A stretch of DNA of 64,000 bases from Nocardiopsis sinuspersici (GTDB lineage: Bacteria > Actinomycetota > Actinomycetes > Streptosporangiales > Streptosporangiaceae), in contig VWVT01000010.1 in NCBI GenBank assembly GCA_008638415.1, positions 62,001 to 126,000 on the forward strand, read 5' to 3'. A program made the translations under genes and the position numbers. Shown here one piece after another: positions 1-64,000 of this stretch (position 1 is the first letter of the stretch; every line of letters starts with the position of its first letter). The notes under the pieces were generated by a model, which ran no database searches, had not been told where the DNA came from, and saw nothing but the letters and a program-made list of their open reading frames with translations.

Positions 1-1212
1 CCGCTCGTGGGCGGACTGCTCCTGCAGTGGTTCTGGTGGGGCTCGGTGTTCCTGCTCGGCGTCCCCGTCATGGTGCTGCTGCTGGTGTGCGCGCCCCTGC
101 TCCTGCCCGAGTACCGCTCTCCCGGATCCGGGCGCCTGGACCCGACCAGCGTCGCCCTGTCCCTGGCCGCCATCCTGCCGGTCGTCTACGGGTTCAAGTC
201 CCTCGCCGAACACGGACCCGGCCCCGTGCCGCTCGCGGCGGTGCTCCTCGGACTGGCCACGGGCACGGTGTTCGTGCGCCGACAGCTGCGCCTGCCCGAC
301 CCGCTGCTGGACCTCGGACTGTTCCGCGAGCGCTCCTTCGGGGCCGCCCTGACCGCGATGGCGGTGGGAGCGGTCGCGATGGGCGGCACGTTCCTGCTGC
401 TCAGCCAGTACCTGCAGATGGTGGCCGGGCACTCCCCGCTGGTCGCGGGGATGTGGCAGGTACCCGGGTCGCTGGCGATGATCGCCGCCACCATGGCCGC
501 GGCGCCGCTGGCCGCGCGGATCGGACGGGCCAACGTCATCGGCGGCGGCATGTTCGTGACCGCCGCCGGGTTCGTCCTGCTGTTCCTGGCCCCCGCCGAG
601 AACGGCACCCCCGTCGTCGTCGCCGGACTGGTCCTGGCCTCCGTCGGCCTGGGCCCCGGCGGTGCGCTGGGCACCGACATCGTCGTGGGATCGGCGCCCA
701 GGGAGCGGGCCGGGGCCGCCGCGTCGATGTCCGAGACCGGAGGGGAGTTCGGCATCGCCATGGGTGTGGCCGTCCTGGGCAGCCTGGCCTCCGCCGTCTA
801 CCGCGCCAACGTGGTCCTTCCCGAGGGCGTGCCCGAGGAGGCGGGGCGGACCCTGCCCGCCGCCGTCGCCGCCGCCGGGCGACTGCCCGCGGACCCGGCC
901 GGGAGGCTGCTCGACTCGGCGCGTGAGGCCTTCACCGACGGCCTCAACCTGGCCGGGGCGATCGGCTTCGTGGCCATGGTCGTGTTCGGAGCGCTCGCCC
1001 TCGTCATGCTGCGCGCGGCGCCGGCGGCGGAACCGATGGCGGAAACGGAACCGGCGGAAACGGAACCGGAGGGCGCGCCGGTGGGGAGCCCGGCGGGCGA
1101 CCCGGTGAATGAGGAGACGGCGGAAAAGGCGGCGGAAAAACATTCGGAGGCCGATGAGTCCACGGCCGACCAGGGGTCTGTACAGGTGAGCGGCACCGAT
1201 GGCCGGACCTGA
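1..1212 (+). CDS. MFS drug exporter, DHA2 (EmrB/QacA-like), 5' truncated
   Basis: The reading frame is open from the first base, so the N-terminal half lies outside the window. What remains is a chain of hydrophobic segments with the Trp-rich 'WFWWGSVF' stretch that follows the sixth helix in 14-TM drug/proton antiporters, then a cytoplasmic loop and about seven more membrane segments. The last 60 residues are a Glu/Pro/Ala-rich soluble tail with MAETEPAETEP-like repetition, which is not part of the transporter fold. The family exports hydrophobic drugs using the proton gradient at the cytoplasmic membrane. It runs into two VOC genes on the same strand after 44 bp. Substrate is unknown. It sits at the far edge from the enediyne core, so a role in enediyne export is possible but not shown. 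Confidence 0.85.
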   Translation, partial: PLVGGLLLQWFWWGSVFLLGVPVMVLLLVCAPLLLPEYRSPGSGRLDPTSVALSLAAILPVVYGFKSLAEHGPGPVPLAAVLLGLATGTVFVRRQLRLPDPLLDLGLFRERSFGAALTAMAVGAVAMGGTFLLLSQYLQMVAGHSPLVAGMWQVPGSLAMIAATMAAAPLAARIGRANVIGGGMFVTAAGFVLLFLAPAENGTPVVVAGLVLASVGLGPGGALGTDIVVGSAPRERAGAAASMSETGGEFGIAMGVAVLGSLASAVYRANVVLPEGVPEEAGRTLPAAVAAAGRLPADPAGRLLDSAREAFTDGLNLAGAIGFVAMVVFGALALVMLRAAPAAEPMAETEPAETEPEGAPVGSPAGDPVNEETAEKAAEKHSEADESTADQGSVQVSGTDGRT

Positions 1213-1256
1213 ACCGGACACGGACCGCGATGCGCACACCACCGACGGAGGACACC

Positions 1257-1646
1257 ATGGACCGTCCCAGCCTCGACAGCATCCTGCTCGCCACCACCGA
1301 CCCCGACCGGCTGCACGACTGGTACGCCGCCGTCCTGGCGCCCCAGGGCGACAACGACGTGGACGGCTACCGCGTCCTGCGCTTCGGCGCCTTCCACCTG
1401 CTCATCGACCGCCGCGACGACGTCGGGCCCAAGGCGGGCGAGCCCACCCGCATGATCCTCAACTTCGACGTGGACGACGCCCGCGCCGTCGCCGCCCGCA
1501 TGGACGAGCGGGGCACCGAGTGGCTCGCACCCCTGGAGGACCGCGACGGCAGCCTGTTCGGCACCGCCGTGGACCCCGACGGCAACTACGTCCAGATCAT
1601 CCAGCTCAGCGACGAGCACCGCGCCGCCATGGAGAGCGGCGAGTAG
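1257..1646 (+). CDS. VOC (glyoxalase/bleomycin-resistance fold) protein
   Basis: A 129-residue protein with the single-module vicinal-oxygen-chelate pattern: an N-terminal strand 'ILLATTDPDRLHDWYAAVL', a middle acidic strand, and the closing 'TAVDPDGNYVQIIQ' strand with the conserved DPDGN turn. The ATG chosen here follows a GGAGG sequence; an upstream ATG in the same frame has no such site. VOC proteins bind a metal or a small molecule as dimers and serve as dioxygenases, isomerases or drug-binding resistance proteins; which applies cannot be told from the sequence. The next VOC gene begins 10 bp downstream, so the two are probably cotranscribed and may act as a pair. Confidence 0.85.
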   Translation: MDRPSLDSILLATTDPDRLHDWYAAVLAPQGDNDVDGYRVLRFGAFHLLIDRRDDVGPKAGEPTRMILNFDVDDARAVAARMDERGTEWLAPLEDRDGSLFGTAVDPDGNYVQIIQLSDEHRAAMESGE

Positions 1647-1656
1647 GGAGGACACC

Positions 1657-2040
1657 GTGTTCGACGGCAACAGGGCCTTCGGCTCCTTCGCCGTTCCCGA
1701 CACCGACCGGGCCGGGGAGTTCTACGGGGACACCCTCGGACTCCCGGTCGGCCCCGTCGAGGGCATGGAGGAGTACGGAATGCTCCGCATCGACCTGGGG
1801 GAGGGGCGGGGCATCCTCGTCTATCCCAAGCCGGACCACGAACCCGCCGGATTCACCGTGCTGAACCTGCCCGTGGACGACATCGACTCCACCGTGGACG
1901 AACTCGTCCGGCGCGGCGTCCGGATGCTGCGCTACGAGGGCCTCGGCCAGGACGAGAGGGGGATCTCGCGCGGCGAGCCGGCCGTCGCGTGGTTCGCCGA
2001 CCCGTTCGGGAACGTGTGTTCTGTCATACAGGAGGCGTAA
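1657..2040 (+). CDS. VOC family protein, second of a tandem pair
   Basis: A 127-residue VOC-fold protein with GTG start preceded by AGGGAGG. It opens 'NRAFGSFAVPDTDRAGEFY', typical of the first beta-alpha-beta unit, and ends with 'AWFADPFGNVCSVIQ', the DPxGN turn and closing strand. The mid region, with a 'GILVYPKPDHEPAGFTVLN' strand, resembles the PhnB/glyoxalase-like members that act as cytosolic small-molecule binders. It is sandwiched between the other VOC gene and the sigma factor, whose GTG start lies 1 bp after this stop codon, so all three appear to form one transcription unit. Substrate is unknown. Confidence 0.85.
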   Translation: MFDGNRAFGSFAVPDTDRAGEFYGDTLGLPVGPVEGMEEYGMLRIDLGEGRGILVYPKPDHEPAGFTVLNLPVDDIDSTVDELVRRGVRMLRYEGLGQDERGISRGEPAVAWFADPFGNVCSVIQEA

Positions 2041-2041
2041 C

Positions 2042-3034
2042 GTGACGGTCGTGATGGAACACGCGTCTGACCAGGACTTCGTGAGGCTCGCCGACCCGTA
2101 CCGGCGGGAGCTGTTCGCGCACTGCTACCGCATGCTCGGCTCGGTGCACGACGCGGAGGACCTGGTGCAGGAGACCTACCTGCGCGCCTGGAAGGCCTAC
2201 GACCGCTTCGAGGGCCGGTCCAGCCTGCGCACCTGGCTCCACCGGATCGCCACCACGGCCTGCCTCACCGCCCTGGACAAGCGCCAGAGGCGGCCTCTGC
2301 CCACCGGGCTCGGCGGACCCACCGCCGAGCCCGAGGGCGAGCTGGCCGACCGGCCCGAGGTGCCCTGGCTGGAGCCGGTGCCCGACGCCCTGGTCGGCGC
2401 CGACGACCCCGGCACGGTGGTGGAGGCGCGCGAGAGCGTGCGCCTGGCCCTGGTCGCGGCCCTGCAGTACCTGCAACCCAAGCAGAGGGCGGTGCTGATC
2501 CTGCGCGACGTCCTGCGGTTCAGCGCCGCCGAGGTCGCCGACACCCTGGACACCTCCGTCCCCGCGGTCAACAGCCTGCTTCAGCGGGCCCACGCCCAAC
2601 TGGCCCGGGTGACCCCCACCGAGGAGAAGGTGGCCGAACCACAGCCCGCCCAGCGCGAGACCCTCGCACGCTACGTCGCCGCGTTCGAGTCCTACGACAT
2701 CCCGGCCATCACCTCGCTGTTCACCGCCGACGCGGTGTTCGAGATGCCGCCCTTCGCCACCTGGGTGCGCGGCGGCGAGCACATCGGCCGCCTCATCGCC
2801 GCCCAGTGCCCGGCCGGCGGACCGGGCGACATGGCGCTGGTGCCGACCGCCGCCAACGGGCAGCCCGCCTTCGCGGTGTACATGCGCGGCGGGGACGGCC
2901 TCCACCGGGCGTTCGGCCTCCAGGTCCTGGACCTGTCCCCGGAAGGAGGGGAGGTCGTCCACACGGCGATGTTCTTCGACACCACCCTCTTCCCGCACTT
3001 CGGGCTCCCCGCCGCCCTGCCCCGGCGCGGCTGA
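2042..3034 (+). CDS. ECF RNA polymerase sigma factor with C-terminal SnoaL-like domain
   Basis: A 330-residue extracytoplasmic-function sigma factor. Region 2 (about residues 15-85) contains 'AHCYRMLGSVHDAEDLVQET', the core-binding and -10 recognition helix. Region 4 (about 140-190) contains 'LQYLQPKQRAVLILRD' and a helix-turn-helix. Residues about 205-325 form a SnoaL/NTF2-like domain ('YVAAFESYDIPAITSLF'), which places it in the long ECF group that carries its own regulatory domain instead of needing a separate anti-sigma factor. No anti-sigma gene is next to it. It starts 1 bp after the VOC stop codon. In this ECF class the SnoaL domain is thought to sense a ligand; what it senses here and which promoters it reads are unknown. 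Confidence 0.9.
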   Translation: MTVVMEHASDQDFVRLADPYRRELFAHCYRMLGSVHDAEDLVQETYLRAWKAYDRFEGRSSLRTWLHRIATTACLTALDKRQRRPLPTGLGGPTAEPEGELADRPEVPWLEPVPDALVGADDPGTVVEARESVRLALVAALQYLQPKQRAVLILRDVLRFSAAEVADTLDTSVPAVNSLLQRAHAQLARVTPTEEKVAEPQPAQRETLARYVAAFESYDIPAITSLFTADAVFEMPPFATWVRGGEHIGRLIAAQCPAGGPGDMALVPTAANGQPAFAVYMRGGDGLHRAFGLQVLDLSPEGGEVVHTAMFFDTTLFPHFGLPAALPRRG

Positions 3035-3073
3035 GGAAGCGGAGCGCGGCCGCGGACCGGCCGTCCCCGACCC

Positions 3074-3604
3074 TCACCCCCACGCCGGAGGCAGGTCGAA
3101 CTCGGCCCAGACGACGCCGCCCTCCCCGCCGGAGGAGCCGGTGCGCCGGGTCCCCCAGCGGGCGGCGAAGTGGTCGATCAGGAGCAGCCCCTGGCCCCGG
3201 ACGCCCGCACGCCAGTCGCCGGGCCGCCGGCCGCGCCGGCCGCCGCGCCCCCCGGCGTCCGGCGCCGGACACGGTCCGCGCGCGGTGGCGCCCACGGCCT
3301 CCTGGCCGGCCATCGACAGCCGCAGTACGCGCCCGCCCTCCGGAAGGTGGTGAAGGGAGAGCACGCACACCACCTCCTGCGGGCTCCCACCGCGCGGCGC
3401 GCGGCCCACGGTGTCGGCGAACATCTCGCTGGCGCACAGCACCGCGGCCGCGGTCGGCTCACCCCGGGCCCCGGACACCGAGGCCAGGTCGGCGCGCAGG
3501 TCCGCCCTGAGCCAACCGATGGCGTACGGGCTCGCTGGATAGGTGCGGGGCGCCCAGTGACGGTCGGAGCCGACTGGTCGTCGGGGCTGGGGCAGGACGG
3601 TCAT
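3074..3604 (-). CDS. ATP-binding protein, RsbW/SpoIIAB-like histidine-kinase fold
   Basis: About 176 residues. The ATG is preceded by GAGGAGG at the right distance; longer forms of the frame have no ribosome site. It shows the order of GHKL motifs expected for a small serine kinase/ATP-binding protein: 'AAVLCASEMFADTV' (N-box helix) and a later G-rich 'GVRGQGLLLIDHFAARW' segment (G2 box). A Gly/Arg-rich stretch lies between them. Such proteins in actinomycetes either inhibit sigma factors or pair with XRE-type regulators. The neighbours fit that: a PCMT-like methyltransferase is upstream on the same strand and an XRE-TPR regulator is divergent. The exact partner is inferred. Confidence 0.8.
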   Translation of the reverse strand: MTVLPQPRRPVGSDRHWAPRTYPASPYAIGWLRADLRADLASVSGARGEPTAAAVLCASEMFADTVGRAPRGGSPQEVVCVLSLHHLPEGGRVLRLSMAGQEAVGATARGPCPAPDAGGRGGRRGRRPGDWRAGVRGQGLLLIDHFAARWGTRRTGSSGGEGGVVWAEFDLPPAWG

Positions 3605-3696
3605 CTCGGGTCCTCCTCGGTGCGGGGCGGATGGGGTGCGGGGTCTTTCCGGGCGTGCGGCGCTCCTCGGACGCGGGCGTCCTCTCCGGCCCCGCG

Positions 3697-4848
3697 CTAT
3701 CCCGACGAGGCGAGGACCGAGTCCTCGTCGTCGAGCCACACCAGTTGGCGCTCGGCGGAGACGGTCAGCCCGAACCGCGTGGGCGCGGGCCGCCCGGCCT
3801 CCACCCACCGCAGGTGGGCGGCCTCCAGTTCGGTGAACAGCCTCCGGGGGCCGTGCTGGCGCACCTCGTGGCCGGACTCCCCGTGCTCGGGACCGACGTG
3901 CCAGGAGGCCCGGGACCACGTGACCGGATCCACCAGCTGGACCGTGAGCCGGGGATCCCCCCTCTCCCGCGCCCGCCGCACGCGCCGGTACACGCCGGGC
4001 ATCTGAAGACCCACGGCGAAGGCGGCGTCGCGGTCGCCGACCAGGTCTTCGGGGCGCAGCCGGGTACGCGTGGCGGCGTGGTCGGGCTCCGGGCGGGGGC
4101 GGGCCTCCCACAGGCGGCCCGGGGCCCGGTCCGCGCGCGCCCACACGCAGTCGGTGTGCCCGACGAACCTCCCACGGGCCGTTCCGCGCGCCCCGACCAC
4201 CAGGTCGGCCAGGACCCCGTGGTGGAAGGCGTCGCCCCACGGCGTCAGGATCCGTCCGCCGGGCCGGGACTGCGCCACCCAGGCGTAGGGGACCCGGCGC
4301 ACGGCCACGCCGCTGACCACGCGGTCGTAGGGGGCGCGTCCCGCCCAGCCCTGCATGCCGTCCCCGCCGACCACCAGCGGCGTGAACCCCGCGCCCATCA
4401 GACTGATCCGGGCGCGCTCGGCGAGTTCGAAGTCGATCTCCACCGACACGACGGCGTCGTCGCCCAGCAGGTGCGAGAGCAGGGCGGCGCTGTACCCGCT
4501 GCCGGTGCCCACCTCCAGCACCCGCATCCCCGGCACGGCCCGCAGGTGCCGCATGACCCCGGCCAGCGCGGACGGAGCCGGAGCCGAGGACGTCGGCTCA
4601 CCGGGGCCGCGGCGGTCCCCGCCGTCGACCTGGGTGAGGACGGGGGCGTCGGCGTAGGCGGCCTCCAGCCACCCCCGCTCGTCCACCTCCCGGTCCACGT
4701 GCCCGCCCGTGCCGGCGTCGATGATCACGTCCGGCAGGAACAGGTGCCGGGGGACGGCGGCGAACGCGGCGTGCCAGTCGGAGGGCAGAACGCCCCGTTC
4801 GGCGAGGTCCTCGACCATCCTCCGGTGCGGGGGGATCACCGCGCACAC
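3697..4848 (-). CDS. PCMT-like SAM-dependent methyltransferase with long C-terminal region
   Basis: 383 residues from a GTG; an internal ATG about ten codons in is an alternative start. The N-terminal half is a protein-L-isoaspartate methyltransferase-like domain with 'VPRHLFLPD', then 'VLEVGTGSGYSAALLSHLL' (SAM motif I, near residue 110) and 'PYDRVVSGVAVRRVPYAW'. The C-terminal ~170 residues are an extra beta-rich domain not found in housekeeping Pcm. This length and architecture matches the methyltransferases found in actinobacterial regulatory or RiPP-like islands (for example FxLD-type systems), but no lanthionine synthetase is nearby. It is followed by the ATP-binding protein gene. It is probably a peptide or protein carboxyl methyltransferase with an unknown substrate. 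Confidence 0.8.
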   Translation of the reverse strand: MCAVIPPHRRMVEDLAERGVLPSDWHAAFAAVPRHLFLPDVIIDAGTGGHVDREVDERGWLEAAYADAPVLTQVDGGDRRGPGEPTSSAPAPSALAGVMRHLRAVPGMRVLEVGTGSGYSAALLSHLLGDDAVVSVEIDFELAERARISLMGAGFTPLVVGGDGMQGWAGRAPYDRVVSGVAVRRVPYAWVAQSRPGGRILTPWGDAFHHGVLADLVVGARGTARGRFVGHTDCVWARADRAPGRLWEARPRPEPDHAATRTRLRPEDLVGDRDAAFAVGLQMPGVYRRVRRARERGDPRLTVQLVDPVTWSRASWHVGPEHGESGHEVRQHGPRRLFTELEAAHLRWVEAGRPAPTRFGLTVSAERQLVWLDDEDSVLASSG

Positions 4849-5003
4849 CTGCCGTGCCGCTCACCGGGTCGGTGGCGTCCGCGGCCGGAGGGGCCGGAGG
4901 GGACTGGGGGAGCGGTGGGAACGGAGGGAGCGAAGAGGGCGGCGGTCCGGAGTCCGCGGGTCCCGGAGCCGGCGCCGTGTCCGCCAGGCGCGGTGGAGGT
5001 CAC
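4836..5003 (-). CDS. Small Pro/Gly/Arg-rich ORF translationally coupled to the PCMT gene
   Basis: A 55-codon ORF with a GTG start directly after a strong GGAGGAGGAACG ribosome site. Its stop codon overlaps the start of the downstream methyltransferase, the arrangement seen for coupled peptide/modifying-enzyme pairs. The product is rich in Gly, Pro, Ser and Arg with a central 'RTAALFAPSVPTAPPVPSGP' segment; there is no recognised family motif and no Cys except near the end. It could be a genuine small peptide, possibly a methyltransferase substrate, or just an upstream coupling ORF. Coding support is limited to the ribosome site and the overlap. Confidence 0.35.
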   Translation of the reverse strand: MTSTAPGGHGAGSGTRGLRTAALFAPSVPTAPPVPSGPSGRGRHRPGERHGRCAR

Positions 5004-5157
5004 CGTTCCTCCTCCTCGGGTGGTCCCGAAACAGAGCACATCAGGGTCCTGCGTCCATTGGGAGAACGGACGTTTCCGGGTAAGGATTACTACGCAAGAC
5101 ACAACACCGTTCGCCCACCAAAGCGGAATTCCGTGCCGATATACACCGGCGGTATGT

Positions 5158-6666
5158 ATGGCAAAATCCCTGGTCGCCCCCCTTTTCTCCCCGCCATCGT
5201 CCTTCTGGTCCCGCGCCGACGTCCGCCGGTCACTCGCCGAACGGGACGCGGGCGCCCTGTTCGGACTCCTGCGCCGGTACACGGGCGCGAGCCAGCAGGC
5301 GATCGGATCCGCCGTCGACATGGCCCAGCCGCACGTGAGCGCGATCATGTCGGGAAAACGCGTGGTCACCGCGCTGGAGACGTGGCAGCGCATCGCCGAC
5401 GGACTGGTGATGCCCTCCCAGGCCCGCCGAACATTGGGCCTCGCAGATGCGGACGAAGAGTATTCGGCAGGCGTTTCCTGGACAGATAACTCGGTGGAAG
5501 AAGGCGATTCGTGGTCCGCGTCCAGAACGGCGCAGGACATCGTCGAGATCACGCTGAAGGACCTGATGAAACGCAGAGACGCATTCGCGGCCGGGGGAGC
5601 GCTCATCGTGGGCGCCACGCTGACGGAGACGCTGGAGCACTGGCTGATGCCCCGGACCGCCGCGCCCGGCCGCGGCCGCGGCACCATCGGGGAGTCGGAG
5701 CTGTGCCGGATCGAGGCCGCCACCGTGGCGCTGCGGCACTGGGACGACCGGTGGCGCCTGGGCATCCGGCGCAAGGCCGTCATCGGCCAGCTCTCGGAGG
5801 TCTCCGAACTCGTCGAGCACCCCCAGTCCGCGTCCGTCCAGACACGGCTGTTCGCGGTGATGGCCGAACTGTCCAAGACCGTGGCCTCGATGTCCTTCGA
5901 CTCCGGGGACCACCCGACGGCGCAGCGGTACTACACCCTCTCCCTGCGCGCACTCCACCAGGCGGGACCCGGGTACCGCGCCTACGGCGTCGGGGTCCTG
6001 GCCGCCATGGCCCGGCAGATGCTGGACCTGCACCGGCCCGGCGACGCCCTCGACATCTGCCGCCTCGCACTCGACAGCGCGGACGCCGCCGGAGCGCCCC
6101 CGCGGGTGCGGGCCATGCTGCGCACGCGCGAGGGCTGGTCCTACGCGCGGATGGGGCGGCCGGAGGCCTACCGCCGCACCGTCGTCCAGGCCGAGGACCT
6201 CCTCGCGGTCGGGGGACCGGAGGAGAGGGACGCGCAGGAGGCACCCGGCTGGACGGGCGGCTTCGACCACGCCGAACTGTCGGGGGTGGTCGGGGCCCGC
6301 TACCGCGACCTGGCCGCGAGCCGCGACGACCGGGGAGCCAGGCACAGGCACGCCGAGTCCTCCGCCGCCTACATCACCCAGGCACTGCGGTCCAGGGACC
6401 CGGCCAGGAAACGCGGCCGCGCTTTCGACCTCGTGGGGCTCGGACGCACCTACCTGCTGCTCGACGAACCCGCCGAGTCCGCCCGGGTCGTGAGCCAGGC
6501 CGCGGCCCTGGAGTCCTCCCTCGACTCCGGCCGGGTGCGCAGGCGCCTGGGCGACTGGTACACCGAGTCCGCCGCGCACCACCGTAACCCGCAGGTGGCC
6601 GAAGTCCGCGACGAGTTGTCACGTACGCTGCTGCACCATCAGCCAGATGTGAAGGGAATGACGTGA
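5158..6666 (+). CDS. XRE-family regulator with TPR-like helical repeats
   Basis: About 502 residues from the first ATG after an AT-rich leader. The N-terminus (about 15-80) is a Cro/C1-type helix-turn-helix: 'LRRYTGASQQAIGSAVDMAQ', then 'HVSAIMSGKR' and 'LETWQRIADGL'. The remainder, from about residue 180, is all-helical with tetratricopeptide-like repeats ('HPTAQRYYTLSLRALHQAG', 'RPGDALDICRLALDSA', 'GLGRTYLLLDEPAESARV'). This architecture is common in actinomycete pleiotropic regulators in which the TPR half binds a partner or signal. The 4-bp ATGACGTGA overlap with the next gene implies cotranslation with the SLOG-like protein. It is divergent from the PCMT/ATP-binding pair. Confidence 0.85.
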   Translation: MAKSLVAPLFSPPSSFWSRADVRRSLAERDAGALFGLLRRYTGASQQAIGSAVDMAQPHVSAIMSGKRVVTALETWQRIADGLVMPSQARRTLGLADADEEYSAGVSWTDNSVEEGDSWSASRTAQDIVEITLKDLMKRRDAFAAGGALIVGATLTETLEHWLMPRTAAPGRGRGTIGESELCRIEAATVALRHWDDRWRLGIRRKAVIGQLSEVSELVEHPQSASVQTRLFAVMAELSKTVASMSFDSGDHPTAQRYYTLSLRALHQAGPGYRAYGVGVLAAMARQMLDLHRPGDALDICRLALDSADAAGAPPRVRAMLRTREGWSYARMGRPEAYRRTVVQAEDLLAVGGPEERDAQEAPGWTGGFDHAELSGVVGARYRDLAASRDDRGARHRHAESSAAYITQALRSRDPARKRGRAFDLVGLGRTYLLLDEPAESARVVSQAAALESSLDSGRVRRRLGDWYTESAAHHRNPQVAEVRDELSRTLLHHQPDVKGMT

Positions 6667-7145
6667 CTCGGATCGGAATCACTGGTCACTCGAATCTTTC
6701 CACCGACAGCGTGGCACTGGTACGCAAGGCCCTGGACGAAGCCCTCGTCCCCTACACCGACGACGACCTCGTCGGGATCTCCTGTCTGGCGCGCGGTGCC
6801 GACCAGCTCTTCGCCGAGGCCGTGCTCGACGCCGGGGGGCGGGTGGAGGTCGTGCTGCCCTCGGCCGACTACCGCGAGACCAAGGTCAAGCCCGCCGACC
6901 TGGACCGGTTCGACGACCTCCTCGTGCGCTCGGCCCTGGTGCGCTACATGCCGCACCGCAGCGCGGGCCGCTCCGCCTACGAGGACGCCAACAACGCCGT
7001 CCTGGACGGAGTGGACCGGCTGTTCGCGGTGTGGGACGGCCGTCCTTCGGGTGGCCGAGGCGGGACCGGCGACGCCGTCGAGGCGGCCCGGGACCGGGGC
7101 GTGCCGGTGGACGTCCTCTGGCCCGAGGGCGCCCGAAGGGACTGA
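6663..7145 (+). CDS. SLOG-like Rossmann protein (predicted nucleotide sensor)
   Basis: 160 residues starting at a GTG embedded in the stop of the regulator gene. It begins with 'RIGITGHSNLS', a beta-strand plus Gly-rich loop, followed by 'GISCLARGADQLFAEAVLDAG' and 'VEVVLPSADYRETKV', the pattern of SMF/DprA-LOG (SLOG) domains that bind nucleotides or nucleotide derivatives. The later 'NNAVLDGVDRLFAVWDG' strand also fits. SLOG proteins occur as sensors beside regulators and effectors; here it is coupled to an XRE-TPR regulator, so it may supply the signal. No enzymatic function can be assigned. Confidence 0.7.
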   Translation: MTRIGITGHSNLSTDSVALVRKALDEALVPYTDDDLVGISCLARGADQLFAEAVLDAGGRVEVVLPSADYRETKVKPADLDRFDDLLVRSALVRYMPHRSAGRSAYEDANNAVLDGVDRLFAVWDGRPSGGRGGTGDAVEAARDRGVPVDVLWPEGARRD

Positions 7146-7220
7146 GGCCCCGGCTCCGAGACCGCGGGACCGCGGGCCCCGGGGACCGCACTCCCGGGCT
7201 CAGGGCCCTTCGCGCGCCGC

Positions 7221-8069
7221 TCAGCCTCCGTCCAGCACGCGGTGCAGGGTGTCCGCGAAGGCCTCGGGATGAGGACCGAAGCCGAGGTGGTCGCCCGGGA
7301 AGGCGACCGGGTCCGTGTCGAGCCGCAGTGCGAGGGCGAGGCCCATGTCGTAGATGGCCTTGCCGGCGTCCGCCTCGCCCAGGCCCACCGTCACCGGGAC
7401 CCCGCTCGTGCGCAGGGCCTCCACGTCGGGCTCGTACAGGGACAGGGGCATCAGCCCGTGGGAGAAGAAGTAGTCGAAGTTCCCGCTGACACGCTCGTAC
7501 GTCTCGGGGTCCTCGTGCCACGGGTTGTCCGCAGGCGTGCTCCCACCCTCCGGTTCCGACCCGCCGTCCAGACCGTTCAGCTCCAGGAACTTGCCCATCG
7601 CCGCCCCCGCGCCCCCGCGGAGATAGGTGTCGTAGACGTCCTTGCCGCCGGCCATCATCTCCGAGGGGTCGTCGAGCATCGTCAGGCACGGCGGCTCGTG
7701 CGCGACCAGCTCCCGCACCAGCGTGGGATGGCGCGTCACCAGGTCGAGCCCGACGTGGGCGCCCGCGCTGTTGCCGAACACGTAGGCCGGTATGCCCACT
7801 TCCGAGATCAGGAGCGCGGCGTCGTCGCCGTGCAGGTCCACCCTCTGCTCCTCCGGCTCGCCGTCCAGAGGGCTCCGCGAGTTGCCGCGCGGGTCGTAGG
7901 ACACGGTCGTGTAGTGGTCGGCCAGGCGCTCGGCGATCCCGTCGTAGACCCCCGCGTCCTGCGGGCCGCCGGGGATCAGCAGCAGGACGGGGCCCGACCC
8001 GCGGACCTCGTAGTAGAGCTTGGCTCCCGGCACCTTCAGCGTGTGCGTCTCGGGTTCGTGGTGCGACAT
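7221..8069 (-). CDS. Alpha/beta hydrolase
   Basis: 282 residues with the classic single-domain alpha/beta hydrolase order: 'VLLLIPGGPQDAGVYDG' (oxyanion region), 'VSYDPRGNSRS', the nucleophile elbow GNSAG (about residue 98), and the late 'DHLGFGPHPEAFADTLH' segment with the catalytic His. There is no signal peptide, so it is cytoplasmic. The ATG follows a GGGAGGGACTG leader. The elbow Asn-Ser pair is typical of esterases and epoxide-hydrolase-like proteins rather than lipases. It is convergent with the SLOG gene and separated from the resistance pair by a gene-free 434 bp, so membership in the enediyne cluster is doubtful. Confidence 0.85.
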   Translation of the reverse strand: MSHHEPETHTLKVPGAKLYYEVRGSGPVLLLIPGGPQDAGVYDGIAERLADHYTTVSYDPRGNSRSPLDGEPEEQRVDLHGDDAALLISEVGIPAYVFGNSAGAHVGLDLVTRHPTLVRELVAHEPPCLTMLDDPSEMMAGGKDVYDTYLRGGAGAAMGKFLELNGLDGGSEPEGGSTPADNPWHEDPETYERVSGNFDYFFSHGLMPLSLYEPDVEALRTSGVPVTVGLGEADAGKAIYDMGLALALRLDTDPVAFPGDHLGFGPHPEAFADTLHRVLDGG

Positions 8070-8503
8070 GGTCTCTTCAGTCCCTCCCGGCGCGGTACCG
8101 CGCGCACGGTTCGCTGTGGAAACTGGCCCGTCCAGTACTCCACGTGCCCCAAAACCAGGACGGACAGTGCCAATGGAGTAAAAAGGGCGAGACCTGGGCC
8201 AGCAGCCACGCGAGGGCGGTGATCAGGCACGTCACCGGCGGCTTCGGTCGCCAGGTGTCCGTGTACGTCGGCGGCGGGTGGCCAAGACTCCGCGTAACGG
8301 CACGACCCCACGCGCTCCCCGTGCACGTAGGGACTAGCCGGCGAGAGCACGCCTTCCGTCCTCCCAGGGATGCTCTCGCTCGCTGGCACGGCCCCTGTGC
8401 CGGTTCACGGGCGCCTGCCGCAGGAGAGAGGCCGCAGAACCCGTCTGAACCGAGGTTCCGTGGTCTCGTCGGGATTCGGACCTGCGGCCCTCGGACGAGG
8501 AGG
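8070..8503. other. Gene-free stretch left of the resistance pair
   Basis: No ORF here has a ribosome site together with recognisable protein content. The stretch holds a 9-bp inverted repeat (listed separately) and, close to the SRPBCC stop codon, a short degenerate hairpin whose loop resembles a tRNA T-arm but does not pair as one. This gap is the most natural left edge of the enediyne cluster. Confidence 0.5.
8341..8379. repeat. 9-bp inverted repeat, possible hairpin
   Basis: GCGAGAGCA and its exact reverse complement TGCTCTCGC are separated by 21 bases. On the minus strand it lies about 125 bases downstream of the SRPBCC stop codon and could act as a transcription terminator for that operon. 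It lacks a T-tract. Confidence 0.4.
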
Positions 8504-9157
8504 TCAGGCCCCTTCGGGGGCCTCGCCCAGGTAGAAGGCGGTGGTCCGGTCCCGGGCGGCTCCGGCCTGTGAGGGAGGGGTCCCGGCCTCGACACTGGCC
8601 TCGGCCCACCGCGCGCTGCTCGCCGTGATGAACCGGCGCCCCTCGTCGGTCCGCTCCCAGCCGTCGACCTCGGGGGGCCCGTCGGACCCGGTGGTCAGGT
8701 GCCGCTCCAGCCCCATGAGGGCCAGGTCCCAGCCCACGCCCGTGGCACCCGGGCCGAACCGCTCCCAGAACTCCGCTGTGGTGTCGGCGTACGCGGTGTG
8801 CTCCAGGGTCAGCCGCGCGCCGTCGCCGTCCGGGGCCACCCGGACCGCGATCCAGCTGACATCGTCGCCGTACTCCCAGGTCGCCGTGAAGGACCGGGGC
8901 GCCTCACAGGACTCGACGGTGCCTCCCGCGTTCCCCTCCACCTGGTAGGTTCCGCCCGGGCGCAGCTCGCCGCTGACCGGCGCGAACCACCGGGGGAGCC
9001 GCTCGGCCGACGTACAGGCCTCCCAGAGGTCCTCCACGGTGGTGGGGTAACTCTGGCTGATGGTCGAGACCCGGGTCTCCCGCCCCTCGCGGGTACGGCT
9101 GTCCAGCCCTCGTGAGACGGCCTTGATCTGGGTTTCCACGGAGTTCGGAACGCTCAT
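8504..9157 (-). CDS. SRPBCC/AHSA1 (START-like) protein, candidate CalC-type self-resistance protein
   Basis: 217 residues. After a ~35-residue N-terminal stretch comes the AHSA1-type helix-grip fold: 'YPTTVEDLWEACTSAERLPRWF', 'ELRPGGTYQVEGNAGGTV', 'TATWEYGDDVSWIAVRV' and 'GVGWDLALMGLERHL'. The same fold is used by the enediyne self-sacrifice proteins CalC, CalU16 and CalU19, which bind the drug in a hydrophobic cavity and are cleaved in place of DNA; that is established for calicheamicin. Here the role is inferred from the cluster context and from the second paralogue at 53.6 kb. The start overlaps the ArsR stop (ATGA), so the two are one operon. AHSA1 proteins next to ArsR also occur outside antibiotic clusters, so this is not proof of resistance. 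Confidence 0.8.
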   Translation of the reverse strand: MSVPNSVETQIKAVSRGLDSRTREGRETRVSTISQSYPTTVEDLWEACTSAERLPRWFAPVSGELRPGGTYQVEGNAGGTVESCEAPRSFTATWEYGDDVSWIAVRVAPDGDGARLTLEHTAYADTTAEFWERFGPGATGVGWDLALMGLERHLTTGSDGPPEVDGWERTDEGRRFITASSARWAEASVEAGTPPSQAGAARDRTTAFYLGEAPEGA

Positions 9158-9495
9158 TGTCTCTCCTCGGTACGGCGTTGGCGCTTGCCCCGGGCGATCT
9201 CGGTCTCCAGCGCGGCCAGCTTCGGCTCCCAGAAGTGGCGGAACGAGTCCAGCCAGCTGTCCACCGAGCGCAGGGACGCGGCGTCGACCGAGTACAGGCG
9301 CCGCGTGCCCTCGGCGCGCACGTTCGCCATCCCGCTCTCCCGCAACACGCGCAGGTGTTGGGAGACGGCGGGTTGGCTGATCCCGAACTCCTCGCGGACC
9401 ACCCGGGTCAGCTCGCCTGAGCTGAGCTCTCCCGCTGACAACAGCTCCAGGAGACGCCGTCTGACCGGGTCACCGAGAACGTCGAAGGCATGCAT
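9154..9495 (-). CDS. ArsR-family winged-helix repressor (paralogue 1)
   Basis: 113 residues from ATG; a GTG two codons earlier is possible. It is a compact winged helix: 'DPVRRRLLELLSAGELSSGE', recognition region 'FGISQPAVSQHLRVLRESGM' and wing 'EGTRRLYSV'. No Cys metal-binding pair is present, so it is likely a non-metal ArsR/SdpR-like repressor. A GATAAT -10 box lies only a few bases upstream of the start, implying a leaderless transcript. A near-copy of the palindrome found at the second ArsR promoter overlaps this promoter. It is very similar to the ArsR protein at 48.7 kb, including the identical core GISQPAVSQHLRVLRE. It probably represses itself and the SRPBCC gene. Confidence 0.9.
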   Translation of the reverse strand: MHAFDVLGDPVRRRLLELLSAGELSSGELTRVVREEFGISQPAVSQHLRVLRESGMANVRAEGTRRLYSVDAASLRSVDSWLDSFRHFWEPKLAALETEIARGKRQRRTEERQ

Positions 9496-9503
9496 GGCCA
9501 CAT

Positions 9504-9532
9504 ATTATCACTCAGGGTTTATATAAGGCCTT
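9504..9532 (-). promoter_or_regulatory. Promoter and operator-like site of the ArsR/SRPBCC operon
   Basis: Read on the minus strand, CCTTATATAAACC precedes GATAAT, which is 8 bases from the ATG of the repressor. The TTATATAA core is the same as in the CTTATATAAG palindrome at three other promoters in the window, with one end base changed. The -35 region is poor. Confidence 0.5.
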
Positions 9533-9674
9533 GTGGAACCACGGTCGCCTGTGCGTTCCGCGTCGTCTCTTCGTGCGGAGCCGTGCTCGGCAAGGACGGA
9601 GTAGACGTCCGCTCCGGGCCGCACGAGCATGGAAAGCGGGTAACTGAGGCGGATCGAGTGGCGGGGAGTGCGGT

Positions 9675-10658
9675 TTGTCGAGTGCGATGGGGGCGTTCCG
9701 GCGCCGGATCATAACCCCGAAACTATCCGAGACAACGCTGAGGACCAGGGGTTTCCACGACAAGGGGCCGACCGCTCGCGGCATCCTGGAGAAGGTGGGG
9801 GCTTCCTTCCTCGACGGCCTGGGCGACGCGGTGGAGACCGCCTCCCCCCATGTGACGGACCAACGGCTGGAGGGTCTGCCCGCACGCTACCGGGGGTTCG
9901 CCTACGAGGGCGCCGCGATGGGGTTCGCGCTCCTGGACGGGTTTCTCCCGGGGAGTACCAGAGCCCGAAGCTTCATCGACGGACCCGGCGCCCCCCACGT
10001 CTACATGGCCTACATCGGCATCGGTTGGGCCATGGCCCGCCTGCCACGGCCGCTGTGGCCGGATACCAAGGCCCTGGACCCGCTGCTCCGGTGGCTCGTA
10101 CACGACGGTTACGGCTTCCACCAGGCCTACTTCCACACCGGTCGGTACGTACACCGTCAGCTTCGCGACCACAGCGCGGCCCGGCGCACGGGGGACGGCC
10201 CCTACGCGCTGCGCGCCGCCGACCAAGGGATCGGGCGGGCCCTGTGGTTCGTGGCCGGTGCGGACGCGGTCCGTGCCGTCGGGTTGGTGGACTCCTTTCC
10301 CCCGGAGCGCAGGTCCGACCTCTGGGCCGGGATCGGCCTGGCGGCGACCTACGCGGGCGGCACGGACGAGGCGGACTTGCGCCGACTGTGCCGGGGCGCG
10401 GGCGAGCACCGGTGGTTCCTGGCGCAGGGCGGTGCCTTCGCCGCCGAGGCGCGGGTGCGCAGCGGTCTCGTCGTTCCGGCCTGCGAGAGCGGGACGAGGG
10501 TGCTGTGCGGTATGGGCGTGGGCCGGGCGGCCCGCCTCTGCCGGGACCTGCGCCCCGGACCCGCCGAGGCGGAGGCCGACCCCGCCCGTCCCCCGTACGA
10601 GTCGTGGCGCGTTCGCCTCGCCGAGGAGCTGGCCCGCCACGGAGGGGACGGGTCGTGA
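9675..10658 (+). CDS. unbL: DUF1702/UnbL-type enediyne biosynthesis protein
   Basis: About 327 residues. The family is recognisable from 'RYRGFAYEGAAMGFALLDG', 'HVYMAYIGIGWAMARLP', 'LRWLVHDGYGFHQAYFHTGR' and 'QGIGRALWFVAGADA', the pattern of DUF1702 proteins that form part of the conserved enediyne cassette. It is soluble and its biochemical role is unproven; the cassette is thought to help shape the nascent polyene into the enediyne core. The start is uncertain: TTG with an upstream GGGGAG is used here, while an ATG four codons in lacks a good site. It is separated by 475 bp from the unbV-unbU operon and divergent from the ArsR operon. Confidence 0.85.
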   Translation: MSSAMGAFRRRIITPKLSETTLRTRGFHDKGPTARGILEKVGASFLDGLGDAVETASPHVTDQRLEGLPARYRGFAYEGAAMGFALLDGFLPGSTRARSFIDGPGAPHVYMAYIGIGWAMARLPRPLWPDTKALDPLLRWLVHDGYGFHQAYFHTGRYVHRQLRDHSAARRTGDGPYALRAADQGIGRALWFVAGADAVRAVGLVDSFPPERRSDLWAGIGLAATYAGGTDEADLRRLCRGAGEHRWFLAQGGAFAAEARVRSGLVVPACESGTRVLCGMGVGRAARLCRDLRPGPAEAEADPARPPYESWRVRLAEELARHGGDGS

Positions 10659-11133
10659 GGCCGGCGGGTCCGGGAAGCCGCCCCGCGGACTCCTCCGTTC
10701 CCCCCGCCCGGACTCCTCCGTTCCCCCCGCCCGGACTCCTCGATGAACCCGGAGCGCACGAACCCGTTCCGTGACGGCACACGGTACGGATTCATCTCCC
10801 GTCCTCCGAAGGAGCCGGTTCGTACACCTTCGGCGCTGCCGTGGGCGACGCCCGTTTCGCCACCGTGGCGGGCTGCATCCGAATGCCCCGGACGTGCCAG
10901 GAATTGTTTCGGACCGGAAAACATCCGCTGGTCGGTGCGGCACGGCGCGAAACATTCCGAACGAGGGCTCCGTGCCCGTGTCCGGTAGTGCGGGCAGTGC
11001 GGGGCCTGATTCTCTTTCCGCGCTCACCGCAGGCAGGGCAAGAATGGATATGGAAAAACTGCGCCCTTCTTATGGATGCTGGTGGTGTTGCGAACTCGAG
11101 CAGGTGGCGGCGCCACCACACTGAGGAGCCCTC
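10659..11133. other. Gene-free leader upstream of unbV
   Basis: No supported gene. It holds a 23-bp direct repeat, a long-range inverted repeat GGAATTGTTTCG / CGAAACATTCC (arms at 10900 and 10948), and a relatively AT-rich stretch GGATATGGAAAAACTG about 90 bases before the unbV start, which may contain its promoter. Confidence 0.5.
10687..10745. repeat. 23-bp tandem repeat, about 2.5 copies
   Basis: GGACTCCTCCGTTCCCC with the linker CCGCCC recurs exactly every 23 bases; the third copy diverges after GGACTCCTC. There is no spacer variation, so it is a simple tandem duplication, not a CRISPR. Confidence 0.75.
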
Positions 11134-13038
11134 ATGCGGTTGATGTACCGTCTGGCGACACTCGCACTGGCCTTGGCGATGGTGGGTGCCCTGGGTACTC
11201 TGACCGTCCGCCCCTCTATGAGCGAGATGGAGAGGGACGAACGCGCGTCCTCCTTCGCGTTCGAGACACGTGCGCTCAACTCGGAGCCCGACGGCGCCCG
11301 CACCCAACGCGAGGTGGCCCCCGACCTGGAGCACTTCGAGGGGTGGATCTCCGCGGTGGGGGCTGGGGCGGCTCTTCTGGACCTGCGCGGGCTGGACCGG
11401 TCGGCCGACGTGTGCCTGGTCGACCCCCGGGACGACAGTGTCACCCTGCGCAACGCCCCTGGGAGCAGTGCCGACGACTATCCCGTCGTGGAGCTGCTGC
11501 CTGAGGGCCTTCCCTACGACCGCACCATGGCGCCCATGGGTTGTGTGCCCGCTGACCTGGACGAGGACGGCGATCTGGACCTTCTCGTCTACTACTGGGG
11601 CCGTTCCCCGGTCCTCTTCGTGAACACGGCCGGCCCCGAGGCGACACCGGCGGCGGAGAGCTTCACCGCCCACGAGACGGTCGAGCCGATGCAGACTTGG
11701 AACACGACCGCGCTGAACATCGCCGACCTGGACGGGTCCGGCTCACTCGACGTCCTCGTGGGCAACTACTTCCCCGACGGAGCGCGCGTGCTGGACCCCG
11801 AGGCGGCCGGCGACTCCCGGATGGAGATGCAGCAGAGCATGGGGCTGGCCACTAACAGCGGACGCAACCGGATCCTGCTCACGGAGCCGGAGGGCGCCGC
11901 GGACACGCCCCCCGTGTTCACCGACGCCAGTACGGCGCTGCCCGAGCACGTCGCCAACGCCTGGACGCTCGCGGCCGGCTTCCAGGACCTGAGCGGCAAC
12001 GGGGTCCCCGACCTCTACCTGGCCAACGACTTCGGCAACGACAGCTTCCTCGTCAACCGCTCCACCCCGGGAGAGCTCCGGCTGGAGCCGCTGAAGGGAG
12101 AGCGGGACATGGTCACCCCGAAGTCACAGGTCATGGCGAACGGTTCCTACAAGGGAATGGGGGTCACCTACACCTACACGGACGGCGCGGACCTGCCGAC
12201 CATCGTCGTCAGCAACATCACCACCCCCTACGCGCTGCACGAGAGCAACCTCGCCTTCGTACCGGACGGTGACGGCGCCGACCTCCTGGAGGGAACGGTG
12301 CCCTACTCCGAGAGCGCTGAGGAACTGGGGATCGCCCGGAGCGGATGGGCATGGGACGTCAAGGCCGCCGACTTCGACAACGACGGCACCGACGAGCTGG
12401 TCCAAGCCACCGGGTTCCTCAAGGGAGACCGGACACGCTGGCCGGAGCTCCAGGAGATCGCGATGGGCAACGACCAGTTGCTCAAGTACCCCCAGGCCTG
12501 GCCCAGGTTCTCCGAGGGGGACGACCTCTCCGGGCACGAGACCAATCCGTTCTGGGTGCGGGGGGAGGACGGACGATACACCGACCTCGCGGCCCCGCTG
12601 GGCATCGCCGAGTACGACGTCACCCGGGCCTTCGCCGTCGGTGACGTCGACGGCGACGGACTCCTTGACATGGCGGTGGCCAATCAGTGGCAGAACTCCC
12701 GGATGCTGCTGAACAGGGCGCCCGACGCGGACCCGGCCGCCATCCTGCGCCTTGTGCGCCCGGGGGCCGCCGGTGACGGCGCCCTGGTGGCGGCGGTCGG
12801 CGCCTCGGCCCGTGTGGACGCCCCCGGCCATCCCCCGCAGACGGAACAGCTCTTCCCCGCCAACGGCCATGTGGGGGTCTCCGACTCGATCGTCCACCTG
12901 GCGGCGCCAGCGGGCGCCCTGCCGGTCACCCTCTCCTGGCGTGACGGGGAAGGCACCCGGCACACCACCGATCTGGTGGTGGAACCAGGAACGCACACGA
13001 TCCTCCTCGAGGACGACGGAACGGCGGTTGTCCGATGA
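11134..13038 (+). CDS. unbV: UnbV enediyne biosynthesis protein (ASPIC/UnbV, FG-GAP repeats)
   Basis: 634 residues. The N-terminus has a basic residue followed by about 20 hydrophobic residues (signal peptide or membrane anchor), so the bulk is probably extracytoplasmic. It contains at least five FG-GAP/integrin-like calcium-binding loops, for example DLDEDGDLDLLV, DLDGSGSLDVLV, DLSGNGVPDLYLAND, DFDNDGTDELV and DVDGDGLLDMAV, making a beta-propeller. The C-terminal ~90 residues are the ASPIC/UnbV domain ending in 'GTHTILLE'. UnbV is one of five proteins conserved in all enediyne clusters; its reaction is not established. The start follows GAGGAG. The stop overlaps the unbU start (ATGA), so the genes are coupled. 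Confidence 0.92.
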   Translation: MRLMYRLATLALALAMVGALGTLTVRPSMSEMERDERASSFAFETRALNSEPDGARTQREVAPDLEHFEGWISAVGAGAALLDLRGLDRSADVCLVDPRDDSVTLRNAPGSSADDYPVVELLPEGLPYDRTMAPMGCVPADLDEDGDLDLLVYYWGRSPVLFVNTAGPEATPAAESFTAHETVEPMQTWNTTALNIADLDGSGSLDVLVGNYFPDGARVLDPEAAGDSRMEMQQSMGLATNSGRNRILLTEPEGAADTPPVFTDASTALPEHVANAWTLAAGFQDLSGNGVPDLYLANDFGNDSFLVNRSTPGELRLEPLKGERDMVTPKSQVMANGSYKGMGVTYTYTDGADLPTIVVSNITTPYALHESNLAFVPDGDGADLLEGTVPYSESAEELGIARSGWAWDVKAADFDNDGTDELVQATGFLKGDRTRWPELQEIAMGNDQLLKYPQAWPRFSEGDDLSGHETNPFWVRGEDGRYTDLAAPLGIAEYDVTRAFAVGDVDGDGLLDMAVANQWQNSRMLLNRAPDADPAAILRLVRPGAAGDGALVAAVGASARVDAPGHPPQTEQLFPANGHVGVSDSIVHLAAPAGALPVTLSWRDGEGTRHTTDLVVEPGTHTILLEDDGTAVVR

Positions 13039-14030
13039 CTGCGACCAAACCCGAAGAGAGAGAGTCCGGAGCACCCGAGGCCGCCGAGGGCCGGACCGCG
13101 GGATCCGGGCCCCCTCCTGCCACCGCGGCCCGCCCCGCCTCGGACCGGAGGGTGATGGCGCTGCGCATGTTCGCCACCTCCATCACCGCGTTCACCGTCC
13201 TGGGACACCTGTTCCTGGGTTTCGAGCAGTCGCCCGTCACCCCCGTCGCGGCCGTTCTGTTCGGTTACGTGTTCGATCTGGTCCTGGAGACACTCGACGC
13301 CCGTGCCGCCGACCGGGAACCCGGTTACGCGGGCGGGGTCGGCAGGATGATCGACTACCTGCTTCCCACCCACATCGCGGGACTGGCGTGCGCGCTGCTG
13401 CTGTGGGGCAACGTCTCGCTGTGGCCGTACCTGTTCGCGGTGGCTGTCGCCGTGTGCAGCAAGTACCTGCTCCGGATCCCGGTGGCGGGCCGCAAACGCC
13501 ACTTCCTCAACCCGTCCAACTTCGGGATCACGGTGACGCTGCTGCTCTTCCCATGGGTGGGGATCGCACCCCCCTACCACTTCACGAACAACATCGACGG
13601 AACCCTGGACTGGCTCATTCCGCTGGGCATCCTCATGGCGGGGACGATGCTCAACATCAACCTCACGAAGCGCTGGCCGCTCATCCTCGGATGGGCGGGC
13701 GGCTTCGCGCTACAGGCGGTGCTGCGGTGGCTGGTCCTGGACCACGCGCTCCTGGCGGCCCTGCTGCCCATGACCGGGGTGGCCTTCGTCCTGTTCACGA
13801 ACTACATGATCACTGACCCGGGGACCACACCCTCCAAACCCCGGAACCAGGTGGTCTTCGGGCTGACCACGGCCATGGTCTACGGACTCCTCGTCACCTT
13901 CCACGTCGTGTTCGGCCTCTTCTTCGCCCTGGTCATCACCTGTGCACTCCGGGGGGCCGTCCTGGTCTGCGCGCCCCGGTTCGGCCGGACCCGTGCGGCC
14001 ACCGCCACGAGTCCGGCCCCGACCGCCTGA
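13035..14030 (+). CDS. unbU: UnbU enediyne biosynthesis membrane protein
   Basis: 331 residues. A soluble Pro/Ala-rich N-terminus (~35 residues) is followed by about nine hydrophobic helices, with short loops and the signature 'GRKRHFLNPSNFGITVTLLL' between them and 'TNYMITDPGTTPSKPRNQ' near the end. The latter resembles the NqrB/RnfD flavin-site region, consistent with the known distant relation of UnbU to that redox family. UnbU is a conserved cassette member of unknown reaction, located in the cytoplasmic membrane. It is translationally coupled to unbV and is followed after 23 bp by another membrane protein gene. Confidence 0.92.
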   Translation: MTATKPEERESGAPEAAEGRTAGSGPPPATAARPASDRRVMALRMFATSITAFTVLGHLFLGFEQSPVTPVAAVLFGYVFDLVLETLDARAADREPGYAGGVGRMIDYLLPTHIAGLACALLLWGNVSLWPYLFAVAVAVCSKYLLRIPVAGRKRHFLNPSNFGITVTLLLFPWVGIAPPYHFTNNIDGTLDWLIPLGILMAGTMLNINLTKRWPLILGWAGGFALQAVLRWLVLDHALLAALLPMTGVAFVLFTNYMITDPGTTPSKPRNQVVFGLTTAMVYGLLVTFHVVFGLFFALVITCALRGAVLVCAPRFGRTRAATATSPAPTA

Positions 14031-14053
14031 ACACCACACCAGCGGAGCGACAC

Positions 14054-14665
14054 ATGCCGAAGACCGAACCCCCCCACGGAACCCCGTCCGCCCCCGGAGA
14101 CACCACCCACGCCGGCCTCTACGGCAGGGCCATGCGCTTTCTGAACTCCCGGGGGCACCACCTGTGCCTGAAGCTGTACATGGTCATCGTCCTCGCGCAC
14201 TGGGCCGAGCACATCATCCAGGCAGCCCAGATCTACGTGCTCGACTGGCCGGTGGAGCAGGCCCGCGGCGCTCTCGGCATCCCCTTCCCCTGGCTGGTCA
14301 CCTCCGAGTGGCTGCACTACGGATACGCCCTGATCATGCTGATCGGGCTGCTCCTGCTCCTGCCGGGTTTCACCGGACGGAGCCGCGCGTGGTGGACGGC
14401 TTCCCTGCTGGTGCAGGTCTGGCACCACTTCGAGCACCTGCTCCTGCTCGTCCAGGCGGCCAACGGAGTCAACATCGGCGGCGGTGACGCCCCGACCAGC
14501 CTCATCCAACTGCTGATCCCCCGTGTCGAGCTGCACCTGTTCTACAACACCATCGTCTTCGTCCCCATGGTCGTGGCGATGTACCTCCACATGCGTCCGA
14601 ACCCCTCGGAACGCGAGGCCATGGACTGTTCGTGCGCACACGCCTCCCGGGGGGCGCACGAGTGA
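14054..14665 (+). CDS. His-rich polytopic membrane protein in the unb operon
   Basis: 203 residues with about four transmembrane helices. It has a striking set of His residues inside or at the edges of the helices: 'LAHWAEHIIQ', 'EWLHYGYALIM', 'QVWHHFEHLLLLVQ' and 'RVELHLFYN'. Repeated HxxEH-type pairs look like a membrane metal (di-iron or heme) site, as in integral-membrane hydroxylases and desaturases, but the exact family is not recognised and the metal site is inference. A Cys-rich tail 'AMDCSCAHAS' follows. It starts 23 bp after unbU and overlaps the next gene by 4 bp (GTGA), so it belongs to the unbV operon and may cooperate with UnbU/UnbV. Confidence 0.75.
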   Translation: MPKTEPPHGTPSAPGDTTHAGLYGRAMRFLNSRGHHLCLKLYMVIVLAHWAEHIIQAAQIYVLDWPVEQARGALGIPFPWLVTSEWLHYGYALIMLIGLLLLLPGFTGRSRAWWTASLLVQVWHHFEHLLLLVQAANGVNIGGGDAPTSLIQLLIPRVELHLFYNTIVFVPMVVAMYLHMRPNPSEREAMDCSCAHASRGAHE

Positions 14666-15105
14666 GCCGCGCTCCGCGCCGGATCTCGGCGTTCACCGTG
14701 GCGCTGCTGCTGGTCGCCGCGCTCATCGTCTACCTGGGGGCCTCCAACGTGGACCGGAGCCTGCGTGCCGCCCGCGCCGACGGTGTCGCCGGAACCTTCA
14801 CCGGCACCAGGCTCGACTGCGTCCAGCACCCGGGCCACGAGTCGTGCACCTGCTACGGCGTCTACGTGCCGGACTCGGGCGGTCCCGAGCGCACCGACGT
14901 CTACCTCTACGGGAGGGACCGGCAGTCCTGCCCTGTGGGGGAGCCCGCCTCCGCCGTGGACGTGGGGTCGGCCAGCCGGGTGTACGGGCCCGAGGGCTCG
15001 AACGAGTGGATCATGACGGCCGCCATGATCCTGGTCGGGCTGGGCGTCGGCGGCTGGGCCGTCCGGCCCCGGCGGGTGGGCGGCGGCCAGGCTCCTCCGG
15101 ACTGA
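14662..15105 (+). CDS. Small two-helix membrane protein (DUF3592-like)
   Basis: 147 residues from a GTG overlapping the preceding stop. One transmembrane helix near the N-terminus ('FTVALLLVAALIVYLG'), an external ~80-residue domain with four Cys ('RLDCVQHPGHESCTCYGVYV' and a later SCP), and a second helix near the C-terminus ('WIMTAAMILVGLGVGGWAV'). The layout of helix, small beta domain, helix resembles DUF3592-type proteins. The cysteines suggest a disulfide-bonded outer domain. Function unknown; its operon position links it to the UnbV/UnbU membrane module. Confidence 0.7.
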   Translation: MSRAPRRISAFTVALLLVAALIVYLGASNVDRSLRAARADGVAGTFTGTRLDCVQHPGHESCTCYGVYVPDSGGPERTDVYLYGRDRQSCPVGEPASAVDVGSASRVYGPEGSNEWIMTAAMILVGLGVGGWAVRPRRVGGGQAPPD

Positions 15106-15714
15106 CGGAGACCCGGCCACGGGGTCCGTGGCCGTAGCCCGGCACGGGAGAGGAAGGCGGCCACCGGCTCCGGACGGCGCTGGGTCCGCCGCAGCGGCCA
15201 GTTCCACGGAGGCCGGGGACGCCGGAGCGGCGGTGCGCGGGTGCGCCCACACCCCTCGGCCTGAGCGCGGCCGTGGTACCGGACCGGACGGGTCCGGGCG
15301 CGCTCCACCGTGCCGGCCAGGGAGGTCCCGGCCTCGTCGGCGAAGCAGGCCCCCGCCCCGGCCCCCCTTCTCGACGCCGGGTCGAGTCGTGCGCGGCCCG
15401 GCCGGCGGCGTCCCCATCGCGTTCCCGCCCCGCCCGAAAGGGGGCGGCCCTGTTCGGGCGGCGGAGCCCGTGGCGGCCTCCCGGACCCGCTGGTGCGGGG
15501 AGTCCCGCCCACCGCGGAAACGAACAGCCGGACTCCGGTGATTCCCGACGGTGAACGCGACCGTGCACTTCCCCGCATAGCAATAATCACGCTGTTATTT
15601 AATAGGGGTTTCCTGGAATGGCATGAAAGAAGAAGAAGGTTCGGTGGGCGTCCCGCATGCTTGGTGTGGGGTTGGCCTCTGCCAGTCCTTTGCGAGGCGG
15701 ATGTGGGGTGGATT
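15106..15714. promoter_or_regulatory. Gene-free 609 bp leader and promoter region of the enediyne PKS
   Basis: No supported gene. Base composition drops sharply after about 15580, where CAATAATCACGCTGTTATTTAATAGG provides a likely promoter about 110-130 bases before the PKS start. A purine-rich GAAAGAAGAAGAAGG follows. The length of leader suggests regulator binding, but no clear palindrome stands out. Confidence 0.45.
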
Positions 15715-18700
15715 ATGAGAACCGTCCGTATTGCTGTTGTCGGAATGGGCCTGTGTTTTCCTGACGCGGATTCGCACGAAGATCTATGGGATAACGTTCT
15801 CGCTGGCAGGAGGGCTTTCCGTCAGATTCCGGATGAACGTATGAATCTGGCGGACTACTGGTCCGAGGACCCTTTGGCGGAGGACCGTTTCTACTCCAGG
15901 CAGGCCGCTGTACTCCAGGGCTTCGAGTTCGACAGGATTCGTTACCGTGTCTCGGGAAGTTCGTTCCGCTCGACGGACATGACGCATTGGCTCGCCCTGG
16001 AGACGGTGTCCCGGGCATTGGAGGACGCGGGTTTTCCGGCGGGAGAGGGGCTGCCGCGCCGCTCCACGGGTGTGGTGGTCGGCAACAGCCTCACCGGGGA
16101 GTTCACCCGCGCCAACACCATGCGGCTGCGCTGGCCCTACGTGCGCAGGACCGTGTCCGCAGCCCTGGTCGACCACGGATGGGGGGAGGAGGAGGCCGGC
16201 GCCTTCCTGACGGACCTGGAGGGAAGATACAAGGAGCCCTTCCCCCGGATCGACGAGGACACCCTCGCCGGAGGGCTCTCCAACACCATCGCCGGTCGTG
16301 TGTGCAACCACTTCGACCTCGGAGGCGGTGGCTATACGGTGGACGGAGCCTGTTCCTCCTCCCTGCTGTCGGTCGTCACAGCCGCCAACGCCCTGGCCCA
16401 GGGCGACCTCGACGTCGCCATCGCGGGCGGGGTGGACCTGTCCATCGACCCCTTCGAGATGGTCGGCTTCGCCAAGACGGGTGCGCTGGCCACCGGGGAG
16501 ATGAGGGTCTACGACAAGGGCTCCAACGGCTTCTGGCCGGGCGAGGGCTCGGGCGCCCTGGTCCTGCTCCGTGAGGAGGACGCGATCGCCCAGGGACGAC
16601 GTCCCTACGCCCTGGTCACGGGGTGGGGCGTCTCCTCCGACGGCAAGGGCGGGATCACCCGGCCCGAGGAGGGCGGTCACCGGATCGCTCTGGAACGCGC
16701 CTACGCGCGCGCGGGGTACGGGGTCGAGACCGTGGGGTACTTCGAGGGGCACGGTACGGGGACCGCGCTGGGTGACGAGACCGAGCTCATGGCACTCTCC
16801 GGCGCCCGGACCGCCGCGGACCCCTCCGCGCCTCCGGCCGCCCTGGGCGCTCTCAAGGCCAACATCGGCCACACGAAGGCGGCCGCCGGAGTCGCCGGGC
16901 TGATCAAGGCGATCATGTCGGTGCACCACCGGGTCATCCCGCCGGCCACCGGCCACCACTCCCCGCACCCCCTGCTGGAGGCGGAGGACGCCGCTCTGCA
17001 CGTCCCCGACCGCGCGTCCCCCTGGCCGCAGGGCCGCCCTGTGCGCGCCGGGGTCTCGGCCATGGGGTTCGGGGGCATCAACACCCACATCACCATCGAA
17101 GCCGACGCACAGCACCGGGGCGAAGGCCTCACGTCCCGCGCCCGCGCCCTGGTCTCCGGGCGTCAGGACGCTGAACTGCTGGTGGTGGACGGCTCGGACC
17201 CGGCCGAGCTACGTCAGCGGCTCACCGACCTCGCGGACCTGCTCCCGCGTCTGTCCTACGCCGAACTCACCGACCTGGCGGCCTCGCTCGCCGAGCGGTC
17301 CGCGCGCCGTCCCGCGCGCGCCGCCGTGGTCGCGTCCTCTCCCGAGTCCGCGCGGCGGTCGGTGCGCGCCCTCGTCGAACGACTGGACGGGGGCGAGACG
17401 AGGGTCCTCTCCCCGGAGAGAGGGATCTTCCTCGCTCACGGCACCACCCCGCCCAGCATCCGCTTCCTCTTCCCGGGGCAGGGGTCGGGAAGCAGAGGGG
17501 GCGGCGTGCTCCGGCGGCGTTTCACCGCGGCGGAGAGGGTCCTGGCCTCGGTCGGGCTCCCGGAGGGGGGCGACCAGGTGGCCACCGAGGTGGCGCAGCC
17601 CCGCATCGTGGCCGGCTCCCTGGCCGCCCTGAACGTCCTGAGCGACATCGGGATCCGCGCGGACGGGGCCACGGGCCACAGCCTGGGAGAACTGACCGTC
17701 CTGCACTGGGCCGGAGCCCTCGACTCCGAGACGACCCTCGGCCTGGCCGCCTTACGCGGTCGCATCATGGCTCGGACGGGGCGCCCCGACGGGGCCATGG
17801 CCGGACTGGCCTGCGCGCCCGGGAGAGCCGAGGCCCTGGTCGAGGGGGAGCCCGAGGCCGTCGTGTCCGGGTACAACGGTCCGGAGCAGACGGTGGTCTC
17901 CGGATCGGTCACGGCCGTGGAGAGGGTCTGCGCCCGGGCCCGGGCCGAGGGAGTCGGCGCCACCCGGCTCAGAGTGTCCCACGCCTTCCACTCGCCGCTG
18001 GTGGCCGACGCGGCCGTGGAGTTCGGCCGCCGGCTCGACGGCATCGACTTCGGCCCACCGTCACCGGGCGCGGTCTCCACGGTGACCGGACGGGAACTGG
18101 CCCGCGACACGGACCCGCGTGCCCTGCTCAGGGAACAGGTCGTGCGACCGGTGCGTTTCCACGAGGCCCTCACGCGCCTCGCGGAGGATGCCGACCTGCT
18201 GGTGGAGGTCGGGCCCGGCAACGTCCTGTCGGCCCTGGCCGCCCGAACCGTCCCCCACGTTCCGGCGGTCGCCGTGGACTCGGACGCGGCGTCCCTGGCG
18301 CCGTTCCTGGGAGCGGTCGCCGCCGCCTACGCTCTCGGCGCGCCCGTGGACACGCGCTCCCTCTTCGAGGGCCGGCTGCACCGTGACCTGCCCGAGGAGC
18401 TGACGTTCCTGGCCAGTCCGTGTGAGTCCGCCCCCGGCACGGCGCTGGGACGCACCGGCGGAGCGGACCGGCCCGCCGGGGACACGGCCGGTCCCGCCGG
18501 GGATCCGTCCCCCGGACCGGAGGACGCGGACACGCTGGAGCTCCTCCGCTCCCGTGCCGCTGCGCGGGCCGAACTCCCCGTCTCCATGGTGAACGCGGAC
18601 ACGCTCCCCCTGGACGACCTGCACCTGAGTTCCATCACGGTCGGCCAGCTGGTGAACGAGGTCACGCTCGGCCTGGGCCTCCCGCCGCTCCAGGCGACCA

Positions 18701-21537
18701 CGGGATACGCCACCAGCAGCCTGGGCGAGCTGGCCGAGATGATCGACGCGCTCGCCCAGACCGCCGGGGAGCACGAGGAGCACACGCGGGTGGCGGGAGC
18801 GGCCCCCTGGGTCCGGGCCTTCGAGGTCGCCCACGTGGCCGGACCCGTGCCCCGGGCCGTCGCGCCCGCGCTCTCGGACGGGAGCGGGTGGAGCGTGCAC
18901 GCCTCTCCCGGCCATCCGCTGGCCGAACCTCTGGCACGGGCCCTCTCCGGCCTGGGACCCGGCGTCCTGTTGTGCCTTCCGGCCGAGGCGGGCACGGAAC
19001 ACGTCGGGACCATGCTCGACGCCGCCCGGGAGGCGGTGGCCTCCGGGGACGGTACTCGATTCGTCGTGGTCCAGGGGCGGCGGGGCGCCGCGGGAGTCGC
19101 CCGGACGCTGTGCCAGGAAGCACGGGGGGTGGCCACGACCCTGGTCACCCTGAGCGATCCCGAACCCGTGTCCCCGCAGGTGCGGGAAGAGGCGGTGCGC
19201 CGTGTGGTCGCGGAGACGGCCGCCACCTCCGTCTTCGCCGAGGTGCGCTACGGTGCCGACGGCCGACGGACCGTTCCTGTCCTGCGCGCGCTTCCGCCCG
19301 ACGCGGCGACGGCGGACACCGGGTCCGCGGACGCGCCCCTCGGGCCCGAGGACGTGGTACTGGTCACCGGCGGGGGCAAGGGCATCACCGCCGAGTGCGC
19401 CCTGTCCCTGGCGAAGGAGTACGGGGCGGCGCTAGCCCTGGTGGGCCGCGCGGAGGAGGGGGACCCCGAGCTCACCGCCAACCTGGAGCGGATGTCCGGG
19501 GCGGGGGCCCGCTTCGCCTACTCGCGCGCGGACGTGACACGGCCGGAGGAGGTCCGTGACGCCGTGCTCGCCCTCCAGAAGCGGTTGGGGACGGTCACCG
19601 CCGTCCTTCACGGTGCCGGGCGCAACGAGCCCGCGTCGTTGCGGACGCTCACCGAGCAGGCCTTCCATGGAGCCATCGCCCCCAAGTCCGAGGGGCTCGC
19701 GACGGTCTTGGACGCGTTGGACCCGCGGTCGCTCCGGCTGTTGGTCGCCTTCGGCAGCGTCATCGGACGCGCGGGCCTGCGGGGCGAGGCCCACTACTCG
19801 ACCGCCAACGACTGGCTCACCGAGATGACGGTCGAGTTCGGTGAGCGCTACCCCCGCACACGTGTCCTCGCCCTGGAGTGGTCGGTCTGGTCCGGGGCCG
19901 GTATGGGGGACCGGCTGGGCGTGGTCGAGTCACTGGCGCGCGACGGCGTGACACCCCTCTCCGTGGAGGACGGCGTCGCCGTCCTCCACCGTGTCCTCAC
20001 GGACCGTTCCGCCGGGCCCGTCCTGGTGGTCAGCGGCCGGACCGGTGACCTGCCCACACTCACCACCGAGCGGCGGGAGTTCCCCCTGGGCCGGTTCACG
20101 GACCGGCCGCTCATCCACTATCCGGGGGTGGAGCTGGTCACGGAGGCCGTCCTCTCCTCTCCTGACGACCCCTACCTGGACGACCACCTCCTCGACGGAG
20201 ACCACCTCTTCCCAGCCGTGATCGGTATGGAGGCGATGGCGCAGGTGGCGGCCGCGGTGAGCGGCCACAGCGGTCCGCCCGTGATGGAGGGGATGCGCTT
20301 CCAACGCCCCGTGACCGTGAGCCCCGGAAGCACGACCACCATCCGGGTGGCGGCGCTCGTGCGCGACGCGGAGACCGTGGACGTGGTCATCCGCAGCGAG
20401 GAGACGGGCTACGACGCGGACCACTTCCGTGCCCGCCTGCGCTGGTCGCGTACGGAGCCGCCGGAGGAGCACCCTTCCCCCGCCGCGGGGCTCCCCGCCC
20501 TGCCAAGAGTGCGTATCGAACCCTCCGAGCTGTACGGGGGCCTGCTCTTCCAGGGCAAGAGGTTCCAGCGGCTGCTGTCCTACTACCGCGCCAGCGCACG
20601 CCATGTGGTCGCCGAACTGTCCACGTCGGGCGAGGACGACTGGTTCGGGGGCTTCCTCCCCCAGCAGCGGACCCTCGCCGACCCGGGGGTGCGCGACACC
20701 GCGATGCACGTCCTCCAGGCCTGTGTGCCCGACGGGACACTGCTGCCGGAGAGCGTGGACCTGCTCGTACTGGCTCAGAATGGGGACGAGGACCCGGGCG
20801 GCCACGTGTGGCTCGACGCCGTCGAGCGTGCCCAGGACGGCGACTCACACGTCTACGATGTCGACCTCCGTGACTCCTCCGGTGCCCTGGTCGAACGGTG
20901 GGAGGGGCTGAGACTGCGCGTCGTGCGCAGGACCGACGGGACCGGACCGTGGATTCCTGCGCTTCTCGGCCCCCACCTGGAGCGCCGCCTGGAACACGTG
21001 CTCGGAGGGTCGCTGGCCGTGGTCGTCGATCCGGACTCGTCGTTCGACGGCGGGATCCGCGAGCGCAGGGCCGACACCGAACGCGCGGTCAGCCGCGCCT
21101 TGGACCGGCCGGTCCGGGTCCGCTATCGGCCGGACGGCCGTCCCGAGGTCCCCGGCACGACGGTCTCGGTCTCACACGGGGCGGGGGTGACCCTGGCCGT
21201 GACCGGGCACGGCACGCTCGCCTGCGACGTGGAGACCGTCGTGGAGCGCTCCGAACAGGAGTGGGCCGGGCTGCTCGGTGCGGGGCTCGTCCCACTGCGG
21301 GACCTGGTCGCCCAGCAGGTCGGGGAGTCCGTCCACACCGCGGCCACACGGGTCTGGGGGGCGCTGGAGTGTCTGAGCAAGGCGGGTGAGCCGTGCCGGG
21401 CCCTGGTCCTGGACTCGGTCGGGGAGCACGGGTGGACCGTGCTCTCGAACGGGGAGGCGCGCGTCGCCACCTGGGCCACCATCCTGAACGGGGTACCGGA
21501 CCCCGTGGTCTTCACGGTCCTGGCCGGAGAGGAGTGA
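15715..21537 (+). CDS. pksE: Iterative enediyne polyketide synthase (PKSE)
   Basis: 1940 residues; the ATG after a GGGGTGG site is used. Domains in order: KS (~1-465, catalytic Cys213 in GACSSS, His346 in GHGTG, His386 in NIGHTK), AT (~540-860, Ser656 in GHSLGE), the PKSE-type ACP (carrier Ser973 in LHLSSIT), KR (~1205-1400, VTGGGKGI), DH (~1485-1660, His1491 in HLLDGDHLFP matching HxxxGxxxxP) and a C-terminal phosphopantetheinyl transferase (~1790-1930, ACDVETV and WGALECLSKA), so the enzyme can activate its own ACP. It builds the linear polyene precursor from malonyl units in the cytoplasm. The PKSE family is about this length. Leu680 is encoded by a rare TTA codon, which suggests bldA-dependent translation. 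The thioesterase and flavin reductase follow closely. Confidence 0.97.
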   Translation: MRTVRIAVVGMGLCFPDADSHEDLWDNVLAGRRAFRQIPDERMNLADYWSEDPLAEDRFYSRQAAVLQGFEFDRIRYRVSGSSFRSTDMTHWLALETVSRALEDAGFPAGEGLPRRSTGVVVGNSLTGEFTRANTMRLRWPYVRRTVSAALVDHGWGEEEAGAFLTDLEGRYKEPFPRIDEDTLAGGLSNTIAGRVCNHFDLGGGGYTVDGACSSSLLSVVTAANALAQGDLDVAIAGGVDLSIDPFEMVGFAKTGALATGEMRVYDKGSNGFWPGEGSGALVLLREEDAIAQGRRPYALVTGWGVSSDGKGGITRPEEGGHRIALERAYARAGYGVETVGYFEGHGTGTALGDETELMALSGARTAADPSAPPAALGALKANIGHTKAAAGVAGLIKAIMSVHHRVIPPATGHHSPHPLLEAEDAALHVPDRASPWPQGRPVRAGVSAMGFGGINTHITIEADAQHRGEGLTSRARALVSGRQDAELLVVDGSDPAELRQRLTDLADLLPRLSYAELTDLAASLAERSARRPARAAVVASSPESARRSVRALVERLDGGETRVLSPERGIFLAHGTTPPSIRFLFPGQGSGSRGGGVLRRRFTAAERVLASVGLPEGGDQVATEVAQPRIVAGSLAALNVLSDIGIRADGATGHSLGELTVLHWAGALDSETTLGLAALRGRIMARTGRPDGAMAGLACAPGRAEALVEGEPEAVVSGYNGPEQTVVSGSVTAVERVCARARAEGVGATRLRVSHAFHSPLVADAAVEFGRRLDGIDFGPPSPGAVSTVTGRELARDTDPRALLREQVVRPVRFHEALTRLAEDADLLVEVGPGNVLSALAARTVPHVPAVAVDSDAASLAPFLGAVAAAYALGAPVDTRSLFEGRLHRDLPEELTFLASPCESAPGTALGRTGGADRPAGDTAGPAGDPSPGPEDADTLELLRSRAAARAELPVSMVNADTLPLDDLHLSSITVGQLVNEVTLGLGLPPLQATTGYATSSLGELAEMIDALAQTAGEHEEHTRVAGAAPWVRAFEVAHVAGPVPRAVAPALSDGSGWSVHASPGHPLAEPLARALSGLGPGVLLCLPAEAGTEHVGTMLDAAREAVASGDGTRFVVVQGRRGAAGVARTLCQEARGVATTLVTLSDPEPVSPQVREEAVRRVVAETAATSVFAEVRYGADGRRTVPVLRALPPDAATADTGSADAPLGPEDVVLVTGGGKGITAECALSLAKEYGAALALVGRAEEGDPELTANLERMSGAGARFAYSRADVTRPEEVRDAVLALQKRLGTVTAVLHGAGRNEPASLRTLTEQAFHGAIAPKSEGLATVLDALDPRSLRLLVAFGSVIGRAGLRGEAHYSTANDWLTEMTVEFGERYPRTRVLALEWSVWSGAGMGDRLGVVESLARDGVTPLSVEDGVAVLHRVLTDRSAGPVLVVSGRTGDLPTLTTERREFPLGRFTDRPLIHYPGVELVTEAVLSSPDDPYLDDHLLDGDHLFPAVIGMEAMAQVAAAVSGHSGPPVMEGMRFQRPVTVSPGSTTTIRVAALVRDAETVDVVIRSEETGYDADHFRARLRWSRTEPPEEHPSPAAGLPALPRVRIEPSELYGGLLFQGKRFQRLLSYYRASARHVVAELSTSGEDDWFGGFLPQQRTLADPGVRDTAMHVLQACVPDGTLLPESVDLLVLAQNGDEDPGGHVWLDAVERAQDGDSHVYDVDLRDSSGALVERWEGLRLRVVRRTDGTGPWIPALLGPHLERRLEHVLGGSLAVVVDPDSSFDGGIRERRADTERAVSRALDRPVRVRYRPDGRPEVPGTTVSVSHGAGVTLAVTGHGTLACDVETVVERSEQEWAGLLGAGLVPLRDLVAQQVGESVHTAATRVWGALECLSKAGEPCRALVLDSVGEHGWTVLSNGEARVATWATILNGVPDPVVFTVLAGEE

Positions 21538-21540
21538 CCA

Positions 21541-21995
21541 TGTCCGACTACTACGAGTTCCGCCACACCGTCGGCTTCGAGGAGACCAACCTGGTGGGCA
21601 ACGTCTACTACGTCCACTATCTGAGTTGGCAGGGCCGCTGCCGCGAGATGTTCCTGAAGGAACGGGCGCCCGGAGTCCTCGCGCAGGTGTGGGACGACCT
21701 CAAGCTCTTCACTCTTCGGGTGGACTGCGAGTTCTTCGCCGAGATCACCGCGTTCGACGAACTGTCCATCCGGATGCGGCTGGAGGAGCTGAGCCAGACA
21801 CAGGTGCAGTTCGCCTTCGACTACGTCCGCCTCGGGTCGGGGACGGAGACACTCGTGGCGCGGGGCCGCCAGCGCGTCGTCTGCATGCGCGGCCCCAACG
21901 CGGAGACCGTGCCCACCCGTGTGCCGGAGGAGCTGCGCGCGGCCCTCGCGCCCTACGTGGACCAGGCGGCCGGAGCGCGCGGGGCGGTGGTCTGA
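21541..21995 (+). CDS. Enediyne hotdog thioesterase (TebC/CalE7/DynE7 type)
   Basis: 151 residues; the ATG 3 bp after the PKS stop is used although the frame extends further back. It is a 4-hydroxybenzoyl-CoA-thioesterase-like hotdog protein with 'FEETNLVGNVYYVHYLSWQG' and following Arg residues, the region that holds the catalytic Asn/Arg in enediyne thioesterases, and 'RVDCEFFAEITAFDELSI' bearing the conserved Glu. The enzyme releases the polyene from the PKSE carrier domain by hydrolysis and decarboxylation. Its immediate position after the PKS is the usual arrangement in enediyne clusters. Confidence 0.95.
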
Positions 21996-21996
21996 C

Positions 21997-22611
21997 ATGG
22001 CGGATCTGCGCCGAGTGATGTCGGCGTTCGCCACCGGGGTCACGGTGATCACGGTCAGCGGCGACCAACCCGGCGGGATGACCGCCAACGCCTTTTGCTC
22101 CGTCTCCCTCGACCCCCCGCTCGCCCTGTGCTGTGTGTCCCGCGAGAGCCGCCTGCACGAGGCGCTCTCCGCCGACGGGCGTTTCGCGGTGTCGGTGCTG
22201 AACGCCGACCAGGAGCACGTCGCCCGCCATTTCGCCGACCACGCGCGGCCGCACGGGTGGGCGCAGTTCGACGCCCTGGAGTGGTTCCCGGGTCCGCACA
22301 CGGGGGCGCCCCTGCTCACCGGGGCACTGGGGTGGCTGGAGTGCGAGGTGGCCCAGGAGGTTCCGGCGGGTGACCACTCGGTGTTCATCGGCGGTGTGCT
22401 CGACGCGGTCCGGGGCGCCGACCTGCCGGCCCTGGTGTTCCTTGACGGGGCCTTCCAGAAGTCCTCCCGGGCCTCTCCCGGACTCGGGGAGGCCCCGGCG
22501 CCGCGACGCCCGCCCGGCGGTGTCCGTGGTCGGGACCGGCCCGCGGCGGTCGGCGCGGCCGGAAGGGGGAACACCTGGTCAACGGGAACCCGGCACTTCC
22601 CTGACGGCTGA
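21997..22611 (+). CDS. Flavin reductase (HpaC/SgcE6-like)
   Basis: 204 residues. It starts 1 bp after the thioesterase stop. The first ~160 residues form the flavin-reductase split-barrel: 'MSAFATGVTVITV', 'GGMTANAFCSVSLDPPLALC', 'RFAVSVLNADQEHVARHF' and 'GDHSVFIGGVLDA'. Such enzymes use NAD(P)H to supply reduced FAD or FMN to a separate monooxygenase; in enediyne clusters the SgcE6-type reductase serves FAD-dependent hydroxylases. No matching monooxygenase is in the window, so it probably lies beyond an edge. The last ~45 residues are Pro/Gly/Arg-rich, longer than normal for the family, and overlap the 3' end of the convergent TetR gene by 33 bp, suggesting an extended or slipped C-terminus. 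Confidence 0.88.
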   Translation: MADLRRVMSAFATGVTVITVSGDQPGGMTANAFCSVSLDPPLALCCVSRESRLHEALSADGRFAVSVLNADQEHVARHFADHARPHGWAQFDALEWFPGPHTGAPLLTGALGWLECEVAQEVPAGDHSVFIGGVLDAVRGADLPALVFLDGAFQKSSRASPGLGEAPAPRRPPGGVRGRDRPAAVGAAGRGNTWSTGTRHFPDG

Positions 22612-23307
22612 GGTGCCTCGGATCCGCTCCCCGTCCCCGGGCAGGGGCGCCGAGGAGGTGAAGGCCGCCGCGAAGGTGCGGCGGGAGGCCGCGACGGACC
22701 GGTCCGCGGACTCGGGGGAGTCGCCCGCACCGACCATGAGGGCCGACAGTTGCGTCTCGAAGCAGGTGTCGGGGCCATAGGGCTCGACCAGGTAGGCGCC
22801 CAGCTCAAGGGAGGCCAGGCCGTGGACGGAGCTCCACATGTGGTGGGCGACGGTCACGGGATCGGTGTGTCGGAAACGGTCGGCCGCCATACAGCGTTCC
22901 ACGCACTCGATCACCCCGGTCATCGTGTACCTGCCGTGCTGACGGTCGTCCTCGGTCAGGGAGAAGCCGGCCAGGGAGGAGGTCCCGAACATCACCGCGT
23001 ACAGGTGGGGCTCCGCCAGCGCGCTGGCCCGGTAGGCCCGGCCGAACGTGGCCAGGTCCGACACCGGGTCGGCGGTGGCCCACACACGGGAGAAGTTCTC
23101 GTGCAGCCGGGCGAACCCCTCGTGGACCATGGCCCGGACAAGCCCGGCCATCCCGTCGAAGTTGGTGTAGACGGCCATCGTCGAGTGCCCCGTCTCGTGG
23201 GCCACCCGGCGGGTGGTCAGTGCTCTGGGCCCCTCGGACGCCAGGATGCGTGCGGCGACGTCCACCAGGGCCGTTCGCAGCCCGGGGTCCGCCTTGCGGG
23301 GGCTCAC
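22579..23307 (-). CDS. TetR-family transcriptional regulator
   Basis: 242 residues from GTG. The N-terminal DNA-binding domain carries 'VDVAARILASEGPRALTTRR' and 'HETGHSTMAVYTNFDGMAGL', the typical TetR helix-turn-helix. The ligand domain (about 75-200) resembles the group with a C-terminal TetR_C_33/WHG-like helix bundle ('VAHHMWSSVHGLASLELGAY'). The C-terminal ~30 residues are low-complexity. It lies 70 bp downstream of the AraC gene on the same strand. Target and effector are unknown; a repressor of nearby cluster promoters or of an exporter is plausible. Confidence 0.9.
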   Translation of the reverse strand: MSPRKADPGLRTALVDVAARILASEGPRALTTRRVAHETGHSTMAVYTNFDGMAGLVRAMVHEGFARLHENFSRVWATADPVSDLATFGRAYRASALAEPHLYAVMFGTSSLAGFSLTEDDRQHGRYTMTGVIECVERCMAADRFRHTDPVTVAHHMWSSVHGLASLELGAYLVEPYGPDTCFETQLSALMVGAGDSPESADRSVAASRRTFAAAFTSSAPLPGDGERIRGTSAVREVPGSR

Positions 23308-23377
23308 CGGGACCTCGGGGGATCCGGTGCCCCGGTCAGGCCGGCGGCGTGGGCGCCGCCCCGGAGTCCTCGCGCGC

Positions 23378-24301
23378 TCACCGCGTCCGCAGGGCGGTGG
23401 CGTGGTGGGCGTGGCCGTTCCGAGGGGGCGGTATCGGGCAGGAGCGGTTCGCGGGCTCGGTTCCGGCGAGGGTCACTGCCAGGGGAGGGTCGGTCGGCGC
23501 GAACCTGCGCATACCCAGCTGTGTCCAGGAGGCGCCGCCGCTGTGGACGGAGACCGGGGACGCGGAGGAACCGACGAACACGTTCTCGCATCCCTTGAAG
23601 GTTCCCGTCGTCGGCATGGCGATGGCGATCAGGGCCCAGCTTCCGGCGGGAACCCCGTTGAGGGTGAAGTAGGTGCTCGCGTCGGTGGAGAACGCGCGAT
23701 GCACGGTGGGGGCCATTTGCGGGAGGAACCCCTGGTAGGCGCCGACGAGGACGTTCATACGGGGGGTGCGCGGGGGGAAGTCGACGATTCCGCTGAGCGT
23801 CCCGGTATGGTGGGCCCGGTTGTTCTGCTGTGACTCCGCCTGGTTCAGATCGCAGAGTGAGGGCATGCAGCAGAGCCTCTCGGAGACGGCCACGAGCAGG
23901 CGCCTGACCTCGGGATCACGGTACTGCCTTGGCTGCATGCCCACGGACCGGGTGAAACGGCTCGTGAATGTGCCCACGCTGTTGTAGCCGACGCTGTGGA
24001 CGATGTCACAGATGTTCATGGTGGAGGCTATGAGGCGCTTCTTGGCTTCAAACATCCTGATGGCAGTGAGGAACTTTCCCGGAGATACGCCGGTGTCCTG
24101 GGAGAAGACCCGGGAAAAGTGGAAAGGGCTGATGAACACCTCGGACGCTATGTCCTCCAGGACGATCTGCTCGGGAAAACGTCTGTGCATCATCGCGATG
24201 GCACTGCGGACTGAATCGCGCACTTCCACTCCTGAGTGTCGACGCCGTGAGGCCCTGGGGCGGCCGGTTTCTTCGCACAGTGGGGGCTGTCGTTGCTGCA
24301 C
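23378..24301 (-). CDS. AraC-family transcriptional regulator with N-terminal DNA-binding domain
   Basis: About 307 residues (GTG start; internal GTGs possible). The two helix-turn-helices are in the N-terminal third: 'VLEDIASEVFISPFHFSRVF', 'TGVSPGKFLTAIRMFEAKKR' and 'IVHSVGYNSVGTFTSRFTRS', the full AraC signature. After it come ~170 residues ('RMNVLVGAYQGFLPQM', 'STYFTLNGVPAGSWALIAIA') that form a separate beta-rich sensor domain. AraC proteins with the DNA-binding part first and a C-terminal sensor occur in actinomycete natural product clusters. The coding sequence has lower GC at its 5' end than its neighbours. A likely pathway activator, inferred from position between the PKS block and the sugar block. 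Confidence 0.9.
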   Translation of the reverse strand: MQQRQPPLCEETGRPRASRRRHSGVEVRDSVRSAIAMMHRRFPEQIVLEDIASEVFISPFHFSRVFSQDTGVSPGKFLTAIRMFEAKKRLIASTMNICDIVHSVGYNSVGTFTSRFTRSVGMQPRQYRDPEVRRLLVAVSERLCCMPSLCDLNQAESQQNNRAHHTGTLSGIVDFPPRTPRMNVLVGAYQGFLPQMAPTVHRAFSTDASTYFTLNGVPAGSWALIAIAMPTTGTFKGCENVFVGSSASPVSVHSGGASWTQLGMRRFAPTDPPLAVTLAGTEPANRSCPIPPPRNGHAHHATALRTR

Positions 24302-24622
24302 CGCTCTATCTTGGTATCAGCGGCCATGAGGAACTTCTCTATCTTTGCTCTTTGCCTGTCTCGCAGTTCTGATTTTTATGTTCGTCCGAAATCGAACATG
24401 CTTTCTATTTTGGTGCTTCCGAGGGGGGCATGTCGCCCTCTTGCAGGCATTATTTAGCCCCTTGCTCGCGTGTGAAACTGTGACGGAGGTGGATGGTGTT
24501 GCTGCTGTTGTTGTTTGCGATAAAGAATTACATAGTTTTACGAAAAGTTTATTAGGCGTTCCGGGGATGGGCGTGAAGTGGCTCCCGAGGTGCGGCCGCG
24601 CCGGCCGAGTAACATGGGCTCC
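24302..24622. promoter_or_regulatory. AT-rich divergent promoter region between AraC and methyltransferase genes
   Basis: No gene. It is one of the most AT-rich stretches in the window. Contents include an inverted repeat ATGTTCG / CGAACAT (listed separately), runs such as ATTATTTAGCC and GATAAAGAATTACATAG, and TAACAT 7 bases before the methyltransferase ATG, consistent with a leaderless start. Confidence 0.5.
24378..24399. promoter_or_regulatory. Inverted repeat, candidate regulator-binding site
   Basis: ATGTTCG and CGAACAT are perfect 7-bp arms separated by 8 bases, about 80 bases upstream of the AraC start on the opposite strand. The size and position suit a dimeric repressor or autoregulation site. 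Confidence 0.5.
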
Positions 24623-25453
24623 ATGTCCGACCAAGTGCGGCAGCGCGGGAGTGGGCGGCCCGAACGGAACCCGTTCGACGACGGGGTGCAAGGCTGGCTC
24701 CGGTGGAGGGAGACCCCCTGGGGCGGGTTGCGGTACCGGCTCGTGGAGCACACGCTCGCCATGGCCGCGGAGCGGCTCGGCCGCAGGTGCCGAGTCCTCG
24801 ACGTCGGCGGCGGCGACGGGGGTGACGGCCTTCCCCTGGCCGCGCGCGGCCACGAGGTCACGGTCCTCGACAACTCCCCGGCCCTGTTGGCCCTGGCCGA
24901 GGAGAGGGCGGCCGCGGAGGGGTTGGAGCACGTCCTGAGGACGGTCCGCGCAGATCTCGATGACCTGGCCACAGGCGTCCCGGCCGCGGAGTTCGGTGCC
25001 GACTACGACATGGTGCTGTGCCACAATGTCGTGCAGTACACCCCCGACACCGCGGACACCGTGGGTGTGCTCGCCCGTGCCGTGCGCAAGGGCGGAACCA
25101 TCTCCCTGCTGGCTCCCAACCCGGCTATGGACGTACTCGCCGCCGCGGTGCGCGGCGGCGATCCTGCCGGTGCCCTCGCCCTGCTCGACGCCGACGCGGT
25201 CCGTTCGCAGGCCTTTGGCCGCGATATGCGCAGGATAGAGCGGCAGGAGGCGGAAGCCGCCCTGGGCGAACACGGGTGCGTGGTCACCCACCGCTTCGGT
25301 GTTCGCTGCGTCATCGACCTCATGCCCGACGACGAGCGCAAGCACGACGAGCGATTCCTCGCCGAGCTCCAGCGCTTGGAACTGGCGCTTCGCGACCAGG
25401 AGGCGTTCCAGCGCACCGCGCGTTTTTGGCACGTGCTGGCGGCGCGCGGCTGA
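24623..25453 (+). CDS. Class I SAM-dependent methyltransferase
   Basis: About 276 residues; ATGs at codons 1 and -3 are both possible, and TAACAT just upstream hints at a leaderless message. Motif I is 'VLDVGGGDGGDGLPLA' (about residue 45), motif II 'VTVLDNSPALLALAE', motif IV 'YDMVLCHNVVQY' and motif VI 'RKGGTISLLAPN'. The C-terminal half resembles SmtA/CmoA-like enzymes. It acts on a small molecule or tRNA; no substrate is evident. In this context methylation of the aglycone or a sugar hydroxyl is possible. It is convergent with a glycosyltransferase gene, 6 bp apart, so the pair share a very tight 3' boundary. Confidence 0.8.
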   Translation: MSDQVRQRGSGRPERNPFDDGVQGWLRWRETPWGGLRYRLVEHTLAMAAERLGRRCRVLDVGGGDGGDGLPLAARGHEVTVLDNSPALLALAEERAAAEGLEHVLRTVRADLDDLATGVPAAEFGADYDMVLCHNVVQYTPDTADTVGVLARAVRKGGTISLLAPNPAMDVLAAAVRGGDPAGALALLDADAVRSQAFGRDMRRIERQEAEAALGEHGCVVTHRFGVRCVIDLMPDDERKHDERFLAELQRLELALRDQEAFQRTARFWHVLAARG

Positions 25454-25459
25454 CCCCGG

Positions 25460-26683
25460 TCAGCCGACGGTGCGCCGCTTCCCGGCGCGTCCTCCCCGGA
25501 ATCCGGACAGGAACGCCTCCAGCTCGTCGGCGGCGTGCGCGGGGCCGCCCGCGTGGATCTCGTCGCGCAGAGCGCGCACCCTCTCCAGGACCCGACCGTC
25601 GCGGGCCGTCCGTTCCACCCGTGCGCGGATGTCCTCGGCCCCGGTCTCCTCCGGGGAGAGCACCGTCCCCAGCGCGAGTTCGTCCACCCGCCGGACCATG
25701 GGCAGGACGTCGGGCGAGTGCGGCACACAGACGACGGGACAGCCCCGGGAGAAGGCCTCCATGAGGGTCCCCGTTCCGCCGTGCGTCACACAGACCCGAG
25801 CGTGCTCCAGCACGGCCGCGTGCGGAAGCCAGGGGTGGACCTCGACGTTGGGCGGCAACGGGCCGACCTCCTGCGGTTCCATGAGGCCGCCCAGCGTGAT
25901 GACGACGTGCCAGGGGGAGCCCTCGAATGACCGTGCGCACGCGCGGAAGAACTCCGGGCCCCGGTTGAAGGTCGTGCCCAGGGAAACGAGCACCACCGGG
26001 GGTCCGCCTTCGGGGGGGTGCCATCCGTCGGCGGGCGCGCGCCCGTCTGTACAGGGCCCGACGAAGGAGAACCTCTCGTCGAAGCCCTCGCCGTGGACTT
26101 GGAAGGACTGTGGCACGAACACCAGGTTGAAGTCCTCCACCCGGTTCCAGAAATCCTCCGTGGAGGCGCGGACGCCCTCCGCGGCCAGGAGCTCGGCCAG
26201 GCGGTCGCGGAAGCGGGGCATCGTCAGGGGGTCGTCGAACCCCGCGGAGTCGACCAGGTCGCGCGAGAACGAGTACCGCTCATCGGAGGCGAAGGCGGCG
26301 CTCGACCTGACGGCGGGCACCCCCCACCGTTCCGTCAGGATCCCGCCGGTGATGACGGGGAAGTCTCCGTAGACGACGGCATCCGGCCGTTCCGTGCCGT
26401 AGGCGTCCGTCACCCCCCTCAGCAGGGCGAGGTTCTCCTCCAGGTACAACAGGTGTGCCGCGGCGCCGTCCTCGTCGCGGGCGAAGACCTCGGCGGTGTC
26501 CACCGCGGCGACCGCTGAGGTGTAGGGCACCGGTTCGGCGCCCGCGGCCGTGAACCGCCCGGCGAACCCGGGGGTGCTGGTGTGGCTGACCCGGTGTCCG
26601 CGCCGCACCAACTCCGTGACCAATGGGAGGGACGGACGGACATGGCCGTGTTCGGCGACGTTGACAAACAGGATGTGGCTCAT
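25460..26683 (-). CDS. Glycosyltransferase, GT-B family 1 (MGT/macrolide type)
   Basis: 407 residues; the ATG following GAGGACCCC is used, not the longer frame. The N-terminal acceptor domain starts 'SHILFVNVAEHGHVRPSLPL' with the catalytic-His region GHV. The C-terminal donor domain carries 'VLVSLGTTFNRGPEFF', 'VEVHPWLPHAAVLEHA' and 'VTHGGTGTLMEAFSRGCP', the nucleotide-sugar motif with HGG intact. It transfers a sugar from a nucleotide donor to the aglycone or an attached sugar in the cytoplasm. It is in an operon with the upstream aldo-keto reductase (41 bp) and closely resembles the glycosyltransferase at 49.2 kb, so the two are duplicated and diverged. Confidence 0.9.
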   Translation of the reverse strand: MSHILFVNVAEHGHVRPSLPLVTELVRRGHRVSHTSTPGFAGRFTAAGAEPVPYTSAVAAVDTAEVFARDEDGAAAHLLYLEENLALLRGVTDAYGTERPDAVVYGDFPVITGGILTERWGVPAVRSSAAFASDERYSFSRDLVDSAGFDDPLTMPRFRDRLAELLAAEGVRASTEDFWNRVEDFNLVFVPQSFQVHGEGFDERFSFVGPCTDGRAPADGWHPPEGGPPVVLVSLGTTFNRGPEFFRACARSFEGSPWHVVITLGGLMEPQEVGPLPPNVEVHPWLPHAAVLEHARVCVTHGGTGTLMEAFSRGCPVVCVPHSPDVLPMVRRVDELALGTVLSPEETGAEDIRARVERTARDGRVLERVRALRDEIHAGGPAHAADELEAFLSGFRGGRAGKRRTVG

Positions 26684-26723
26684 GGGGTCCTCGCTCTTCG
26701 CGCTGTCATGGGCGGGCCGGGGG

Positions 26724-27725
26724 TTATCCGAGCCAGGCGTCGGGGGCCGGACCGCCGCGCCCGACCGGGGGGAAGAGCGAGTCGAGCCGGGCCAGGACGG
26801 CGGTGTCGAGGGGCTCGGCGAGGGCACGCAGAGCGCCGTCCACGTGCGCGGGCGTGCGCGGGCCGATGACCACGGACGTCACGCCGGGCCGGGCCAGGGC
26901 CCAGGCCAGCCCCACTTCCGCGGGGTCGCGGTCCAGTTCCGCGCAGAGGCCCTCGAATTCCTCGACCGCGTTGCGGTGGATCGGCAGCGCGGAGTCGGCC
27001 CGGCCCTGGGCCGACTTGACCGCCGTCCCCTCGGCCCTCTTGCGCAGAACTCCGCTGAGCAGACCGCCATGCAGCGGTGACCAGACGAGGACGCCGATCC
27101 CGTAGGCCGACGCCGCGGGGACGGTCTCCAGCTCCGGGTGGCGGACGAGGAGGTTGTACAGGCACTGCTCCGAAGCCAGACCCGGGAACCCCCGCCGCCG
27201 TGCGGCCTCCTGGGCTGAGACCAGTCCCCACCCGCTGAAGTTGGACGCCCCTACATAGCGGATCTTGCCCTGCGCCGTCAGTGTCTCCATCGCCTGCCAG
27301 ACCTCGTCCCACGGGACGCCCGGGTCCATCCGGTGCATCTGGTAGAGGTCGATCCAGTCGGTGCGCAGGCGGCGGAGCGAGGCGTCGCAGGCGGAGATGA
27401 TGTGGCGGGCGGACAGGCCTTCGTCGTTCGGACCCGAGCCCACGGGATTGCCGACCTTGGTGGCCAGCACGACAGCGTCCCTACGGGAGGGGCTGTCGCC
27501 CAGCCACCGGCCGATCATCTCCTCGGTGAAGCCCTTGTGCACCCGCCAGCCGTACATGTCGGCGGTGTCGACGAAGTCGACTCCGTGGTCGAGGGCGTGG
27601 TCCAGCAGCGTCCTGGCCTCAGGCTCCTCGACCCTGCCGCCGAAGTTCACCGTGCCCAGGCAGAGACGGCTGACCCTCAGGCCGGTCCGGCCGAGACGGG
27701 TGTGCGGAGTGTTCTGGTGCGGCAT
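26724..27725 (-). CDS. Aldo-keto reductase, candidate NDP-deoxysugar 2,3- or 3-ketoreductase
   Basis: 333 residues. The (beta/alpha)8 AKR signatures are present: 'RLCLGTVNFGG', 'FVDTADMYGW' (catalytic Asp/Tyr), 'VLATKVGNPVG' (Lys), 'WIDLYQMHRMDPGVPW' (His) and 'YVGASNFSGW'. AKRs of this size (EryBII/TylCII-like) reduce the 2,3-enol product of NDP-4-ketohexose 2,3-dehydratase during 2-deoxysugar synthesis. A 2,3-dehydratase is in this cluster, which supports that role. The frame could extend upstream, but the ATG just after a GGACAGGG site is used. It heads an operon with the glycosyltransferase and is divergent from the sugar aminotransferase. Confidence 0.85.
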   Translation of the reverse strand: MPHQNTPHTRLGRTGLRVSRLCLGTVNFGGRVEEPEARTLLDHALDHGVDFVDTADMYGWRVHKGFTEEMIGRWLGDSPSRRDAVVLATKVGNPVGSGPNDEGLSARHIISACDASLRRLRTDWIDLYQMHRMDPGVPWDEVWQAMETLTAQGKIRYVGASNFSGWGLVSAQEAARRRGFPGLASEQCLYNLLVRHPELETVPAASAYGIGVLVWSPLHGGLLSGVLRKRAEGTAVKSAQGRADSALPIHRNAVEEFEGLCAELDRDPAEVGLAWALARPGVTSVVIGPRTPAHVDGALRALAEPLDTAVLARLDSLFPPVGRGGPAPDAWLG

Positions 27726-27918
27726 CCCTGTCCTCCGGATCGGGCGTGTGGGCTGAGCAAAGCCAAGGTTCCATATCGCTGTATGATTTTCAAGCATCTC
27801 TACCGATGGCTCGGCTAGTCTTGCGGCTCTTGTGTAGCTAGCTTTAAAATAATATTTTGAAATGAGAGTCTGTCGAGAGGTACGGGCGACATGCGAGCGG
27901 CCGTGGAGGGGAGCCGGG
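27726..27918. promoter_or_regulatory. Divergent AT-rich promoter between AKR and aminotransferase operons
   Basis: Contains TTTAAAATAATATTTTG starting at 27843, within which AAAAT-AAT-ATTTT is a short inverted repeat. This box resembles TTTAAAAAAATATA at two other promoters of the cluster. It is about 70 bases before the aminotransferase start. Confidence 0.5.
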
Positions 27919-29052
27919 ATGATTCCGCTGTTCAAGGTCGCGATGTCGGAGGAGGCTCCCGACCGTGTCGCGGAGGTACTGCGCTGCGGCCAGCTCGAAC
28001 ACGGGCCGCGCGTGGAGGAGTTCGAGGCCGCCCTGTCCGAACGCCTGGGCAACCCCCTGGTCACCGCGGTCAACTGCGGGACCTCCGGACTCCACCTCGC
28101 CCTGAGCCTGGTCGCCGGACAGTACGGAGGCTCCGGCGGCGCGCACGAGGACACCGGTGAGGTCCTGGCCACGCCCTTGACCTTCGAGGGTACGAACTGG
28201 CCGATCCTCGCCCACGGCATGCGCATCCGCTGGGTCGACGTCGACCCGGAAACGCTGAACATGGACCTGGACGACCTGGAACGCAAGATCTCCCCCTCCA
28301 CCAAGGCGATCATGGTCGTGCACTGGCTCGGCTACCCCGTGGACCTGGACCGGCTCCGCGGGATCGTGGACCGGGCCGAGCGGCGCCTGGGCTTCCGGCC
28401 GCCGGTGATCGAGGACTGCGCCCAGGCATGGGGGGCGACCTACCGCGGACTCCCCCTGGGCAACCACGGGAACACGTGCGTCTACAGCTTCCAGGCGATC
28501 AAACTCCTCACCTGCGGTGGTGGTGGGCTGGTGGTGCTCCCGGAGGAGGAGCTGCACCGTCGCGCCGTGCTCCGCCGGTGGTTCGGCATCGACCGCGCGG
28601 CCGACCGCGTCCACGGGGACTACGACGTCCCGGAGTGGGGATTCAGGTTCCCCATGAACGACACCGCGGCGGCGGTCGGCCTGGCCAACCTGGACATCGT
28701 CGACCCCCTCCTGGCCAGGCACAGGGAGAACGCCGCCCATTACGACAAGGAGCTCGCCGGCGTCCCCGGGGTGGAGCTCACCGAGCGGGCCGACGACCGT
28801 GAACCCTCCTTCTGGGCCTACCCCCTCAAGGTCGAGGACCGCGACGCGTTCACCCGCAAGCTGGCCGAGAGGGGGATCATGACCAGCCTGATCTCCCGCC
28901 GCAACGACGAACACACGTGTGTGGCCCCGTACCGGAGCGAACTCCCAGGCCTGGACCGGATCCAGGACCGGATCATCTACGTCCCTGTCGGCTGGTGGCT
29001 CACCGAAGAGGACCGGAGCCACATCGTGGACGTGATCAGGTCGGGCTGGTGA
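27919..29052 (+). CDS. DegT/DnrJ/EryC1/StrS-type sugar aminotransferase
   Basis: 377 residues; the ATG after GGAGGGGAGCCGGG is used. A PLP fold-type I sugar aminotransferase: 'LFKVAMSEEAPDRVAEVL', 'VTAVNCGTSGLHLALSLV', 'DPETLNMDLDDLE', 'VIEDCAQAWGATYRG' (Asp pairing with PLP) and the Schiff-base Lys195 in FQAIKLLTCGGGG. These enzymes use glutamate to put an amino group on an NDP-ketosugar, usually at C3 or C4. With UDP-glucose dehydrogenase, decarboxylase and an N-methyltransferase in the cluster, a 4-aminopentose is the likely product (inference). First gene of a five-gene operon. Confidence 0.9.
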   Translation: MIPLFKVAMSEEAPDRVAEVLRCGQLEHGPRVEEFEAALSERLGNPLVTAVNCGTSGLHLALSLVAGQYGGSGGAHEDTGEVLATPLTFEGTNWPILAHGMRIRWVDVDPETLNMDLDDLERKISPSTKAIMVVHWLGYPVDLDRLRGIVDRAERRLGFRPPVIEDCAQAWGATYRGLPLGNHGNTCVYSFQAIKLLTCGGGGLVVLPEEELHRRAVLRRWFGIDRAADRVHGDYDVPEWGFRFPMNDTAAAVGLANLDIVDPLLARHRENAAHYDKELAGVPGVELTERADDREPSFWAYPLKVEDRDAFTRKLAERGIMTSLISRRNDEHTCVAPYRSELPGLDRIQDRIIYVPVGWWLTEEDRSHIVDVIRSGW

Positions 29053-29103
29053 ATCCCAGCCACTCCTCCAGCCCCCTCGTAAACGAGCAAAGGAAACGAC
29101 CGT

Positions 29104-30237
29104 ATGCGCGTTCTCTTCTCCTCCTCACCCGGCCTCGGACACTTCTTCCCCCTCGTCCAGCTGGCCTGGGCCTTCCGCGCGGAGGGGCACGAGGTGATCG
29201 TGGCCATCGCCGAGCACGCTGAGAGGGCGGCGGCCGCCGGGCTCGAGGTCGTCGACGTCGCACCCGACTACAGTGCTGTCGCCGTCTTCGAGCGGGTGGC
29301 CGCGGAGCATCCGGACTTCGCTGCCCGGATGGCCGAGCGGCCCGAGGCCGCCATCGAGGACTGGGCGATCCAGATCGCCGCGGTCAACCGGCCGATGGTC
29401 GAACGCACCATGGCGCTCGCCGACCAGTGGCGCCCCGACCTCGTGGTCTACGACCAGGGGGCGACGGTGGGCCTGCTCGCCGCCGCGCGCCGCGGCGTGC
29501 CGTCGGTCCAGCGCAACCAGAGCGCCTGGCGCACCGGCCGCATGCACGAGGCGGTCGGGGCGGAACTGTCGGACCTGTGCGAGAGGTACGGCGTGGAGGT
29601 GCCCCGGCCCGACATCACCGTGGAGTCGTTCCCTCCGAGCATGCTCAAGGGCGTGCCCGAGGAGGGCCGTCCCATGCGCTGGGTCCCCTACGGCGGAGGC
29701 GGTGTCCTCGGGGACCGGCTGCCACCGCCCCCCGAGCGCCCGCGAGTCGCGATCACCATGGGCACCATCGAGCTCCAGACCTTCGGCCTGAGCATGCTCG
29801 ACCCCCTGATCGGCGCGGCCGCCGACGTGTCGGCCGACTTCGTGCTCGCCCTCGGTGACATCGACGTCACCCCTCTCGGGAGCCTGCCGCCCAACGTCTC
29901 CTCCGTGGGATGGACCCCGCTGCACACCCTCCTGCGCGACTGCACCGCGGTCGTCCACCACGGCGGTGGCGGCACCACGCTCACCGCCATCGACGCCGGG
30001 ATCCCGCAGCTGCTCACCCCCGACCCCAGGGACCGCTTGCAGTACACCGCGTGCAACGCCGTGCGGGACCGGGGGATCGGTCTGGTCGGCGAGCCCGAGG
30101 AGGTACGGCCCGCCCTGCTCCGCCGACTCATCGACGACACCTCGCTGCGTACCGTGACGGCTGAGGTCTGTGACGAGGTCCGTTCCCTGCCGACGCCGGC
30201 GGCCGTCCAGCGCGGGATCGTCGAGTCCCTGTTCTAG
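29104..30237 (+). CDS. Glycosyltransferase, GT-B (CalG/antibiotic type)
   Basis: 377 residues. It starts 'RVLFSSSPGLGHFFPLVQLA', the GxGHxxP acceptor-domain signature of antibiotic glycosyltransferases, and has the C-terminal donor motif 'VVHHGGGGTTLTAIDAGIPQ' with both His and the Gly run, plus 'SVGWTPLHTLLRDC'. Such enzymes attach deoxysugars to enediyne and glycopeptide aglycones in the cytoplasm. It follows the sugar aminotransferase by 51 bp and precedes UDP-glucose dehydrogenase, so it probably uses the aminopentose made by its operon. It differs from the MGT-like enzymes elsewhere in the cluster. Confidence 0.92.
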   Translation: MRVLFSSSPGLGHFFPLVQLAWAFRAEGHEVIVAIAEHAERAAAAGLEVVDVAPDYSAVAVFERVAAEHPDFAARMAERPEAAIEDWAIQIAAVNRPMVERTMALADQWRPDLVVYDQGATVGLLAAARRGVPSVQRNQSAWRTGRMHEAVGAELSDLCERYGVEVPRPDITVESFPPSMLKGVPEEGRPMRWVPYGGGGVLGDRLPPPPERPRVAITMGTIELQTFGLSMLDPLIGAAADVSADFVLALGDIDVTPLGSLPPNVSSVGWTPLHTLLRDCTAVVHHGGGGTTLTAIDAGIPQLLTPDPRDRLQYTACNAVRDRGIGLVGEPEEVRPALLRRLIDDTSLRTVTAEVCDEVRSLPTPAAVQRGIVESLF

Positions 30238-30281
30238 ACGGCGCGGTTGACCAGACGTAGGAGCGACACGGAAGGCAACCC

Positions 30282-31634
30282 ATGCGGTTCTTGCCCGAAC
30301 ACCGTAGTCCGAGAGTGGCGGTCGTGGGGTTCGGCTACGTCGGGTGCTGCCTCGGCGTGGCCCTCGCCGAGAACGGGATCACCGTCGTCGGGATCGAGAA
30401 CGACCCCGCGCTCGTCGCGAGACTGAGAGCGGGCCAGTGCCCCGTGCCCGAGCCGGGCGTCACCGAGGCGCTCGCCAGGCTCGCCGGATCGCCGGACCTG
30501 TCCTTCACCACCGACTACGACGGCCTCCTGGACGCCGACGTCGTGGTGATCACCGTCGGTACCCCCGTCGACGAGCACGGATCACTGATGACGGAGCAAC
30601 TGGAACGGGTGTGCGAACAGGTCGCGCCCAGGCTCCGGCCGGGGCGGCTGGTCATCGTCAAGAGCACGGTGGTGCCCGGCACGACCAGGACCCTTGTGGC
30701 GCCCCTGCTGGAACATGGCGGCCTCACCCAGGAGAGGGACTTCGGCCTGGTCTGCTGCCCGGAACGGCTCGCCGAGGGCGAGGCCCTGGCCCAGATCGGC
30801 GAACTGCCGGTCGTGGTCGGAGGCAGCGGGCCGGAGGGTGTCGCCGCCGCGGCCCGGTTCTGGGAGCGGGTCCTGTCGGTGCCCACCCGGGTCCTGCCCA
30901 GCAGTGACGCCGCCGAGACAGTCAAGCTCGCCACCAACTGGTGGATCGACGCCAACGTGGCGATGGCCAACGAGCTGGCGCAATTTTGCGCTGCCTTCGA
31001 CATCGACGTCACCGACGTCATCGGCGCCTCGAACTCGCTGCCCAAGGGCGCGGGCAACGTCAACATCCTCCAGCCCGGGATCGGTGTGGGCGGCGCGTGC
31101 CTGACGAAGGATCCGTGGATGGCCTGGCGCGCGGCGATGGATCGGGGCGTGCGCCTGCGGACGATCGACACGGCTCGCCGGGTCAACGACGGGATGCCCG
31201 CCTACACCGCCGAGATGATCCTGGAGGAGCTCGTCAAACTGGGCCGGGACCCGGCGGCGGCCGAGATCGCCGTACTGGGCGTCGCCTTCAAAGGCGGTAC
31301 GGGCGATCTGCGCAACACTCCTGTGAAGGAGGTGGTGGGCCACCTGCGCGGCGCTGGCGCGCGGGTGCGGATGTACGACCCCCTGGTCGACCCGGACCGG
31401 ATGCGCGCCGAAATGGGCGCGACGGTGGCCGACTCGCTGGATGACGCGGTACGCGGCACCGACGCGGTGGCCCTCCTCGCCGGGCACCCGCAGTTCCGCG
31501 ACGTTCCCCCGGAACGGCTACGCGACCTGGTCCCGGCCCCCGCACTGGTCTTCGACGGGCGTTCCTACTTCACGGCGGAGGAGATCGCGAGGCTCCGCGA
31601 ACTCGGGTTCCACTATCGGGGGGTGGGGCGATGA
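30282..31634 (+). CDS. UDP-glucose 6-dehydrogenase
   Basis: 450 residues. The N-terminal NAD-binding domain has 'VAVVGFGYVGCCLGVALAEN', then 'VVVITVGTPVDEHG', 'IVKSTVVPGTTR' and the central 'PERLAEGEALAQIGELPVVV'. The catalytic Cys273 lies in GGACLTKDPW, and the C-terminal UDP-binding domain contains 'VLGVAFKGGTGDLRNTP'. It oxidises UDP-glucose to UDP-glucuronate with 2 NAD+. In the calicheamicin pathway CalS8 does this step towards the aminopentose. It overlaps the decarboxylase gene by 4 bp, so the two sequential enzymes are coupled. Confidence 0.93.
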   Translation: MRFLPEHRSPRVAVVGFGYVGCCLGVALAENGITVVGIENDPALVARLRAGQCPVPEPGVTEALARLAGSPDLSFTTDYDGLLDADVVVITVGTPVDEHGSLMTEQLERVCEQVAPRLRPGRLVIVKSTVVPGTTRTLVAPLLEHGGLTQERDFGLVCCPERLAEGEALAQIGELPVVVGGSGPEGVAAAARFWERVLSVPTRVLPSSDAAETVKLATNWWIDANVAMANELAQFCAAFDIDVTDVIGASNSLPKGAGNVNILQPGIGVGGACLTKDPWMAWRAAMDRGVRLRTIDTARRVNDGMPAYTAEMILEELVKLGRDPAAAEIAVLGVAFKGGTGDLRNTPVKEVVGHLRGAGARVRMYDPLVDPDRMRAEMGATVADSLDDAVRGTDAVALLAGHPQFRDVPPERLRDLVPAPALVFDGRSYFTAEEIARLRELGFHYRGVGR

Positions 31635-32665
31635 GCCGGCGCGCGACCCTGGTGACCGGCGGGTTCGGCTTCATCGGCGGCCACCTCGTCGAGAGGCTGG
31701 TCCGGAGAGGGGACGACGTGGTGGTGGTCGACCCGGCGCCCCCGCCGGCGGACCTGCGCGACGGACGGGCGGCCGTGCGCCACGTCGCGGCCGACGTACG
31801 TGACGAGGAATCCCTCAGAAGCGTCGACGTCCGGGGGATCGACGAGGTCTACCACCTCTCCTCCCTGGTCGGGGTGGACCAGTACCTGACGGATCCGCTC
31901 GACGTCATCGACACCTCGGTCCTGGGCACCCGCAACGTGCTCGATCTGGCCAGGAGGGCCGGCGCCAAGCTGGTCCTGGCCAGCACCAGCGAGGTCTACG
32001 GCAGGAATCCGGTCACCCCCTGGAAGGAGGACGACGACCGGGTGCTGGGCAGCACGTCCGCCGACCGGTGGTGCTACTCCTCCAGCAAGGCGGTGTCCGA
32101 ACACCTCGCCCTGGCCTACGCGCGCCGGTTCGGGACGCGCCTGTCGATCGTCCGCTACTTCAACGTCTACGGCCCTCGCCAGCGCCCCGCCTACGTGGTC
32201 AGTAGGACGGTGCACCGCCTGCTGCGCGGGCAACGGCCGGTCCTCTACGACGGAGGGGCGCAGACCAGGTGCTTCACCTACGTCGACGACGCGGTGGAGG
32301 CCACGCTTTTGGCCGGGACGAGCCGGGCCGCAGACGGACACGTCCTCAACATCGGAAGCGACCGGGAGCTGACCATGGCCGAGGCCATCCGGACCGTCAC
32401 AGCGGCGATGGGCAGCGACGCCGAGCCGCGCGTGCTCGACACCGCCGCCCGCGCCGGAGCGGCCTACGAGGACATCGGACGCCGGGTACCCGACGTGTCC
32501 AAGGCGCTGAGGATCCTGGACTGGCGGTGGAGCGTCCCCTTCGAGGAGGGGGTCGCGAGGACGGTCGCGTGGGCGTGTGACAGTCCTTGGTGGTCACAGG
32601 TGCCGGAGGGCGGGATCGTCCCGGGCCATGCCCCCGGCCCGGGTGAGGGAAGGGGAGGGGACTAG
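31631..32665 (+). CDS. UDP-glucuronate decarboxylase (UXS-like SDR)
   Basis: 344 residues of the extended short-chain dehydrogenase type: 'VTGGFGFIGGHLVERLV' (NAD loop), 'EVYHLSSLVGVDQYL', 'LASTSEVYGRNP' with the Ser/Glu pair typical of UDP-xylose synthases, 'YSSSKAVSEHLA' (YxxxK) and 'RYFNVYGPRQRP'. It converts UDP-glucuronate via a 4-keto intermediate to UDP-xylose or releases the 4-ketopentose. It is coupled by a 4-bp overlap to the dehydrogenase that feeds it. A CalS9-like role in making an enediyne aminopentose is the best inference. The C-terminal ~20 residues are Gly/Pro-rich. Confidence 0.92.
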   Translation: MSRRATLVTGGFGFIGGHLVERLVRRGDDVVVVDPAPPPADLRDGRAAVRHVAADVRDEESLRSVDVRGIDEVYHLSSLVGVDQYLTDPLDVIDTSVLGTRNVLDLARRAGAKLVLASTSEVYGRNPVTPWKEDDDRVLGSTSADRWCYSSSKAVSEHLALAYARRFGTRLSIVRYFNVYGPRQRPAYVVSRTVHRLLRGQRPVLYDGGAQTRCFTYVDDAVEATLLAGTSRAADGHVLNIGSDRELTMAEAIRTVTAAMGSDAEPRVLDTAARAGAAYEDIGRRVPDVSKALRILDWRWSVPFEEGVARTVAWACDSPWWSQVPEGGIVPGHAPGPGEGRGGD

Positions 32666-34417
32666 ATGGACACGGCACCGGTCAGAGGCGGGACGCTGCG
32701 CTACTTCGGGCCGGGCGGTATGGACCACATGGACCCCGCCTGCGCCTACTACGCCTTCTCCCACCAGATCATCCGGCTGTTCGCCCGGCAGCTGTTCAGC
32801 TACCCCACAGCCCTGGACGAGTCCGCCCTCTCCCCGGCGCCCGACGTCGCGCGGGAGATGCCCACGACCGGGAACGGGGGTGTGAGCGCGGACGGGCGCA
32901 CGTACACCATCCGCCTGCGCCCGGGGGTGCTCTGGGACACCGAACCGGCGCGGGAGGTGACGGCGGCCGACTTCGTGCGCGGCCTGAAGAGGCTCTGCAA
33001 CCCCGTCGCGGGAGCGGGTGCCCTCACCTACTTCACCAGTACGATCGACGGTATGGCGGAGTTCGAGCGGGGATACCGCGAGGCGGTGGCCGGAACCCCC
33101 GCCACACCGGTCGCGCTCGCCCGTTACCAGGAGGAGCACGACATCCGGGGCCTGCGCGCGGTCGACGACAGGACTCTCGTCATCGAGCTCCGCCAGCCCG
33201 CGAACGACCTGGTCAACATCCTGGCGACGACCTTCGCCTCCGCCGCTCCCGCCGAGTACGACGCCTTCCTCCCCGACAGCCCCGAGTTCGTCGCCGGGAT
33301 CCGCTCCAACGGTCCCTACCGCCTGACGGCCTACGAGAGGGGCGACTCCCTCGTGATGGAGCGCAACCCGGTCTGGAGACAGGAAACCGACCCCCTCCGG
33401 CACCAGTACGTCGACGGTATCGACGTACGCATGCGCAGGGTCTCCGACGACGAGGTGCGCCGGGCGGTCCAAGAGGGCGGCGCGGACCTCTCCTGGGGCG
33501 CCCCCGTGATCAACCCCGACCGCGTGGTGCCCGACGGCGACCGGCGTGTGGGGTACGCCATGAACCCCTACCTGGTCTTCAACATGCGCGGCCCGAACGC
33601 GGGAGGAGCCCTGCGCGACCTGCGGGTCCGCCGCGCCATCGCCCACGCGATCGACAAGGCGGCGATGGTCCGCCTGTTCGACGACATGGACCTGGGCACG
33701 GTGACCCAGACGGCGCACACCGCGATCCCCCCGGGCAACATCGGCCACCGCCCGCCCGCCCCCCGCCCCGTCCCCGGGGACCGGGGCTCCCCCGAGCGGG
33801 CCCGCGCGCTTCTCGCGGAGTCCGGGCGGGACCGCTTCACCCTGCGGCTCCTGTACCGGGAGGAGACCCCTCACCGGGACATCGGCGAACGCCTCGCGGC
33901 CGATCTCGCCAGAGTGGGCATCGACACCGAGCTCCGGATGATCCGCCACGCCGACGAGTACTACCGCATCCTCCAGGACCCGGCCCGGGCCGAGGCGGGG
34001 GAATGGGACCTGACCGCGGCCGCCTGGACACCGGACTGGTTCGGCAACAACGGCCGGACGTGCGTGCAGCCGCTCTTCCAGTCGCACTTCGCCGTGGGCA
34101 CGGCCAACTACGGGGGCTACCGCGACGCGGAGGTGGACCGGCTGATAGAGGAGGCGCTCTCCGAGCCGTCCCCCGAGCGGGCCGAGGAACTCTGGCACCG
34201 TGTGGACCGCAAGGTCGTCGAGGACGCCGCCATCGTGCCGATCCTGGTGTGCGAGCCCACCATCCCGCACATCATGAGCGACCGCGTCCGCAACGCGATC
34301 CCGCTTCCGCACGTGGACCGGTGGTATGACGCGAGCCACATCTGGCTGGCCCGGCCCGACGGGGCGGAGCCACCGTCCGGCCGGGCCCCGCGCCCTGCGT
34401 CCCGGGTCCAGCGGTGA
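32666..34417 (+). CDS. Family 5 extracellular solute-binding protein homologue without signal peptide
   Basis: 583 residues with SBP_bac_5 (oligopeptide-binding) features: 'RLRPGVLWDTEPAREVTAAD', 'DDRTLVIELRQP', 'RSNGPYRLTAYERGDSLVM', 'DLRVRRAIAHAIDKAAM' and 'YRDAEVDRLIEEAL'. The N-terminus starts directly with 'MDTAPVRGGTLRYFGPGG': there is no signal peptide and no lipobox, so it should stay in the cytoplasm. No ABC permease of the peptide type is nearby. Its ATG abuts the preceding stop codon, so it is the last gene of the aminosugar operon. A second, clearly homologous gene converges on it. The role is unknown; binding and sequestering the drug or an intermediate is one possibility. Confidence 0.88.
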   Translation: MDTAPVRGGTLRYFGPGGMDHMDPACAYYAFSHQIIRLFARQLFSYPTALDESALSPAPDVAREMPTTGNGGVSADGRTYTIRLRPGVLWDTEPAREVTAADFVRGLKRLCNPVAGAGALTYFTSTIDGMAEFERGYREAVAGTPATPVALARYQEEHDIRGLRAVDDRTLVIELRQPANDLVNILATTFASAAPAEYDAFLPDSPEFVAGIRSNGPYRLTAYERGDSLVMERNPVWRQETDPLRHQYVDGIDVRMRRVSDDEVRRAVQEGGADLSWGAPVINPDRVVPDGDRRVGYAMNPYLVFNMRGPNAGGALRDLRVRRAIAHAIDKAAMVRLFDDMDLGTVTQTAHTAIPPGNIGHRPPAPRPVPGDRGSPERARALLAESGRDRFTLRLLYREETPHRDIGERLAADLARVGIDTELRMIRHADEYYRILQDPARAEAGEWDLTAAAWTPDWFGNNGRTCVQPLFQSHFAVGTANYGGYRDAEVDRLIEEALSEPSPERAEELWHRVDRKVVEDAAIVPILVCEPTIPHIMSDRVRNAIPLPHVDRWYDASHIWLARPDGAEPPSGRAPRPASRVQR

Positions 34418-34456
34418 CGCGGGCCGGGGTGCGCACACCTCGGCCCGGTTCCTGGA

Positions 34457-34496
34457 GGCAGGCGTTCGCGCCCGGACCCGGGCGCGAACGCCTGCC
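34457..34496. terminator. Strong bidirectional hairpin between convergent solute-binding-protein genes
   Basis: A perfect 19-bp inverted repeat with a 2-base centre (arms GGCAGGCGTTCGCGCCCGG and its complement) lies 40 bases after one stop codon and about 80 bases beyond the other gene's end. There is no T-tract, as is usual in this group of bacteria. Confidence 0.85.
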
Positions 34497-34577
34497 CCGC
34501 CCGTCCGCGTGGCGCGAGACGGCGGGAGGGGCCCTCGGGTCCCCGCGCCCCCGCCGACGAGCCAGCGGCTCAGGACA

Positions 34578-36299
34578 CTAGCCCGGGTTCTCCAGTGACT
34601 CCTCCTCCGCGGCGAGCCGCAGTGTGGCCAGGTCGTAGGAGAAGCCGAGGCTGGGCATCGCGACGGCGTCCCGCACACGCGTCCCGCGCAGACGGGGCGC
34701 CCAAGGCGTCTGGAAGAGCAGCGGGAGGAACGGGACGTCGTCGAGCACGAGTTCCTCGACCTCCGACCAGGCCGCGTCGCGTCTCTCGGGGTCCTCCACG
34801 GAGCGCAGCGCCCGGTCCACGAGCTCGTCCACCTCGGGGGTCCCGTACCCGCCCGGGTTCGGGCCGCCTGGCACTCCACGCGAGCACAGGGGCTGGAGGA
34901 AGGCCCGGGCGTTCTCATGGAACCAGCTCGGGGACCAGGACAGGGCGGCCAGGTCCCAGCCCTGGGAACGGCCGGGGCCGGACCCCGCGAGTACGCGCCG
35001 CAGCGAGGAGGGACCGAGGCCGCGCAGGGTGACGGAGACGCCCGCCTTCTCCAGGTCGGCGGCGTACGAGTGCGCCATCGCCGTCTCGGTCTCCCCCGCC
35101 GGGTGGACCACGGTCAGCTCCAGTCCGCTGTCCGCCCCGGCCTCGGCCAGCAGGGCGCGGGCGGCAGCCGGGTCGCCGCCGGGGGCCGGGCCCGCGCCCG
35201 GCTCCCTCGCGGCGTCGTTGCCCGGGGGCACGATCGCGTCCGCCACCCGGACGGAGGTCCCCGCCCCCGAGGCGGCGGCGATCTCGGCGAGCGCCCTCCT
35301 GTCTATGGCGCGGTCCAGGGCCCGCCTCACCCTGACGTCGGACAGGGGGCCGTCCCCGGCCGCGTCCAGGTTGAACGCCAGGTAGGGGTCGAGCGAGTAA
35401 CCGAGCCGGTGGCCGGGCTCCGGAGCGGGGAGCGGGTGGGACCCGGCCAGCTCGATGCCCCACGGAAGGTCGGCGTCACCGTTCAGGATGCTCTCGGTGA
35501 TCCCGGCTGCTCCGGAGTGGTCCACGGTGACCTCCACCGCGTCCAGGTTCCGCGCCCGTACGGGGTCCGACTCCGGGTTCCAGACCGGGTTGGGCTCCAG
35601 GCGCAGGCGAGCGCCCGGTTCGTGTGCGGCCACACGGTAGGGGCCGTTGGAGCGCGTGTGCGCGGACAGTTCCCCGCTCCCGGGGACGAAGGCGTCGTAC
35701 TCGACGGGCGCGGCCGCGGTGCACGGCAGGGCCAGGAGGTCGACCAGGTCGAGCGCGGGGCGAACGAGTTCGATCACGAGGGTCTCGTCGTCGAGGGCGA
35801 ACACGCCGGGGATGTCGTGGGTGTTCTGGAAGTCGGCGAAGGCTTGGGCGTCGGAGGCTGGATCGGGGACCGCCGCGGCGTAGGCCGCGTCGAAGCCGGC
35901 CATGCCCCTGATGGTGCTGGTGAGGTGGCTGGTCGCCGCGGGACGCGCGACGGGTGCGCACAGTCGCTTCAGCCCGCGGACGACGTCGTGCGCGGTTACC
36001 GCGCGGGCCGGTTCGGTGTCCCAGAGGACCCCGGGGCGCAGGTGGACCACGTAGGAGGTGTGGCTCGCCCCCAGCCCCGCGTTGTAGGTGGAGGGCACCG
36101 CCGCGGCCAGGTCGGGCACCGGCTCGACGGCCTGCCACTGGTCGGGGTTCTCCACCGGGGCGTAGGTGAACAGCTGGCGCGTCCACAGGCGCCGGAGCTG
36201 GTCGGCGGGGGACTGCTGTGCGAGTGCCGCGTCCAGCGGTTCGAGGTCGGCGGGCCCCCGCAGGCGGAGCGTCCCACCGGAACGTGTGTCGTCGTTCAT
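34578..36299 (-). CDS. Second family 5 solute-binding protein homologue without signal peptide
   Basis: 573 residues and clearly paralogous to the convergent gene: both share 'LRPGVLWDTEPAR', 'VRGLKRLC' plus a following PVA, 'LVIEL', 'RSNGPYR' and 'VRVRRALDRAIDRRALAE'-type segments. It starts 'MNDDTRSGGTLRLRGPAD', again with no signal peptide or lipobox. SBP_bac_5 proteins normally hand peptides to an ABC importer at the membrane; this one is predicted cytosolic and has no cognate permease. It is 18 bp downstream of the class V aminotransferase gene. The pair may bind a hydrophobic intermediate or the enediyne itself, but this is inference. Confidence 0.88.
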   Translation of the reverse strand: MNDDTRSGGTLRLRGPADLEPLDAALAQQSPADQLRRLWTRQLFTYAPVENPDQWQAVEPVPDLAAAVPSTYNAGLGASHTSYVVHLRPGVLWDTEPARAVTAHDVVRGLKRLCAPVARPAATSHLTSTIRGMAGFDAAYAAAVPDPASDAQAFADFQNTHDIPGVFALDDETLVIELVRPALDLVDLLALPCTAAAPVEYDAFVPGSGELSAHTRSNGPYRVAAHEPGARLRLEPNPVWNPESDPVRARNLDAVEVTVDHSGAAGITESILNGDADLPWGIELAGSHPLPAPEPGHRLGYSLDPYLAFNLDAAGDGPLSDVRVRRALDRAIDRRALAEIAAASGAGTSVRVADAIVPPGNDAAREPGAGPAPGGDPAAARALLAEAGADSGLELTVVHPAGETETAMAHSYAADLEKAGVSVTLRGLGPSSLRRVLAGSGPGRSQGWDLAALSWSPSWFHENARAFLQPLCSRGVPGGPNPGGYGTPEVDELVDRALRSVEDPERRDAAWSEVEELVLDDVPFLPLLFQTPWAPRLRGTRVRDAVAMPSLGFSYDLATLRLAAEEESLENPG

Positions 36300-36317
36300 G
36301 TCCCTTGCCCTTCTCCC

Positions 36318-37643
36318 TCAGGAGAGCTCGCGCGCCAGCGCGGCCATGGTCGTGACGGCCCGGTCGATCTCGCCGTGGCTGTTGAACAGGTGCGTGCACA
36401 GGCGTGCGGCATAGTGCTGGTGGGGGGAGTGGGGGACGTCGAACTCCGTCCACCTGATCCAGATTCGGTGCTCCTGCTCCAGCCGGTCCACGAAGGTGGC
36501 GAACTTCTTGATGTTCCACGCGTCCTCGGGAGCGGGGAACGGGTTGAAGGCGATCAGCGGTGAGCGCAGACGGGGGTCGGAGGAGGGGGAGTAGAGGGCG
36601 TCCCAGCCGAAGTGCTCCACCAGCCTGTCCCGTGCGTACTCGCCCAGTTCCCGGACGCGGGCCTCGATACGGTCGCGGCCGATCTCGTCCCACAGCTCAC
36701 AGGCCCTGGCCAGGGCGGCCCCCTTGGCGATGTTGGCGCTTCCCGCGCTCTGGAGGTAGTCGCCCATGTTGTAGCTCTCCACAGAGGTCGTCGTCCTCGG
36801 CGGCGGGGCGCCGATCATCGGGTACCACGTGGAGATGAGGGGCCAGAAGGTCGGCAGGGGCAGCGGGTTGTGCTCGGGATGCACCTTGTTGCGCACGTAG
36901 AGCAGTCCCGTCCCCAGGGGGCCGCACTGGAACTTCGACCCGGAACAGGAGACGAAGTCGGCGCCGTAGGCGCGCAGGTCGCAGTCGAGCATTCCGGGGA
37001 TCAGGGCCCCGTCGATCACGGTGATGAGGCCGTGGCGGTGGGCCAACTCGCACAGCGCGCGGACCGGCATCATGGTGCCGGTGAAGAGGGTGATCGCGGC
37101 GAAGGCCAGCACCTTGGTCCGGGGGGTGATCTGCTCCTCGAACAGCCTGACGATCTCCTCGGCGCGCACGTCAGGGCCCGAGGGCGGTGTGACCATGCGG
37201 ATCGTCAACCCGTGCCGGTTCCGCACCAGGTTGAAGTTGGACAGGACCGAATAGCACTCGTGGCTGGTGGTGACGACCTCGTCCCCGCTCTTCAGGTCCA
37301 GCCCCTGGATGACCCTGGCGACCCCCTCCGTGGCGTTGTGGCAGATGACCATCTCGTCCTCGTCCACGCCGAAGGCGCGGCCGATGTTCGCCCGGTGCTC
37401 GGTGTACATGGCGGGCGGATAGACGTTCATCAGGCCCCCGGTCCACTCCCGGGTCACCCGGTCGTTGACCTCCAGGACCTCGTACGGCATCGCCCCGACG
37501 GTTCCGGTGTTGAGGTGGATGCTGTCGCGGTCGAGTGCGAACAGGTCGCGGATCTCGTCCCAGGACGCCGTTCGGAGCCCTCCGCCGGACGGCTGCGTGC
37601 CGGGGGTCGGAACCGTCCGGGACAGTTGTGTGCGGGAAACCAA
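36318..37643 (-). CDS. PLP-dependent class V aminotransferase family enzyme (epimerase/desulfurase-like)
   Basis: About 441 residues. TTG after GAGGGAGAG is taken as start; an upstream GTG would add nine residues. Fold-type I PLP enzyme of the isopenicillin-N-epimerase/NifS group: 'IHLNTGTVGAMPYEVLEVN', 'MVICHNATEGVARVIQGLDL', 'VTTSHECYSVLSN', 'LITVIDGALIPGMLDCDL' and the Schiff-base Lys (about 237) in SCSGSKFQCGPLGTG. It lacks the C-terminal 'SGxHC' desulfurase Cys in the usual form; the tail reads 'HYAARLCTHLFNSHGE', so epimerase, lyase or aminotransferase activity is more likely than desulfuration. Operon with the downstream solute-binding protein and the upstream 2,3-dehydratase. Confidence 0.85.
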   Translation of the reverse strand: MVSRTQLSRTVPTPGTQPSGGGLRTASWDEIRDLFALDRDSIHLNTGTVGAMPYEVLEVNDRVTREWTGGLMNVYPPAMYTEHRANIGRAFGVDEDEMVICHNATEGVARVIQGLDLKSGDEVVTTSHECYSVLSNFNLVRNRHGLTIRMVTPPSGPDVRAEEIVRLFEEQITPRTKVLAFAAITLFTGTMMPVRALCELAHRHGLITVIDGALIPGMLDCDLRAYGADFVSCSGSKFQCGPLGTGLLYVRNKVHPEHNPLPLPTFWPLISTWYPMIGAPPPRTTTSVESYNMGDYLQSAGSANIAKGAALARACELWDEIGRDRIEARVRELGEYARDRLVEHFGWDALYSPSSDPRLRSPLIAFNPFPAPEDAWNIKKFATFVDRLEQEHRIWIRWTEFDVPHSPHQHYAARLCTHLFNSHGEIDRAVTTMAALARELS

Positions 37644-37734
37644 GGTCTCTCCCTCTGCGGTCGGGAGCACGGCGGGTACCGGCCCGGCGTGCGGCGTGTG
37701 GTGCTGTTCCCGGAGCCGTGCGGAGTCCCCGGCC

Positions 37735-39162
37735 TCAGCCGCGCGGACGCAGCGAACTGAGGGCGAGGAGCAGGCTCCGGGCCTCGATGTTGACGTGGTG
37801 GCTGCGGCGGAGGAGTTCGGTGAGCTGCCGCGCGGTCATCCAGGCGTACCCCGGTGGGAGGTCCTCGGGCAGGGGCGTGCGGGGCTCCACGATCAGGTGC
37901 CGTGTGGTCGCGTGGTGGAAGCGCCCGCCCTCCTCGGACTGCTCGACGTCGTAGTGCACACGTGTCCTGGCGGAGTCCAGGACCAGGTCGAGGAAGGCGG
38001 GGCGCCGGTCGGGAGGCAGTACCTCCAGGTTGGCGGGATCGCACTGGACTGTCGGGCCGACCTCGACCGAGTCCAGATAGCCGGGCCTGAGGTCAGCGCG
38101 TGTGAGCACGTGCAACGTGCCCGCGACCGGCTGGACGAGGAACGCCGTCAGCCCGGTTCCCCGTGGGGCCAGCAGCGGTTGGCTCCAACTCGCCACCTCC
38201 CTGGTGGTGGCCTCCACGTCCACTCCCAGGATCGAGAAGAACCGGCCCGACTCGTGACGGATCTCCTCGTCGGTGCGCTCCCACCCCGTCACCTCGTCGA
38301 GGGGGATCGGACGCGCGCTCAGGGCCCGGCCGCTCTTTTGGCCGGTGACCCACGCTCTGATCCCGGCCAGGGAGCTGAGGGAATCCTGTTCGGTGGCTCC
38401 GAAGGAGCGCTCCACCTCCTCCGCGAAGCCGGTGTTCTCGCGGGGTGACCCGCCGGGGGCGGCGGAGAAGGGCAGGCAGGACAGCACCGTGCGGGTGTCC
38501 ATGTTCACCAGGTGGGGGTGGTGCAGGGCGTCGAGGATGTCCCCCAGCGTCAGCCAGGCGAAGTCAGCGCCCTCGGGGACCTCCGCGGCCGTCTCCACCA
38601 CGACGTTGCGGTTGCGCTTACCGAGGAACCAGGACCCCTGTTCGGATTGGAGCACGTCCACGAGCACCTCGGCCCGCCCGGGTTCGGTGAAGTACTCCAG
38701 GTGGCGCGGCCGTGCGCCCCGGTGCGTGCGCAGGTAGTTGCTGGAGGTGGCCTGTACGGTCGGGGAGAGCTGGACCGTGGTGATGTTGCCGGGTTCCATC
38801 TTGGCCTGCATGAGGAAGCGCAGGATCCCGTCCACCTCCTTGGCCAGAACCCCGAGGATCGCGATGTCGGCCTGGTGGATGATCGGCTGACGCCAGTGCG
38901 GCGGGGATCCGCCGTCGGTTCGCACGTCCAGGCCCCGGACACCGAAGTACCTGCCGCTGCTGTGCACGAGGTCGCCCGAACCCGGAGTGAACCCCCAGCC
39001 CCGGAGCCGGTCGAAGGGGACGCGCTCGACCCGGAAGGAGCCGCTGTCGCGCCGGGCCTCCAACCAGTCGGCGACACCCTTCCGGGGGAGGGTGCGGGAC
39101 CGTGCCGACGCCGCCAACCGCTCGGGCAGCCCGGTCTCCCTCACCTCGGTGTCGGTCCGCAC
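37735..39162 (-). CDS. NDP-hexose (or pentose) 2,3-dehydratase
   Basis: 475 residues built of two similar halves, as in the TylX3/CalS14/EryBVI family: each has a 'W...T..EI.H.SGRFF...G' strand (first half 'DLVHSSGRYFGVRGLDV', second half 'EIRHESGRFFSILGVDV') and each a 'QP(L/I)I' and 'SPTVQ/GPTVQ' segment with 'EQSEEGGRFHHATTRHLIVE' and 'QSEQGSWFLGKRNRNVVVE' near their ends. These enzymes remove the 2-hydroxyl from NDP-4-ketosugars, the committed step to 2-deoxysugars. With the aldo-keto reductase as the following reductase it implies at least one 2-deoxysugar. The promoter is just upstream in an AT-rich island. Confidence 0.93.
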   Translation of the reverse strand: MRTDTEVRETGLPERLAASARSRTLPRKGVADWLEARRDSGSFRVERVPFDRLRGWGFTPGSGDLVHSSGRYFGVRGLDVRTDGGSPPHWRQPIIHQADIAILGVLAKEVDGILRFLMQAKMEPGNITTVQLSPTVQATSSNYLRTHRGARPRHLEYFTEPGRAEVLVDVLQSEQGSWFLGKRNRNVVVETAAEVPEGADFAWLTLGDILDALHHPHLVNMDTRTVLSCLPFSAAPGGSPRENTGFAEEVERSFGATEQDSLSSLAGIRAWVTGQKSGRALSARPIPLDEVTGWERTDEEIRHESGRFFSILGVDVEATTREVASWSQPLLAPRGTGLTAFLVQPVAGTLHVLTRADLRPGYLDSVEVGPTVQCDPANLEVLPPDRRPAFLDLVLDSARTRVHYDVEQSEEGGRFHHATTRHLIVEPRTPLPEDLPPGYAWMTARQLTELLRRSHHVNIEARSLLLALSSLRPRG

Positions 39163-39235
39163 ACGCTCTCCCGTTGGGTCGGCTGTCTCCAGGCCCGGCG
39201 GACGGAGTCAGCAGCGATCACTTCGGCACAATCCA

Positions 39236-39250
39236 CTTAAAATACATATA
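39236..39250 (-). promoter_or_regulatory. AT-rich promoter box of the dehydratase operon
   Basis: CTTAAAATACATATA (plus-strand reading) is embedded in otherwise GC-rich DNA about 75-90 bases from the dehydratase start, and resembles the TTTAAAAAAATATA box of other cluster promoters. Confidence 0.5.
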
Positions 39251-39309
39251 CCTTCATCTTGATGGCGAGCGCAAGGGAGAGGACTGGAGCGACCCGGGCG
39301 GAACGGGTC

Positions 39310-40314
39310 TCAGGCGATCACCCCCTCCGCGACGGACATGACGGACGAGGTGCCCATGACCCTGGACAGGCGCAGCCCCGCCTCCGTGAAGAGCGGTTCC
39401 AGCTCGGCCGCGCTGCGCTCCCGTCCGGTCAGGGCGGCCAGCATCATGAGGTCCATCGCTTTGCCCTGATGCTCAGTGCCGTCCTGGGGGACGATCGCGT
39501 CCACGACCAGGACGCGCCCCCCGGGCCTCAACGCCCTGCGGCAGTTCTCCAGGATGCGCACGCTCTGTTCGTCGTCCCAGTTGTGCAGGATGCGCTTGAG
39601 CAGATGGACGTCGGCGGGCGGTACCTCGGTGAAGAAGTCCCCCTCCGCCGTCCGCCACCGCCCGCGCAGGTCCTCGGCGGCCTCCAAGCGGCCCGTGTCG
39701 ACGGCGCCCGGCCGGTCGAAGAGGACGCCGCTCAGTCCGGGGTGCTCACGCAGGGCGCTGGCCAGGAGGCTGCCGTTGCGTCCGCCCAGGTCGGCGACGA
39801 CGCCGTGCGCGGGAAGTTCGCACCCGCGGACCACCAGGGCGTTCTCCGCGTCGGACACCGTGGCCATGCCCTCGTAGTACAGCCCGTCCAGGGCCGGGTC
39901 GGAGTCGAGGTACTCGGGCAGGGTGCGTCCGAAGAACCGCGCGAACTCGGGCCGGGCGTCCCGCACGCTCTCGGGGAGGCGGTGCGTCATCGTCCAGAAC
40001 ATCGTGTCGGTGAACATCAGGACGCCGGGGGAGGCCGGGGCCGTGGAGTCGCCGCGCAGCGCGCGCCCCCGGTCCCCCAGAGAGAAGCGGTCCCCGGGGT
40101 GCTCGTCGAACACTCCCCGGGAGGCGAGGAGCCGCAGGACGCGCCGCAGGGCGTCGGGGCGGGCCCCGGTCGCCTCCGCGAGTGGCCCGAGGTCCGCCGG
40201 GGTGTCGTCGAGGTGGTCGGCGACACCCAGCGCCGCCGCTGTTCGCAGCGCTGCGGAGTAGGTGTAGGCCATCGCCTCTTCGTAGAGGAAGAGCGCGGAT
40301 GTGTGGTCGTCCAT
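39310..40314 (-). CDS. O-methyltransferase (Methyltransf_2 family)
   Basis: 334 residues; the ATG preceded by AGAAGGACC is used. An N-terminal dimerisation domain ('LGVADHLDDTPADLGPLAEA', 'RRVLRLLASRGVFDEH') precedes a Rossmann domain with 'VVADLGGRNGSLLASAL', 'GVLFDRPGAVD', 'DVHLLKRILHNWDDEQSVRI' and 'LRPGGRVLVVDAIV'. This is the family that O-methylates aromatic and polyketide hydroxyls with SAM. In an enediyne context the target could be an aromatic ring or a sugar. It is divergent from the beta-propeller/ATP-grasp operon, and its stop is upstream of the dehydratase promoter. Confidence 0.9.
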   Translation of the reverse strand: MDDHTSALFLYEEAMAYTYSAALRTAAALGVADHLDDTPADLGPLAEATGARPDALRRVLRLLASRGVFDEHPGDRFSLGDRGRALRGDSTAPASPGVLMFTDTMFWTMTHRLPESVRDARPEFARFFGRTLPEYLDSDPALDGLYYEGMATVSDAENALVVRGCELPAHGVVADLGGRNGSLLASALREHPGLSGVLFDRPGAVDTGRLEAAEDLRGRWRTAEGDFFTEVPPADVHLLKRILHNWDDEQSVRILENCRRALRPGGRVLVVDAIVPQDGTEHQGKAMDLMMLAALTGRERSAAELEPLFTEAGLRLSRVMGTSSVMSVAEGVIA

Positions 40315-40494
40315 GGTCCTTCTCCCGTCATGTGGGTGGTTGCCCCGGTGCACGGTTGACTTCGGTGATGCACTTAATGACTATACTTATATGAAGTTCT
40401 CTTCTTCTGGTTCGTTCGCCGACGAACGGCACCCGGAACTCCCCTCCCTCCCGGCGCCGCGGCCAGGAGACCGAACACGAACGGAGCGGACGCC
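40315..40494. promoter_or_regulatory. Divergent promoter region between O-methyltransferase and propeller operon
   Basis: Contains CACTTAATGACTATACTTATATGAAG near 40374-40395, an AT-rich island with a TATACT -10-like box. Direction is not certain. Confidence 0.45.
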
Positions 40495-41154
40495 ATGACG
40501 CCACAGCTCACAGACGACGGGTCGGTGGTCTCCTCACTGCCCTCACCGGGCACCTATCTCTGCGGTCTGACCTGGGACGGTGAACGGTTCTGGCACTCGG
40601 ACCAGCGGGCCGGTGAGCTCTACGCCCTCGACCCTGACGGCGGCGGGGTCCTGGAGCGGTACGCCTGCCCCGGCGCCCGCGCGGACCTCGCCCACTTCGA
40701 CGGCCTGCTCTCACAGGTGGGGGAGCGCCCCAAGCGGTTGCTGCTGATCGACCCGGACACGGGCGAGATCGAGGGCCGCAAGGCCGTCCGTCCCTCCAAC
40801 GGGCGCCTGTGCGGTACCGAGGCGGGACCGGAGGGGCTGTGGATGTGCCTGCGCAGGCCCCCCGTCGTGCAGTTGCGGGACATCGCCACCATGACGGTCC
40901 AGCGCGAGTTCCCGGTCGAGGGCAACCCCTCCGGCCTCACCTACGCGCGGGGGATCGTCTTCTACAGCGACTACGAGGAGGAGGTCATCCGGGGGTACGA
41001 CGTACGCACCGAGCGGAAGGTCTTCAGCGCCCCCGCCGAGGGCAACCCCACCGGGATGGCGTGGGACGGACGGCTGCTCTGGTACTGCGACTTCCCGGGC
41101 CGGGCCTTCCGCGCGATCCTCCCGGAGGTCCTGCGCGACGGGAGCGGGACGTGA
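40495..41154 (+). CDS. Small beta-propeller-like protein (paralogue 1)
   Basis: 219 residues with repeated 40-45-residue blade units: 'CGLTWDGERFWHSDQRAGEL', 'GLLSQVGERPKRLLLIDPDT', 'GLTYARGIVFYSDYEEEVIR' and 'GMAWDGRLLWYCDFPGRAFR'. The W-D-G-x-x-x-W pattern is like SMP-30/NHL-type or glutaminyl-cyclase-like propellers. No catalytic or metal residues can be assigned. A homologue is encoded in the following operon at 44.8 kb, sharing CGLTW and WDGRL.WYCD. It overlaps the ATP-grasp gene (GTGA), which implies stoichiometric production. Possible roles are lactonase-like, substrate-binding or scaffold; none is supported further. Confidence 0.65.
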   Translation: MTPQLTDDGSVVSSLPSPGTYLCGLTWDGERFWHSDQRAGELYALDPDGGGVLERYACPGARADLAHFDGLLSQVGERPKRLLLIDPDTGEIEGRKAVRPSNGRLCGTEAGPEGLWMCLRRPPVVQLRDIATMTVQREFPVEGNPSGLTYARGIVFYSDYEEEVIRGYDVRTERKVFSAPAEGNPTGMAWDGRLLWYCDFPGRAFRAILPEVLRDGSGT

Positions 41155-42419
41155 GCGGCGCCGCCGAACGGCCGGAGGGCCGTCCGGTCCTCCTCCTCGT
41201 GGGCGTCGTCTTCGAGCACTACCGGGGCTACCTGCTGCGCAGCGTCGCGGAGGTGGCCGACGTGTGGCTGCTCGCCGAGAACGAGACCACCTGGGAGGAC
41301 GAGCACCTCCTCGGGCATACCGTGGTCGACACCTCCGACCCCGAGGCCCTGCTCGCCGCCGCCCTCGACGTGGCCGCGCGCCGTCCGGTCCGGGGGGTGC
41401 TGTGCTGGGACGAGCTGAAGATGGAGAACAGCGCGCGCGTCGCGGCCGAACTCGGACTCCCCGGGGCGTCACCGGACGTGATCGACAGGTGCCGGGACAA
41501 GCACAGGACCCGGACCGCCCTCGCCGCGGCGGGCGTGCCCCAACCGTCTTCCGTCCTGGTCCTCTCGGCGGAGCACGCGGTGCGCGAGGCGACGCGGATC
41601 GGCTTCCCCGTCGTGGTCAAGCCCCGGGCACTCGGGGCGAGCCTGGGGGTGGTCCGGGCCGGCTCCGCGAGGGAGGTGGAGTCGGCGTACGCCCACGCGC
41701 GTGCCGCCCACGTCCCCATCGCCCGGTACTACGACGCGGGCGTACTCGTGGAGCAGTGCGTCGAGGGGCCGGAGATCAGCGTCGACTCGGCCTGCGGGGA
41801 CGGGCACCTCCATCCCTTGTTCGTCGCGCGCAAACAGAGCGGTTTCGCCCCGTACTTCGAGGAGATCGGGCACGTGGTGGACGGGTCCGACCCCCTGCTC
41901 TCGGACCCCCGGCTGCTCGACACGCTGCTGCGCGCCCACCGGGCCCTGGGTTTCACCGTCGGGATGACCCACACCGAACTGCGCCTGGGGCCCGGCGGAT
42001 GGCAGGTGATCGAGGTCAACTGCCGCTTGGGCGGTGACCTGATCCCCCTGCTGGGCAGGGCCGCCACCGGAATCGACGCGGCGAAGGTCGCGGCGTCGAT
42101 CGCTCTCGGGCGAAGGCCGGCCCCGGCCGTCACCCGCCGCAGGGTCGCCGGGGTGCGCTTCCTCTACCCCGATCGTGCGCTCACGGTGGACCGGGTGGAG
42201 ATCAACCGGTCCGCGCTGCCCGCGTCGGTGGTGACGGCCACCGCGACGGCCGAGTGCGGGGACCGGGTGGCGCCGCCGCCCGAGGGACACGTCTGGGGGC
42301 GCTACGGACTGGCCGTCGTGGTGGAGGACTCCGGGCGCGCCTGTCTCGACGCGCTCCGGGCGGCGGGGCCGGCCTTCGAACTGCACGTCAGGAAGGAGGC
42401 GCCGGACCGGGTCGGCTGA
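41151..42419 (+). CDS. ATP-grasp ligase
   Basis: 422 residues from a GTG in the preceding stop. Three ATP-grasp sub-domains are seen: an N-terminal Rossmann-like part ('VLLLVGVVFEHYRGYLL', 'VRGVLCWDELKMENSARV'), the central 'DKHRTRTALAAAGVPQPSSV' and 'IGFPVVVKPRALGASLGV' (Lys and Gly-rich loop that bind ATP), then 'YYDAGVLVEQCVEGPEISVD' and 'GGWQVIEVNCRLGGDLIP' (Mg-binding Glu/Asn). The family forms amide or thioester bonds through acyl-phosphates (carbamoyl-phosphate-synthase-like, BL00235/L-amino-acid-ligase type). Substrates are unknown. It could attach an amino acid to an intermediate. Its coupling to a small propeller protein is unusual. Confidence 0.9.
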   Translation: MSGAAERPEGRPVLLLVGVVFEHYRGYLLRSVAEVADVWLLAENETTWEDEHLLGHTVVDTSDPEALLAAALDVAARRPVRGVLCWDELKMENSARVAAELGLPGASPDVIDRCRDKHRTRTALAAAGVPQPSSVLVLSAEHAVREATRIGFPVVVKPRALGASLGVVRAGSAREVESAYAHARAAHVPIARYYDAGVLVEQCVEGPEISVDSACGDGHLHPLFVARKQSGFAPYFEEIGHVVDGSDPLLSDPRLLDTLLRAHRALGFTVGMTHTELRLGPGGWQVIEVNCRLGGDLIPLLGRAATGIDAAKVAASIALGRRPAPAVTRRRVAGVRFLYPDRALTVDRVEINRSALPASVVTATATAECGDRVAPPPEGHVWGRYGLAVVVEDSGRACLDALRAAGPAFELHVRKEAPDRVG

Positions 42420-42439
42420 GGCGACCCCCTTCCGCTCCA

Positions 42440-42468
42440 CGGGCGGCCACCGCGGTGGCCGCCCGTTT
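42440..42468 (+). terminator. Perfect hairpin followed by TTT after the ATP-grasp gene
   Basis: CGGGCGGCCACCG pairs completely with the next 13 bases, and TTT follows. It lies 20 bases after the stop codon. Confidence 0.85.
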
Positions 42469-42541
42469 CGGGCTGTCCGGGGGACGACCTCACCTCGGAG
42501 TGAGAACTGTCTTCCGTGGCTCTCATAGCATTGACGGTGAC

Positions 42542-42555
42542 TTTAAAAAAATATA
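42542..42555 (+). promoter_or_regulatory. AT-rich promoter box, TTTAAAAAAATATA
   Basis: This 14-mer occurs about 60 bases before the start of the 398-aa protein gene and again, identically, at 47803-47816. In a region of this base composition two exact copies are unlikely to be chance. Confidence 0.55.
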
Positions 42556-42613
42556 GCTTCTGAATCGATGCTCCCTGCCGCTCATCGGCGGCGCATCGAG
42601 TTGGAGGTCCTCA

Positions 42614-43810
42614 ATGGCCATGGAAAACTACGAATCGCTGGATCTGGCGCCCAAGCCGATCCGCCCGCACATCCTGGCCGCCGCGACCATCGTCTACGGC
42701 GATGACTACTACGGCGGCAAGCGGGAGACCATCAATCTCTCCGGCTTCGTCCAGATGAACAAGTGGCCGATGCCGGGCTTCGAGCACCGCGTGGACGCCA
42801 AGGGACACGCCGAGTTCGACACGGAGCTGATCAGCGCTCCCGAGGTGGGGATCAAGGGGTTCAGCTACGAGTTGAACGACCGGATCCAGATCCTGTCCAA
42901 CCCCCTGCTGCCCAACACGGGGCACGTGCGGCAGATCGCGCCGGGCACCAACTTCCCGGCCGAGTTCCACATCCGCCGTTTCGGCATCCTGGAGACCAGC
43001 AGCATGCGGCTGGTGCACCGCAACGTCATCGACATCTACGGGGTCGTCGACTCGGTCCCGCCCTTCCAGAAGCCCCTGGGACGCCCCTACCTGGGCTACC
43101 CGCGCGGTGACCAGCAGATGGAGCTCGTGCAGTCCCCGGGCGTCGTCCGCGGCACCACGCTCCCCGAGGCCTGGTACCCGTCGACCGACGACAACCAGCC
43201 GATCGGCACCACCCCCTCGGTGTTCTTCGCCGACAGCCCCGCGGCCTGCATGTCCATGCTGGTCGACCCCTCGATGATCATGCAGGTCTCGATGGAGGGC
43301 CAGCTGCAGCTGGAGGTCAACGGGCGGACCGTCACCGTCGAGGTGACCGGCGACCACAAGCTGGCCGCTGGTGCGGAGATCCTGCTCTTCGGTCCCGAGA
43401 AGCACGGCGAGGGCCGCGGGGTCCTCGCCCAGCTCGCCAGGACCTCGCTGGTGGGCCACTGCGAGGAGCTCGGCGGCAGGGTCATGCTGAGGGCCAGCTG
43501 GCCCCGGCCGTCCGGGGGCACCCTGGGCGAGGGCACCGAGGAGAGCCTCAGCAGCGTCCGCTACCCCGGCGACCTGCACATCGACGCGGAGTTCGAGGTC
43601 GTCACGCCGCACGGTGTGCTGTACGCGGCGAACCCGGTCCACGTCTCCGGACGTCTGTCGGACCTGGACCCGGAGGGCACGGAGCTGACCATGGTCGGCT
43701 CCGACGCCGCCCTCCTGACCACTGGAGACGAGGCCAAGGCCCGCCTGTCCGGGCTCCGGCTCGTCATGCGGGAGGCGATCGTCGGCGAGCACGCCGCCGT
43801 CAACGTCTGA
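42614..43810 (+). CDS. Unrecognised 398-residue protein in the enediyne accessory operon
   Basis: A beta-rich, soluble protein of 398 residues with no signal peptide and no recognised family. Segments such as 'PKPIRPHILAAATIVYGDDY', 'INLSGFVQMNKWPMPGFEH' and 'EFHIRRFGILETSSMRLVHR' in the first half and 'DLHIDAEFEVVTPHGVLYAA' in the second suggest strands of a lipocalin- or ribosyl-like barrel. The first ~180 residues contain many aromatics and pairs of charged residues. GGAGG is placed correctly before the ATG. It is followed 63 bp later by a PRMT-like methyltransferase and then a beta-propeller and a UbiB-like kinase. It may be a binding protein or enzyme particular to this type of cluster; I could not assign it. 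Confidence 0.7.
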   Translation: MAMENYESLDLAPKPIRPHILAAATIVYGDDYYGGKRETINLSGFVQMNKWPMPGFEHRVDAKGHAEFDTELISAPEVGIKGFSYELNDRIQILSNPLLPNTGHVRQIAPGTNFPAEFHIRRFGILETSSMRLVHRNVIDIYGVVDSVPPFQKPLGRPYLGYPRGDQQMELVQSPGVVRGTTLPEAWYPSTDDNQPIGTTPSVFFADSPAACMSMLVDPSMIMQVSMEGQLQLEVNGRTVTVEVTGDHKLAAGAEILLFGPEKHGEGRGVLAQLARTSLVGHCEELGGRVMLRASWPRPSGGTLGEGTEESLSSVRYPGDLHIDAEFEVVTPHGVLYAANPVHVSGRLSDLDPEGTELTMVGSDAALLTTGDEAKARLSGLRLVMREAIVGEHAAVNV

Positions 43811-43824
43811 CCCGATCCCACATC

Positions 43825-43854
43825 CCCTCCCGTACGCCTCGGCGTGCGGGAGGG
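43825..43854 (+). terminator. Hairpin between the 398-aa protein and the methyltransferase
   Basis: A 14-bp stem with one G-T pair, CCCTCCCGTACGCC against GGCGTGCGGGAGGG, with a 2-base centre. Without a T-tract it may be an attenuator that lowers expression of the downstream genes rather than a full terminator. Confidence 0.6.
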
Positions 43855-43873
43855 CCCGCTTACAGGAGGCGCC

Positions 43874-44767
43874 GTGGACAGCCGGACACTGCTGATGCAT
43901 CAGGTGATGCTCTCCGACGGAAGGCGGCTGGACGCCTACGACCGGGCTCTGAGAGAGGAGATCACCCCGGGAGACGTCGTCGCCGACCTCGGTGCGGGCA
44001 CGCTCGCGTTGAGCCTGCTGGCCCTCCGCCACGGGGCGGGGCACGTGTTCGCGGTGGAGGGCGACCCCGCGACCGCCGCGCTCGCCGCGCGTATCGCCGA
44101 GGGCAACGGGCTCGGGGACCGGCTCACCGTCATCCAGGGCGACGCCCGTTCCGTGCGCCTGCCCGTTCCGGCGGACGTGGTGGTGGGTGAGCTCATGGGC
44201 AACCTGGGACCGGAGGAGGAGATGCCCGAGACCTTCGCCCGGTTCGCCGAGGCCAACCTCGCGAAGGGAGGCAGGTGCGTTCCCCGCGCCCTCACCACCG
44301 AGCTCGCGGCGATCCAGTTCGACGGTGAGGGCTGGGGCATCTGGTCGGACGGCTTCCTCGGCCACAGTCTGGCGGTGGTCCAGGAGCACGCCGTCCCCGC
44401 GGCCCAGCTCCACTTCTTCCAGAGGGACCCCGTCCTGCTGAGCGCCCCCGTCCCCGCGGCCGAGTCCGAGCTGGGCGCCAAGGGCCCCTCGTCCCTCGGG
44501 GAGACCCACGAACTGACCGTCGTCCGCCCCGGCAGGCTCCACGCCATCATGGGATCGTTCACGGCGGCGTTCACCCCCGACGTCTCCCTGTCGAACTTCC
44601 CCTCCTACCCGGGATGCAACTGGGGCGTCTGGATCTGGCCCCTGCGCCACACCGCGGTCTCGGAGGGCGACGTCCTGAGGGTTCGGATGCACAGGCCCGA
44701 CACGGTGCGCGACGTCATGGAGTGGCGGATGGACTGCCGGATCGTTCGCGGGAGGGAGGCGCGATGA
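43874..44767 (+). CDS. PRMT-like SAM-dependent methyltransferase
   Basis: About 297 residues; GTG after AGGAGG is used. 'LMHQVMLSDGRRLDAYDRAL' is followed by 'VVADLGAGTLALSLLALRHG' (motif I), 'FAVEGDPATAAL' (motif II) and 'VVGELMGNLGPEEEMPETFA', which looks like the double-Glu loop of protein arginine methyltransferases. The second half is the PRMT-type beta-barrel ('WIWPLRHTAVSEGDVLRVRM'). Eukaryote-like PRMT folds are uncommon in bacterial clusters but some methylate guanidino or other N-nucleophiles. Here the acceptor is unknown. It overlaps the second beta-propeller gene (ATGA), so they are coupled. Confidence 0.8.
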   Translation: MDSRTLLMHQVMLSDGRRLDAYDRALREEITPGDVVADLGAGTLALSLLALRHGAGHVFAVEGDPATAALAARIAEGNGLGDRLTVIQGDARSVRLPVPADVVVGELMGNLGPEEEMPETFARFAEANLAKGGRCVPRALTTELAAIQFDGEGWGIWSDGFLGHSLAVVQEHAVPAAQLHFFQRDPVLLSAPVPAAESELGAKGPSSLGETHELTVVRPGRLHAIMGSFTAAFTPDVSLSNFPSYPGCNWGVWIWPLRHTAVSEGDVLRVRMHRPDTVRDVMEWRMDCRIVRGREAR

Positions 44768-45423
44768 CCATCCTGGCGGGTATCGTCCGCGACCTCCCCG
44801 TGAACGCGCTCACCCCGTGCGGACTGACCTGGTTCGGCCAGTTCCTCTGGTTCTCGGAGGGGTTCACACGGCGCATCAGCGCGGTCGACCCCCACTCGGG
44901 GGAGGTCGTGCACCAGATCTCCTGCGACGACATGAGCACCGACCTGACCACGCTGCGGGGAGGACTGCTCCAGATCGTGGGGGAGGACGACCGGCTGCGG
45001 CTGCTGGACCCCGGGAACGGGGCCACCCTCGACGAGGCGCCCAACCCCCGCCCCGGCCACGCCGTCACCGGGATCGAGGCGGGCCGGGAGGGGATCTGGA
45101 TGAGCTACGGGGACCTCGGCGTCCTCGACTTCCGCTCGCTGGACGGCCTCGCCCTGCTGGAGACCGTCTCGGTGGGCGGGCACCCCACCGGTGTGACGGT
45201 CTCCGACGGCTTCGTCGCCTACGCCGACCACCAGAGGTCCCGACTCACCCTGCTGGACGTCAACGGGCACCACCGGCGCCTGGCCGTCTCGGTGTGGGGC
45301 AGGCCGAGCGCCCTGACATGGGACGGGAGGCTGCACTGGTACTGCGACTACGACACGCTACAGCTGCGGGCGGTCGAACTGCCGGGTTTCCGGCGGTCCG
45401 CCGGCCATGACTCACGATGCTGA
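44764..45423 (+). CDS. Small beta-propeller-like protein (paralogue 2)
   Basis: 219 residues, the same length as the propeller protein at 40.5 kb and clearly homologous: 'CGLTWFGQFLWFSEGFTRRI', 'GLLQIVGEDDRLRLLDPGNG', 'GVTVSDGFVAYADHQRSRLT' and 'ALTWDGRLHWYCDYDTLQLR'. The start lies in the ATGA overlap with the PRMT-like gene. Two propeller paralogues in neighbouring operons, each coupled to a transferase or ligase, suggest they serve a partner rather than acting alone. No metal or active site is identifiable. Confidence 0.65.
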   Translation: MTILAGIVRDLPVNALTPCGLTWFGQFLWFSEGFTRRISAVDPHSGEVVHQISCDDMSTDLTTLRGGLLQIVGEDDRLRLLDPGNGATLDEAPNPRPGHAVTGIEAGREGIWMSYGDLGVLDFRSLDGLALLETVSVGGHPTGVTVSDGFVAYADHQRSRLTLLDVNGHHRRLAVSVWGRPSALTWDGRLHWYCDYDTLQLRAVELPGFRRSAGHDSRC

Positions 45424-46709
45424 GGGAGCCCCCCGTGCCACAAGGACTCAGGTACCTGCGCCGGGCCGCGCGAGTGTTCTCCACCGTGGCCGTGGCGCTC
45501 CCCGCGGCGGCGGCGGAGGGGCTGGCGGTGGCTGTGGCCTCCGGCGGCGACCGAGGCCGCCGACGGTTCCACCGGCGGATGACCGGACTGCTGATGCGGT
45601 TGGGCCCCGCGTTCGTCAAGGTCGGCCAGGTGCTCGGAACCCGCAGGGACATGCTGTCGCCCGCCCTCTGCGACGAGCTCTCCCGCCTCCAGGACGACGT
45701 CGCCCCCCTGGACGAGGCGCGCAGCGAACGCCTCCTGCGTGAGGTCTACGGGGAGGAGATGCCGGAACTGTTCCGGCGGATCGACTTCCGGCCGGTCGCC
45801 GGAGGCAGCATCGCCTGCGTCTACCGGGCCGACAGCGAGTCCCGGGGCGCGGTGGCGCTCAAGGTCCTGAGGCCCGGGGTCCCCGAGGTCATGGAACGCG
45901 ACTTGTGGCTGATGCGCCGGGGCGCCGCCCTGGCCGCCCGGCTTCCGCTCCTGGCCGGCATGCCGGTCGTCCAGGTCGTCGGACAGGTCGCCGACGCGGT
46001 CCTGGGCCAGCTCGACTTCCCCCGCGAGGCCGAGGCCCTCCAACGGCTGCGCGGCAACCTCTCCGCCGTGCGGCGTGTGAGCGCGCCCCGGGTCTACGAG
46101 GAACTGTGCCGACCGCACTGCGTCGCGATGGAGTTCGTGCCCGGACTCGACACGGAGACGCCGCGGCGGTGCTCGCCCGTGCTGCGCCGCGGGTTCGCGG
46201 AAGCCGGGCTGACCGCCGTCTACCGGATGCTCTTCGTCGACGGTTTCGTCCACTGCGACCTGCACCGGGGGAACCTGTACTTCACCGAGGCGGGGCAGGT
46301 GGTCCTCCTCGACGCCGGGTTCAGCGTCCAGCTATCCGACCGGCTGCGGCGGCTGTTCGCCGAGTTCTTCATGAACATGGCCGTCGGACGCGGCACACGC
46401 TGTGCCGAGATCGTCATCGAGAGCTCGACCGGGCTGGGCCCCGACGCGGACCTGGAGGGCTTCACCGTGCTCATGGCGGACCTGGTCCACCGCAGCCACG
46501 GGCTCTCGGCGGAGGAGTTCAGCCTCGTCGCCTTCGCGACCGAGATGTTCGACCTGCAACGCAGACACGGGGTGCACGCTGCCGCGGAGCTCGTCTTCCC
46601 CCTGCTCTCCCTGCTGGTGGTCGAGGGGACGATCCGCGAACTCCACCCGGGGATCGACTTCCAGGAGACGGCCAAGCCCATGCTGAACAAGGGGCTCTTC
46701 TCCGCCTGA
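45417..46709 (+). CDS. UbiB/ABC1/ADCK-family atypical kinase
   Basis: 430 residues. It has the family-specific KxGQ motif (Lys68 in FVKVGQVLGTRRDMLSP), an Ala-type nucleotide loop 'GGSIACVYRA', Lys in 'AVALKVLRPGV', the catalytic HCDLHRGNLY and the metal motif 'VLLDAGF' (DAG in place of DFG). Members of this family (UbiB, Coq8) bind ATP and help lipid or isoprenoid biosynthesis at the membrane; their activity is debated. An N-terminal helix rich in Ala may be membrane-associated. It overlaps the propeller gene by 7 bp and ends the operon. Why an enediyne cluster would carry one is unknown. Confidence 0.88.
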   Translation: MLREPPVPQGLRYLRRAARVFSTVAVALPAAAAEGLAVAVASGGDRGRRRFHRRMTGLLMRLGPAFVKVGQVLGTRRDMLSPALCDELSRLQDDVAPLDEARSERLLREVYGEEMPELFRRIDFRPVAGGSIACVYRADSESRGAVALKVLRPGVPEVMERDLWLMRRGAALAARLPLLAGMPVVQVVGQVADAVLGQLDFPREAEALQRLRGNLSAVRRVSAPRVYEELCRPHCVAMEFVPGLDTETPRRCSPVLRRGFAEAGLTAVYRMLFVDGFVHCDLHRGNLYFTEAGQVVLLDAGFSVQLSDRLRRLFAEFFMNMAVGRGTRCAEIVIESSTGLGPDADLEGFTVLMADLVHRSHGLSAEEFSLVAFATEMFDLQRRHGVHAAAELVFPLLSLLVVEGTIRELHPGIDFQETAKPMLNKGLFSA

Positions 46710-46717
46710 GGCGTGGT

Positions 46718-46754
46718 CGCCCGCCGGGGCCGCCGTGCCCGGCCCCGGCGGGCG
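46718..46754. terminator. Bidirectional hairpin between convergent kinase and S-methyltransferase genes
   Basis: CGCCCGCCGGGGCC and its exact complement are separated by 9 bases. It lies 9 bases after one stop codon and 6 bases from the other gene's stop. Confidence 0.85.
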
Positions 46755-46759
46755 CGCCG

Positions 46760-47686
46760 TCAGGGCCGCGACCCGCCGGGAGCCGCGGCGTGCTCTCCGG
46801 CCAGGGCCCGGGCCAGGGCGGCGATGTGCGCGGACGTCGTCCCGCAGCAGCCGCCGACGAGGTCGAGTCCGTACTCTCCGGCCCAGCGCGCCATGGTCGC
46901 CGCGAAGGCGGCGGGTTCCACCGCCGGGGCCAGGGGTCCCTCCACGGAGGTGTCCGGACCGCGTTCCTCGATGTTCGGATAAGCCCCGAGCGCGCCGGAG
47001 TACGACGTGCGCAGGACCCGCAGTGCCTCCTCCGTCCTCTCCGGGGCGGTGCAGTTCACGCAGACCATCGCCGCTCCGGCCGCCTCGACGGCCCGGGCCG
47101 CCTCGGCCAGGGGCTCGCCCGACAGCAGGGCCGCGCCGTCACCGCAGACGAACCCCGCCCACGGCACGCCGCCCACCGCGACGACCTCTTCGACCGCGAT
47201 CCGGGCCTCCCTGACGGTGTTCATCGTCTCCACCAGGAAGACCTCCACCCCGCAGCGCCGGAGCTCGGTGGCCATCCAGCGGTGTTCCGCGCGCAGGACG
47301 GAGTCGTCCGCGGGGACCGAGCCGGGCTGGTAGCAGTCCTCGACCGGTCCCATGGAGCCGACCACGTCCACCCCCGGGTACCGTTCGGCGGCCCGCTCTG
47401 CGGTTCCCAGCGCCGCGTGCACCATCCACGCCCTTCCCGAGCCCGGGTCGAACCCCAGCCGGTCCAGTGTCCGGAGGTTGCACCGGAAGGTGTTGGCGGT
47501 GAGCACGTCCGCGCCGGCGTCCAGGAAGTCCTCGTGGATCCCTCGCAGGCGTTCGCGCCTGGTACCGACCAACAGGGACTTGTTGGTCCACCAAGGTGCC
47601 TCCACGGGTTCGCCGGCGCGGGCGAGCTCGGTCGCCAGCCCTCCGTCGAGCAGCCGAGGCGGCCCCGGGCGTCGGGGACGGTTCAT
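46760..47686 (-). CDS. Homocysteine S-methyltransferase family protein
   Basis: 308 residues; the ATG after GGGAGAGGAC is used. A (beta/alpha)8 barrel of the Hcy-binding type: 'LLDGGLATELARAG', 'ADVLTANTFRCN', 'EVFLVETMNTVREARIAV', 'AMVCVNCTAPE' and 'LVGGCCGTTSAHIAALA'. The Cys of CVNC and the paired Cys of GGCCGT make the conserved Zn thiolate site. Enzymes of this family transfer a methyl group from S-methylmethionine or SAM to a thiol. In a cluster with cysteine desulfurase, sulfur carrier and C-S lyase genes, S-methylation of a thiol or persulfide is a natural guess, but housekeeping methionine salvage is the default. It is divergent from the DUF899 gene. Confidence 0.9.
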   Translation of the reverse strand: MNRPRRPGPPRLLDGGLATELARAGEPVEAPWWTNKSLLVGTRRERLRGIHEDFLDAGADVLTANTFRCNLRTLDRLGFDPGSGRAWMVHAALGTAERAAERYPGVDVVGSMGPVEDCYQPGSVPADDSVLRAEHRWMATELRRCGVEVFLVETMNTVREARIAVEEVVAVGGVPWAGFVCGDGAALLSGEPLAEAARAVEAAGAAMVCVNCTAPERTEEALRVLRTSYSGALGAYPNIEERGPDTSVEGPLAPAVEPAAFAATMARWAGEYGLDLVGGCCGTTSAHIAALARALAGEHAAAPGGSRP

Positions 47687-47802
47687 GTCCTCTCCCTTCA
47701 CCTCACCGGGACGTGGCCGGTCCTGACGGGCGGTCACGGCGGCGGCGTGGGACGCCCCTCGCGGTCAGAACCCCGAACCTTCCCGGAAACCAACCTAAAT
47801 AG

Positions 47803-47816
47803 TTTAAAAAAATATA
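47803..47816. promoter_or_regulatory. AT-rich promoter box, second copy of TTTAAAAAAATATA
   Basis: Identical to the box at 42542. It sits between the divergent S-methyltransferase and DUF899 genes, 117 bases from the former. CTTGACC follows on the plus strand. Confidence 0.55.
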
Positions 47817-47974
47817 CTCTTGACCGTAGCATGGGCGCGTTCGGGCGGCCAGGGCCGATTCGGGGCCGGTGCCGTGCCCGATGCGCCGCCGGGCGGCACC
47901 CGTGCTCCGGGGAGGTGCCCGCGGAGGCCGGGGAGCCCGGCGGGTGAGTACTCGTCTGTCGGAAAGGGAGCGAA

Positions 47975-48706
47975 ATGGGTCAGAACCAGGGGAGCACCGG
48001 AGGGTCCGTGAACGAGGAGGACGACATCGTCCTGTGGCCGGCGGCGGCCGACTCCGCCTACGCGGCCGCGCGCCGGTCCCTGCTGCGCAGGGAGCGCGAA
48101 CTCCACGACCTCGCCGAGAGCGTGGCCGCCGAGCGCCGCGCACTGCCCAGGGGCGCGGTCGTGGACGAGTACGTCTTCCGGGAGCGGCCAGCGGGGCCGG
48201 CGCGGGGAGACGGCCCCGTCGAGACCGCCCTGGCCGACCTCTTCGGCCCGCACGACACCCTGGTGGTCTACCACCTGATGTTCGAACCGGGGAGCGGGCA
48301 GGCGTGCCCCATGTGCTCGATGTGGGTCGACGGGTTCCAGGGTGTGGCGGCACACCTGGCCAGGCACACCGCGTTCGCGGTCGTGGCGAAGGCCGGTGCG
48401 GACGAGCTGAGGTCCTGGGGCGCGCGTCGCGGGTGGGGCGGCCTGCGGCTGCTCTCCAGTCTGGAGAACACCTTCAACCACGACTTCGGAGTGGAGACCA
48501 AGGACTGCGAGCAGGCCCCCGGGGTGTCGGTGTTCGTGCGGGCGAACGGGGTGGTGCGCCACCACTACAGCGCGCGCCCGGAACTCTCGCCGACGCGGTC
48601 CGAGCGGGGTATCGACCTGCTCTCGCCGGTATGGCAGGTACTCGACCTGCTGCCCGCGGGCCGCGGCGGGTGGTACGCGGAGAACTCCTACGTCGAGGAG
48701 GTGTGA
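47975..48706 (+). CDS. DUF899 thioredoxin-like protein
   Basis: 243 residues; ATG after GAAAGGGAGCGAA. It carries the DUF899 pattern: 'REREL..LAESVAAERRALP' near the start, 'LFGPHDTLVVYHLMFEP' and 'CPMCSMWVDGFQGVAAHLAR' with a CxxC motif, and a C-terminal 'YSARPELSPTRSERGIDLLS' plus 'VWQVLDLLPAGRGG'. The fold is thioredoxin-like and the CPMC pair suggests a redox or thiol function, in the cytoplasm. The gene lies between the S-methyltransferase and the second ArsR gene and is convergent with the latter (15 bp). A protective thiol role against the enediyne's thiol-activated trigger is possible but not shown. Confidence 0.8.
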   Translation: MGQNQGSTGGSVNEEDDIVLWPAAADSAYAAARRSLLRRERELHDLAESVAAERRALPRGAVVDEYVFRERPAGPARGDGPVETALADLFGPHDTLVVYHLMFEPGSGQACPMCSMWVDGFQGVAAHLARHTAFAVVAKAGADELRSWGARRGWGGLRLLSSLENTFNHDFGVETKDCEQAPGVSVFVRANGVVRHHYSARPELSPTRSERGIDLLSPVWQVLDLLPAGRGGWYAENSYVEEV

Positions 48707-48721
48707 GAAGCCGGTGGCGCG

Positions 48722-49132
48722 CTACGCCTCCCCGTCCGGGCGCGGCCTGGCCGTGCGCTCGGTGTCGGGCGGGACACGTGCGTCCGCCTCGGGGCGCTCC
48801 GGTCCCACACGCGACTCGCGTGCCCCGCGCGCCAGGTCGGTCTCCAGTGAGTCGAGCCGCTGGTTCCAGAACTTCCTGTAGCGCTCCAGCCACAGGTCGA
48901 CGTCCTTGAGGGGTGAGGGAGCCACGGCGTACAGGCGCCGGGTTCCCTCGGCCAGGACGGTCACGAGGCCGTTCTCCCGCAGGACCCGAAGGTGCTGGGA
49001 GACGGCGGGCTGCGAGATCCCGAACTCCTCCTGGATCACGGCGCTGACCTGGCCCGCGGTCCGTTCGCCGTCGGCGAGTAGTTCGAGGATTCGGCGGCGG
49101 ACGGGTTCACCAAGTATGTCGAAAGCGCGCAC
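48722..49132 (-). CDS. ArsR-family winged-helix repressor (paralogue 2)
   Basis: 136 residues starting at a GTG. It matches the repressor at 9.2 kb closely: 'RAFDILGEPVRRRILELL', 'FGISQPAVSQHLRVLRENGL' and 'AEGTRRLYAV', with an added C-terminal tail of ~35 residues rich in Glu and Arg. No Cys metal site. The promoter has TTGACT, 16 bases, TAAACT, then 6 bases to the GTG, so the mRNA is probably leaderless. The -35 box overlaps the palindrome CTTATATAAG. The same palindrome-in-promoter occurs ahead of the exporter and the second SRPBCC gene, making this protein the likely controller of all three. Confidence 0.9.
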   Translation of the reverse strand: MRAFDILGEPVRRRILELLADGERTAGQVSAVIQEEFGISQPAVSQHLRVLRENGLVTVLAEGTRRLYAVAPSPLKDVDLWLERYRKFWNQRLDSLETDLARGARESRVGPERPEADARVPPDTERTARPRPDGEA

Positions 49133-49138
49133 ACCCAG

Positions 49139-49166
49139 AGTTTAGCGGTTTGCTTATATAAGTCAA
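49139..49166 (-). promoter_or_regulatory. ArsR2 promoter and operator (CTTATATAAG palindrome)
   Basis: On the minus strand TTGACT (-35) is followed after 16 bases by TAAACT (-10). The 10-bp perfect palindrome CTTATATAAG overlaps the 3' end of the -35 box, ideal for steric repression. The GTG lies 6 bases after the -10 box. Confidence 0.75.
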
Positions 49167-49174
49167 AGCTGATT

Positions 49175-50431
49175 TTACTGGCCGGTGTCGGCCGTTCGCC
49201 CCCTACGCCGGCCGGAACGGGCGGTCGGGTCCGACGTCCGCGCGAACTCCTCCACGGCGTCGGCCGCTCGTCCTGCGCCGCCCGCCGCGAGGATGTCCGC
49301 GCGGGCGGCGGCGGCCCGTTTCGCGGTCCGCGCGTCCGCGGCCAGGGCGCGGACGGCCCGTGCGATACCCGCGGGGTCCGTGTCGTCGGGGTCCAGGCGG
49401 TGGCCGAGCCCCAGTTCGACCACCTGGTCGGCGGAGGGGCGGGCCTCCGGCGCGAAGTGGGGCGCCACGAGCAGGGGGCGGCCGTGGCGCAGCGAGTCCA
49501 TCACCGCGCCCGTGGTGCCCTGGGTCAGAAGGACCGTCGTGTGCGGGAGGACCTCGTCGAAGGGGAGCCAGGCGTGCACCTCGGTGCGGCCGGGGAGCCC
49601 GTCCAGCTCCGAGGGGTCGAGGAACTGCCCGACCACCAGGACCACGTGCCACTCGGAGCCGGCGAAGGCCTCGGCGCACGCGCGGAAGAACCCGGGGTGC
49701 TCGTTGAACTGGTTGCCCAGGGAGACCAGGAGGACCGGGGAGCCGCCCTCGGGCGGTCGCCAGCCGACCGGTTCGGTGGTGGGCGGGGAGGAGGGGCCGA
49801 CGAAGACGAACCGCTCGTCGAAGGTCTCCTCGGCGACCTGGAACGACCGCGGGATGAACACGATGTTCAGGTCCTCGATCTCGTCCCAGAACTCCCTGAC
49901 GGACCTGTGCTCGTCACCGAACTCCGCGAAGACCTTCCGTATCACCGGTTCGAACCCCGCCACGTCGGCCGGATGCCGGAACCCGTTGCCGCGCCACAGC
50001 GCCTCGTAGATGGAGTAGTGCTCGTTGGCGGCGAAGATCGGCGACAGGCGCACCGCGGGCCGCCGCCATTTCCGCGCGAGGAGCCGGCCCGCGATGAAGG
50101 GGAAGACGTCGTAGAGCACGAGGTCCGGCGGGTCGTCGTCGAAGGCCGCCTCCGCGGCGCGCAGAATGGCGAGGTTCTCTTGGAGGTGGAGCAGGTGCAT
50201 CCGTGTCTCGGCGTCGTCCTGTCCGACCAGGTCGGGGACGTGGACGTCGTCGAAGACCGACCGGTAGGGGAACAGCGCCGCCCCGGCCGACTCCACGGCC
50301 TCGGCGAACATCGCGCCGGTCACGTAGCTGACCCTGTGGCCTCGTGCGGTCAGTTCCCCGATCAGGTCGAGTGACGGGTGGACGTGCCCGTGCCCCTGGA
50401 CGCTGAGGCACAAGATGTGACGCGGTCGCAT
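49175..50431 (-). CDS. Glycosyltransferase, GT-B family 1 (MGT type) with altered donor motif
   Basis: 418 residues. N-terminal acceptor domain 'RHILCLSVQGHGHVHPSLDL' and donor domain 'VLLVSLGNQFNEHPGFFRAC', 'TEVHAWLPFDEVLPH' and 'TVLLTQGTTGAVMDSLRHGRP'. It is a relative of the glycosyltransferase at 25.5 kb, but the usual HGG of the donor-sugar loop reads QGT here, which may change or reduce nucleotide-sugar use. The ATG after CAGGGGAACG is used. The gene is divergent from the DrrAB-like exporter and shares its regulatory region, so it could be a resistance-type drug-inactivating glycosyltransferase rather than a biosynthetic one. The C-terminus is an Arg-rich tail. Confidence 0.9.
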   Translation of the reverse strand: MRPRHILCLSVQGHGHVHPSLDLIGELTARGHRVSYVTGAMFAEAVESAGAALFPYRSVFDDVHVPDLVGQDDAETRMHLLHLQENLAILRAAEAAFDDDPPDLVLYDVFPFIAGRLLARKWRRPAVRLSPIFAANEHYSIYEALWRGNGFRHPADVAGFEPVIRKVFAEFGDEHRSVREFWDEIEDLNIVFIPRSFQVAEETFDERFVFVGPSSPPTTEPVGWRPPEGGSPVLLVSLGNQFNEHPGFFRACAEAFAGSEWHVVLVVGQFLDPSELDGLPGRTEVHAWLPFDEVLPHTTVLLTQGTTGAVMDSLRHGRPLLVAPHFAPEARPSADQVVELGLGHRLDPDDTDPAGIARAVRALAADARTAKRAAAARADILAAGGAGRAADAVEEFARTSDPTARSGRRRGRTADTGQ

Positions 50432-50481
50432 GCGTTCCCCTGGGTGGTGGCGTCGTGGTCCGCGTGGGACCGCCCTCACGC

Positions 50482-50503
50482 TAACTATATATATCTGTAG
50501 TTA
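50482..50503. promoter_or_regulatory. AT-rich inverted repeat TAACTA / TAGTTA
   Basis: Arms of 6 bp separated by 10 bases within CTAACTATATATATCTGTAGTTA. A similar sequence, TTAGCTATATATAATTATAG, precedes the FGE-like gene at 54.27 kb. Likely promoter or operator of the glycosyltransferase. Confidence 0.5.
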
Positions 50504-50561
50504 ATAAGGGTAGGCCTCTCGTGGTTCACGCCGCCGTTCCTCTTGGGGCAAGAGATCAACC

Positions 50562-50591
50562 TTGACTTATATAAGCAAGTGCTTCTATGAT
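50562..50591 (+). promoter_or_regulatory. Exporter promoter with CTTATATAAG operator
   Basis: TTGACT at 50562, 18 bases, then TATGAT. The palindrome CTTATATAAG (50566-50575) overlaps the -35 box exactly as at the ArsR2 and SRPBCC2 promoters; the shared core reads TTGACTTATATAAGCA. Confidence 0.75.
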
Positions 50592-50730
50592 CGCCGTCAG
50601 GTTCGGGGCGCGATATCCCGGCTCCGCCCAGGCGGGCCGCCGTCCCGGCGGGGCGGTACGACCCAGCCGGCGCGTTGCCCGCGGGGGCCGGTCGGCCGCA
50701 CCGCACCACCACCCCAGAGAGAGGACCACC

Positions 50731-51714
50731 ATGACTTCGGACTCGGGTCCCGCCATCGAGACGGTGGACCTGAAGAAGAGCTTCGCATCCACCCGGGCCG
50801 TCGACGGACTCGACCTGAACGTCCCGCGCGGTGCCGTCTACGGCCTGCTGGGTCCCAACGGATGCGGTAAGACCACCACGATCCGCCTGCTGAGCACGCT
50901 GATCCGGCCGGACTCCGGCGCCGCGCGCGTCCTGGGGCACGACGTCGTCACCGAGGCCGACACCGTGCGCTCCCGGATCAGCCTGACCGGGCAGTCGACC
51001 ACGGTGGACGAGGAACTGACCGGCGGGGAGAACCTCGTGCTGGCCGGCCTGCTGCGCGGCCTTCGTCGCGGCGCCGCCCGCGAGCGCGCCGAACAGCTCC
51101 TGGACGCGTTCGACCTGGCCGAGGCGGCGAACCGGCTGCTGCGCACCTACTCGGGCGGAGAGCGGCGCCGCATCGACATCGCGGCCAGCATCGTCGTCAC
51201 CCCGGACCTGCTCTTCCTGGACGAGCCGACCACCGGCCTGGACCCGCGCAGCCGCAGCCGGGTGTGGGACATCATCCGCGTGATGGTCGATACGGGCACG
51301 ACGGTCCTGCTCACCACGCAGTACCTGGAGGAGGCCGACCGCCTGGCCCGCAACATCGCCTTCCTCGACCGGGGCCGCGTGGTGGCCCGGGGGACGCCGA
51401 AGCAGATCAGGGAGGCCGCGGGGAACGCCACCCTGCGCCTGGGGCTGCACGACCCGCGGCGACGGGGGGAGGCGGAGGACCTCCTGCGACGCGACTTCGG
51501 CGCACGGACCTCCTGGGACCCGGAGACGGGCCGATTGTCGGTGTCCATCTCCGAAGCCGGTCTGGCAGCGGAGGCCGTCACCCGGCTCTCACAGCAGGGG
51601 GTGGAAGTGAGCGACTTCGCCGCCGACCGGCCCAGCCTGGACGAGGCGTTCCTCGCGATGACCGGGTACAGGGCCACGACCGCCGAACGAGAGGAAGAGG
51701 AGGCGATCCGATGA
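50731..51714 (+). CDS. ABC exporter ATPase (DrrA-like)
   Basis: 327 residues. ATP-binding cassette with Walker A 'LLGPNGCGKTTTI', signature 'YSGGERRRIDIAASI', Walker B 'LLFLDEPTTG' and the H-loop replaced by Gln in 'VLLTTQYLEEADRLA', as in DrrA-type drug exporters. The C-terminal ~80 residues are the DrrA-like regulatory domain. It pairs with the following permease (4-bp ATGA overlap) to pump the drug or an intermediate out through the cytoplasmic membrane. Its promoter carries the palindrome shared with ArsR2, so it is likely induced when the repressor senses product. Confidence 0.93.
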   Translation: MTSDSGPAIETVDLKKSFASTRAVDGLDLNVPRGAVYGLLGPNGCGKTTTIRLLSTLIRPDSGAARVLGHDVVTEADTVRSRISLTGQSTTVDEELTGGENLVLAGLLRGLRRGAARERAEQLLDAFDLAEAANRLLRTYSGGERRRIDIAASIVVTPDLLFLDEPTTGLDPRSRSRVWDIIRVMVDTGTTVLLTTQYLEEADRLARNIAFLDRGRVVARGTPKQIREAAGNATLRLGLHDPRRRGEAEDLLRRDFGARTSWDPETGRLSVSISEAGLAAEAVTRLSQQGVEVSDFAADRPSLDEAFLAMTGYRATTAEREEEEAIR

Positions 51715-52553
51715 GCGCCCCCGTCACACCCCTCAGCGACACCGAACGCTCCGCGCTGCACCGGGCACTGGTGAGCTCCGAGCGCCCGAGGCGGTCGGGG
51801 CCCGTGGCGGCGTCCCTCGCCTTCGCCTGGCGGGCTCTGCTGAAGATCAAGCACGTGCCCGACCAGCTCAGCGACGCGATCATCTTCCCGGTCATGTTCA
51901 CGCTGCTGTTCACGTACCTGTTCGGCGGGGCGATGTCGGGATCCCCGGCGGAGTACCTCCAGTACTTCCTTCCGGGGGTCGTGGTCCTGGCCGTGGCGCT
52001 CACGAGCATGTACACCGGGATCACGCTCAACCAGGACATGCACAAGGGGACCTTCGACCGGTTCCGCTCACTGCCCATCTGGAGGCCGTCGGTCCTGGTC
52101 GGCTCGATGCTCGGCGACGTCGTCCGGTACGCCGTCGCCTCGACCGTGCCCCTGCTCCTGGGACTCCTCCTCGGCTTCCGGCCGGAGGGCGGCCTGGTGG
52201 GGGTGCTCCTGGCGCTGCTCTTCATCCAGTTCTTCACCTTCAGCCTGGCGTGGATCTGGACGCTGTTCGGGGTCATGATGCGCACGCCGACCGCGGTCCA
52301 GGGAGCCACCTTCCCGCTCCAGTTCCTCCTCGTGTTCGGCAGCAACATCCTCGTCGACCCGGACACCATGCCCTCCTGGCTGGGCTTCGTCGTCTCGGCC
52401 AACCCTGTGAGCCACGCCACGACCGTGGTCCGGGGGCTCATGCACGGCTCCCTCACACCCGGGGAACTGCTCGGAGGGTTCGTCGCCTGCGGGGTCCTGA
52501 TCCTGCTGTTCGCGCCTCTCACGATGTTCTTCTACAACCGGAAACAGCGGTAG
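51711..52553 (+). CDS. ABC exporter permease (DrrB-like ABC2 type)
   Basis: 280 residues with six hydrophobic helices in the ABC-2 membrane pattern: an amphipathic start 'AASLAFAWRALLKIKHVPDQ', 'FPVMFTLLFTYLFGG', 'YFLPGVVVLAVALTSMYTG', the conserved 'FDRFRSLPIWRPSVLVG', 'VASTVPLLLGLLLGF' and 'TPTAVQGATFPLQFLLVF', ending 'LLFAPLTMFFYNRKQR'. It forms the transmembrane part of a DrrAB-type exporter with the preceding ATPase. It is the last gene of that operon; a methyltransferase gene follows 139 bp later. Confidence 0.93.
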   Translation: MSAPVTPLSDTERSALHRALVSSERPRRSGPVAASLAFAWRALLKIKHVPDQLSDAIIFPVMFTLLFTYLFGGAMSGSPAEYLQYFLPGVVVLAVALTSMYTGITLNQDMHKGTFDRFRSLPIWRPSVLVGSMLGDVVRYAVASTVPLLLGLLLGFRPEGGLVGVLLALLFIQFFTFSLAWIWTLFGVMMRTPTAVQGATFPLQFLLVFGSNILVDPDTMPSWLGFVVSANPVSHATTVVRGLMHGSLTPGELLGGFVACGVLILLFAPLTMFFYNRKQR

Positions 52554-52692
52554 CCGCGAACATGTGCTTGATAAAGAATTAGTGAGTTGAGACGCTATGT
52601 ACGCGGTGCCCGGACGCTCCGGTCCGCGCGCACGCGTCCCGGACTTCCGTTCCCGCGCCAGGGAGCCCTTCGGCGCGGACGAAGGAGGAGCG

Positions 52693-53427
52693 ATGCCCCC
52701 CTCTCCCGCGGTCGAGGCCTTCGGGCCGGAGCACGCCGACGTCTACGAGCGCGTGTACCGGGCACGCGGCAAGGACTGGAAGGCCGAGGCCCGGGACGTG
52801 GCCCGGCGGATCAGGTCCGTGCTCCCCGGCGCCTCCTCGCTGCTCGACGTCGGCTGCGGCACGGGGGCGCACCTGGAAGTCCTCTCCGGCCTGTTCGACC
52901 GAGTCGAGGGACTGGAGATCTCCTTGACCATGCGCGAGCGGTCCAGGCGTCGGCTGCCGTCGGTGCCGGTCCACTCCGGGGACATGCGCAACTTCGGGCT
53001 CGGCCGCTCCTTCGACGCGGTCACGTGCCTCTTCACCTCGGTGAACTACGTCGGAGGCGTCCCCGAACTCCGTGATGCGGTCCGGCGGATGGCCGACCAC
53101 CTGGTGCCGGGGGGCGTGCTCGTCGTCGAGCCCTGGTGGTTCCCCGAACGCTTCCTCGAAGGACACGTCGCCGGGGACCTCGTCCGGGAGGGGGACCAGA
53201 CCATCGCGCGCGTGTCCCACTCCCGCAGAGAGGGGCGTGCGACCCGCCTGGAGGTGCACTGGACCGTCGCCGGCCCCTCGGGTGTCAGCGGGTTCACCGA
53301 GGTCGAACACCTGATGATGTTCACCGAGGCCGAATACCGCGCGGCCTTCGACCTGGCCGGGTGCGACGTCGACTTCCACGGGACGTGGCTGACCGGGCGC
53401 GGGCTGTTCGTCGGGGTCAGGAGGTGA
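52693..53427 (+). CDS. NDP-aminosugar N-methyltransferase (TylM1/DesVI-like)
   Basis: 244 residues; ATG after GAAGGAGGAGCG. It is very close in pattern to the aminosugar N,N-dimethyltransferases of macrolide clusters: 'HADVYERVYRARGKDWKAEA', 'SSLLDVGCGTGAHLEVL', 'SGDMRNFGLGRSFDAV', 'GVLVVEPWWFPERFLEGHV', 'RVSHSRREGRATRLEVHWTV' and the C-terminal 'GRGLFVGVRR'. Such enzymes N-methylate NDP-3- or 4-aminosugars before transfer. With the aminotransferase at 27.9 kb it completes an N-alkylated aminosugar. Enediyne aminopentoses carry N-ethyl or N-isopropyl groups, so more than one methylation may occur. It precedes the second SRPBCC gene. Confidence 0.93.
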   Translation: MPPSPAVEAFGPEHADVYERVYRARGKDWKAEARDVARRIRSVLPGASSLLDVGCGTGAHLEVLSGLFDRVEGLEISLTMRERSRRRLPSVPVHSGDMRNFGLGRSFDAVTCLFTSVNYVGGVPELRDAVRRMADHLVPGGVLVVEPWWFPERFLEGHVAGDLVREGDQTIARVSHSRREGRATRLEVHWTVAGPSGVSGFTEVEHLMMFTEAEYRAAFDLAGCDVDFHGTWLTGRGLFVGVRR

Positions 53428-53486
53428 GCGTTCGAGCGCGCACGGGCTCCATGGGCGGAGGCACGCCGAACGCGCTTTGATTAGCC

Positions 53487-53515
53487 TTGACTTATATAAG
53501 CAGAGAATGGATAAT
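53487..53515 (+). promoter_or_regulatory. SRPBCC2 promoter with CTTATATAAG operator
   Basis: TTGACT at 53487, 17 bases, GATAAT at 53510: a consensus sigma-70-type promoter. The palindrome CTTATATAAG spans 53491-53500 and overlaps the -35 box. Confidence 0.8.
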
Positions 53516-53577
53516 TTTCGTCGTCATGGCGGCCGTCGTCACGGACGGTCGTCCGTTGGAGAGGAACGGGGAGAGCA

Positions 53578-54174
53578 ATGACCGAGACCGCGAGTTCGTC
53601 CGCCGGGACCCACCGCGAGGTGGGCCGACGCACGATCGATGCCGGGGAGGCCCACACCGCGCTGATCCGTCGGACCTACAGCGCTTCGGTGGAGGAGGTC
53701 TGGAGTGCCTGCACCGACCCGAAGCGGATCAACAGGTGGTTCATGGAGCCCGCGGGTGACCTCCGGGCCGGGGGGAACTTCGCGCTGGAGGGCAACGCCA
53801 GCGGCAGCATCCTGAAGTGCGAGGCCCCTCACCTCCTGGCGCTCACCTGGGAGTACGGGGACGACCCCGCCGCCTATGTGGAGCTCCGGCTGTCCGAGGC
53901 CGAGGGCGGTGGCACGCTCCTGGAGCTGGAGCACGCCTCGGTGAGCGAGTCCTTCCTGGTCAGTGATCCGGAGACCGGCGACTGGGGCGTCGGTGTGGGC
54001 TGGGAGATGCCGCTCGACTTCCTGGAGAGCTACCTCAAGGGTGAGACGCCGGACGCTCCGACCTCGGAGTGGTTCGAATTCACCCCCGAGGTGGAAAAGC
54101 GCGCAGCCGAGCGCGGGGCGCTCTGGGCCAAGGCCGTGGAGGTCGCCTACGCGCGCTCCCTCAAGGGTGCCTGA
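53578..54174 (+). CDS. SRPBCC/AHSA1 (START-like) protein 2, candidate CalC-type self-resistance protein
   Basis: 198 residues. AHSA1 helix-grip fold with 'TYSASVEEVWSACTDPKRIN', 'DLRAGGNFALEGNASGSI', 'CEAPHLLALTWEYGDD', 'GGTLLELEHASVSESFL' and 'GVGVGWEMPLDFLESYL'. It is homologous to the SRPBCC protein at 8.5 kb (shared WEYGDD, GNA.G and GVGW). In calicheamicin producers proteins of this fold are sacrificed by the activated drug. Here it has its own strong promoter, overlapped by the ArsR2-type palindrome, and its own terminator, so it is a single-gene, separately controlled unit as expected for inducible resistance. Sensitivity to cleavage is not known. Confidence 0.85.
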   Translation: MTETASSSAGTHREVGRRTIDAGEAHTALIRRTYSASVEEVWSACTDPKRINRWFMEPAGDLRAGGNFALEGNASGSILKCEAPHLLALTWEYGDDPAAYVELRLSEAEGGGTLLELEHASVSESFLVSDPETGDWGVGVGWEMPLDFLESYLKGETPDAPTSEWFEFTPEVEKRAAERGALWAKAVEVAYARSLKGA

Positions 54175-54183
54175 CCCCGGTCC

Positions 54184-54227
54184 TTCGGCCCCGGTCGCGG
54201 CCCCGCGGGGCCGCGACCGGGGCCGAA
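54184..54227 (+). terminator. Very long perfect hairpin after the second SRPBCC gene
   Basis: TTCGGCCCCGGTCGCGGCCCC pairs with the reverse complement across a 2-base centre: a 21-bp GC-rich stem starting 9 bases after the stop codon. Confidence 0.88.
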
Positions 54228-54262
54228 GTCGTCCTGAGGCTGTCGAGGTATGGCCATGACCC

Positions 54263-54285
54263 AATTAGCTATATATAATTATAGT
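54263..54285 (+). promoter_or_regulatory. AT-rich promoter of the FGE-like/ThiS-like operon
   Basis: TTAGCTATATATAATTATAG includes a consensus TATAAT (54274-54279), 14-17 bases before the GTG/ATG of the FGE-like gene, so there is little or no leader. It resembles the inverted repeat upstream of the glycosyltransferase at 50.5 kb. Confidence 0.6.
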
Positions 54286-54295
54286 ATTTTCCGTG

Positions 54296-55186
54296 ATGTC
54301 CTACGGAAGCGGGGTCGGTTGGATGGGCGAGATGGTGTGTGTGCCGGGAGGAACGTTCCCCATGGGGTCGCCTCCGTGGGTGCTCGCCTGGTTGGAGCGC
54401 GAGAGCCAGCCCTTCCCCGGAGAGTGGTTCGGCGACGAGACCCCCCAGCGGACGCGGACGGTGCGGCCCTATCGGATCGACCGGTACCCCGTGACCGTCG
54501 ACGAGTTCGCGGAGTTCGTCCGGGACACCGGCTACCGGACCGGAGCCGAGCGCGCGGGCCGGGGAATGGTCTACGGCTCCGGCTACTGGGAGGAGCGGGC
54601 GGGGGCCTGTTGGCACAGCCCCGCCGGGGAGGGAAGGGCCGAGGGCTATGGCGACCACCCGGTCGTCCACGTCTCCTTCGAGGACGCGCAGAGCTACGCG
54701 ACGTGGGCCGGCAAACGGCTGCCGACCGAGGCGGAGTGGGAGTTCGCGGCGCGGGGCCCCGTCTTCCGCCTCTGGCCCTGGGGCGACGACTGGAGGCGGG
54801 AGAACGCCAACACCGCCGAGTACCACGCGGGCCGCCTCCACTCACCCGGGGAGTGGAGACGGTGGTGGGAGTCGGTTCGTTCCAGGTCCGGGCCCCTGCC
54901 GCAGACCACGGCCGTGGGTGCGTTCGGGCCGGAGGGCGACAGCTACTTCGGGTGCTCCGACATGGCCGGCAACGTTTACGAGTGGAACTCGACCGTCGCC
55001 CACCTCTACGACGAGGAGGTGGAGTGCGACGCCACACTGCGCATGGTCGTGGGGCGTTACCGGGTGATCCGGGGCGGCTCGTGGATGAACTTCCGCTACC
55101 AGGTGCGGTGCAGCGAGCGGATGTACGGGGACCCGGACGGATGGTCCAACTTCGCGACGGGGTTCCGGTGCGCCGTGGACGCCTAG
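54296..55186 (+). CDS. Formylglycine-generating-enzyme-like (SUMF1/EgtB-fold) protein
   Basis: About 296 residues; starts at 54323 or 54332 would also be possible since the family usually begins near 'MVxVPGG'. The SUMF1 fold is clear: 'MVCVPGGTFPMGS', 'RPYRIDRYPVTVDEFAEFV', 'GDHPVVHVSFEDAQSYATWA', 'KRLPTEAEWEFAARG', 'DMAGNVYEWNST' and 'VIRGGSWMNFRY'. In true formylglycine enzymes two Cys follow GGSF; here the region reads GGSWMNFRYQVRCSERMYG without that pair, so it is not a sulfatase-activating enzyme. SUMF1-fold proteins also include sulfoxide synthases and other oxidases. It is followed 16 bp later by a ThiS/MoaD-like protein, which suggests sulfur chemistry. Confidence 0.88.
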   Translation: MSYGSGVGWMGEMVCVPGGTFPMGSPPWVLAWLERESQPFPGEWFGDETPQRTRTVRPYRIDRYPVTVDEFAEFVRDTGYRTGAERAGRGMVYGSGYWEERAGACWHSPAGEGRAEGYGDHPVVHVSFEDAQSYATWAGKRLPTEAEWEFAARGPVFRLWPWGDDWRRENANTAEYHAGRLHSPGEWRRWWESVRSRSGPLPQTTAVGAFGPEGDSYFGCSDMAGNVYEWNSTVAHLYDEEVECDATLRMVVGRYRVIRGGSWMNFRYQVRCSERMYGDPDGWSNFATGFRCAVDA

Positions 55187-55202
55187 GGAATAAGGAGCGG
55201 CA

Positions 55203-55469
55203 ATGGTCACGATCGTGCTCTCATCGGCATGGGCGCAGGGCGGTCAGACGAGGTTCGAGGTGGGGGAGGGGCTGCTGAACGAGGTCCTGAAGGAGTTCGC
55301 CGTCAGCCAACCCGCCTACCGCCACCGGCTTCTGGACGGAGACGGCGAGCCCCTCGGCTACTTCAACGTCTACCTGGGCGACGAGTTCGTGCCCCGCGGC
55401 CACAGGGCCGACGCCCCGGTCCGTCCCGGGACGACCGTCACCATCGTCCCGCCCCTGGCCGGCGGCTGA
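55203..55469 (+). CDS. ThiS/MoaD-like sulfur-carrier protein
   Basis: 88 residues with the beta-grasp order 'MVTIVLSSAWAQGGQTRFEV', 'YFNVYLGDEFVPRGHRADAP' and 'RPGTTVTIVPPLAGG'. It ends exactly in the di-glycine tail required for activation by an E1-like enzyme and conversion to a thiocarboxylate. The family delivers sulfur in thiamin, molybdopterin and some natural product pathways. No E1/ThiF gene is in this window, so a housekeeping E1 or one outside would be needed. The gene is cotranscribed with the FGE-like gene and its 3' end overlaps the convergent deaminase gene by 32 bp. It is a strong candidate sulfur donor for the enediyne trisulfide or a thiosugar. Confidence 0.88.
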   Translation: MVTIVLSSAWAQGGQTRFEVGEGLLNEVLKEFAVSQPAYRHRLLDGDGEPLGYFNVYLGDEFVPRGHRADAPVRPGTTVTIVPPLAGG

Positions 55470-56526
55470 CCCCGGGCGTCCCCTCAAGGGAGTCGCGCAG
55501 CCGGGCGACGTCATCGAGCATGCGCGCCCGCAGCTCCTCCCCGCAGAAGGCGGCGCGCACCCCCGCCTCGGCCAGGTCCAGGATCCGGGACAGGGAGAGG
55601 CCCCACCGCCGCGCGCAGAGCCGGTACTCACCCTCCAGGTCGGTGCCGAACATGGCCGGATCATCGCTTCCCAGCACCACGGGAACCCCGGCGCCGAGAA
55701 GGTCGGGCAGCGGATGGACGTCCAGAGAGGAGACGGCGCCGGTGCGCAGGTTCGAGGTCGGGCACACCTCCAGGGTCACGTTCCGCTCGACGAGGAGTTC
55801 CAGCAGCGCGGGGTCCCCGGCCGCGCGGATCCCGTGGCCGACCCGCTCCGCACCCAGGTCCAGTACCGCCGACCGCACCTCCTGCGCGGTGGTCGTCTCC
55901 CCGGCGTGCGGAACGCTGTGCAGCCCGTGGTCCCTGGCCCGGGCGAAGGCGTCGCGGAAGAGGGCACGGGGGGCGACGGCCTCGGGTCCACCGAGCCCGA
56001 AGCCCACCGTTCCCTCCGGCCGGTGCCGAACGATCCAGTCCACGGTGGCCGACGCCTCCTCCGGTCCCTCGTCGCCCGAGGCGTCGAAAATCCAGTTCAG
56101 TGTGACGCCGTGCCGCTCGGCGACCAGGGTCCGGCCCAGGGTCAGGGCCTCGGCGAGCTCCTCCGGCCGTAGTCCCCTGCGCAGGTGGGAGAGGGGGGTG
56201 ACGGTCACCTCCGCGTAGCGGACCGCGTGTTCGGCCAGCCGCCTGCCGAGGCCGCGGACCAGGTCCTCGACGTCGGCGGCGCTGGTGACGAGGGAGTTGA
56301 CCGACGTGTACACCTCGATGAAATGCGCGAAGCCGGTGAAAGCGAAGTAGCGGCGTACACCGTCGGCGTCCGTCGGAACTCCGTGCCCGCGACGGCGGGC
56401 GGCCAGACGCGCCACGGCCTCCGGTTCCGCGGCGCCCAGCAGGTGCAGGTGCAGATCCACCTTGGGCAGCGCGCTCAGGAGGGCGTCGATGCCGGAGGTG
56501 CCCTCGGTGGGGGGCTGCTGGGGCAA
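55438..56526 (-). CDS. Adenosine deaminase family protein
   Basis: 362 residues. TTG after GGAGG is the start. The TIM-barrel metal residues are present: 'KVDLHLHLLGAAEPEAVARL' (HxH), the mid-chain 'GLHSVPHAGETTTAQEVRSA' (His and Glu), 'ERVGHGIRA' and 'VPVVLGSDDPAMFGTD' (Asp-Asp). It is a Zn-dependent purine or aminofutalosine deaminase type enzyme. In the cluster it could act on an adenine-containing cofactor product, such as an adenosine by-product of SAM, or have an unrelated housekeeping role. Convergent overlap with the sulfur-carrier gene is unusual. It has a promoter in the AT-rich stretch next to the HDxxGH gene. Confidence 0.9.
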   Translation of the reverse strand: MPQQPPTEGTSGIDALLSALPKVDLHLHLLGAAEPEAVARLAARRRGHGVPTDADGVRRYFAFTGFAHFIEVYTSVNSLVTSAADVEDLVRGLGRRLAEHAVRYAEVTVTPLSHLRRGLRPEELAEALTLGRTLVAERHGVTLNWIFDASGDEGPEEASATVDWIVRHRPEGTVGFGLGGPEAVAPRALFRDAFARARDHGLHSVPHAGETTTAQEVRSAVLDLGAERVGHGIRAAGDPALLELLVERNVTLEVCPTSNLRTGAVSSLDVHPLPDLLGAGVPVVLGSDDPAMFGTDLEGEYRLCARRWGLSLSRILDLAEAGVRAAFCGEELRARMLDDVARLRDSLEGTPGVSRRPGAGRW

Positions 56527-56632
56527 GAGTGACCTCCGAGTTGAACTTCGTGTCTACAAAAAGCTATGCATTATTATAGTAAGTGGGTCATGCTGTCGTG
56601 AGTCAGAATGTCTGCCGGGCGGAGGTTTCCTG

Positions 56633-57397
56633 GTGCGGTTCGACTTAGAGGCGGTCGCCGAGGACTATCTGCGGCGGCGCTTCCCGGGGGCCGAGAACGG
56701 CCTGCGGCAGCTCCCGCGGACGCGGCTCGACTGGGACGAGGACTACTGCCGTGCGGTGGCGGAGCACTTCCACCGTGCTCCGGTCGTGGCCCCGCCTCCC
56801 TGGCTGCTGCGCTCCTACCGCAGCCTCCAGCGCGAGAGCCTGGAGCAGTTCCGCGCGATGACCAGCGCCGGGCTCCGGGTCAGGCCGTGGCGTGGGGCGG
56901 GTGAGCCCTACCGGGGGTCCGCTCACCTGAGGCGCAGCGTCCTCTCCACGAGGGTGCTCCACGTCTACCTGACCAGTTCCGGCCACGGACCCGGAGGGGA
57001 ATCTCGGCCCCACCCGATGAGGGAGCCCTCACCGGTGCGGATCGACGGGGTGCGGTTCACCCACAACGACGTCTTCCGGGCCGTCCACGACGCCTTCGGG
57101 CACGTGATGCACGGCAACGGCTTCGGACCGAAGGGGGAGTTCCGCGCCACCTACAGCCACATGCGGATGTACCCGGAACGGGCGCATCCCGTGCTGTTCG
57201 CCGAACAGGTGGCGCAGATCTGCTGGTTCTACTACGGGCCCCACCTGGCCGACTCCCGGGGACGGCTGCCGAGGAGGGGCGAGGCCGGGTACCTCCCACC
57301 GTCGGAGCGCCCCTATCCGGAGCAGAAGGTCGTGGCGCTCGGCCCTGGGCTCCTCCGGGACTTCCTGGCCCTCTTCGGGCGGGGCCCGGAGCGCTGA
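56633..57397 (+). CDS. HDxxGH/Glu metal-site protein, distantly like aromatic amino acid hydroxylases
   Basis: 254 residues; GTG after GCGGAGG is the start. The core is 'VFRAVHDAFGHVMHG', then 34 residues later 'LFAEQVAQICWFYYG', and near the end 'YPEQKVVALGPGLL'. HDAFGH with a following Glu at that spacing resembles the 2-His-1-Glu iron triad of pterin-dependent hydroxylases (HELLGH...E). I do not recognise a characterised family; similar uncharacterised proteins are known from bacteria and phages as far as I recall. The N-terminal ~100 residues are charged and unlike the hydroxylases. It could be a non-heme iron oxygenase for the enediyne pathway. It is divergent from the deaminase. Confidence 0.6.
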   Translation: MRFDLEAVAEDYLRRRFPGAENGLRQLPRTRLDWDEDYCRAVAEHFHRAPVVAPPPWLLRSYRSLQRESLEQFRAMTSAGLRVRPWRGAGEPYRGSAHLRRSVLSTRVLHVYLTSSGHGPGGESRPHPMREPSPVRIDGVRFTHNDVFRAVHDAFGHVMHGNGFGPKGEFRATYSHMRMYPERAHPVLFAEQVAQICWFYYGPHLADSRGRLPRRGEAGYLPPSERPYPEQKVVALGPGLLRDFLALFGRGPER

Positions 57398-57431
57398 CGC
57401 GGGCTTCCGCCGCCGTACGGCCGACCGGTGC

Positions 57432-58847
57432 TCAGACGGAGGTGGTCGCCGCGGACAGCGCGAAGTCGGCCACCCGCAGCGGGGGCATGGCCGTCCGCAC
57501 GGTGCAGTCGCCCCACTCCCTCGGCAGGGTCCTGGTGGACCGGCCCACCTCCGTCACCCGCTCCAGCAGTCCCACCGGGCTCTCATCGAACCGGGAGTTG
57601 CCGACCGTTCCGGTGACCTCGCCGTCCTCCACCAGGTACACCCCGTCCCGGGTGAGGCCGGTCAGCCGTAGCGAGGCGGCGTCCACCTGGCGCAGGTACC
57701 ACAGACTGGTGACGAGCAGACCGCGCCGGGTGGAGGCCACCATGTCGGCCAGCGACGGGGCGTCCGCCGGACCCTCCAGCCGCAGGTTGTCGATCCTCGG
57801 GGAGACGGGGACACCGGCTCTCAGGGCCGACCTCCGGTCATGCACGAGCGTGTTCAGCACGCCGTCGGCGATCCAGTCCGTCGCACCGAGCGAGAGCCCG
57901 CTGTCGAAGACCGACGCGGCGCCGTCGGCGCCCCGCGCCACCACAAAGGGCACGGCCCCCATCCCCGGCAGGGCCGGATCGCTGCTGAGCGCCAGCGGCT
58001 GGGAGGTGAGCCGTTCGCCGAGCCGGGTGCCGCCCCCGGGACGCCCGAAGACGGTACGGCCGTGCAGCGCGTCGTCCGCGTCCAACTCTCGGTACAGGTG
58101 GAGCATGAGGTCCGCGACACAGGAGGGGGACAGGATAACCTCGTAGCGGCCCGGGGGACACGCGGAGCGGCGGGTGCGGCGCGGACGCGCGCGCAGGCGG
58201 TCGTCCATGGCCGTGACCCAGCCCTCGGGGAACGGGGTGTCCGGGGCGGTGGTCGCGCTGTCACCGGCCCAGGAGGTCGCCGGGTCCTCGACGCCGCGCA
58301 TGGTGAGGTCCAAGAGGGCTGTGGGACGTGTGTGCCGCAGGCGCACCCCGGTGGAGGAGGCCAGGTAGGTCGTACGGACGTGTCGTTCGGCGTACCCGTG
58401 GAGCAGGCGGCCCTCGGCGCGGGCCCGGGCGAAGGCGGACCGCAGTTCCTCGGGCACGTTCCCGAGCGGGTCCTCGGGCGGGGCGGGGGCGGGGGAGCGC
58501 CATTCGGCGGCGGAGCCGACCGGAACCTCACCTGGGCCGGGGAGAGCAGGGGCGTCCGCGACGACCGGGTTCCCCGAACAGGAGCGCCACGCCTCCTCCG
58601 CGATCCGGGAGGTGTCCACACCGTGGACGCCGCTGTGGGAGACGACTCCCGCCGAGGTCCCCTCCCGGGTGTTTCGCAGGGCGATGACGGTCGTGCGCCC
58701 CACGTCCGCGCTCCCGCTCGCGGTCACGGTGTTGGCGGCCCACCGCAGGTGGGTGCCGCCGCCCTGCTCGACGATGACCACGCACGCGTCGGCGCGGCAG
58801 TCCGCCAACACCCTCTCGGCGGTCTCCTGCGGGGTACGGTCGGCCAC
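57432..58847 (-). CDS. pmbA: TldE/PmbA-like subunit of a TldD/TldE metalloprotease
   Basis: About 471 residues; GTG after GAGGAGGAGAA. PmbA/TldA pattern: '[20 protein letters not shown]' near the start, a '[20 protein letters not shown]' segment corresponding to the metal-domain position of TldD but without the HExxxH, '[17 protein letters not shown]', and the C-terminal '[20 protein letters not shown]' strand. It forms a heterodimer with TldD (TldD carries the metal). TldD/E clip leader peptides or degrade unfolded peptides in known systems such as microcin B17. The two genes are adjacent (34 bp) and cotranscribed. A peptide substrate in this cluster is not evident. Confidence 0.9.
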
Positions 58848-58881
58848 TTCTCCTCCTCGCGCTGTCGGATCCACGCGTCGG

Positions 58882-60372
58882 TCAGACGGAGCGCCGGACG
58901 CTCACGCCCTCGAACAGGGCGGTGGGGCAGCCGTGGCTGACCGGCGCCGACTGCGTCGGCTGCCCCTTGGCACACAGGTCGGCCCCGAAGAGCCGGTAGG
59001 TCTGCGGGCCCCCGACCGCCGACAGCGCCGCCCAGAAGTCCTGCGTGTTCCCCCGGTAGGCGACGTCGCCCACCGGCTCAGCGACCTGCCCTCCCCGTAC
59101 GCGGTAGCACCGTTGGGCGGTGAACTGGAAGTCGCGGCGCTGCATGTCGATCGACCAGCCCGCCGCCCCCACGACGTAGATGCCGTCGTCCACACCGCCG
59201 AGGAGGTCCGGGGTCGAGGGGCCGCCGGGGGAGGGCCTCAGCGAGACGTTCGGCATGCGTTGGAGCGGGGCGTGCGCCGCCGACTCGGCGTACGAACAGC
59301 CGTTGGACCGGGGTGATCCGATCGTGCGCGCGCCCCGCCGGTCGAGCTGGAGACCGACCAGCAGGCCCTCCTCCACCAGGGACCACTCCTGTGCCTTCAC
59401 GCCCTCGTCGTCGAAGCCGACCGTGGCCAGCCCGCCCGGTGCCGTGCGGTCCGCCCGGACGTTCATCAGGTCCGAGCCGTAGCACAGGGTCCCCAGGTCC
59501 GAGGCCGAGACGAAGGACGTGCCCGCGTAACCGGCCTCGTGGCCCAGGATCCGGTCGAGCTCGGTGGCGTGTCCCACGGACTCGTGCAGGGTCAGCCAGA
59601 GGTTGGACGGATCGATGACCAGGTCGTAGCGGCCAGGTTCGACCGAGGGCGCGCGCAACTTGCCGTCCAGGTGCCCGGGCAGCTCCGAGAGCTCGGCCTC
59701 CCAGTCCCAGTCGGTGCCCGAGAGGTACTCCCAACCCTGCCCGCTGGGGCCTCCGAGGGTGCGTAGGCTCGCGGTCCGGCCCGTGCGCGGATGGGTTCCC
59801 ACCGCCACCAGCATGGGGTGCGTCCGCACCCGCCGCTGGAGGGTCTCGGTCCCGGCCGAGTCCGTGTAGAACTTGTTCTCTTCGGTGATCGCGAGCATCG
59901 CCCACACGTGTGAGACCGGCGGTGAGGAGAGCAGGCGCCGGCTCCAGTCCGCCAGAAGGGCCGTGCGCTCCTCGGACGGGACGTCGAAGGGGTTCACCTC
60001 GTAGGAGGCCCGCCAAGTCGCGCGGTGCACCGGTTCGTCCACCGGATCCGATCCGCCCCCGCCCACCCGTGCCGCCGCTTTCGCCAGGTCCACCGCGCGC
60101 TCCGCGCAGAGCGCCGCGTTCCTCGGGACGGGGGCGGTGCGGGAGGCGAAGCCGGTCCCTCCCCCGCGCAGCACCTGTACCGCCACCGCCGTGTCCGTGG
60201 AATCGGAGCTGTTCGACGGGGCCCCGTCGCGGAGGAAGACCACCGAGCGCCGGGTCCGCTCGACACGCACGGACGTGTGCTCGGCCCCCAGCCGCGCCGC
60301 GCGCTCCAGGGCGGCGTCGGCGGTCTCCCGGGGACGGAGCCCGATGAGGTCCTGGTCCACTTCGCCTGGCAC
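58882..60372 (-). CDS. tldD: TldD-like metalloprotease subunit
   Basis: 496 residues; GTG after GGAGGAGACCC. TldD signature: 'HESVGHATELDRIL' (HExxxH metal motif around residue 260), followed by 'GTSFVSASDLGTLCYGSDLM' and 'VGFDDEGVKAQEWSLVEEGL', with the C-terminal 'RDFQFTAQRCYRVRGGQVAE'. It hydrolyses peptides as a heterodimer with TldE. It is upstream of TldE in the same operon. In natural product clusters such a pair can trim modified peptides or act on amides; in this cluster an amide link from the ATP-grasp enzyme could be a substrate. That link is inference. Confidence 0.93.
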   Translation of the reverse strand: MPGEVDQDLIGLRPRETADAALERAARLGAEHTSVRVERTRRSVVFLRDGAPSNSSDSTDTAVAVQVLRGGGTGFASRTAPVPRNAALCAERAVDLAKAAARVGGGGSDPVDEPVHRATWRASYEVNPFDVPSEERTALLADWSRRLLSSPPVSHVWAMLAITEENKFYTDSAGTETLQRRVRTHPMLVAVGTHPRTGRTASLRTLGGPSGQGWEYLSGTDWDWEAELSELPGHLDGKLRAPSVEPGRYDLVIDPSNLWLTLHESVGHATELDRILGHEAGYAGTSFVSASDLGTLCYGSDLMNVRADRTAPGGLATVGFDDEGVKAQEWSLVEEGLLVGLQLDRRGARTIGSPRSNGCSYAESAAHAPLQRMPNVSLRPSPGGPSTPDLLGGVDDGIYVVGAAGWSIDMQRRDFQFTAQRCYRVRGGQVAEPVGDVAYRGNTQDFWAALSAVGGPQTYRLFGADLCAKGQPTQSAPVSHGCPTALFEGVSVRRSV

Positions 60373-60519
60373 GGGTCTCCTCCGGGGTGGCACCGTCGTC
60401 TGCGCAGAACTTAGCGCCTTCCCGGAGGGCGTGTGAGGCCCCGGCGGGTTGCGGAGCGGGCCTCTTCCCAGGTGGCCTGGGCAGGGGGCCGGGTGAAGTT
60501 CGCAAAAATGAAGTAGTAT

Positions 60520-60540
60520 GTGATTGAGAAGTGAAATCAC
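60520..60540. promoter_or_regulatory. Inverted repeat GTGATT / AATCAC upstream of the HxlR gene
   Basis: 6-bp arms separated by 9 bases in the AT-rich leader, about 25 bases before the HxlR start. A usual position for autoregulation. Confidence 0.55.
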
Positions 60541-60562
60541 TATCCGTTGAAGGTGGGATCCG

Positions 60563-61246
60563 ATGTCTCGGACGCGCCGTAAGTACAACCAGTACTGTGG
60601 TCTGGCGTCGGCGCTGGACATCATCGGGGAGCGCTGGACCCTGCTCATCGTGCGTGAGCTCCTGCTGGGCCCGGCCCGTTACCGCGACCTGCTGGAGTCG
60701 CTGCCCGGCATCGGTACCAACCTTTTGGCCGAGCGGCTCAAGTTCCTCACGGAGAACGGCGTCGTGCGGAGGGCGGAGGGCGCCAACGAGCGCGGTTACG
60801 AGCTCACCGCGCACGGTGAGCTGCTGCGCGAACCCGTTCTCCAGATCGCCCACTGGGGCCTGAGCCACCTCGGCGCCCCCGAACCCCAACACGAGGTGCG
60901 GCCCCACTGGGGTTTCCTGGCGGTGCAGTCCATGCTCGACCAGTCGCGCGTCGGGGAGTTCGACGAGTGCTACGAGTTCCGTGTGGACGGGTCCGACTTC
61001 CACATCCGTGTGGAGGGGGGCAGGGCCACCACCCACGAGGGCCGCTGCGAGTCACCCGCCATGCTCGCGGTCACCGACGCGCGGACCTTCGTCGAGATCG
61101 GTTCCGGCAACCTGAGCCCGATCATGGCCGTGGTCAGCGGCCGGCTCTCCCTGGAGGGCGACCAGCAGTGCGTCCAGCGGGTCATGGAACTGCTCGGCCT
61201 CGTCGACGGCGAGGTTGCGCGGGGCCAGGTGCGGGAGTCGGTCTGA
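60563..61246 (+). CDS. HxlR-family regulator with C-terminal SCP2-like domain
   Basis: 227 residues. The N-terminal ~100 residues are an HxlR winged helix: 'YCGLASALDIIGERWTLLIV', 'LLLGPARYRDLLESLPGIGT', 'LLAERLKFLTENGVVRRAEG' and 'YELTAHGELL'. The rest is an SCP2/sterol-carrier-like ligand-binding domain ('HIRVEGGRATTHEGRCESPA', 'MAVVSGRLSLEGDQQCVQRV'). This two-domain layout lets a hydrophobic molecule control DNA binding. The gene is followed by a terminator and then by the desulfurase operon, and is divergent from the TldD/E operon, which it probably controls. A lipid-like or polyene product as ligand is a guess. Confidence 0.9.
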   Translation: MSRTRRKYNQYCGLASALDIIGERWTLLIVRELLLGPARYRDLLESLPGIGTNLLAERLKFLTENGVVRRAEGANERGYELTAHGELLREPVLQIAHWGLSHLGAPEPQHEVRPHWGFLAVQSMLDQSRVGEFDECYEFRVDGSDFHIRVEGGRATTHEGRCESPAMLAVTDARTFVEIGSGNLSPIMAVVSGRLSLEGDQQCVQRVMELLGLVDGEVARGQVRESV

Positions 61247-61589
61247 GGACCCCGCCCGGCCCGGAAGGGCCCCGGTGCTCTCCGGGGCCTCCTGGTCGAC
61301 TTGTCCCGCTCATCCGGATGCTTTAAAAATAAGTTGTAATATGCCATCGTGTACGCAGTGTCCCCGTGATTGTCGGCATGGAGGATGGTGGCTACGGCAT
61401 GGCTCATGCGATCGAAGCATTCCCTCTGAGTTCGGTTAACCACCTGTGTTCCCTGGCAGGGCGCGCTGTGGTCCCCCTGGCGGGAGCGTCGGCCCGACCC
61501 TTGGGGTGGCATCGACCGGACTATACGGAGATGAACCGTCTTTCCTCCTCTTGGGGCACCGGAACCCCTTGTGACGAGGAGGGGGAGGA
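61247..61589. promoter_or_regulatory. Leader and promoter region of the desulfurase operon
   Basis: Gene-free. After the hairpin comes TTTAAAAATAAGTTGTAATATG near 61322, another AT-rich island related to the TTTAAAAAAATATA box, and then ~230 bases of leader containing short open frames without supporting evidence. The ribosome site GGAGGGGGAGGA is just before the next gene. Confidence 0.5.
61268..61289 (+). terminator. Hairpin after the HxlR gene
   Basis: GGCCCCGG and CCGGGGCC form an 8-bp stem with a 6-base loop, 21 bases beyond the stop codon. Confidence 0.7.
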
Positions 61590-62873
61590 ATGAGCCACGG
61601 CATCCCCGCGGACACACGGAGCACGGTGGGCCGAGCGGTCCGGGACCGGTTCCCGATCCTGTCCACCCGCCCGGGCGGCGTCCCCCTCACCTACCTGGAC
61701 AACGCGGCCACCACCCAGAAGCCGGACAGCGTACTGGACGCGATCGTCGGCTACTACTCCCGCGACAACAGCAACATCGGCCGGGGCCACTACCGGCTCA
61801 GCCTGAACGCGACCGAGTTGTACGAGGGCGCCCGCGAACGGGTGCGCCAGGTCCTGGGCGCCCAGCACCCCGACGAGGTGGTGTTCACCCAGGGGACGAC
61901 CGCGGCGACCAACCTGCTGGCGGACACCTTCGGGGCGCGGGTCGTCGGCCGGGGAGACCAGGTCGTGGTCAGCGGTATGGAGCACAACTCCAACCTGCTT
62001 CCTTGGCGCAGGCTCTGTGAGCGGAGCGGCGCGGAACTGGTCGTCGTCCCCGTCGACGGGGACGGCCGTGTCGCGGCGGCGGACTTTCGAGCAGCCCTGG
62101 GGCCGCGTGTGCGACTGGCCGCGGTCGCCCACGTCTCGAACGTGCTCGGCACGGTCAACCCCGTCCGCGAGATGATCGCGGACGCCCACCGGGACGGTGT
62201 CCCCGTCGTGGTCGACGGGGCCCAGGCCGTCCCGCACCGTCCGGTGGACGTGCGCGAACTCGACGCCGACTTCTACTGCTTCTCCGGACACAAGGTCTAC
62301 GGTCCGACGGGCACCGGAGCGCTCTACGGCAGGCGGGAACTCCTGACCGATCTGCCCCCATACCAGGTGGGCGGAGGAACGGTCAAGGGCGTCGCGCACG
62401 ACGAACCCGTCCGCCACGTCCCCGTTCCCTCCCGGCTGGAGGCGGGCACACCGGACGTGGCGGGCGCGATCGGACTCGTCGCGGCCCTGGACTTCGTCGA
62501 CGGCCTCGGCTGGGACGCCGTACGCCGACACGACGCCGAGCTCGTCGACCACGCGGTCCGGGTACTGAGGGGAGTCGACCGGGTGCGGGTGGTCGGTGCT
62601 CCTGAAGCCGACCCCAGCGGCATCGTCTCCGTCGTGGTCGAGGGCGTCCACCCCTACGACGTGGGCGGGCACCTCGACCGGCACGGTGTCGCGGTCCGCA
62701 GCGGGGTGCACTGCGCCAGTACGTTCCTCGACGACCTGGGACTGCTCGGCACGGTCCGGATCTCCTTCGGGGTCTACAACACCGTGGACGAGATCGACTT
62801 CCTCGTCCGGGCGCTGGAGACGGTCCGACCCGGTGAGTGGACCAAGAACCACCCCGACAGCCGGTTCCTGTGA
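61590..62873 (+). CDS. SufS-type cysteine desulfurase
   Basis: 427 residues. PLP fold-type I desulfurase of the SufS/CsdA group: 'TYLDNAATTQKPDSVLDAI', 'FTQGTTAATNLLADTFG', 'VVSGMEHNSNLLPWRRLCER', 'VPVVVDGAQAVPHRPVDV', Schiff-base Lys235 in FSGHKVYGPTG and the active-site Cys375 in RSGVHCAS. It removes sulfur from cysteine as a persulfide and passes it to a carrier. A dedicated desulfurase together with a ThiS-like carrier indicates that sulfur is an ingredient of the product. There are no Suf scaffold genes next to it, so iron-sulfur assembly is less likely. It is 1 bp upstream of a C-S lyase family gene. Confidence 0.93.
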   Translation: MSHGIPADTRSTVGRAVRDRFPILSTRPGGVPLTYLDNAATTQKPDSVLDAIVGYYSRDNSNIGRGHYRLSLNATELYEGARERVRQVLGAQHPDEVVFTQGTTAATNLLADTFGARVVGRGDQVVVSGMEHNSNLLPWRRLCERSGAELVVVPVDGDGRVAAADFRAALGPRVRLAAVAHVSNVLGTVNPVREMIADAHRDGVPVVVDGAQAVPHRPVDVRELDADFYCFSGHKVYGPTGTGALYGRRELLTDLPPYQVGGGTVKGVAHDEPVRHVPVPSRLEAGTPDVAGAIGLVAALDFVDGLGWDAVRRHDAELVDHAVRVLRGVDRVRVVGAPEADPSGIVSVVVEGVHPYDVGGHLDRHGVAVRSGVHCASTFLDDLGLLGTVRISFGVYNTVDEIDFLVRALETVRPGEWTKNHPDSRFL

Positions 62874-62874
62874 C

Positions 62875-64000
62875 ATGCGGTTCGACACCAGGCTGGTCCA
62901 GAGCGGACGGGAAGCCGACGGAACCGGGGCCACGGTGCCCCCCATCCACGTCGCCACGACCTACGACCAGCGCCACCAGGACCCGCCGCGCTACTTCTAC
63001 GCCCGCGGTGAGAACCCCACCCGGGAGGCGCTGGAGCACACGCTCGCGTCCCTGGAGGAGGTTCCCTTCGCCACCGCCTACTCCTCCGGGCAGGCCGCGG
63101 GGGACGCGATCCTCTCCGTCGTCCCCCCGGGCGGGCGGGTGGTCGCCTCCGACGACGTCTACGGGGGCACCCGCGCGTTGTTCGCCCTCCTGGACCGCAG
63201 GGGGATCACGGTGGACCACGTGGACCTCACCGACCGGGACGCACTGCGCGCGGCCCTGCAACGGGGGCCGGACCTCGTGTGGATCGAGGCGCCCACCAAC
63301 CCGCTGCTGAAGATCGCCGACCTGGCCGAGGTGTGCCCACGGGCCCGCGCCGCCGGGGCGGTCGTCGTGGTGGACAACACGCTCGCCAGCCCCGTGCTCC
63401 AGCGACCGCTGGACCTGGGGGCCGACGTGAGCCTGTACAGCACGACCAAGTCGATCGCGGGCCACAGCGACGCGGTCGGCGGGGCCCTCGTCTACCGGGA
63501 CGCCGAACTGCACCGGAGGCTGCTCTCCTACCGGACCGCGGTCGGCAACGTCCCCGGACCGCTCGACTGCTACCTGGTCCACCGGGGGCTGAAGACCCTT
63601 TCCCTGCGTGTGGCCCGGCAGGTGGCCAACGCGCAGGCGATAGCCGAGGCGCTGCGGGACTCGGGCCTCACCGGGGCCGTCCGCTACCCGGGGCTGCCCG
63701 AACACCCCCAGCACGACGTGGCCGGAAGGCAGATGTCGGGGCCCGGCTCCATCGTCTGCTTCGAGTGCCCGGTCGAGCCGGAGAAGCTCTTCCGCCGGCT
63801 GCGGCTCCACTCCTGCGCGGTGAGCCTCGGCGGAGTCGGATCGCTCATCCAGTGCCCGGCGCGGTCGACGCACGCGGGGATCCCCCGGAGCACGCGGCTG
63901 GAACTGGGCCTCACCGATGACCTGGTCCGGGTGTCGGCGGGGATCGAGGACGCCGCGGACCTGGTCGAGGACCTGTTGACGGCACTGCGCGCCACCGTTT
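62875..64000 (+). CDS. Cystathionine gamma-synthase/lyase family PLP enzyme, 3' truncated
   Basis: At least 375 residues, running off the window end without a stop. Cys/Met metabolism PLP signature: 'TVPPIHVATTYDQ', 'ATAYSSGQAAGDAILSVV', 'RVVASDDVYGGTRALFALL', 'VWIEAPTNPLLKIADL' and Schiff-base Lys192 in YSTTKSIAGHSDAVGGA. The family eliminates or replaces sulfur at C-gamma or C-beta of cystathionine, homocysteine or methionine. In the calicheamicin cluster CalE6 belongs to this family. Cotranscribed with the desulfurase, it probably supplies or transfers sulfur. The ATG is 1 bp after the desulfurase stop; no separate ribosome site is visible, so translation is likely coupled. Confidence 0.9.
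   Translation, partial: MRFDTRLVQSGREADGTGATVPPIHVATTYDQRHQDPPRYFYARGENPTREALEHTLASLEEVPFATAYSSGQAAGDAILSVVPPGGRVVASDDVYGGTRALFALLDRRGITVDHVDLTDRDALRAALQRGPDLVWIEAPTNPLLKIADLAEVCPRARAAGAVVVVDNTLASPVLQRPLDLGADVSLYSTTKSIAGHSDAVGGALVYRDAELHRRLLSYRTAVGNVPGPLDCYLVHRGLKTLSLRVARQVANAQAIAEALRDSGLTGAVRYPGLPEHPQHDVAGRQMSGPGSIVCFECPVEPEKLFRRLRLHSCAVSLGGVGSLIQCPARSTHAGIPRSTRLELGLTDDLVRVSAGIEDAADLVEDLLTALRATV

Follow-up and report, generated by a model that had tools for sequence, protein, structure and literature searches.

Which enediyne does a gene cluster encode when its core genes and its tailoring genes appear to have different relatives? The question is raised by a stretch of 64,000 nucleotides of Nocardiopsis sinuspersici DNA (genus as assigned by GTDB), hereafter the window. 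We consider it highly probable that the locus holds a complete enediyne cluster of the calicheamicin/esperamicin family, of an aryl-free Nocardiopsis subtype with a cassette of other ancestry; the expected product is a trisulfide enediyne bearing three sugars and no aryl group.

Extent and core cassette

In window coordinates the cluster spans ~9.7-69.1 kb. Its right end (~69145) lies beyond the window edge, and the genes between the two encode RmlB, a methyltransferase, RmlA, a CalS11-like protein and a P450. The E3/E4/E5/E/E10 cassette by which enediyne clusters are generally recognised is present, and all five genes claimed by a first-pass annotation of the sequence (E3, E4, E5, PKSE, E10) could be given coordinates.

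8504-9157 and 9154-9501, -: AHSA1 and ArsR pair, left edge
9687-10658, +: E3 (DUF1702; PF08012, E 3.4e-117)
11134-13038, +: E4 (FG-GAP/CRTAC1-like; FG-GAP_3, E 7e-20)
13155-14030, +: E5 (RnfD-like membrane protein; PF03116, E 2.1e-5)
14054-14665 and 14662-15105, +: two small proteins accompanying the cassette, of membrane type by eye
15841-21537, +: PKSE, enediyne polyketide synthase (KS, AT and KR profiles; trees)
21534-21995, +: E10 thioesterase (4HBT_2, E 7.5e-10; 75% to C-1027 E10)
21997-22611, +: E6-like flavin reductase (PF01613, E 8.7e-43; 50% to SgcE6)

E5, at 24.5 bits, falls short of the 27.7 that Pfam requires but is 50% identical to C-1027 E5. The two small proteins have no match in Pfam or NCBIfam and show 69-81% identity to counterparts in small sugar-free Nocardiopsis clusters (G200, L008, L027). 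Motifs in the PKSE are presumably those of KS, AT, ACP and DH domains. The first sure cluster gene is E3 at 9687. Membership of the AHSA1/ArsR pair is uncertain: its AHSA1 protein resembles CalU16 (E 1.7e-24) and an AHSA1 gene within Micromonospora clusters (37-42%), while similar pairs exist at other loci of Micromonospora and Nocardiopsis genomes.

Tailoring genes

Three Micromonospora clusters, G025, G032 and G098, served as proxies for the calicheamicin cluster (CalU16 90, 85 and 82% to the PDB protein). The esperamicin-type proxy was G452, whose glycosyltransferase matches EspG2 over its full length without gaps; G451, G468 and G472 were placed with it on two further genes (93-96%). Counts between clusters refer to homologues of 50 cluster genes.

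Sugar and glycosyltransferase genes:
25460-26683, -: CalG2-like glycosyltransferase, probably for the thiosugar (CalG2 3iaa, E 2.4e-135)
26724-27725, -: aldo-keto reductase, probably for a deoxysugar (PF00248, E 4.1e-68)
27919-29052, +: CalS13-like sugar aminotransferase (CalS13 4zas, E 9.6e-178)
29104-30237, +: CalG3-like glycosyltransferase (CalG3 3d0q, E 2.9e-165)
30282-31634, +: NDP-glucose dehydrogenase, putatively CalS8-like (TIGR03026, 361.3 bits, cut-off 189.8)
31631-32665, +: NDP-glucuronate decarboxylase-like, putatively CalS9-like (Epimerase PF01370, E 3.7e-51; 58% to G025)
37735-39162, -: NDP-hexose 2,3-dehydratase (PF03559, E 1.7e-142)
49175-50431, -: CalG4-like glycosyltransferase, probably for the aminopentose (CalG4 3ia7, E 4e-150)
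52597-53427, +: methyltransferase, aminosugar N-methyltransferase-like by eye (PF13649, E 3.3e-14; 60% to G025)

Candidate sulfur-related and family marker genes:
36318-37670, -: class-V PLP enzyme, putatively CalS4-like (PF00266, E 8.9e-35)
46760-47686, -: MmuM-like S-methyltransferase (PF02574, E 3.7e-54)
47975-48706, +: DUF899 protein (PF05988, E 2.1e-49)
54293-55186, +: CalU17-like FGE-fold protein (CalU17 7ml6, E 2.3e-125)
55203-55469, +: ThiS-like sulfur carrier (PF02597, E 1.2e-6)
56633-57397, +: protein without known family (no profile match; 50-78% in calicheamicin-, esperamicin- and Nocardiopsis-type clusters)
57432-60372, -: TldE/TldD pair (PmbA_TldD domains)
61590-62873, +: SufS-type cysteine desulfurase, putatively CalE4-like (TIGR01979, 477.7 bits, cut-off 475.1)
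62875-64000, +: CalE6-like lyase (CalE6 4u1t, E 2.1e-137; stop codon ends 2 bases beyond the window)

Other tailoring, transport, resistance and regulatory genes:
22579-23307 and 23378-24223, -: TetR and AraC, with which the calicheamicin-type part begins after the break
24614-25453, +: methyltransferase (PF08242, E 1e-13)
32666-34417, +, and 34578-36299, -: two family-5 solute-binding proteins (PF00496)
39310-40314, -: O-methyltransferase (PF00891, E 4.6e-43)
40495-41154, +: propeller-like protein A (fold by eye)
41151-42419, +: ATP-grasp ligase (PF13535, E 1.2e-14)
42614-43810, +: DUF6004 protein (PF19467, E 2.3e-236; 67% to G025)
43874-45423, +: PRMT-like methyltransferase (43874) and second propeller (44764), also in G457
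45417-46709, +: UbiB/ABC1-like kinase (PF03109, E 7.3e-48)
48722-49132, -: ArsR-type regulator (class by eye)
50731-52553, +: DrrAB-type ABC exporter (68-86% in G192/G186; class by eye)
53578-54174, +: predicted CalU16-like self-sacrifice resistance protein (CalU16 2luz, E 2.8e-59)
55438-56526, -: adenosine deaminase-like (TIGR01430, 254.3 bits, cut-off 216.55)
60563-61246, +: HxlR-SCP2 regulator (PF01638, E 6.1e-17; PF02036, E 4e-7)

The range thus holds the sugar genes that the first-pass annotation had placed there (NDP-glucose dehydrogenase, a decarboxylase-like epimerase-fold enzyme, 2,3-dehydratase, AKR and a DegT aminotransferase), as well as the methyltransferases, cysteine desulfurase, CalE6-like lyase, ATP-grasp, UbiB, TldD/E, FGE-like and two family-5 solute-binding proteins. 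The gene sets that mark the calicheamicin family are likewise present: a CalE6-type lyase with a cysteine desulfurase; homologues of CalG2, CalG3, CalG4 and CalS13; and homologues of CalU16 and CalU17.

For eight genes, seven in the window and one past its edge, the best PDB match is a calicheamicin protein (CalG2, CalG3, CalG4, CalE6, CalS11, CalS13, CalU16 and CalU17; E 2.8e-59 to 9.6e-178), which is not chance. Homologues of the 50 cluster genes number 49 in G192, 48 in G186, 38 in both G025 and G452, and 37 in both G098 and G032. The eight matches and the 38 of 50 in G025 bear out the earlier claim of calicheamicin-like sulfur and aminopentose genes, and on the same basis the reading of a 10-membered, trisulfide-type product appears well supported.

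Every enzymatic step of the pathway is a prediction from homology. The PKSE cassette would make the polyene precursor of the core, which genes of the family may convert to the 10-membered warhead. Sulfur would be put in by the cysteine desulfurase, CalE6-like lyase, class-V PLP enzyme, ThiS-like carrier and CalU17; the CalG3, CalG2 and CalG4 homologues would add a hydroxylamino sugar, a thiosugar and an alkylaminopentose, respectively; and the CalU16-like protein and ABC exporter may shield the producer.

The 2016 CalE6 paper (PMC4851618) states that it is unknown which enzymes install the sulfur in these drugs. When aryl-bearing, esperamicin-type and aryl-free clusters are set side by side, the list of candidates shrinks to those that almost all of the clusters share – the SufS-type enzyme, CalE6, the class-V PLP enzyme, CalU17, the ThiS-like carrier, DUF899, 56633 and TldD/E – with gaps in G012, G186, G457 and G268. 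The class-V PLP enzyme is a family marker (74-77% in four calicheamicin- and four esperamicin-type clusters), and the ThiS-like carrier ends in Gly-Gly in 8/8 called homologues, the window counted. The MmuM-like protein keeps VNC and GGCCG motifs, which we take to be zinc-site cysteines, in all four called homologues (window counted).

Ring size

Could the cluster instead be of the 9-membered type, like most neighbours of its PKSE? We regard this as very improbable. The PKSE is 72-75% identical to those of E2-bearing Nocardiopsis clusters (for example L007 and L010) in which C-1027-type P450, GMC and DUF5987 genes occur as well; its placement by itself suggests kinship to mostly E2-bearing clusters, and the window cluster has an E6-like flavin reductase. 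E2 serves to predict 9-membered enediynes in PMC5181780. A search of window positions 1-75000 found DUF1702 in one place only, E3 thus being the sole such gene of the cluster and E2 being absent, as expected of a 10-membered type; nor did C-1027-type P450, GMC or DUF5987 genes find a match in positions 1-75000. The tailoring genes, moreover, are those of the calicheamicin family.

A PKSE phylogeny, suggested beforehand as a check, gave a divided answer: most members of the Nocardiopsis clade into which the enzyme falls bear E2 and are 9-membered-like, but the three entries nearest to it are without E2. Since the tailoring genes have a history other than that of the cassette, this placement does not decide the ring size.

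The aromatic arm

The orsellinate/halogenase/CalG1 arm is absent from the cluster. The first-pass annotation had advised looking past the right edge for P450s, an aromatic-acid PKS and a halogenase: one P450 was found there, the other two were not. No orsellinate synthase, halogenase, KASIII-like, CalG1 or CalC-like gene was found in the cluster. Against the whole genome (G000), the 1271-aa synthase gave five matches of just 31-46% identity, and the CalG1-like enzyme a single one, the CalG3 homologue (35%). Aryl arm, fourth glycosyltransferase and CalC-like gene occur in 4/4 Micromonospora clusters (query source G025 counted) and 0/3 Nocardiopsis clusters, save for partial matches at 35% and 32% in G186.

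We think it rather unlikely that the product is a complete aryl glycoside resembling esperamicin or calicheamicin, its aromatic arm coming from genes in trans or from a different chemistry. Esperamicin bears an aromatic group, and yet the stretch fetched for the esperamicin-type clusters shows no CalO5-like gene either; the ATP-grasp, PRMT-like and UbiB genes, too, represent added tailoring capacity. However, the genome has no close CalO5 or CalG1 homologue, and only three calicheamicin-type glycosyltransferases are seen in the cluster.

Ancestry of the cassette

Most of the cassette block (~9.7-22 kb) differs in ancestry from the remaining cluster. In trees, PKSE, E4 (87), E5, thioesterase, 14054 and 14662 group with the small sugar-free clusters and not with G192/G186, those of E4, E5, 14054 and 14662 having included no E2-bearing Nocardiopsis entries; a clade of the window and G192 PKSEs was rejected (AU p 0.000186). 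E3 falls beside E2-bearing L044 with weak support (46), not with the small clusters, and the placement of E6 is ambiguous. The tailoring genes follow the sister clusters G192 and G186, TetR grouping with G186 (99) and AraC with both (99). Median identity to G192 is 65.4% for the cassette (8 genes) and 78.4% for the tailoring genes (40 genes), a gap that proves little alone because G452 (46.5 versus 58.3) and G025 (54.6 versus 58.5) show likewise.

That this mosaic is an artefact of assembly or binning is scarcely credible. The genome is a draft of 46 contigs, but the cluster sits on a single contig of 337,097 bases; G+C is 0.67-0.75 all along, with no step at the cassette block; the thioesterase, E6 and TetR reading frames overlap or abut one another; and the genome listing gives completeness of 100% and contamination of 0.24%.

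The mixed ancestry is best explained by an exchange of the cassette, to judge from trees, gene order and the small-cluster site of the window's own genome, which is empty. We propose only tentatively that the E3-E10 cassette (~12 kb) was replaced by that of a small sugar-free cluster, and that the resulting chimera makes a trisulfide enediyne similar to namenamicin or the esperamicin core, with an S-methyl-thiosugar and no aryl group. It is also possible, if doubtful, that no replacement occurred here, either because a duplication was followed by losses or because it was the lineage of G192 and G186 that took another cassette, the window having retained the older one: the trees leave the direction of exchange unpolarised, and G186 has two enediyne PKSEs, so that co-residence of two clusters is real. 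Against this, the window block has the small-cluster gene order (E3-E4-E5-orf-orf-PKSE-TE-E6), whereas in both sisters, whose PKSEs are 59-60% identical to the window's, the cassette genes are split between the two cluster ends.

If replacement did occur and the chimera makes such a product, the locus would show in nature that ring size is not fixed by the ancestry of the PKSE, here nested among 9-membered-like ones; the small clusters, being without E2, may however themselves be of either ring size. The mosaic is nature's own experiment on whether the source of a PKSE decides between a 9- and a 10-membered ring, and the differing ancestry of its core genes a natural test of part exchange between drug pathways.

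Comparison with related clusters

The small clusters G200, L027 (in G168) and L008 (in G175) share the window's cassette order at 66-88% identity. Unlike in the window, the ~20 kb on each side of them is free of calicheamicin-type genes for sugars, sulfur or glycosyl transfer; no homologue of 36318 was found in their genomes.

The calicheamicin proxies share with the window CalG2-4, CalE6, CalS11, CalS13, CalU16, CalU17, TldD/E, the solute-binding proteins (without obvious signal peptide in the window, N-termini judged by eye) and DUF6004. FGE-like, TldD/E, solute-binding and propeller genes, earlier thought new to enediyne clusters, are all present in the three proxies, and CalU17 is the nearest match to the FGE-like protein. 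Propeller-like protein A is common to calicheamicin- and esperamicin-type clusters (55-58% outside Nocardiopsis), and the ArsR-type regulator 48722 has counterparts in G192, G186, G025, G098, G032 and G012 (63-77%). Present in the proxies but lacking from the window are the orsellinate synthase, KASIII-like enzyme, halogenase, adjoining P450, CalG1-like glycosyltransferase, CalC-like protein and a 414-aa gene, the last found in 10/10 non-Nocardiopsis and 0/3 Nocardiopsis clusters. Conversely, 12 genes lack a G025 counterpart: 14662, 21997 (E6-like), 22579 (TetR), 24614 (methyltransferase; none in G032 or G098 either), 64141 (RmlB) and those that the window has in addition to the proxies, namely 41151 (ATP-grasp), 43874 (PRMT-like), 44764 (second propeller), 45417 (UbiB), 46760 (MmuM), 55438 (adenosine deaminase) and 60563 (HxlR). 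Among the clusters compared, the ATP-grasp gene occurs in G192 and G186 only, save for a 28% match in G012.

The esperamicin-type G452 resembles the window in having no orsellinate arm in the fetched stretch and an MmuM gene adjoining the CalE6-like one. It differs in its PKSE (41-42% identical), in possessing a 529-aa gene (CoA-transferase-like by eye) without counterpart in the window, and in having no match in the fetched stretch to CalU16, ATP-grasp or DUF6004, all three of which the window has. Namenamicin carries a calicheamicin-type warhead without the aryl arm. A review describes it as an enediyne whose sugar bears an S-methyl group, known from ascidians and with a producer thought to be a Micromonospora.

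Closest of all are G192 and G186 (Nocardiopsis sp. CNR-923). Their flanking genes were not found in 158 kb around the window's cluster, but their tailoring regions are collinear with the window's at median identities of 78.4 and 74.9%, and the two, both from other Nocardiopsis genomes, are of the window's subtype.

Gene content and extent of the cluster

Gene calling covered the window and its flanks in the source genome (G000; 6.1 Mb in 46 contigs) and gave 50 gene calls between 9687 and 67910. The gene list of the first-pass annotation was borne out by Pfam and NCBIfam scans, and a search of solved structures tied eight of the cluster genes to calicheamicin proteins.

Matches of cluster genes to calicheamicin proteins in the search of solved structures
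CalU16, E 2.8e-59
CalG2, E 2.4e-135
CalG3, E 2.9e-165
CalG4, E 4e-150
CalE6, E 2.1e-137
CalS11, E 9.5e-118 (gene past the right edge)
CalS13, E 9.6e-178
CalU17, E 2.3e-125

Ten such searches were run in all, the remaining two queries being a glycosyltransferase of the esperamicin-type genome G452 and the protein at 8504, which gave a weaker CalU16 match (E 1.7e-24). Beyond the right edge the cluster goes on to about 69145 with RmlB, a methyltransferase, RmlA, the CalS11-like methyltransferase and a P450 (67910), names which, CalS11 excepted, are readings by eye; a TetR gene follows, and then genes without homologues in related clusters. We regard the whole as a real and apparently complete calicheamicin-family cluster. 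It represents a separate Nocardiopsis subtype that is aryl-free and whose core cassette is mosaic.

Several further features of the window deserve mention.

8504-9501: AHSA1 and ArsR gene pair beside the cluster
32666-36299: two family-5 solute-binding proteins
55203-55469: ThiS-like carrier adjoining the CalU17-like gene
56633-57397: 254-aa protein of no known family

Such an AHSA1-ArsR pair occurs at six of the seven loci matched by the CalU16-like query (L066-L071). The N-termini of the solute-binding proteins, judged by eye, carry no evident signal peptide in most compared clusters, which is odd for transport proteins. The carrier ends in Gly-Gly in all eight called homologues, and neither inspection by eye nor the Pfam matches brought up a ThiF/MoeB-like activating enzyme in the cluster. 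The 254-aa protein is conserved across calicheamicin-, esperamicin- and Nocardiopsis-type clusters.

Related clusters in other genomes

At a threshold of E 1e-25, the CalU16 query matched 132 of 160 genomes in the genus of Micromonospora matsumotoense, which rules the protein out as a specific cluster marker; five matches lay at 81-90% identity and one at 61%. We compared the regions of three of the five close matches (G025, G098 and G032) and of the 61% match (G012), and found homologues of 38, 37, 37 and 22 of the 50 cluster genes, respectively. The first three carry CalU17, the ThiS-like carrier, TldD/E, both solute-binding proteins, propeller A, DUF6004, DUF899 and the 254-aa protein, so that most of the accessory genes initially thought foreign to enediyne clusters are standard there. 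In G012 (L088-L092) a calicheamicin-type cluster is represented by its aryl, sugar and glycosyltransferase portion, the PKSE cassette being absent from the 100 kb stretch examined.

The class-V PLP enzyme at 36318 was used as a marker query and matched 15 of 340 genomes at E 1e-80 in the family of genome G003 (eight at 69-89% identity, including the sister Nocardiopsis clusters G192 and G186) and three of 40 within the genus, G000 included. A reading of it as a canonical cysteine desulfurase was rejected, its SufS match of 103 bits falling far below the cut-off of 475. The same family search yielded G457, whose 17-kb contig (L161) has PRMT-like, second propeller, UbiB, MmuM and DUF6004 genes in common with the window. 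In a Thermomonosporaceae MAG, one short contig (L062) has a PKSE end, a thioesterase, a flavin reductase and, at 46%, a UbiB-like gene side by side. G452 was classed as esperamicin-type by its CalG2-like enzyme, which aligns without gaps to EspG2 over all 399 residues (E 3.7e-243), and G451, G468 and G472 by two more G452 genes that are 93-96% identical there.

Ancestry of the core cassette

In a tree of 46 PKSE sequences the window joins L008 and L027, two small sugar-free Nocardiopsis clusters, and L102 with support of 100, within a Nocardiopsis clade of 12 rows. Among the other eight rows, six have two DUF1702 genes, L009 has one, which is E2-like, and L103 lies outside the count. Section 8 of PMC5181780 presents E2 as a predictor of 9-membered products. 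A PKSE among 9-membered types, with no 10-membered relatives, had been set, in the first-pass annotation, against a 10-membered product; the enzyme does sit in a mostly E2-bearing clade, but the window itself has a single DUF1702 gene. The same is true of L008, L027 and the third small cluster, G200, and of all cassette-bearing calicheamicin- and esperamicin-type clusters tested (G025, G032, G098, G192, G186 and G452). The AraC regulator occurs in both types and is ruled out as a 9/10-membered marker. The PKSEs of G192, Micromonospora and G452 are placed elsewhere in the tree, and a clade of the window with G192, a pair chosen after the first tree, was rejected with 16 sequences (p-AU 0.000186).

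Single-gene trees recover a fork of the window and the three small clusters for E4 (87), E5 (95), 14054 (98), 14662 (96) and the thioesterase (89), the first four trees containing no E2-bearing Nocardiopsis rows. E3 is separate from G192 and G186 (99) and has no firm sister, leaning (46) to locus L044; the placement of E6 is ambiguous. Of the regulators, TetR groups with G186 (99) and AraC with G192 and G186 (99), and the right-hand break lies between the thioesterase end (21995) and the TetR gene (22579-23307). Gene order agrees with the trees on cassette ancestry: the window and the small clusters have an unbroken cassette, whereas G192 and G186 have theirs divided between both cluster ends. 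Against G192, eight cassette genes have a median identity of 65.4%, and 40 tailoring genes one of 78.4%. This contrast is no proof of exchange, since a similar one is seen against G452 and a smaller one against G025, and the argument is carried by the trees. These indicate that most cassette genes differ in ancestry from the tailoring genes, and do not polarise the direction.

The small enediyne clusters, which have the PKSE cassette without calicheamicin-type sugar or sulfur genes, occupy one chromosomal site in three Nocardiopsis genomes (L139/L140; L141/L027/L142; L143/L008/L144). On one side lies a serpin-like gene that follows valS and dut, on the other a stretch containing two TrkA-like genes, these names being readings by eye. 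At that site G000 and G192 have no enediyne cluster, the same neighbours being directly joined. Among the titles and abstract openings listed by a literature search, none dealt with this cluster or with an exchange of the cassette.

PKS chemistry reportedly does not direct the 9/10 divergence, as the title of Horsman et al. 2010 puts it, and the window cluster would be a natural case of this.

Absence of the aryl arm and the predicted product

Six genes, for a 1271-aa synthase, a KASIII-like enzyme, a flavin halogenase, a P450, a fourth glycosyltransferase and a CalC-like protein (presumably CalO5, CalO4, CalO3, CalO2, CalG1 and CalC, respectively), occur in 4/4 Micromonospora clusters, the query source G025 counted, and in 0/3 Nocardiopsis clusters, G186 offering only partial matches of 35% and 32%. 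In G000 the synthase has five matches, at 31-46% identity in frames of 1595-2762 residues, one of them the window's own PKSE, and the CalG1-like enzyme a single one, the CalG3 homologue (35%). The earlier suggestion to look past the right edge for P450s, an aromatic-acid PKS and a halogenase was repaid with one P450, but with no such PKS or halogenase in the cluster. G186 (Nocardiopsis sp. CNR-923) holds two enediyne clusters (L041, L125-L128), one E2-bearing and 9-membered-like and one calicheamicin-type; the contig of the former also has a stretch resembling CalO5 at 51%.

The P450 at 67910, the sole one seen in the cluster, is present in 11 of 13 compared calicheamicin-, esperamicin- and Nocardiopsis-type columns (not G457 or G268), from which we infer a CalE10-like role (hydroxylamine). 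An alkylaminopentose would fit the NDP-glucose dehydrogenase, decarboxylase, CalG4 and a methyltransferase; a hydroxylamino sugar, CalS13, the P450 and CalG3; and a deoxythiosugar, the 2,3-dehydratase, AKR, sulfur genes and CalG2. The ATP-grasp, PRMT-like, UbiB and adenosine deaminase genes may contribute further modifications.

According to PMC7460354, the enediyne namenamicin bears a sugar with an S-methyl group. The MmuM-like gene at 46760 could be the source of such a group. It is cluster-linked in 3/3 Nocardiopsis clusters, 4/4 esperamicin-type clusters and G457, and absent from the compared stretch of 4/4 orsellinate-bearing clusters and of G268, a distribution matching the chemistry of S-methyl versus S-acyl thiosugars. 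A thiosugar S-methyltransferase is nevertheless a guess, weakened by homologues of 51-54% identity elsewhere in all four Micromonospora genomes, that of G025 some 15 kb past the cluster end; MmuM may instead be a gene of normal methionine metabolism that the cluster has taken in. No second copy above 34% was found in G000, G192, G186, G452 or G451.

Calicheamicin and esperamicin have a trisaccharide in common, and we infer that the product encoded here, lacking the aryl arm and CalG1, would carry that shared trisaccharide.
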